Part shown: piece by piece, positions 1-21,625 of the stretch
How positions within the stretch are numbered: position 1 is the stretch's first letter
Layout of the letters: every line of letters starts with the position of its first letter
Source of the DNA: Planctomycetota bacterium
Lineage (GTDB): Bacteria > Planctomycetota > B15-G4
Direction of reading: 5' to 3'
DNA: 21,625 nt
Assembly (NCBI GenBank): GCA_003644265.1
Contig: QNBX01000070.1
Coordinates: 1 to 21,625, forward strand
Made by a program: the position numbers and the translations under genes
The notes under the pieces: generated by a model
Seen by the model: only the letters and a program-made list of their open reading frames with translations
Database searches by the model: none
What the model was told of the DNA's origin: nothing

Positions 1-630
1 CGCGCCGACGACCTGCGCCTGCTGGGCGTGCGCGCCGGCGACTTCGTGCGCCGCAGCGACTGGACCGGGCGCGGCGGCACACCGCTGGAGCCCCTGGGCC
101 GCGTGGTCTGGCTCGCGCAGGGCGGCGACCCCGCGCCCCTGCTGCAGCGCCGGCTGGCCTACCGGGACGAGCCGCTGCAGGCGCGACTGCGCGCCACACG
201 CACGCCTGCCGGACGCCCCTCCATCGACTGGGACGCGCTCAGCGAGTCGAGCGAGATCATCGCCCATGTGCGTGAGTTCCCGCGGGTGGTGGTCACGTCG
301 CTGGGCACCGGGTTCGCGCGGGAGCTGGTCATCGTCACCACGGGCGACCGGCACGTCTCGCTCCAGCAACCCATGCCCGCTGGTAAGACGCAGACCAGCG
401 TAGGCCGCCACGGTCGGGTGATCCTGCGCGAGGACGGCCTGTACGAAGCGTGGCTGTTGCAGCTCGACTCCGTGACCGGCGGCGAGGCCCGCGAGCTGGC
501 CTCGCCCGAGCACTTGGGCATCGAACTGCAGCACGGCGCCACGGCGGCCAGCATCACGCTCACCACCGTGCTCATGGCGCAGTGGCCCGAGGACGGCGAG
601 GCGCAGCTGCTCGCGGAGCTGAAGCGATGA
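1..630 (+). CDS. C-terminal part of a protein of unknown function
   Basis: The reading frame is open from the first base of the window and ends at the TGA at 628-630, so the 5' end is missing; 209 residues are visible. The Met codon at 28 need not be the real start. I recognise no family. The visible part is soluble-looking and beta-strand-rich in feel, with no membrane segment and no catalytic motif I can name. It contains a run of charged and hydrophobic alternation around residues 85-120 and ends in LAELKR. The stop codon overlaps the start of the next gene in an ATGA (627-630), so the two are almost certainly co-transcribed and translationally coupled. That next gene encodes an exported propeller/DUF1080 protein, so this protein may share its envelope or carbohydrate-related role, but that is inference. 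Codon use matches the rest of the window. Confidence 0.7.
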   Translation, partial: RADDLRLLGVRAGDFVRRSDWTGRGGTPLEPLGRVVWLAQGGDPAPLLQRRLAYRDEPLQARLRATRTPAGRPSIDWDALSESSEIIAHVREFPRVVVTSLGTGFARELVIVTTGDRHVSLQQPMPAGKTQTSVGRHGRVILREDGLYEAWLLQLDSVTGGEARELASPEHLGIELQHGATAASITLTTVLMAQWPEDGEAQLLAELKR

Positions 631-3600
631 ACACAGCCATCACTCGCGGCCTGATCCAGACCGCGCTGCCCAGCCTGCTGACGAGCGTGCTGCTCTGCGG
701 CCCCGCGCTTGGGCAAGACCCCGAGGACGCTACCGCTCCCGCACACGAGCCGGCCGCCGTGTCCGACCAGGCTGTCGCCCCGGCAGCAGGAGCAGGAGCA
801 GGAGCAGGAGGAGCAGCAGCAGCAGCAGCAGCAGCCGACGATGCGAGCGCTGTTGGCGACGACGCCGCCGCCAACTCCCCCATCTCCACCGCCGAGCTCG
901 AAGCGCGCTACTGGACCATTGAGGCGCTCACGCCGCCGCCGGGCGTGGTGCTGGAGCTGGGCGGCATGGACTGGTTCCCCGACGGGCGGCTGGTGCTGTG
1001 CACACGGCGCGGTCAGGTCTGGATCGTGGAGCACGCCCTGGCCGAAGATCCCAGCGATGCGCGCTTCTCGCTCTACGCCGAGGGGCTGCACGAGCCCCTG
1101 GGCCTGAACGTGCTGGAGGTCGCCGACGGACACGGCCGCACACGCCACGCGCTCTACGTGCTGCAGCGCGGCGAGCTCTCAGAGCTGCGCGACGAGGACG
1201 GCGACGGCCGCGCCGAGACCTGGCTCACGGTCTGCGACGACTGGGGCCTGTCGGGCAACTACCACGAGTTCGCCTTCGGCCTGCCGGACGACGGCCAGGG
1301 CAAGCTGTACCTGTCGCTCAACGTCGGCTTCCTGTCGCCCGAGTGGTGGCTGGGCGTCTCGCTGGCGCCCTGGCGCGGCTGGGTGCTGCGCGTCGACCCG
1401 CTCACGGGCGAGGCCGAGCCCCTGGCCCACGGTTTCCGCAGCCCCGCGGGGCTGGGTTTCGACGGCGCCGGTCGGCTGCTGGTGACCGACAACCAGGGCG
1501 ACTGGATGCCGGCGGGCCCCGTCTTCGCGGTGCAGCCAGGCGGCTTCCACGGGCACCCGGCGTCGCTCTCGTGGACCGACGCGTACCGCGAGCAGCGCCT
1601 GCAGGCCAGCAGCATGCAGCCTCCCGAGCAGCCCCGCGTGGAGCCCGCGCTGTGGTTGCCGTACGGCTGGTCGCGCTCGGCCGGCGATCTCGCGCGGCTC
1701 CCCGGTGACTATCGATTCGGACCCTACAGCGGCGACCAGCTCGTGCTGGCCGAGCTCACCAACGGTCAGCTCCTGCGCATTCAACTCGAGCAGGTGCAGG
1801 GCGTGACCCAAGGCGCCGTGTTCCCCCTGCTCCAACAGCTGGGCTCGGCCTTCCGGGTCAGCGTGGCGCCGGACGGCTCGATCTTCGCCGGCCTCACCAA
1901 CCGCGGCTGGGGCGGGCTGGCTCCCGACCACGGCCTGCTGCGCGTACGCCCCACCGGCGCGCGCCCGTTCGAGATCGACCGCGTGACCCTGAGCGACGTC
2001 GGCTTCGATCTGTTCTTCTCGGGCGCCCTGGCCCACGACCTGACGCCCGGGCCCGACGACGTGACGCTGGTCCAGTACGACTACGACTACTGGTGGGAGT
2101 ATGGATCGCCCGAGCGCCACATCACGACCGTGCCCGTGACCAGGCTGCTCGTCTCCGACGATCGGCGCGCGCTGCGGCTGCAGGCCCCCGAGCTGCGCGC
2201 GGGCATGGCGGCGCGCGTCACGCTCACGGGGTTGCGCGACGCACGCGGCGAGCCGCTGCTGCACGATTCGTTCTCGTACACCGTCAATCGCCTGCCCGGG
2301 CAGCCAGCGCCGGCCGAGCCGGTGGCCAAGCTGGCGCCGGTGCCGCCGCCCAAGCAGTCCGGACGCGAGGGCTGGTTGCGGCTGACCTACGGCGACGCCC
2401 TCGACGCCTGGGACGGCCCGGGCTGGCAGCTCGTGAACGCGGACATCGGCGCAGCGGACCGCAGCGGCTTTGACATCGCCCCTGGCAACAACGCCCTGGT
2501 CAACGTCGGCCAGGGCCCCGCTGGTCACCTCAGCAGCAGGTGGGACCTGACCGACGGCAGCTACCACGTGGAGTTCATGCTGGCCGAAGGCAGCCGCTCC
2601 GTGGTCTGGATCGCCGGACGCTACGCGATCGAGCTCACCGACGACACCCACGGGCTGCCCGAGTGGAGCCTCGGCACGGGCACCATCATGGGCGGCGCGG
2701 CGAGCGGCACACGTGACGCGCGCCCCGCCCTGCCCCCGACGGTGGCGGGCTACCGCGGCGCCGGGCAGTGGCACGCGCTCGACGTGAAGTACGAGGCGCC
2801 AGTGCGGGCCGCCGACGGCACCGCGCTCAGCCCCGCCATCCTGCGCGAGGTGCGACTCGACGACGTGCTCATCCATGCAGACGTGGAGCTGTGGCAGCCG
2901 TCCGGGCTCAGCGCCGGTCGCCCGAGCGCCCGCAGCCCGCTGGTGATCGCCGGCGACACCGGACCGGTGGCCCTGCGCACCCTGGAACACAAGCCCGCGC
3001 GCACGGGCGAGGCCCCCGCCGACGCCGCAGACGGCTGGCTCAACCTGCTCGCGGGTGACGACCTGTCCGGCTGGACGCTGTTTCCGCCCCGCGACGCAGA
3101 CCAGGCCGCAACTCAAGCCACGGGCGCAGGCTCACGCACGGGTGCGGGCGTCGATCCAAGCGCCGACACGCGCGAGGACGCCGAGGACGCCGAGGACGAG
3201 CCCGAGCCCACCTGGAGCCTCGAAGACGGCGAGCTGCTTGGCGCTGGCCAACCGCGCTGGCTGCTCAGCCCCAGCGACGGCTACCGCGACCTCTCCCTGC
3301 GCGCCACGGTGCGCATCAACGAGGGCGGCGACTCCGGCATCATGCTGCGCGCGCGCCCCGACGGCCGGCGCCTGCGGGGCTACGAGGCCCAGATCAACGC
3401 GAGCTTCGCCGACGAGCACAAGACCGGCAGCCTCTACGGTCTGGTGCCGGTGAAGGTGCAGCTGATCCCGCCCGGCACCTGGTGCGATCTGGAGCTGGAC
3501 GTGGTGGACGAGCCCGAGGGCACGCACATCACCATCGGCGTCAACGGCGTGACGGTCGTCGATCACATCGACCCCAACCGGCGCCACAAGGCGGGCCACA

Positions 3601-3668
3601 TCGCGCTGCAGCAGCATCACGAGGGCGGCTACGTGCGCATGCGCGACCTGCGCGTGAAGGTACGCTGA
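627..3668 (+). CDS. Exported beta-propeller protein with two DUF1080 domains
   Basis: Starting at ATG 627 gives 1013 residues with a clear signal peptide (about residues 1-30, ending ALGQ). In-frame starts further upstream lie inside the preceding gene and would bury the signal. Residues 53-70 are an Ala/Gly simple-sequence stretch. Residues about 95-445 form a PVC-type propeller related to sorbosone/PQQ-type dehydrogenase folds, with HEFAFGL near 213 and the telltale TDNQGDW near 287. Residues about 445-556 look like an Ig-like or copper-type appended strand region. Two DUF1080 (3-keto-disaccharide hydrolase/concanavalin-like) domains follow: about 581-790, divergent, and about 803-1013, which has GWTLFP, GDSGIMLR and GYEAQIN. 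The second carries an acidic insert at 823-861. Family knowledge suggests periplasmic carbohydrate turnover; the exact substrate is unknown. The ATGA overlap couples it to the upstream gene. Confidence 0.88.
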   Translation: MNTAITRGLIQTALPSLLTSVLLCGPALGQDPEDATAPAHEPAAVSDQAVAPAAGAGAGAGGAAAAAAAADDASAVGDDAAANSPISTAELEARYWTIEALTPPPGVVLELGGMDWFPDGRLVLCTRRGQVWIVEHALAEDPSDARFSLYAEGLHEPLGLNVLEVADGHGRTRHALYVLQRGELSELRDEDGDGRAETWLTVCDDWGLSGNYHEFAFGLPDDGQGKLYLSLNVGFLSPEWWLGVSLAPWRGWVLRVDPLTGEAEPLAHGFRSPAGLGFDGAGRLLVTDNQGDWMPAGPVFAVQPGGFHGHPASLSWTDAYREQRLQASSMQPPEQPRVEPALWLPYGWSRSAGDLARLPGDYRFGPYSGDQLVLAELTNGQLLRIQLEQVQGVTQGAVFPLLQQLGSAFRVSVAPDGSIFAGLTNRGWGGLAPDHGLLRVRPTGARPFEIDRVTLSDVGFDLFFSGALAHDLTPGPDDVTLVQYDYDYWWEYGSPERHITTVPVTRLLVSDDRRALRLQAPELRAGMAARVTLTGLRDARGEPLLHDSFSYTVNRLPGQPAPAEPVAKLAPVPPPKQSGREGWLRLTYGDALDAWDGPGWQLVNADIGAADRSGFDIAPGNNALVNVGQGPAGHLSSRWDLTDGSYHVEFMLAEGSRSVVWIAGRYAIELTDDTHGLPEWSLGTGTIMGGAASGTRDARPALPPTVAGYRGAGQWHALDVKYEAPVRAADGTALSPAILREVRLDDVLIHADVELWQPSGLSAGRPSARSPLVIAGDTGPVALRTLEHKPARTGEAPADAADGWLNLLAGDDLSGWTLFPPRDADQAATQATGAGSRTGAGVDPSADTREDAEDAEDEPEPTWSLEDGELLGAGQPRWLLSPSDGYRDLSLRATVRINEGGDSGIMLRARPDGRRLRGYEAQINASFADEHKTGSLYGLVPVKVQLIPPGTWCDLELDVVDEPEGTHITIGVNGVTVVDHIDPNRRHKAGHIALQQHHEGGYVRMRDLRVKVR
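783..836 (+). repeat. GCAGGA/GCA simple repeat encoding an Ala-Gly stretch
   Basis: Codons 53-70 of the propeller/DUF1080 gene are GCA and GGA repeats: four GCA-GGA pairs from 786, then seven GCA codons in a row at 813-833. GCA and GGA are otherwise uncommon for Ala and Gly here, where GCC, GCG and GGC dominate. This points to expansion by strand slippage rather than selection on each residue. The stretch sits between the signal peptide and the first folded domain. Confidence 0.9.
3093..3209 (+). other. Low-complexity insert inside the second DUF1080 domain
   Basis: Residues about 823-861 of the propeller/DUF1080 protein interrupt the usual DUF1080 order, in which the GW-containing first strand is followed closely by a Trp strand (here TWSLEDGEL at 862). 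The insert is Ala/Thr/Gly-rich, then acidic, with a short GAGGACGCC duplication. It appears to be a loop insertion that leaves the fold intact. Confidence 0.65.
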
Positions 3669-3712
3669 GCGCCCCTCTCTCTGTGGCCCCCCATACTGAC
3701 CGCGCCGAGCCC

Positions 3713-4516
3713 ATGACGACCGCCCCTGCTCCTTGCCGTCGCGCGCCCCTCTCCGCCTGCATCATCGCCTTCAACGAAGCCGATCGGATCGAGGACTGCA
3801 TCCGCAGTGTGGACTTCTGCGATGACATCGTCGTGGTGGACTCGGGCTCCACAGACGCGACGCGCGAGCTCGCAGCGGCGCTCGGCGCCCGCGTCATCGA
3901 GCGTGAGTGGCCCGGGCACGTCGCCCAGAAAGAGTTCGCCGTGCGCGCGGCCCGGCATGACTGGGTCCTGTGCGTCGACGCCGACGAGCGCATCTCGCCC
4001 GAGCTCGCGCTCGAGATCCGGAGCCTGCAGTCGGACGGTTTCTCCGGCGAGCGCCAAGCTCCCGCAGGCTGGAGCATGCCGCGCCTGACCTGGTGGATGG
4101 GGCAGCCGATCCGCTACGGCACCTGGTACCCCAACCGACAGCTGCGCCTGTTTGATCGGCGCCGCGGGCACTGGGGCGGCCACGACCCCCACGACCGGGT
4201 CATCCTCGACGGGGACTTCGACCAGCAGCGCGGCCTGCTCGCCGGTGACCTCTTGCACCACAGCTATCGCGACCTGGATGACCATCTCGCCACCATCGCC
4301 AAGCTCACCGCCGTAGCCGCCGCGGGACTTCACGCCCGCGGGCGCCGGGCCAGGCTGGGCGACTTGTGGCTGCGCCCGGCCGTGCGCTTCGTGCGCTTCT
4401 ACTTCCTGAAGCGCGGCTTCCTGCTGGGCTGGCGTGGCCTGGCCCTGGCCTTCCTGGCCGCACACTACGTGCGCCTCAAGTACCTGCGCCTGCGGATCCT
4501 GCAAGCGCAAGCGTGA
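3713..4516 (+). CDS. WaaE-like family 2 glycosyltransferase
   Basis: The 267-residue protein has the GT2 (GT-A fold) pattern: ACIIAFNEADRIEDC near 15-29, VVDSGSTD at 41-48 for nucleotide-sugar binding, and the metal-binding CVDADE at 87-92. The later WYPNRQLRLF (138-147) and GHDPHDRV (156-163) motifs are typical of the WaaE/KdtX group, which adds a sugar to lipopolysaccharide core heptose. The C-terminus (about 225-262) is basic and amphipathic to hydrophobic (FYFLKRGFLLGWRG), suiting attachment to the inner face of the membrane. ATG 3713 was chosen because it is the first start after the previous stop, 44 bases upstream, and directly precedes the GT domain. No strong Shine-Dalgarno is visible. 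The gene is probably co-transcribed with the two genes before it. Family is sure; the donor and acceptor sugars are not. Confidence 0.88.
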   Translation: MTTAPAPCRRAPLSACIIAFNEADRIEDCIRSVDFCDDIVVVDSGSTDATRELAAALGARVIEREWPGHVAQKEFAVRAARHDWVLCVDADERISPELALEIRSLQSDGFSGERQAPAGWSMPRLTWWMGQPIRYGTWYPNRQLRLFDRRRGHWGGHDPHDRVILDGDFDQQRGLLAGDLLHHSYRDLDDHLATIAKLTAVAAAGLHARGRRARLGDLWLRPAVRFVRFYFLKRGFLLGWRGLALAFLAAHYVRLKYLRLRILQAQA

Positions 4517-4547
4517 GACCTGGGGCGAACGGGCGGCCGGCGACGTG

Positions 4548-4565
4548 GGCTCGCTGAGCGGAGCC
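4548..4565. terminator. Weak hairpin between convergent genes
   Basis: GGCTC at 4548-4552 pairs with GAGCC at 4561-4565 around an 8-base loop, in the 120-base gap between the glycosyltransferase stop and the convergent ubiD stop. There is no T-tract and the stem is short, so this is only a possible terminator. I see nothing else in the gap. Confidence 0.2.
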
Positions 4566-4636
4566 TGCGGCTGTGGGCCGACTCTGCCAGAAGCCCCCGG
4601 GAGCGGCGGACGCCCGATGCCCGCGCCCAGCCAGCC

Positions 4637-6529
4637 TCAGAGCGGCATCTCGCCCGGCAGGCCCATCTCTTCCCAGGCCATGGCGACCTTGCGCAGCACG
4701 GCGGGCGGGTGCACCTGTTCCGTGGGCCAGGGGCGCTCGAAGCCGTCGGCGGGCCCCTTGGCCGTGGCGTCGATGCCGAAGCGCCGCGGGTGGTAGTCGA
4801 CGTGGAAGCGCAGCGACTCGTCGTGGGTCGGGTTGGCGGAACGGCGCGTGTCGCGCTCGGGGTCGATGTGGGCCAGGGTCAGCCACAGCAGGCGCACGGG
4901 GTCGTCGAGTTGCTCGTCGGCGTCCAGCACGATCACGCGGTCGGTGGCGCCGGTGCAGCCGTTGCGCTCGCCCCAGTCCCAGACCTGCTCCATGCTGACG
5001 CGGGGTACGGCGGGGCCCACCTTCTTGACGGACACGGCCACCAAGCCGCCCCCCACCACCGCGGCGCCGACCACGCCCGGCAGGCCAGACAGCCCCGCCA
5101 CGATCTCGGCCTCATCACACGAGCAGGGCTCGGGCGAGACGGCGCGCTCGCCCTCGCCCGGAAAGGCCCGCGTCAGGTCCAGCGAGACCTTGCTGCCGAA
5201 GTGCAGCGCGCGACTGGCGTGGTCGAGCGTTTCGGTGGGCCCGAGCACGAACTCGAGGTCGCGTGACACGTCGATGCGCTCGAGCAGCAGTTCCATCAGG
5301 GCCGCGTCGTCGCTCAGCGGCGGGGCGTCCTCGTCGAACACCACCACCACCTTGGTGAACATGGCCTGGCCCAGGCTCCAGACCGCGTGGGCCGCCTTGC
5401 GCGCCTGACCGGGGTACTCCTTCTTGATGCGCAGCAACATGAGGTTGTGGAACACGCCCGCGAAGGGCATGCGCATGTCGAGCACCTCGGGCATGACCTT
5501 GCGCTGCAGCGGCAGGAACAGGCGGCCGATGGCGTCCGCGATCCAGCAGTCCTCCTGCGGCGGCGGGCCCACCACGGTGGTGTGCCAGATGGCGTCCTTG
5601 CGGTGAGTGATGGCCGTCACGTGCAGCACGTGGTAGTCGTCGGCCAGGCTGTAGAAGCCGGTGTGGTCGCCGAAGGGGCCCTCGCGGCGCAGCTCGTCCG
5701 GCTTGACATAGCCCTCGATCACGAACTCGGCCGTGGCGGGCACCTCCAGCGCCACCGTGCGACAGGGCACCATCTCCACCGGCTGGCCCTGCAGGAAAGC
5801 GGCGAAGAGCATCTCGTCCACGCCCGGCGGCAGCGGCGCCACGGCCGAGAAGACCACCTGCGGGCTGGCGCCCACGGCCACCGCCACCTCCATGACCTCG
5901 CGCCCCAGCTCGGCGGTGCGACGCAGGTGCTCGGCGCCGGTGTGGTGCGTATGCACATGAAAGCCCAGCGTGTTCTTGTCGTAGCGCTGCAGGCGATACA
6001 TGCCGCAGTTGCGCGCGCCGCTGACCGGGTCCTTGGTGTAGACCAGCGGCAGGGTCACAAACGGGCCGGCGTCCTCGGGCCAGGTGGTCAGGACGGGCAG
6101 CTCGTCGAGGTCGACGTCGTCGCCCTCGTGCACCACGTCCTGGCAGGGGCCCGTGGCGCGGTACTTGGGAAACAGCCGGGCCAGGCGCGCCAGCAGGGGC
6201 AGGGCGCCCAGCTTGTCCTTGAGGCTCACGCGCGGACGTTCGATCTGCGCCAAGAAGTCGCCCACCAAGGGCTCGAGCTGATCGGCGCGCTCGACGCCGC
6301 AGGTCATGAGCATGCGCCGCTGGCTGCCCAGGGCGTTGATCAGCACCGGGAAGCGGCTGCCCTTGACGTCCTCGAACAGCAGGGCCTTGTTGCCCTCGGG
6401 GCCGGCGCGGGAGACCCGGTCGGCGATGGCCGCGATCTCGAGCTCGGGGTCGACCTGCCGGCTCACGCGCAACAGCTCTCCGGCCTGCTCGAGACGCTGC
6501 ACGAACTGGCGCAGATCAGGGCGTGCCAC
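4637..6529 (-). CDS. ubiD: UbiD-family prenylated-FMN decarboxylase, long form
   Basis: The 630-residue protein has the UbiD family hallmarks: NCGMYRLQRYDKN (174-186, cofactor/metal-binding region), FVIEGYV (269-275) and EGPFGDHTGFYS (283-294), which hold the conserved acidic residues of the active site. UbiD enzymes use prenylated FMN made by UbiX to decarboxylate aromatic or unsaturated acids; no ubiX is in the window. E. coli UbiD has 497 residues. This protein belongs to the longer variant, with about 130 extra C-terminal residues including a HVDYHPRRFGID motif (576-587). GTG 6529 was chosen because a GGAGG site lies just upstream and the protein starts at the usual N-terminal helix; the 43 codons before it are low-complexity and lie in the divergent promoter region. 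Planctomycetes use menaquinone, so a late menaquinone decarboxylation is the likeliest role, but this is inference. Confidence 0.9.
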   Translation of the reverse strand: MARPDLRQFVQRLEQAGELLRVSRQVDPELEIAAIADRVSRAGPEGNKALLFEDVKGSRFPVLINALGSQRRMLMTCGVERADQLEPLVGDFLAQIERPRVSLKDKLGALPLLARLARLFPKYRATGPCQDVVHEGDDVDLDELPVLTTWPEDAGPFVTLPLVYTKDPVSGARNCGMYRLQRYDKNTLGFHVHTHHTGAEHLRRTAELGREVMEVAVAVGASPQVVFSAVAPLPPGVDEMLFAAFLQGQPVEMVPCRTVALEVPATAEFVIEGYVKPDELRREGPFGDHTGFYSLADDYHVLHVTAITHRKDAIWHTTVVGPPPQEDCWIADAIGRLFLPLQRKVMPEVLDMRMPFAGVFHNLMLLRIKKEYPGQARKAAHAVWSLGQAMFTKVVVVFDEDAPPLSDDAALMELLLERIDVSRDLEFVLGPTETLDHASRALHFGSKVSLDLTRAFPGEGERAVSPEPCSCDEAEIVAGLSGLPGVVGAAVVGGGLVAVSVKKVGPAVPRVSMEQVWDWGERNGCTGATDRVIVLDADEQLDDPVRLLWLTLAHIDPERDTRRSANPTHDESLRFHVDYHPRRFGIDATAKGPADGFERPWPTEQVHPPAVLRKVAMAWEEMGLPGEMPL

Positions 6530-6532
6530 GGG

Positions 6533-6539
6533 TCCTCCC
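6533..6539 (-). promoter_or_regulatory. Ribosome binding site that fixes the ubiD GTG start
   Basis: On the minus strand GGGAGGA precedes the GTG at 6529 by three to four bases. The spacing is slightly short, but no other in-frame start further upstream has a comparable site. Confidence 0.6.
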
Positions 6540-6689
6540 AGCGAGTCAGAAAAGGGGCGCTGCCAACGGGGCGCGGATGATACCGCAGGGCCAAGGGCGC
6601 GAGGCGGCCCGCCCACGGACGGACGCACGGGCGGACCCGCGGGCCGCGTCCAGCCCATCGGGAGGGCTACGATCAGGCCAGGAGGAGCG

Positions 6690-6721
6690 ATTACACGCAG
6701 GCGCGCGGCCGTCGCTATGAT
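6690..6721 (+). promoter_or_regulatory. Possible promoter of the purine salvage genes
   Basis: TATGAT at 6716-6721 matches five of six bases of a sigma-70 -10 box and is conspicuous in such GC-rich DNA. ATTACA at 6690-6695 is a weak -35 candidate with a long 20-base spacer. The element lies in the 221-base divergent gap, 29 bases before the GTG of the phosphorylase gene. The rest of this gap shows nothing further. Confidence 0.35.
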
Positions 6722-6734
6722 GTCCGGCTCACCC

Positions 6735-6741
6735 GAGGGAG
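6735..6741 (+). promoter_or_regulatory. Ribosome binding site of the phosphorylase gene
   Basis: GAGGGAG at 6735-6741 lies nine bases before GTG 6751. It supports that non-ATG start. Confidence 0.65.
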
Positions 6742-6750
6742 TGACAGCCC

Positions 6751-7584
6751 GTGGCCGGTCAATACGACGTGCTCAAGAAGGCCGCGGATGGTCTGGCGGA
6801 TCGTGCTCCCCGGGCCAGCATCGGCGTGGTGCTGGGGTCGGGACTGTCCGAGGCCCTGGACAGCCTGGAGCGGCCGCGCTTCGTGGGCTGGGACAAGATC
6901 CCCGGCATGCCGCGTCCCACCACCGAGGGCCACCGAGGCTCGCTGCTGTCGGGTCACTTCGACGATGTGCCCGTGCTGGCCATGTGCGGCCGGGTGCACA
7001 TGTACGAGGACCGGCCCAACGAGGACGTGTCGGCCCCCATCCGGCTGCTGTCGCTGATGGGCGTACACACGCTGGTGGTCACGTCGGCGGTGGGGTCGGT
7101 CGATCCGCAGAGCCCGCCCGGCACCTTCGTGCTGATCGAGGATCACATCAACCTGTCGGGGCGCAACGTGCTCTCGGGCGAGCACGACCCGCGCTTCGGG
7201 CCGCGCTTTCCGGACATGTCGCGCAACTACGACCCCGAGCTGATGACGCTGTTTGAGCGCAGCGCCGAGCAGGTGGGTGTGCCGCTCACGCGCGGCGTGC
7301 TCATGCACACCCTGGGCCCCACCTACGAGACGCCGGCCGAGGTGCGCCTGGCCGCCTCGCTGGGCGCCAAGGTGGTCAGCATGTCCATGGTGCCCGACGT
7401 GCTCACCGCCCGGCAGCGCGGCATGCGCGTGGTGGGCATCGGCTGCGTCACCAACATGGCCTCGGGACTCTCCGAGAAACCGCTCGGCCACGAGGAGGTG
7501 CTGGTGCACAGCGCCGCCCTCGGCGCCGGGCTGCAGTCCTTGCTGGCCGGCCTGCTGCCGACCCTGGCCCACACCGCGAACTGA
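6751..7584 (+). CDS. punA: Purine nucleoside phosphorylase, trimeric type
   Basis: The 277-residue protein splits purine ribonucleosides with phosphate to free base and ribose-1-phosphate in the cytoplasm. It shows the trimeric (low-mass) PNP motifs in order: VVLGSGLSEAL (26-36, phosphate loop), GRVHMYED (80-87), TSAVGSV (111-117, in place of the usual TNAAGG), GPTYETPAE (189-197) with the base-contacting Glu, SMVPDV (212-217) and VTNMASG (233-239) with the base-contacting Asn. That Glu/Asn pair is typical of enzymes preferring inosine and guanosine, which fits the next gene, a hypoxanthine/guanine phosphoribosyltransferase, only a few bases downstream. The GTG start is supported by GAGGGAG upstream and by the alignment with family N-termini. 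It could use other 6-oxopurine nucleosides such as xanthosine; the family itself is certain. Confidence 0.93.
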   Translation: MAGQYDVLKKAADGLADRAPRASIGVVLGSGLSEALDSLERPRFVGWDKIPGMPRPTTEGHRGSLLSGHFDDVPVLAMCGRVHMYEDRPNEDVSAPIRLLSLMGVHTLVVTSAVGSVDPQSPPGTFVLIEDHINLSGRNVLSGEHDPRFGPRFPDMSRNYDPELMTLFERSAEQVGVPLTRGVLMHTLGPTYETPAEVRLAASLGAKVVSMSMVPDVLTARQRGMRVVGIGCVTNMASGLSEKPLGHEEVLVHSAALGAGLQSLLAGLLPTLAHTAN

Positions 7585-7588
7585 CCCC

Positions 7589-7642
7589 GTGCCCGACGCG
7601 CCCCCCATGCCCGACGCGAGCCCCATGCCCAAAGCGAGCCCC
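7589..7642 (+). repeat. Three tandem 18-base repeats, each opening with a start codon
   Basis: Units begin at 7589 (GTG), 7607 (ATG) and 7625 (ATG) and run into ATG 7643. They are near-identical: each reads start codon, CCC, GAC or AAA, GCG, then a CCCCCC or AGCCCC tail. All four start codons are in frame with the phosphoribosyltransferase gene. If translated, the units encode a Met-Pro-(Asp/Lys)-Ala-(Pro/Ser)-Pro repeat. None has a strong Shine-Dalgarno. Confidence 0.85.
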
Positions 7643-8191
7643 ATGACCTCACCGATCGCCTACCCCGACCGCGCGCAGCTGCTCTACGGCGGCCCGGAGA
7701 TTGCGGCCACCGTCTACCGCATGGGCCGAGAGATCCGCGCGGTCTACGGGCAAGAGGAGGTCACCGTGGTGGCCGTGCTGCACGGCGCGATCGTGTTCTG
7801 CGCCGACCTGATCCGACAGCTCGACATGCCGCTGCAGCTCGAGACCATCTCGGCCCGCAGCTACCGCGGCACGGACACCACCCCCGGCGACCTGACGGTC
7901 AGAGTCGACTGGGCCGGCAGCCTGGAGGACCAGCACGTGCTGCTGGTGGAGGACATCCTCGACACCGGCCGCACGCTCACCCGGCTCAAGCAGGAGGTGG
8001 GTGCCTGCAACCCGCGCTCGCTGCGCATCGCCACCCTGCTCGACAAGCCCGAGCGGCGCGTGACCGAGCTGGAGGCCGACTTCGTGGGCTTCAAGATTCC
8101 GGACCTGTTCGTAGTGGGCTACGGCCTCGACCACGACGGCCGCTGGCGCAACCTGCCCGACATCCTGGCGCTGCAGGGCGAGGGGGAGTAG
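7643..8191 (+). CDS. hpt: Hypoxanthine/guanine phosphoribosyltransferase
   Basis: The 182-residue enzyme transfers the phosphoribosyl group from PRPP to hypoxanthine or guanine, giving IMP or GMP in the cytoplasm. Motifs are clear: AVLHGAIVF (44-52; the usual Lys of the LKG loop is His here), the flexible catalytic loop SYRGTDTT (73-80), the PRPP motif VLLVEDILDTGRTL (99-112), FKIPDLFVVGYG (150-161) with the purine-contacting Lys, and WRNLPDI (168-174). The length fits the family. ATG 7643 gives the usual N-terminus, but three further in-frame starts (7589, 7607, 7625) lie in a tandem repeat just upstream, and with GTG 7589 the gap to the phosphorylase gene is only four bases. The two genes form a purine salvage operon: the phosphorylase frees the base and this enzyme recaptures it. 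Confidence 0.93.
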   Translation: MTSPIAYPDRAQLLYGGPEIAATVYRMGREIRAVYGQEEVTVVAVLHGAIVFCADLIRQLDMPLQLETISARSYRGTDTTPGDLTVRVDWAGSLEDQHVLLVEDILDTGRTLTRLKQEVGACNPRSLRIATLLDKPERRVTELEADFVGFKIPDLFVVGYGLDHDGRWRNLPDILALQGEGE

Positions 8192-8207
8192 GGCAGGGGC
8201 GGAGGGG

Positions 8208-8282
8208 CCTCGGCGCACGCAGCAGCTTGCGGCAGCTCGCAGCGCCCGGCACCAAGCGCATCGAGCACGCCTCGGCGCACGC
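8208..8282. repeat. 13-base direct repeat pair downstream of hpt
   Basis: The 13-mer CCTCGGCGCACGC occurs at 8208-8220 and again at 8270-8282, between the convergent hpt and cupin genes. Its role is unknown. It could be the trace of a small duplication or chance in GC-rich DNA. Confidence 0.4.
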
Positions 8283-8296
8283 CCGCTGCGCGCGGC

Positions 8297-8632
8297 TCAG
8301 CCGTCCAGCACCTCGATCGGCGCGGCCAGTCGCACGTAGATCAGGCAGCCCTGCTTGGAGCGCGGCCTGTGCGTCGAGCCCGGCGGGTGACGCACCCAGC
8401 TGCCGGGCCCCCAGGTGCCGGCGCCGTCCTGCAGCGAGCCCTCCAGCACCAGGTACTCCTCACCGGCGGGGTGACGGTGGGCGTCGTAGACCGCGCCCGG
8501 CTCAAAGCGCAGCAGCACGGCGCTCTCGCCGGTGGCCCGATCGAAGTGCAGCTTCTTCCAGGCCACCCCCGCGCAGGGCGTGTCGCGCCAGGGCAGTTCG
8601 GCGCTGTCGACGCGGATCGTGTCGGTTGGCAT
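8297..8632 (-). CDS. Single-domain cupin (ChrR-like)
   Basis: This 111-residue protein is a single cupin beta-barrel. Motif 1 is at 46-65 with metal ligands His52, His54 and Glu58 or Glu59 (DAHRHPAGEEYLVLEG). Motif 2 is at 75-91 with His88 (GPGSWVRHPPGSTHRP). Proteins of this kind resemble the cupin half of the anti-sigma factor ChrR and small dioxygenase-like cupins, and bind zinc, iron or manganese. No zinc-finger anti-sigma domain is attached and no sigma factor gene is adjacent, so a ChrR-type regulatory role is not supported here. The ATG at 8632 is the only sensible start; the Shine-Dalgarno is weak. It lies 106 bases downstream of a lipoprotein gene on the same strand. Fold is sure, function unknown. 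Confidence 0.85.
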   Translation of the reverse strand: MPTDTIRVDSAELPWRDTPCAGVAWKKLHFDRATGESAVLLRFEPGAVYDAHRHPAGEEYLVLEGSLQDGAGTWGPGSWVRHPPGSTHRPRSKQGCLIYVRLAAPIEVLDG

Positions 8633-8713
8633 GGTTGGATCGTCGCTTGCCGAACGGGGCCCTGTCCACGGGCTCTGCCGTCAGCGAGCCACGAGCCCGA
8701 CGCGGCCCGACCG

Positions 8714-8731
8714 TGGACCCACGATGGTCCA
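8714..8731 (-). terminator. Hairpin just after the lipoprotein gene
   Basis: TGGACC at 8714-8719 pairs with GGTCCA at 8726-8731 around a 6-base loop. In minus-strand direction it begins 7 bases after the lipoprotein stop. There is no U-tract, so it is at best a weak terminator or an mRNA 3'-end stem. Confidence 0.3.
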
Positions 8732-8738
8732 TCGAGCA

Positions 8739-9449
8739 TCAGCGGTCATCGACACTCACGTCCAGCTCCAGCTGGGAATCGTCCCTCACATCGCCCCAGC
8801 TCAGGTCTTCTACTGGGCGGATTCGCACGACGTACCGCTTCCTGGGGCTTGCCATGACGGCCGAGGGGAGACCGGCCGTGACATCTGGCGGCAGCCGAGC
8901 AAGATCCACGATGCAGATGGACGTGAACACCTTGCGTGAGTCACTCTCAACCTCATCGGTCCCGAACATGGTGTTCAGGTTGTACGGAGCGGCAATTCCC
9001 TGCGCGTTCATGACGACGGCACTGTAGGAGACCATGACGAGCCGGACTCTGCGGGGCACCGCGTCCGTGGTGAGGTAGTGCCGGCTCAACATGGCCGTGC
9101 CCTGGAGATGCACGGTGCCGTCTTGCACGCTGAAGATGGGCAGATGGACGTACGGCGGCTCGCCCTCGTCGAAGCCCGTTCGGGCCTCCGCCTCCAGCGA
9201 TGCTGGCATCGGTAACTTGAGCGTGCTCGCTGACGTGTCGTCGCCGGGTGCGTCGTCGCCGCGGGAGCAGCCAGCGAGAGCCAGCAACACAACAGAGCAA
9301 GCGGCAGGGGCGAGCGCCCTGCTGGCAATCCATGCCGCCCGCACCTCTGAGAGCCGAGGCGCCACCGCATCCGGTCCGCCTCCACTCGCCCTACGGGCTC
9401 CCCCCTGCGAACTGGATGCGCCACCTGATCGACGTTGTTTGCGTCCCAT
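8739..9449 (-). CDS. Lipoprotein of unknown function
   Basis: The protein carries a lipobox (LLALAGC) with the lipidated Cys at residue 61 of the 236-residue form starting at ATG 9449. It is therefore probably anchored in a membrane facing the periplasm. The stretch before the hydrophobic core is unusually long (about 45 residues), basic and Gly/Ser-rich, so a later start, such as the GTG about 25 codons before the Cys, is possible. I prefer ATG 9449 over ATG 9461 because GGAG lies six bases upstream of it. The mature part, about 175 residues, has a beta-rich look (HLPIFSVQDGTVHLQG, RVRLVMVSYSAVVMN, RKRYVVRIRPVED) and only one further Cys. I recognise no family. Just upstream is a perfect inverted repeat at 9499-9517. 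The gene is alone or followed by the cupin gene. Confidence 0.75.
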   Translation of the reverse strand: MGRKQRRSGGASSSQGGARRASGGGPDAVAPRLSEVRAAWIASRALAPAACSVVLLALAGCSRGDDAPGDDTSASTLKLPMPASLEAEARTGFDEGEPPYVHLPIFSVQDGTVHLQGTAMLSRHYLTTDAVPRRVRLVMVSYSAVVMNAQGIAAPYNLNTMFGTDEVESDSRKVFTSICIVDLARLPPDVTAGLPSAVMASPRKRYVVRIRPVEDLSWGDVRDDSQLELDVSVDDR

Positions 9450-9498
9450 CGGCTGCTCCATTTCCCGGAAGGAGTTTTCCTACACCCCACACCTCACG

Positions 9499-9517
9499 TG
9501 CTCTGGTAAACAGAGCA
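9499..9517. promoter_or_regulatory. Perfect 7-base inverted repeat in a divergent promoter gap
   Basis: TGCTCTG (9499-9505) and CAGAGCA (9511-9517) flank a 5-base AT-rich centre GTAAA. It lies between the lipoprotein gene (minus) and the exported protein gene (plus). It could be a repressor operator or a 5'-leader hairpin of the lipoprotein mRNA. Its AT content stands out from the surroundings. The rest of this 234-base gap holds no site I can name. Confidence 0.45.
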
Positions 9518-9695
9518 GCGGACGTCGCGAAGGAGGGGCATTGTGCGCATCCGACTGAACTCATCAAGCCCCAAGAAGACCGGTCCAGGCGGCACGCTCA
9601 CCCGGCAAGCAGTGCGATGTCCATGCCAGTGTCCCGGACGTGGCGCTGCCCGTCCTGCCCTGCATAGACAGCCCTCGCCGTGGGATGATCCGGCC

Positions 9696-10565
9696 ATGAC
9701 GACTCCACGCCTGACCCTCGCTCTGCTCCTGCCGGCCCTGCTGGCGCCCTTGCTGCTGGCCGCCGGCGACGAGACGCCGCTGACCGTGGGACACCATGCG
9801 CGCTCGCCCGGGGAGCGCTTCGAGGTCTCCAGCGTGGCCGAGGTCAAGCTGCAGGCCGAGATTGGCACGGGCTTCCTGGCCCAGCGCGTGAGCTACGACT
9901 TGCGCGAGGAGGAGCGGCTCGAGGTCACGGTGCTGGAAGCTGCCGAGGACAGCCAGCGCCGCGTCCAGCTCTCGTACCCCCTGCGCCGCGGCACCACCAC
10001 GGCGCCCCTGGTGGGACGCAAGACCAAGGACCGGCGCGTGGCCAACAAGACCTATGTGGTGGCCGAGTCGGAGGCCGGCCTGGACGTGCGCGACGCCGCG
10101 GGCGAGGCCAGCACGCGCGAGAAGGAGGCGCGCTATGTGCGCGCGAGCTGGGCCTCGTTGGAGCTGGAGCCCGCCCTGCACCTGCTGCTGGAGGACGGCA
10201 CGCTCACGCCGGGCCAGGAGCTGGTGGCGCCGGTGGACGTGGCCCGGCGCCTGCTGGGGCTACCGCTGGAGCAGCTCGCCCCGGACGCGCTCACGCTCAC
10301 GGTGGTGGGCCCGGCGACCGACGGCTCCATCGAGCTGCGGCTGGTGGCCCAGCTGAGCGGCGCCGCCGACGTGGCCGGCCACGACGTGCGCCTGACCGCC
10401 GAGCTGAGCGGCCCGCTGTTCATCGACGCCGCCAGCGGTCGCACGCTGAAGCTGGAGCTGTCGGGCACGACCAAGATCGTGGCGGACGCCGACGACGGGC
10501 TGCTCTCCGCCCGCGGCGAGGGCACGTTGACCCTGCGCCGCATGCTGCGCGAGCTGGACGAGTAG
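9696..10565 (+). CDS. Exported protein of unknown function
   Basis: The 289-residue protein begins with a classic signal peptide (residues 1-23: a Leu/Ala-rich core followed by LLLAAG), so it is exported to the periplasm or beyond. ATG 9696 was chosen because it places this signal at the N-terminus; earlier in-frame codons add an unrelated Arg/Pro/Cys-rich stretch. The mature part is rich in alternating polar and hydrophobic residues suggestive of beta-sheet (RFEVSSVAEVKLQAEIG, QRVSYDLREEERLEVTVLE, SIELRLVAQLSG, LTAELSGPLFID, TLKLELSGTTKIVA). Planctomycete exported proteins with this all-beta look are common and mostly uncharacterised. I see no catalytic motif and no membrane anchor. It stands alone between a divergent lipoprotein gene and a convergent exonuclease gene. 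Confidence 0.8.
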   Translation: MTTPRLTLALLLPALLAPLLLAAGDETPLTVGHHARSPGERFEVSSVAEVKLQAEIGTGFLAQRVSYDLREEERLEVTVLEAAEDSQRRVQLSYPLRRGTTTAPLVGRKTKDRRVANKTYVVAESEAGLDVRDAAGEASTREKEARYVRASWASLELEPALHLLLEDGTLTPGQELVAPVDVARRLLGLPLEQLAPDALTLTVVGPATDGSIELRLVAQLSGAADVAGHDVRLTAELSGPLFIDAASGRTLKLELSGTTKIVADADDGLLSARGEGTLTLRRMLRELDE

Positions 10566-10578
10566 CGCGAGCGCGAAG

Positions 10579-10623
10579 GCTGCTCCGCAGCGTGCGTCCG
10601 CCCGGCACGAAGCCGCGACGCAC
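10579..10623. terminator. Hairpins between convergent genes
   Basis: Two stems lie in the 103-base gap between convergent stops: GCTGC/GCAGC (10579-10583 with 10587-10591) and a perfect 7-base pair GTGCGTC/GACGCAC (10592-10598 with 10617-10623) around an 18-base loop. There is no T-tract. A bidirectional intrinsic-like terminator is plausible. Confidence 0.35.
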
Positions 10624-10668
10624 ACCGACGTCAGCCGCGAGGACAGCGGGCCACGGGAGGCGCCCGCG

Positions 10669-11406
10669 CTAGCTCAGCAGCTCCGCCGGCAGCCAGGCCG
10701 TGAACTTGGAGCGCGGGATGGGGCTGTCCATCCAGGAGACGTCGGGCTCGGGCGCCGTGAGCAGGTCGCGCACGCGGCGCAGCTCGGGCACCGGCTCGCT
10801 CGAGACCGTGCCCTTGCGCGTGCGCCAGCGGATGCACCCGGCCTGCTCGATGCCGCGCACGACCTGATCGGTGATGCGGCAGTCGCCGGCCACGTAGTCC
10901 AGCACCAGCTGGTGGTTGCCGGCCTGCCACTGCACCGGCGCGTCCGCCCCGGACATGAGCTTCTGCTCCTCGACGCCCAGCGCCTGCGCCACCGCCGCCA
11001 GCCCCACCGGGAAGCCGCGCTGCACGAAGAACTGGAACATGGGGTCGTACAGATCGAGGGCGACCTCCCCCGCCAGCTTGGCATCGCCCGCCACCGAACC
11101 GATCCAGCGCAGATCGAACGAGAGCCCGTTCCACGCGAACAGGCGCGCGCCGTCGAGCTGCTGCTGACGCAACCACCCCAGCATGTCCGCCGCCGTGGCC
11201 TGGTCGAGCTGCAGCGCGGGCCGCCCGTCGGAGCCCGGCGTGGTCCAGTGCCGCACCTGCTCGCCGTCGGTGCTGGCCGCGGCGCAGGAGATGTCGAAGG
11301 GTCCGTACTTGTCGAGGTCTTCTCCCGGCGCGAGCTCGATCACGTTGGAGAGTTCGATGTCGAAGCAGACGCGCGGCGCGGGTCGCTGGCTGAAGAGATC
11401 GGTCAT
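10669..11406 (-). CDS. DEDDy-type 3'-5' exonuclease domain protein
   Basis: The 245-residue protein has the three exonuclease motifs of the RNase H-like DEDD superfamily: ExoI FDIE (Asp16, Glu18), ExoII NGLSFD (93-98) and ExoIII YVAGD (Tyr171, Asp175). The Tyr four residues before the last Asp makes it the DEDDy subclass, as in the proofreading domains of B-family DNA polymerases. It is a free-standing domain with no polymerase, helicase or HRDC domain attached. It would remove nucleotides from 3' ends of DNA or RNA using two metal ions; which nucleic acid it prefers cannot be told. ATG 11406 was chosen over an upstream in-frame ATG at 11457 because the added residues are a basic Pro/Arg stretch; AAGG lies about nine bases before it. 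The neighbours give no functional hint. It faces a divergent membrane protein gene across 123 bases. Confidence 0.82.
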   Translation of the reverse strand: MTDLFSQRPAPRVCFDIELSNVIELAPGEDLDKYGPFDISCAAASTDGEQVRHWTTPGSDGRPALQLDQATAADMLGWLRQQQLDGARLFAWNGLSFDLRWIGSVAGDAKLAGEVALDLYDPMFQFFVQRGFPVGLAAVAQALGVEEQKLMSGADAPVQWQAGNHQLVLDYVAGDCRITDQVVRGIEQAGCIRWRTRKGTVSSEPVPELRRVRDLLTAPEPDVSWMDSPIPRSKFTAWLPAELLS

Positions 11407-11529
11407 GGTCTGGGGCCTTCGTCGTGCGGGATCCGGGAGCGGTGCGTCCGGCCGCAACGATCGCTCAGCGGCCCCCGGCGATCAACGCGCGCGCGGACGA
11501 GGTTCCGCTGGCCCGGGTCGCGTGAGATC

Positions 11530-13671
11530 ATGCCGCCCATGTCGCGCGCTCCGCTCCCGCCTGCATCCGACGCCTCGGAGAACACACCTGGGGGCGCGGC
11601 GGCCAACGCGAAGCCGCCCGCGGCTGGCTGCCCAGCGCCTGCCACGCCGACGTCTCCGCCTGGCCGCGCCCGCGACGGCCTGGCCCGAGCACTGCTGCTG
11701 GCCTGCGCCGTGGCGCTGCTGGGCTTCGCCGTGGTCTCGCCCTCCTTTTCGGACGAGTTCCTGTGGGACGACGTGTCGCTGCTGCTGGAGCAGCCCGTGC
11801 TGACCGCGCCCGACGCCCTGCAGCGCATCTGGTTCTCCGGCGACGCGCTGGACTATTACCCCGTCACCTGGAGCGTGGCCTGGGTCCAGCGCCAGCTCTT
11901 CGGGGACGGGGCCATGGGCTTCCGCGTGCTCCAGGCGGCGCTGCACGGCCTGGCCGCGGGGCTGCTGCTGCTGCTGTCGCGGCGCTTGCTCGACGCGGGC
12001 CCGGCGCTGTTTGCGGCGACGCTGTTCGCCGTGCATCCCATGAGCGTGGCCACGGCGGCGTGGGCCAGCGAACTCAAGAACACGCTCACGCTGGTGTTCG
12101 CCCTGGTGGCCTGCATCGCCTGGCTGGCGTGGCGCGCGCGCGGGTCATGGCAGCTGCTGGCGCTGGCCATGCTCGCGTTCGCGTTGTCGCTGCTGTCGAA
12201 GGTGGCGCTGGTGGGGCTGCCGCTGGTGTTGCTGGCGCTGGACCGCTGGCGAGGCCGTCGGCTCGACCGCCGCAGCGTCAGCAGCGCGGCGGCCTTGATG
12301 GCGCTGGCTCTGGCCGCGGCACTTGTCGCGTTCCAGGTCCACGCCAGCCACACGGCCGGGCTGACGGACGTCTTTGAACCCAGCCTGGCGCGGCGCGTGA
12401 TCTGGTCGGGCTACGGCGCCTGGTTCTACCCACTGCGCTTCGCGTGGCCCGTCGGGCTCATGCTGGTCTACCCCTTTGTGCTGCCCGCCGTGGCCGGCGC
12501 CGCGGGGCTGCTGGCGCTGGTTGCGGCGCTCGCGCTGGCCTGGCGCCGTGCGGCGACGGCGCGCCCCGGGCTCGCGCTGATCGTGCTCTGCTACGGCTTC
12601 AGCATCGGGCCGGGCGTGGGGCTGGTCTGGCACGCCCAGGCCATCCTGCCGCCGGTGTCGGAGCACTTCGCCTACGCGGCGCTGCCGGCCATCGCCTGCG
12701 CCCTCGCCGGGCTGGGGCAGCTGTGCATGATCCGCATGCAGCTGCCGCCGCGCGCGCGCGTGGCCCTGGCCCTGGCTGCGCTGATGGCGGTGGGCGCGCT
12801 GGGTGCCCGTCGCGCGGCACTCTACGCCTCGCCCGTGTCGCTCATGTCGCACGCGGTGGAAGCCAACCCCGACGCATGGCAGGCGCTCGACAGCCTGGCC
12901 ATGGAGCTCGCCCGCCGGGGCGAACTCGAGAGCGCGCGCCGGCACCTGTCGCGGGCCCGGGAGGTGGAGCCGCGCTACGACGTCTCGGCCAGCAACCTGG
13001 GCGTGGTGCTGGCCAGCATGGGCCGCGTCGCCGAGGCCGAGCCGCAGCTGCGCGACGCCGTGGCGCTCAAGCCCGACTCGGCCGACTACCTCGCCAACCT
13101 GGTGAGGCTGCTGGGACGCACCGGGCGCGACGCCGAGGCGCTGGAGCTGGCGCGCGCGTTCGCGGCGCGAGCGCGACCCACGGCCGGGCTGCTGGCGGCC
13201 GAGGCCTCGGTGCTCACGCGCGCCGGACGGCCCGCCGAAGCCATCGACCGCTACCGCCGGGCCATCGATCAGGCGCCTGCGTCGGTCGAGCTGCAGCGCT
13301 CACTCGGTCGCCTGCTGGCGAAGACCGGCGATCTGCGCGGCGCCGCCACGCGGCTGCGCGAGGCCACGCGGCTCGCGCCGGGCCGGGCCGGCGGCTGGGT
13401 CGACCTGGGCCGGGTGCTGGAGGCGCTGGCAGCCGCGGGCGACGAGGCCTCGCCGGGCCACAACGCAGCTGGCAGCGGCGACGGCGGCAGGGACCGGGAC
13501 AGCGGCGACGGCAGCAGCGGCAGCGACGATGGCGGCCTGCCCGGCGCCACGCTCAACCCGCGCGACGAAGCGGTCGCGTGCATGCGCCGCGCCCTGGCCC
13601 TCGACCCGACCCACGCCGGCGCGCGAGCCTGGCTGGAGCGCGCGGGCCTGCTCCCTCACTCCCCGCGCTGA
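11530..13671 (+). CDS. TMTC-like GT-C membrane protein with TPR repeats
   Basis: The 713-residue protein has an N-terminal Pro/Ala-rich cytoplasmic tail (1-48), then a polytopic membrane domain of about ten segments (about 52-430). After the first segment comes FSDEFLWDDVSLL (73-85), where the acidic DE/DD residues match the first-loop catalytic motif of GT-C glycosyltransferases of the TMTC/PMT kind. HPMSVATAAWASELKN (169-184) matches the conserved HPxxVExxAWxxxRKN motif of that group. Residues about 445-706 hold five to six TPR repeats. The likely role is transfer of sugar from a lipid carrier to exported protein, by family analogy only. The last TPR is split by a Gly/Asp/Ser-rich insert at 637-676. 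The start could be ATG 11530 or ATG 11539; neither has a good Shine-Dalgarno. The 123-base gap upstream is shared with the divergent exonuclease gene. Confidence 0.85.
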   Translation: MPPMSRAPLPPASDASENTPGGAAANAKPPAAGCPAPATPTSPPGRARDGLARALLLACAVALLGFAVVSPSFSDEFLWDDVSLLLEQPVLTAPDALQRIWFSGDALDYYPVTWSVAWVQRQLFGDGAMGFRVLQAALHGLAAGLLLLLSRRLLDAGPALFAATLFAVHPMSVATAAWASELKNTLTLVFALVACIAWLAWRARGSWQLLALAMLAFALSLLSKVALVGLPLVLLALDRWRGRRLDRRSVSSAAALMALALAAALVAFQVHASHTAGLTDVFEPSLARRVIWSGYGAWFYPLRFAWPVGLMLVYPFVLPAVAGAAGLLALVAALALAWRRAATARPGLALIVLCYGFSIGPGVGLVWHAQAILPPVSEHFAYAALPAIACALAGLGQLCMIRMQLPPRARVALALAALMAVGALGARRAALYASPVSLMSHAVEANPDAWQALDSLAMELARRGELESARRHLSRAREVEPRYDVSASNLGVVLASMGRVAEAEPQLRDAVALKPDSADYLANLVRLLGRTGRDAEALELARAFAARARPTAGLLAAEASVLTRAGRPAEAIDRYRRAIDQAPASVELQRSLGRLLAKTGDLRGAATRLREATRLAPGRAGGWVDLGRVLEALAAAGDEASPGHNAAGSGDGGRDRDSGDGSSGSDDGGLPGATLNPRDEAVACMRRALALDPTHAGARAWLERAGLLPHSPR
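13438..13557 (+). other. Low-complexity insert within a TPR hairpin
   Basis: About 40 residues rich in Gly, Asp, Ser and Arg lie between WVDLGRVLEALAAAG (TPR helix A) and EAVACMRRALALDP (helix B) of the same repeat. The two helices remain intact, so the insert replaces a normally two- to three-residue turn. Confidence 0.75.
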
Positions 13672-13730
13672 ATGGACGCTGCCCCGAGGCACCCAGGTTG
13701 ATGCGAGTGCCCGCGTCGTCAGGCGCGCGC

Positions 13731-13752
13731 AGAGCCGCGCTTGAGCGGCTCT
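13731..13752 (+). terminator. Perfect 8-base hairpin after the TPR gene
   Basis: AGAGCCGC (13731-13738) pairs with GCGGCTCT (13745-13752) around a 6-base loop, 60 bases after the TPR gene stop and 100 bases before the next start. The strong stem suggests a terminator or RNA-stabilising element, though no U-tract follows. If it terminates, the next gene needs its own promoter. Nothing else is evident in this 180-base gap. Confidence 0.45.
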
Positions 13753-13851
13753 CGCCCGCACGGCAAGGTGAGCGTGACGGGGTCCCTGCCAGCGCCAACG
13801 CGAACACGCCGCCATGCGCCCCCACCCCGAACTCAGCGAGAGCCCCCGGCC

Positions 13852-14661
13852 ATGAGCGCGTCCATGCACAAGCTGCTGCTGGTCCTGGCGGCGCTGGCGC
13901 CGCTGGCCGCGCAGCAGCTCCTCTTCCGGGCTGCGCCGGCGCCCAACGAGATCGTCTTGGCGACGGGCGCGCCCGGCACACCGAGCCACCGGCTGGGGCA
14001 GGCGCTCAGCCGGTCCTGGGACCAGGCCCTGCTGATCACGACCCACGTCGCGCCGGCCGGAGGTGACGTGCCTGCGGCACAGCTGCTGACCCTGGAGCTG
14101 GCCGACCTGGCCTTGGCGCCGCGCGACGCCGAGCTGCCCGAGGGCGTCTCGCTGCTGGCCGAGCTGCGATACGAAGACGTGGCCCCTGCAAGCAGCGCCA
14201 GCGCCAGCGCCGGTGACGGTGACGGTGACGGTGACGGTGACAGCGAAGACCCTGTCGTGGGCATCGACCCGGGCACTGCGCCCGAGACACAGCCCGGCAC
14301 CGGCGCGGACACGAGCACGGCCAGCAGCAGCACGACGCGGCTACTGGCGGCCACGGCGCTGCACCCCGGCCTGGTGGAGCGTCTCGTGCGCTCGCTCAGC
14401 GCCGCCCCAGGCTCCCAGACCTGGCGCGTCGTGCATGCGGACCAGCACGCGACAGAGCGCCCCTCGCCACCCGCACCAGGAGACGCCCTCGCCACCCCCG
14501 CCCCGCCGCGACACGTCGGCGCCCTGGCCGCGCGTCAGCCCGCGCCGACCGGCGCCGCAGCCCTGGTTCGATTCATGTCACGCCATGGGGGAGCCTGCGC
14601 CAGCGCCGTGCTGCTGGCGCTGCTGATCACGCGGCGAGGGCGACGCAGGCGCCCCGCCTGA
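13852..14661 (+). CDS. Degenerate TAXI-like binding protein with C-terminal membrane anchor
   Basis: The 269-residue protein begins with a signal peptide or anchor (1-20). Residues 33-109 resemble the start of TAXI-type TRAP transporter binding proteins: IVLATGAPGTPSHRLGQAL matches the family's ATGxxGGxYxxLGxAL, followed by a lobe ending in ELADLALAPRD, like GEADLAxxQ. The normal remainder (about 200 residues of the second lobe) is missing. In its place is a low-complexity linker (113-162) with five GGTGAC repeats, then a short folded-looking piece (163-200), a Pro-rich stretch and a C-terminal hydrophobic helix (about 247-260) followed by RRGRRRR, which should keep the end in the cytoplasm. 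No TRAP membrane subunits are nearby. The TAXI link rests on eye-read similarity only. ATG 13852 was chosen for the signal-like N-terminus. It is possibly a decayed gene. Confidence 0.6.
   Translation: MSASMHKLLLVLAALAPLAAQQLLFRAAPAPNEIVLATGAPGTPSHRLGQALSRSWDQALLITTHVAPAGGDVPAAQLLTLELADLALAPRDAELPEGVSLLAELRYEDVAPASSASASAGDGDGDGDGDSEDPVVGIDPGTAPETQPGTGADTSTASSSTTRLLAATALHPGLVERLVRSLSAAPGSQTWRVVHADQHATERPSPPAPGDALATPAPPRHVGALAARQPAPTGAAALVRFMSRHGGACASAVLLALLITRRGRRRRPA
14212..14241 (+). repeat. Five perfect GGTGAC repeats encoding Gly-Asp
   Basis: Five uninterrupted GGTGAC units encode a (Gly-Asp)5 run within the TAXI-like gene. AGCGCC repeats encoding Ser-Ala lie immediately upstream. The stretch is perfect at DNA level and uses the rarer Gly codon GGT, indicating recent slippage. 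Confidence 0.9.
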
Positions 14662-14700
14662 GCGTGGGCACACGCGGTCGCCGCCAAGCCGCATGGCGGC
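14662..14700. terminator. Two stacked hairpins between convergent genes
   Basis: GCGTG/CACGC (14662-14666 with 14671-14675) and a perfect 7-base stem GCCGCCA/TGGCGGC (14680-14686 with 14694-14700, 7-base loop) lie between the TAXI-like stop and the uridine kinase stop. This is a good candidate for a bidirectional terminator, without a T-tract. Confidence 0.45.
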
Positions 14701-14755
14701 CCGCTCGAAGCTGCGCCCGCCGGAGCCAGGGCCAACGCGCCCGCCGCACTCCCCG

Positions 14756-15370
14756 CTAGCTCCGCAGCAGCTGCTCCAGGTGGTCCTGCAGCATGGCCAT
14801 GGCCGCGCGGTTCATGCCGCCCTCGGGCACGATCACGTCGGCCCAGCGGCGTGAGGGCTCCACGAACTCCTGGTGCATGGGGCGCACGGTCTGCTCCCAC
14901 TGACGCAGCACGTCGTCCCAGCTGCGGCCGCGCTCGGCCACGTCACGCCGCACGCGCCGGGCCAGGCGCACGTCGGCGTCGGTGTCCACGAAGACCGACA
15001 GGTCGAACTGCGCGCGCAGCTCCGGCAGGGCAAACAACAGGATGCCCTCGACCATGATGACCGGCCCGGGCTCCACGCGCTGCGTGCGCTCGGTGCGCGT
15101 GTGTGTGGCGAAGTCGTAGATGGGCACGTCCACCGCGCGGCCCGCCTTGAGCTCGGCCAGGTGCTGCGCCAGCAGGCTCAGCTCCAGCGAGTCGGGGTGG
15201 TCGAAGTTGTAGCCGAGGATGAACTCCGGCGCGTGGGAGGGCAGGTCGCGGTAGTAGGCGTCCTGCATGAGCAGGGCCAGGCCGTCGCCGTCCAGGCCCG
15301 CGAGCAGCGTGCGCGCCACGGTGGTCTTGCCGGAGCCCGAGCCCCCGGCCACGCCGATGAGGGTGGTCAT
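14756..15370 (-). CDS. udk: Uridine kinase
   Basis: The 204-residue cytoplasmic P-loop kinase phosphorylates uridine and cytidine to UMP and CMP. Motifs: Walker A GVAGGSGSGKTTVA (6-19), the acceptor-site MQDAYYRDL (35-43), NFDHPDS (55-61), PIYDFATHTR (83-92), VIMVEGI (104-110) and the lid region RRVRRDVAERGR (138-149). The length matches bacterial uridine kinases. The start ATG overlaps the stop of the upstream ABC ATPase gene in ATGA, so the two should be translationally coupled, and the kinase is the last gene of a five-gene run. This coupling suggests that the importer brings in uridine or cytidine, or that salvage is linked to pentose supply; that is inference. The family assignment is firm, although phosphoribulokinase-like members share the fold. 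Confidence 0.92.
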   Translation of the reverse strand: MTTLIGVAGGSGSGKTTVARTLLAGLDGDGLALLMQDAYYRDLPSHAPEFILGYNFDHPDSLELSLLAQHLAELKAGRAVDVPIYDFATHTRTERTQRVEPGPVIMVEGILLFALPELRAQFDLSVFVDTDADVRLARRVRRDVAERGRSWDDVLRQWEQTVRPMHQEFVEPSRRWADVIVPEGGMNRAAMAMLQDHLEQLLRS

Positions 15371-17061
15371 GGCGCACAGGATGCCGTGACGCCGGTCATG
15401 GCCGCCAGGGTGGACTCGGGCTTGAGCTGCGCGCCGGCGAGCTCGGCCACCACGCGGCCCTCGCGCAGCACGAGCACGCGCGTGCACAGGGCCAGCAGCT
15501 CGGGCAGCTCGGAGCTGGCCAGCAGCAGCGCGGTGCCGCCCGCCGCCAGCTCCCGCAGCAGCGCGTGGATCTGGGCCTTGGCGCCCACGTCCACGCCGCG
15601 GGTGGGCTCGTCCACCAGCAGCACCCGCACGCCGCGGTCGATCCAGCGCGCCAGCACGACCTTCTGCTGGTTGCCGCCGGAGAGGGAGGACACAGGCAGA
15701 CCCGGACGCGCGCCGCGCAGATCCACGCGCGCGTGGGCGGCGGCGGCCCGGGCGCGCTCGGCGCGGCGACTCAGCAGCGGGCCCCGGCGCAGGGGGTCGG
15801 GGCGGCCGAGCCCGTGGTTGTCGGCGGCGTCCAGCGCGGGCACCAGGCCCTGCCGCTTGCGATCCTCCGGCACCAGCCCCAGGCCCGCGGCCACGGCGGC
15901 ACGCACGTCGCCGAGCGCCAGGGGCTCGCCGCCGACGCGCACGCGGCCGCGCGCGGCACGGTCCAGCCCGAACAGCGCGGCCAACAGCTCGCTGCGCCCG
16001 GCGCCGACAAGGCCGGCCAGCCCCAGGATCTCGCCGCGCCGGACGCAGAGCGAGATCTCCGTCGGTCCGGTCGGCGAGCTGAGGCCCTGCACGTCGAGCA
16101 GGATCTCATCGGGCGCCGCGCTGTCCGGCGACGCGGAGACGATCGGGTTGGCTGCGACACCGGTCGAGCCGTAATCGGCCGGTGATGCGTCGGCAGCTAC
16201 GATCGCCTGCTGGCTCGGGACGCCGTCGGCGCTGGCGCCGCTCCCAAGCCCCGCGCCGTCGGCGCCAGCGTGGCTGCCGCTCGGCGGGCGCATGTGCAGG
16301 TCCTGCTCCAGATCGCGCCCCAGCATCATGCGCACCAGCGTGGACTCGTCGGCGTCGGCGCGCTCCAGCGTGCCCACCAGCGCGCCGTCGCGCAGCACGG
16401 TCATGCGGTCGCACAGGGCCAGCACCTCGGGCAGGCGATGGCTGACGTACACCAGCGTGGTGCCGCGCGCGCGCAGCTCGGCCAGCAGCTCGAACAGACG
16501 CGCCGCCTCGCCCTCCGAGAGCGAGCTGGTGGGCTCGTCCAGCAGCAGAGCCCGGGCGCCGGTGCCCACGGCCGCCGCGATCTGCACCAGCTGCTCCTGG
16601 GCCACGGACAGGCTGCCCATGGGCGCGGCCACGTCGATCTCAGGGCCGATGTCCGCCAGCAGCTGCCGCGCGCGGGCGAGCATGGCCGCGCCGTCCACCA
16701 GCAGTCCTCGCCGGGGCCAGCGCCCGAGGGCGAGGTTCTCCGCCACGGACAGCTGGGGGCAGCAGGCCAGCTCCTGGTGCAGCATGGCCACGCCGGCGGC
16801 CAGGGCGTCGGCGGGCGAGCGCAGACGTCGCGGCCGACCGTCGATGCACAGCTCGCCGCCGTCGGGTCGGTGGATGCCCGCCGCGATGCGCGCCAGGGTC
16901 GACTTGCCCGCGCCGTTCTCGCCCATGAGCGCGTGGCAGCTGCCGGCCTGCACGTCGAGGTCGATGGCGTGCAGCACCTCGACGCCACCGAAGCGCTTGC
17001 TCACGCCCTGCCAGCGCAGGGACGGGCCGAGACCGGAGCGCGTCTGGCCGGACAGCGTCAC
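15367..17061 (-). CDS. Ribose/simple-sugar type ABC importer, double ATPase subunit
   Basis: The 564-residue protein has two fused ATPase domains of the RbsA/MglA family on the inner face of the membrane. Domain 1: Walker A GENGAGKST (47-55), signature LSVAQEQ (151-157), Walker B LLLDEPTSSL (172-181), H-loop YVSHR (205-209). Domain 2: a degenerate Walker A GLVGAGRSE (350-358), as is normal in this family, signature LSGGNQQ (460-466) and Walker B LLVDEPTRGVD (481-491). The two domains are separated by an unusually long low-complexity linker (about 256-318). Length is therefore about 60 above the usual 500 despite a shortened region near 418-450. The GTG start has GGAG five bases before it. It lies 67 bases after the binding protein gene and overlaps uridine kinase at its end. 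The sugar or nucleoside carried cannot be told from the ATPase. Confidence 0.92.
   Translation of the reverse strand: MTLSGQTRSGLGPSLRWQGVSKRFGGVEVLHAIDLDVQAGSCHALMGENGAGKSTLARIAAGIHRPDGGELCIDGRPRRLRSPADALAAGVAMLHQELACCPQLSVAENLALGRWPRRGLLVDGAAMLARARQLLADIGPEIDVAAPMGSLSVAQEQLVQIAAAVGTGARALLLDEPTSSLSEGEAARLFELLAELRARGTTLVYVSHRLPEVLALCDRMTVLRDGALVGTLERADADESTLVRMMLGRDLEQDLHMRPPSGSHAGADGAGLGSGASADGVPSQQAIVAADASPADYGSTGVAANPIVSASPDSAAPDEILLDVQGLSSPTGPTEISLCVRRGEILGLAGLVGAGRSELLAALFGLDRAARGRVRVGGEPLALGDVRAAVAAGLGLVPEDRKRQGLVPALDAADNHGLGRPDPLRRGPLLSRRAERARAAAAHARVDLRGARPGLPVSSLSGGNQQKVVLARWIDRGVRVLLVDEPTRGVDVGAKAQIHALLRELAAGGTALLLASSELPELLALCTRVLVLREGRVVAELAGAQLKPESTLAAMTGVTASCAP
16108..16296 (-). 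other. Low-complexity linker between the two ATPase domains
   Basis: About 63 residues (256-318 of the ATPase) rich in Ala, Gly, Ser, Asp and Pro lie between the end of domain 1 (MMLGRDLEQDL) and the start of domain 2 (ILLDVQGLS). In RbsA-type proteins this junction is usually 10-20 residues. No clean DNA repeat remains, so this may be an older expansion. Confidence 0.75.
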
Positions 17062-17128
17062 GCCCGCTCCATGGCACGCGACGTCCGGTGCGCGCGGGTG
17101 CGACCCAGCGCCATGGGCGGCATGGGCG

Positions 17129-18166
17129 TCACCCGTCGCTGCCCAGCCAGGCCGTCCAGTCGTCGCGCACCGAAGCCACGTCGGCCAGGCGCACCGGGCG
17201 CAGCGGGTCGACCATGCGCGGGCCGCCTTCGGGCTCGATGTCGCGCAGCAGCTTGTCGAGCAGCAGGCGCACGGACTCGCGCCCCCAGCCGAAGCAATCC
17301 TGGGCCAGCAGCACCTCGACGTGCCCGCTCTCCAGGTAGGCCAGCTGCGCGGGCAGCGCGTCCACCGAGACGATCTTGACGGCCCCCGGCGTCCAGCGCA
17401 GCGAGCCGCGGGTGTACAGCGGCCAGCCGCCCACCAGCGCCCAGCCGCCGATCTGCGGGTGCGTCGACTGGGCCGCCGCCAGGGCCTCGGCGGCGCGTTC
17501 GGGCGTCTCGGGGTGGTAGAAGACGCCGTCCTCCAGCAGGGTCATGCCGGCGTGCCGAGCCAGCTCCGCCTTCACGCCGGCCACGCGCGCCTGCAGGTTG
17601 GGCGCCGCCTGGTTGCCGGCCAGGATGGCGATGGTGCCGGTCTCGCCCATGCTCTGCGCCAGGTGCTGCATGACCAGCGCGCCGCAGGTCTCGTCGTCGG
17701 TGCCGAAGAACGCGAAGCGCTTGCTGCGCGGGGCGTCGCTGTCAAAGCAGACCACCTGCGCGCCCAGCTCTACCGCCTTGTCGATGGCCGGCGTGACGGT
17801 GTTGGCGTCGCTGCACGACACGGCGATGCCCGCCGCGCCGGCCCGCGCCAGCTGCTCGATGGCCGCCGCCTGCGCCGCGGGGTCCTCGTCGGCCGGCGTC
17901 TGGATGTCGATCACCAGCTCGACGCCGTACTCGTCGCCCAGCTCCGCGGCCGCGGCCCGCGCGCCGGCGTGGGCCGCCTGGAACACGGGGTTGCTCTGGC
18001 TCTTGGCCACGATGCCGATCAGCACGCGCGGACGCGAGCTGTCGCCCGGCCCGCCGGCGTCGTGGCCAACGTCGTCGCCACGATCCGCGCCAGGACCGCA
18101 GGCGGCCAGGCCGAACAGCAGCCCCAGCAACAGGGTCCGTGGCAGACAGGCGCAGGGCAGGCTCAT
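17129..18166 (-). CDS. Ribose-type ABC importer substrate-binding lipoprotein
   Basis: The 345-residue protein is a periplasmic binding protein of the RbsB (Peripla_BP_4, type I fold) family made as a lipoprotein: signal 1-22 with lipobox LAAC, Cys23. A disordered Gly/Asp linker (24-45) precedes the first lobe, which starts VLIGIVAKSQSNPVFQAAHAGARAAA (48-73). Further landmarks are AIEQLARAGAAGIAVS (101-116) and TGTIAILAGNQAAPNLQARVAGVKAEL (about 175-201), the usual cross-over region. LLAQDCFGWGRESV (about 285-298) is the typical late contact. The ATG has GAGGAG eight bases upstream and overlaps the preceding DUF4105 stop (TGATG), so both are on one transcript. It delivers a sugar or nucleoside-like ligand to the permease and ATPase encoded on either side. 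Family firm, ligand unknown. Confidence 0.9.
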   Translation of the reverse strand: MSLPCACLPRTLLLGLLFGLAACGPGADRGDDVGHDAGGPGDSSRPRVLIGIVAKSQSNPVFQAAHAGARAAAAELGDEYGVELVIDIQTPADEDPAAQAAAIEQLARAGAAGIAVSCSDANTVTPAIDKAVELGAQVVCFDSDAPRSKRFAFFGTDDETCGALVMQHLAQSMGETGTIAILAGNQAAPNLQARVAGVKAELARHAGMTLLEDGVFYHPETPERAAEALAAAQSTHPQIGGWALVGGWPLYTRGSLRWTPGAVKIVSVDALPAQLAYLESGHVEVLLAQDCFGWGRESVRLLLDKLLRDIEPEGGPRMVDPLRPVRLADVASVRDDWTAWLGSDG

Positions 18167-19386
18167 CAGGTGCTCTCCTCAGGGTCAGTCGGGGACGCGG
18201 CGGCAGCCCCGCGAGCGACTGTCCCCACGCCCGGCCGGAGCTGCCGCCAGCAGGCGAACGCCGTGGCCAGTGCCAGGGGCAGGGCGGCGCCGGGCAGACG
18301 CTGCGGCAAGAACGGCATGACCAGCGCCACCAGCAAGCTGACGACGCCCGCCGCGAACAGGTAGCGCTCGAGCCCACGTGAGCCGCGCCCGCGCAGCACG
18401 GCCACGCCGGCGACCACGTGGGTTGGCCAGGCCCAGAGCAGGTTCAGATTCTGATCGGTGACGTGGTGCAGGGTGACCGCCCAGAGCAGGGCGATGAAGC
18501 AGCCGGCCAGCCCCAGCAGCAGCAGCAGCAGCCCGGACCAGGCGCGCCGCCGGCCCAGCGGGATGCCGACGGCAAGCAACGCCCAGGCCGCGATCACGTC
18601 CCAGCGTGGCGCGGGCGTGGGCAGGTGTGGCGCCGCGCGGCCCACCAGCTCACGGGTGCCGCTCACCAGCGGGCGCGCGACGCCGTCGCCGTCAATCAGC
18701 GTGGCGTGGTCAAACGCCAGGGCCAGGTCGTCCGGCAAGAAGAGCTGCTCTTGCGGCGTGGCCTCGCGGTCGACGGGCAGCCCCATCAGCAGGTCGATGC
18801 CCAAGTGCAGGAAGGGCGCCCCGGCCACGTACGGATCGAGCATCTCCCGGAACGAGCGCGGCCCGCTGTCGGCCCCCGGCAGCTCCAGCTCAGCGCCCAA
18901 CGCGGACACAAAGGCGTCGCCCACGCGCGTCGAGCAGTTGTCGAGCAGGAAGTCGTAGCGATAGACGCGCTGCTCCGGCTGCGCGTTGTGCAGCAGAAAG
19001 CGCAGCACTGCCTCGGCCTGCTGCTGCGAGAGCGCCAGCGCCTGCTCCGACACCCCGCGCTGCTCCCAACGCCACATCGCCATGGCGTCCTCATACGACG
19101 CCAGCGACAGGTAGTAGTCCAGCTCGCCATACACAAAACGAGGGATGAAGTCAGGCCCGAACTCGAAGGTCCCGTAGTTGAACACCACGTCGTTGCCCAG
19201 CGCCGCGTTCCGCACCCGGATGGCCGTGTGCCCAAACAACGCATGCACCTGCTCCCCCGGCGTCACCGTCAACAGCGACACCCGACTGCCTGGAGCCAGG
19301 CCCTCCCCCGCCGCCTGCGCCGCGACCGCCCCCCCCATACCCAAGCAGGCAAACACCACAAGCGCAGACACCAGTCGACGGATCAT
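18166..19386 (-). CDS. DUF4105 (Lnb N-terminal-like) membrane protein
   Basis: The 406-residue protein has a signal peptide (1-24) and a periplasmic DUF4105/Lnb N-terminal-type domain (about 33-240). Landmarks are LLTVTPGEQVHALFGHTAIRV (38-58, with His53), VFNYGTFEF (68-76), FVYGELDYYLS (84-94) and LLDNCSTR (147-154, with Cys151). The His/Cys pair is like that of NlpC/P60-type cysteine enzymes, but activity is unproven for this family. About five membrane segments follow (about 264-382), matching the usual family architecture, and then a short tail. The gene sits inside an ABC importer run: 143 bases after the permease and overlapping the binding protein gene by one base (TGATG). A role in lipoprotein or envelope handling linked to the importer is possible but only inferred. 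The start ATG 19386 is the one before the signal; no clear Shine-Dalgarno is seen. Confidence 0.87.
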   Translation of the reverse strand: MIRRLVSALVVFACLGMGGAVAAQAAGEGLAPGSRVSLLTVTPGEQVHALFGHTAIRVRNAALGNDVVFNYGTFEFGPDFIPRFVYGELDYYLSLASYEDAMAMWRWEQRGVSEQALALSQQQAEAVLRFLLHNAQPEQRVYRYDFLLDNCSTRVGDAFVSALGAELELPGADSGPRSFREMLDPYVAGAPFLHLGIDLLMGLPVDREATPQEQLFLPDDLALAFDHATLIDGDGVARPLVSGTRELVGRAAPHLPTPAPRWDVIAAWALLAVGIPLGRRRAWSGLLLLLLGLAGCFIALLWAVTLHHVTDQNLNLLWAWPTHVVAGVAVLRGRGSRGLERYLFAAGVVSLLVALVMPFLPQRLPGAALPLALATAFACWRQLRPGVGTVARGAAAASPTDPEEST

Positions 19387-19529
19387 CCCGCCGTTCTACG
19401 AAATCCCCCCGCCCAGCGGGACCACCCACCCCGCACAACCGCCGCGACTCGCAGCCCAGCACAAGCACCGCCCCCACCGGCCCGGACCACCCAACCCGCT
19501 CCCCCGGAGCGAACACCCCGCCCCCGCCC
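19387..19529 (-). other. Strongly G-skewed intercistronic gap with many G-runs
   Basis: By hand count the minus (transcribed) strand has about 82 G and 28 C in 143 bases, with about a dozen runs of three to six G. This is far from the surrounding balance. It could form G-quadruplexes in the mRNA between the permease and DUF4105 genes. No promoter or simple hairpin terminator is recognised. No shadow reading frame through it resembles a protein. Confidence 0.6.
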
Positions 19530-20711
19530 TCAAGCCCCCCGCCGCACCCTCTCACTCAGGCGCTCCACCGCCACCGCCACCACGATCGCCAACCCCACGA
19601 TGATCTTGCCGTACTCCTTGCTCACCGTGAACGTGAACAGCCCCAGGTCGACCGTGCGCAGGATGTCGATCCCGTTCTCGATGACCTTGATCACGAGCGC
19701 ACCCAGGATGGCGCCGAGGGCCGTGCCGCGCCCTCCCGAGAGGCTGGCGCCGCCCACCACCGCGGCAGCGATGACGGTCAGCTCATAGCCCTCGCCCGTG
19801 GCCGTGTTGGCCGACTGGTAGAAGCCTGCCGAGATCATCCCCGCCACGCCCGCCAGCAATCCCGCCAGCCCGTACACGCGCAGCTTGGCGCGGCCGGTGC
19901 GGATGCCGGCGTAGCGCGCCGCCTGCTCGTTGCCGCCCACGGCGTAGAGCTCGCGCCCGCCCACCGTGCGCGACAGGTGCAGCCAGACCGCCACGCCGCA
20001 GACCAGCATGATCAGCATGGGCACGGGCTGCACGAAGGTGTGGCCCCACTCGAGGCGCGCGCCCACGAAGCCCTCGGTGAAGCTGGTGGGCAGCTGCTTG
20101 CCGAGCGCCGGCAGGGTCTTGGTGCGCACGCTCACCAGGCCGATGCCACGGAAGATCGAGAGCGTGCCCAGGGTCACGATGAAGGGGTGCATGCGCAGCC
20201 CGGCCACCAGGGCGCCGTTGACCAGACCGCAGGTCGTGCCGATGCCCAAGGCGGTGACCGCGGCGACGGGGATCGCTATCCAACCGGGCGAGTCGGCGGG
20301 CAGCTGCTGCAGCACCGCGGCCGTGCCCAGCGCCGAGAGCCCGAAGATGGAACCCACCGAGATGTCGATGCCGCCCGTGATCACGACCATGGTGGCGCCC
20401 AGGGCCATGATGGCCATCCAGCTCATGGGCGTGAGCACGTTGGGCACCAGGTTGTCGAAGCGCAGGAAGTTGTTGACCGTGCGCTCGCCCAGGCTGACCG
20501 GCTCGCTGGCCAGGGTCAGGAACGCGCCCAGGGCCAGCAGCACCAGCAGCAGCCCGCCCTCCGACAGGGCCAGGCGCCCGCGCGTCGTGCGCGCACGACC
20601 GGGTGTTGGGCGCTCGGAGTCCGCGCGCCTCCGTCCGGGCGCGGCGCCCTCGCCGCTCTGCGGAGCGGACGCCGCCGTCGTCGTCTGCCGTGGCTCGCTG
20701 TTGTGCACCAT
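19530..20711 (-). CDS. Ribose-type ABC importer permease
   Basis: The 393-residue inner-membrane permease is of the RbsC/BPD_transp_2 family, with about eight to ten membrane segments beginning at LLLVLLALGAFL (54-65). Family signatures are plain: VITGGIDISVGSIFGLSALG (110-129), LRMHPFIVTLGTLSIFRGIG, YAVGGNEQAARYAGI, and the C-terminal GYELTVIAAAVVGGASLSGG segment. ATG 20711 leaves a 50-residue Ser/Thr/Arg-rich tail before the first helix, longer than usual. Starts further upstream (20741, 20756) would run into the divergent promoter region and add nothing conserved. There is no Shine-Dalgarno before 20711, but a perfect TTGACA lies 30 bases upstream, so a leaderless transcript is possible. 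It is the first gene of the importer run and is read away from the S9 peptidase gene. Confidence 0.9.
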   Translation of the reverse strand: MVHNSEPRQTTTAASAPQSGEGAAPGRRRADSERPTPGRARTTRGRLALSEGGLLLVLLALGAFLTLASEPVSLGERTVNNFLRFDNLVPNVLTPMSWMAIMALGATMVVITGGIDISVGSIFGLSALGTAAVLQQLPADSPGWIAIPVAAVTALGIGTTCGLVNGALVAGLRMHPFIVTLGTLSIFRGIGLVSVRTKTLPALGKQLPTSFTEGFVGARLEWGHTFVQPVPMLIMLVCGVAVWLHLSRTVGGRELYAVGGNEQAARYAGIRTGRAKLRVYGLAGLLAGVAGMISAGFYQSANTATGEGYELTVIAAAVVGGASLSGGRGTALGAILGALVIKVIENGIDILRTVDLGLFTFTVSKEYGKIIVGLAIVVAVAVERLSERVRRGA

Positions 20712-20717
20712 GCCATG

Positions 20718-20746
20718 ACGACAGCCCAACCGGAGGCCCATGTCAA
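20718..20746 (-). promoter_or_regulatory. Possible promoter of the importer operon
   Basis: On the minus strand TTGACA (20746-20741) is a perfect -35 box. With a 17-base spacer the -10 position (20723-20718) is TGTCGT, a poor match. Transcription would then begin at about the ATG of the permease gene. Confidence 0.3.
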
Positions 20747-20817
20747 CGCGGCGCATGATTCCGGTGGACACGCCCGCCTCGGTTATCCTCCCCGACTCGC
20801 CCAGGCTGGAGTGCTCC

Positions 20818-21625
20818 ATGCCCGTCACCAGCACGCTGATCTGTCTCAGCCTCGCCCTGTTCTCGCCCGGAGACGGGGGGCCGCCCTGGCCTGACCCCGC
20901 GCCGTCGCTGGAGCAGATCTTCCGCGCGCCGACGCTGCTTGGGCAGCGGCCCAGCCGCGTGGGCATCTCGGCGGACGGTCGCTGGGTGAGCTTCGACTGG
21001 AGCCCGGAGCGAACGCAGGACGCCGACGAGGGGGAAGGCGCCGACAGGACCAGGGACGCCACCGACACCAACAGTAACGAAGCGGCCGAGGACGCCGCCA
21101 CGGAAGCCGCGGACATCGTCGCCGAGGCCGACGAGCCCGAGCAGCCCGGGACCTGGCTGGTGAACACCTCCAGCGGCGAGACCCACGGGCTCGGCGGCCC
21201 CGACGACGACGTGCGCGTGCACTGGACCGGTCGCGGTTCGCTGGCGCTGGTGGAGCGCGACGGCTGGCTCGAGCTCTACGACCCCGCGGACGACGGCGTG
21301 CGCAGCCCGTTGTTCCAGACCGGCGGCGGCGTGTCGCTGACCATGCTGGAGGACGACGTCAGCGTGCTGCTGCGCAGCGCCGACAACCAGCTCTGGCTGC
21401 TCGACCTGGAGCGCGGCACCCGCCGCGCCCTGGCCCCGGAGCTGGAGCAGCGCTCGCGCTGGTTCGACGTGGAGCCCCGTGCCGGCGTGGTGGCGGTGTT
21501 GGCCAGCCACGCGAGTGACGACGGGCGCGACGGCGAGCACAGCAGCGAACGCAGCAGTCACCATGACGAGGGCCTCGGCGGCGCTCGCAACAGCAACAGC
21601 AACAGCAACAGCAACGGCAACGGCA
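20818..21625 (+). CDS. N-terminal part of a probable S9-family peptidase
   Basis: The frame is open from ATG 20818 to the window edge (269 residues seen), so the 3' end is missing. GGAG six bases before the ATG supports the start. A short signal-like N-terminus (STLICLSLALFS) is followed by LEQIFRAPTLLGQRPSRVGISADGRWVSFDWSPE-like order (31-64), the pattern that opens the beta-propeller of prolyl-oligopeptidase/DPP-IV type (S9) exported peptidases. Blade-like repeats follow: TWLVNTSSGETHGL (112-125), GSLALVERDGWLELYD, NQLWLLDLERGTRRAL (190-205). The catalytic hydrolase domain would lie beyond the window, so the S9 call is inference. Two low-complexity inserts are present: acidic at 65-109, and Asp/His/Ser then Asn-Ser repeats from 231. 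It is divergent from the importer operon across 106 bases. Confidence 0.65.
   Translation, partial: MPVTSTLICLSLALFSPGDGGPPWPDPAPSLEQIFRAPTLLGQRPSRVGISADGRWVSFDWSPERTQDADEGEGADRTRDATDTNSNEAAEDAATEAADIVAEADEPEQPGTWLVNTSSGETHGLGGPDDDVRVHWTGRGSLALVERDGWLELYDPADDGVRSPLFQTGGGVSLTMLEDDVSVLLRSADNQLWLLDLERGTRRALAPELEQRSRWFDVEPRAGVVAVLASHASDDGRDGEHSSERSSHHDEGLGGARNSNSNSNSNGNG
21010..21144 (+). other. Acidic low-complexity insert in the propeller
   Basis: About 45 residues (65-109) rich in Asp, Glu, Ala and Thr lie between the first propeller strand (WVSFDWSPE) and the next (GTWLVNTSSGE). In S9 propellers this loop is normally a few residues. The DNA is a mixture of GAC, GCC and GAG codons without a perfect repeat. 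Confidence 0.65.
21589..21624 (+). repeat. AACAGC/AACGGC hexamer repeat at the window edge
   Basis: Four AACAGC units and two AACGGC units in frame encode Asn-Ser and Asn-Gly repeats within the S9-like gene. The array continues to the window end, so its full length is not known. Confidence 0.85.

Follow-up and report, generated by a model that had tools for sequence, protein, structure and literature searches.

Contingency, or phase-variable, loci contain short tandem repeats within genes, and halophilic proteins contain acidic surface insertions. In the accessible part of a study of bacterial short tandem repeats (PMC12699852), repeat density correlates with GC content (Spearman 0.49) and repeats are enriched at indels, while Bacteria overall are depleted of short tandem repeats relative to shuffled genomes. 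The accessible part of a survey of prokaryotic simple sequence proteins (PMC1524752) reports that the share of such proteins depends strongly on base composition. None of the titles and abstracts returned by our literature search deals with expanded loops in planctomycetes, although this does not prove that such work is lacking.

The window, meaning the whole stretch of DNA that was analyzed, is an entire contig of 21,625 bases with a GC content of 72.6%. Its UbiD is 70–73% identical to the UbiD of six genomes that form one family, and by this similarity the window probably belongs near that family. The remaining genes include a dehydrogenase-like protein with a DUF1080 domain (g2), a family 2 glycosyltransferase, a nucleoside phosphorylase, a phosphoribosyltransferase, a PMT/TPR protein (g10), an orphan (g11), a uridine-kinase-like protein, a Lnb-type protein, a sugar ABC system consisting of ATPase (g13), binding protein and permease, and a truncated S9-type peptidase (g17); some genes have no assignment. 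The seven low-complexity segments listed in the original prediction are all real, lie at or near the positions it proposed and are in frame of a gene, with the reading frames open through every insert. Residues A, G, D, S, E, T, P, N and Q make up 79–100% of each segment. The features are:

627–3668, + strand: g2, with a dehydrogenase-like domain and a C-terminal 3-keto-disaccharide hydrolase (DUF1080) domain; two of the segments lie in this gene
714–881, + strand: low-complexity spacer between the signal peptide and the first domain, g2 residues 30–85
783–836, + strand: GCA/GGA codon run (17 of 18 codons)
3093–3209, + strand: acidic loop in the DUF1080 domain, g2 residues 823–861
13438–13557, + strand: Gly/Asp/Ser insert within the helix A–helix B turn of the last TPR in g10 (11539–13671), boundary approximate
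14188–14337, + strand: segment with (GGTGAC)5, a Gly-Asp repeat, in g11 (13864–14661), which has no known family
16129–16287, − strand: insert of 53 residues in the linker that joins the two ATPase domains in the sugar ABC transporter ATPase g13 (15367–17061)
21010–21144, + strand: acidic insert, approximately 38 residues long, in an early loop of the propeller in the S9-type peptidase g17 (20740 to contig end)
21508–21625, + strand: second propeller loop of g17, ending in an (AACAGC)n/(AACGGC)n array

Low-complexity segments numbered five in the 6,421 called residues of the window, compared with 0.2 expected from five residue shuffles within each protein, and by this count the window was second among 63 stretches. 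Gene calling relied on a simple codon-bias script that trimmed some starts; as the start of g2 was among them, 783–836 is missing from the five counted segments.

The segments are of two kinds. Those at 783–836, 14211–14241 and 21587–21625 are DNA arrays, for which TRF reported 3 bp × 17.7 with 84% match (783–835), 6 bp × 5.2 with 100% match and 6 bp × 6.5 with 96% match, respectively. The DUF1080 loop, the TPR turn, the ABC linker and the first propeller loop are low in complexity as protein, but their DNA gives little repeat signal or none: TRF found a shorter array at 3168–3198 (9 bp × 3.3, 95% match) and none at 13438–13557, 16108–16296 or 21010–21144. The expectation that several segments would still be perfect short DNA repeats was thus borne out for the three perfect or near-perfect arrays and not for the others. 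All 14 arrays (14/14) had a period divisible by three.

Codon usage gave a similar division. GCA and GGA are rare in the window, at 3% of Ala and 6% of Gly codons, and the codon log-likelihood of 783–836 was −55.9 against a mean of −16.8 (SD 3.1), a value as low being reached by none of 5,000 recodings; this run, like the other two arrays, looks like a DNA-level expansion. Low values were also obtained for 3093–3209 (P 0.005), 14188–14337 (P 0.028), 16108–16296 (P 0.009) and 21010–21144 (P 0.032), all uncorrected, and ordinary ones for 13438–13557 and 21508–21624 (the latter P 0.34). When the seven segments were pooled, 54 of 63 same-residue codon pairs at lag 2 were identical, compared with 35.8 expected (z 5.0). 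This excess comes from 783–836 (11/12), 14188–14337 (15/15, with 8.2 expected), 21508–21624 (10/10) and 13438–13557 (5/5, where codon identity is raised only weakly); no significant lag-2 excess was seen in 16108–16296 (3/8), 21010–21144 (5/7) or 3093–3209 (5/6). In the rest of the window, outside such segments, identical lag-2 pairs numbered 192 of 331 against 175.7. A test of the longest exact tract was significant for no segment (P 0.08–0.54 by recoding, 0.17–0.77 by permutation of own codons), and therefore the claim of slippage rests on the TRF arrays, the rare codons and the same-residue codon identity.

Proteins were aligned with relatives for UbiD, g2, g13, g17 and, poorly, g10. UbiD, the only conserved enzyme checked, has no insert in the window copy when compared with the six family orthologues. 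For g2, 974 of 7,987 scored candidates were relatives at E ≤ 0.001, and the best 120 of the 974 were used; the closest other relative listed among these is 67% identical. Residues 803–1011 match Pfam PF06439 (E 2e-35), while the match to PF07995 (E 0.00058, 19.7 bits) is under the 25-bit cut-off of that family. The segment at 783–836 does follow the signal peptide as predicted, and is only part of a longer spacer (about 714–881). Of the 60 proteins in the spacer alignment, g2 has 85 residues ahead of the conserved start and 57 of the 59 others have fewer, the two with longer stretches being P0005 (126) and P0009 (451).

The DUF1080 loop and its tree were studied in all 120 proteins. By alignment the insert comprises 35 residues starting at residue 819, and the loop of g2 is 45 residues long compared with a median of 7, second only to P0019 (55). 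Loops of at least 20 residues occur in 19 of the 120 proteins. On a quick tree with SH-aLRT support and no bootstrap, the long-loop state shows nine gains or losses, at least five of which are forced by well-supported branches, and the sister protein of g2, P0002 (support 100), has a short loop. An AlphaFold structure of g2, for which 58 of the first 60 proteins were used, was confident overall (mean pLDDT 84.1), with values below 50 for residues 1–41, 43–82 and 833–857 and a predicted helix at 823–831.

In g13, the insert between the ATPase domains is present with boundaries at 16129–16287 rather than the 16108–16296 given originally. The linker is 73 residues long, the longest of 120, compared with 17–41 (median 19) in the 119 relatives, and no other insert of at least 5 residues occupies alignment columns that 5% or fewer of the 120 proteins share. 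A plasmid search with the ABC ATPase returned at least 5,000 records, the matches listed all being under 60% identity.

The g17 fragment has no Pfam match, and the gene was called S9-type because its homologue L088 matches Peptidase_S9 (E 9.9e-30). Six homologues (L088–L093) were found in 14 class genomes. All six lack the insert at 21010–21144, and in all six the second propeller loop is variable in length and by eye low in complexity. The contig end falls inside the repeat at 21587–21625 and cuts the segment 21508–21625. The original prediction placed the segments at tolerant spots, which agrees with the mapping of g2, g13 and g17 with relatives and with the pLDDT below 50 over much of both g2 segments.

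For g10, Pfam matches were to TPR and PMT_2. Its relatives are about 27–35% identical over long stretches and align poorly at the insert, so 13438–13557 was placed by the TPR consensus in what we take to be the turn of the last TPR; the 20 relatives aligned, of 88 found, could not fix the TPR boundary. A g10 orthologue (E ≤ 1e-30) is present in one of six family genomes. The description of g11 as TAXI-like found no support, with no Pfam matches at E ≤ 0.5. A search of 14 class genomes at E ≤ 1e-5 likewise gave nothing, an empty result that by itself says little.

Segments of this type are found beyond the window. The six family genomes, every one of which has them, contain 62 in 273,052 called residues. 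Among 79 other planctomycete stretches, GC content correlated with tandem-repeat density (rho 0.75), low-complexity segments (rho 0.49) and short 3/6/9-bp arrays (rho 0.41); these stretches are non-random, 13 of the 16 non-family genomes having been drawn from repeat-pattern matches, which favours repeat-rich genomes, and a second batch having been directed to GC-rich genomes once the first results were known. Stretch L051, consisting entirely of N, was excluded and L086 was left unused as a near-copy of L085. The prediction of a genome-wide rather than gene-specific process is supported by the presence of segments in all six family genomes and by the rise of density with GC over the 79 stretches. 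Among stretches with a GC content of at least 0.71, at least four short arrays, the number in the window, occur in 1 of 26 and at least five low-complexity segments in 3 of 26. The window is in the upper tail of GC-linked repeat density, not outside it, and its rank is biased upward because it was picked for this feature. Of 392 planctomycete genomes, 66 contain the repeat (GAYGGN)4, as do three of the six family genomes.

A frequency no higher than in other high-GC bacteria, which would count against the original prediction, was found in part. Per 10,000 residues, the window has 7.8 low-complexity segments and the planctomycete G057 (GC 0.74) is above it with 12.7. Outside the phylum, a Streptomyces plasmid has 5.95 and Cupriavidus 3.66, and values are lower in four other controls, namely Deinococcus (0.66), Streptantibioticus (0.71), Methylorubrum (0.74) and Rhodococcus (0). 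As Cupriavidus, with 63% GC, exceeds two controls with more than 72% GC, GC content is not the sole factor. The 62 family segments show no codon-identity excess at lag 1 (102/274 against 124, z −2.75), lag 2 (124/298 against 138.5) or lag 3 (124/275 against 124.4), and family sequence outside them shows a small one (5,661/11,569 against 5,378). As a set without codon homogeneity, most family segments are therefore not fresh repeats; they are older or of other origin, while the window shows DNA-level expansion.

We consider it likely, with a probability of roughly two in three, that GC-linked slippage seeds the inserts, which are tolerated in disordered loops and then decay under a moderate composition filter. 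Replication slippage in a very GC-rich genome would generate GC-rich short repeats, and in-frame expansions at exposed, disordered or inter-domain sites would escape removal. Point mutation would then scramble the codons, whereas the residues would remain small, polar and for the most part acidic or neutral. The stages may coexist in the window, with 783–836, 14211–14241 and 21587–21625 as putative fresh arrays, 3093–3209 and 13438–13557 as partly decayed segments and 16129–16287 and 21010–21144 as segments that are old or did not arise by slippage. Slippage as the mutation process, decay over time and an amino-acid filter would together account for the arrays, codon signature, tolerant positions and GC correlation observed here. 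This explanation implies no gene-specific function for the inserts.

The original prediction had also named selection for acidic disordered loops, and we weighed this as the main driver, an adaptation to salt or for solubility with DNA repeats as incidental raw material. The window inserts contain 59 acidic and 11 basic residues compared with 715 and 603 elsewhere, a contrast that is partly circular as acidic segments had been picked, and all 19 long DUF1080 loops, with their five or more changes of state on the tree, are net acidic (D+E 26%, K+R 3.7%, against 13% and 8.3% in the whole proteins). Once membrane-like windows (mean hydropathy >0.9) were dropped and L081, a planctomycete plasmid, was left out of the controls, low-complexity windows in the family were net acidic to net basic in a ratio of 124:70 (of 262), while other planctomycetes (32:52) and controls (21:41) leaned basic. 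After filtering, with L001 excluded from the family and L081 again from the controls, the ratios were 58:28, 17:27 and 11:22 (Fisher p 0.0025 against other planctomycetes and 0.0009 against controls). However, residue acidity in the family windows (0.152 acidic to 0.102 basic) is barely above the proteome ratio (0.128 to 0.097), and part of the acidic lean follows from the more acidic family proteome. Nor does the run at 783–836 contain a charged residue, and P0234 has a long ABC linker without acidic character. The second propeller loop, by eye, is Lys/Pro/Ala-rich in several homologues; as it is not generally acidic in them, a universal acidic rule fails. Export bias was not significant: among the family genes, 17 of the 157 exported and 27 of the 335 others carried a segment (odds ratio 1.39, p 0.31; same exclusions, home-made signal-peptide rule, genes below 120 residues or 0.25 score per codon dropped). 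The outcome is mixed: the window inserts and DUF1080 loops are more acidic than the rest of the proteome, family windows only slightly so and the second propeller loop not, and we regard acidic selection as an unlikely main driver. A combined version, in which in-frame repeats arise continually by GC-driven slippage in the planctomycete family and those that are acidic are retained by selection, the same loops being re-expanded with unrelated acidic sequence, is similarly doubtful; if true, repeats would feed the formation of acidic disordered loops, 3-keto-disaccharide hydrolase domains being one example.

The rate of short arrays in the window (3.7 per 20 kb, against 0.05–0.43 in the six family genomes sampled) could also reflect hypermutation, with mismatch repair lost or weak in the species of the window. 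Weak purging, which the original prediction had suggested, is not supported in the form of mismatch-repair loss in the family: MutS and MutL are present in all six family genomes, and such loss is rejected at the family level. Across the class, all 14 genomes gave a MutS match, 13 of these matches lying over the cut-off, and 13 of the 14 gave one for MutL. Furthermore, planctomycetes of similar or higher GC have 0.71 (G361), 1.17 (G013), 2.33 (G057) and 3.0 (G183; one stretch, with one of three arrays outside called genes) arrays per 20 kb, and the signal comes from just four arrays in one chosen 21.6-kb window, so that lineage-specific hypermutation appears improbable. Individually functional, gene-specific linkers would fit the expansion of the DUF1080 and second propeller loops at the same place in several lineages; as distant relatives mostly share neither sequence nor length, and the sister P0002 has the short DUF1080 loop, we give this explanation very little credence. 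An assembly or gene-model artefact, to which the repeat running into the contig end might point, is highly improbable: the frames are open throughout, a protein 100% identical across all 1,013 g2 residues lies on a 5,669-base contig (source 'lgn') and the g10 entry sits on a 50,575-base contig, support that is not fully independent as other assemblies may share the same reads.

Under the preferred reading, slippage followed by tolerance and decay, the window shows how much disordered loop can accumulate in ordinary enzymes when a bacterium is very GC-rich, fresh inserts standing next to ones that seem to have decayed. The DUF1080 and S9 propeller loops are places to study repeated expansion. 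As a caution, such proteins can differ in length without any special function being involved.

In comparison with known systems, the intragenic short repeats are shared with contingency loci. Here the array periods are divisible by three and the gain or loss of copies would leave the reading frame intact, which does not fit the frame-shifting period of a contingency locus. Acid-rich exposed loops are shared with the acidic insertions of halophilic proteins, whereas the whole-proteome acidity of the window is moderate (D+E 12.1%, K+R 9.6%). As in the accessible part of the simple sequence protein survey (PMC1524752), Ala/Gly/Ser-rich simple segments follow base composition; that part describes aspartate and arginine as severely restricted and an association with the cell surface, whereas here Asp and Glu are common and export bias is not significant. 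Short arrays whose density rises with GC are shared with the GC-linked tandem repeats that act as indel hotspots (PMC12699852), although the accessible part of that study finds Bacteria depleted of repeats, and here every array period is a multiple of three. The link of GC with repeats and composition-driven simple sequence are both already in print, and the segments are a clear example of a known process in a very GC-rich bacterium, not something new.

Where the phosphoribosyltransferase gene begins, Tandem Repeats Finder (TRF) detected the following feature in the window:

7585-7645: tandem repeat with an 18-bp unit in 3.4 copies

In-frame ATG codons are found at 7607, 7625, and 7643, recurring with the 18-bp unit, and therefore the repeat may have duplicated the start codon of the phosphoribosyltransferase itself.

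Possible inserts were seen among relatives of the sugar ABC transporter ATPase. In G002 (stretches L006 and L009), a member of the family, the match to the homologue is split into five pieces with extra bases between them, and thus the sequence may carry several inserts within the ATPase domains. In the protein alignment, the first ATPase domain of another relative, P0215, holds 25 additional residues, representing either a genuine insert or a frame error.

The gene g11 (13864-14661) gave no Pfam match at E ≤ 0.5, and no relative was found in 14 genomes of the class at E ≤ 1e-5, an empty result that is weak on its own. Judged by eye, its product has a signal-peptide-like N-terminus, and a hydrophobic stretch followed by an Arg-rich C-terminus.

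The contig terminates within a 6-bp array at 21587-21625 (TRF; coordinates of the visible part), suggesting that the assembler halted at this repeat. In the planctomycete genome G183, a CCGGTG hexanucleotide array of about 268 copies (L068:18391-20000) lies outside the called genes and extends up to the end of the stretch examined.
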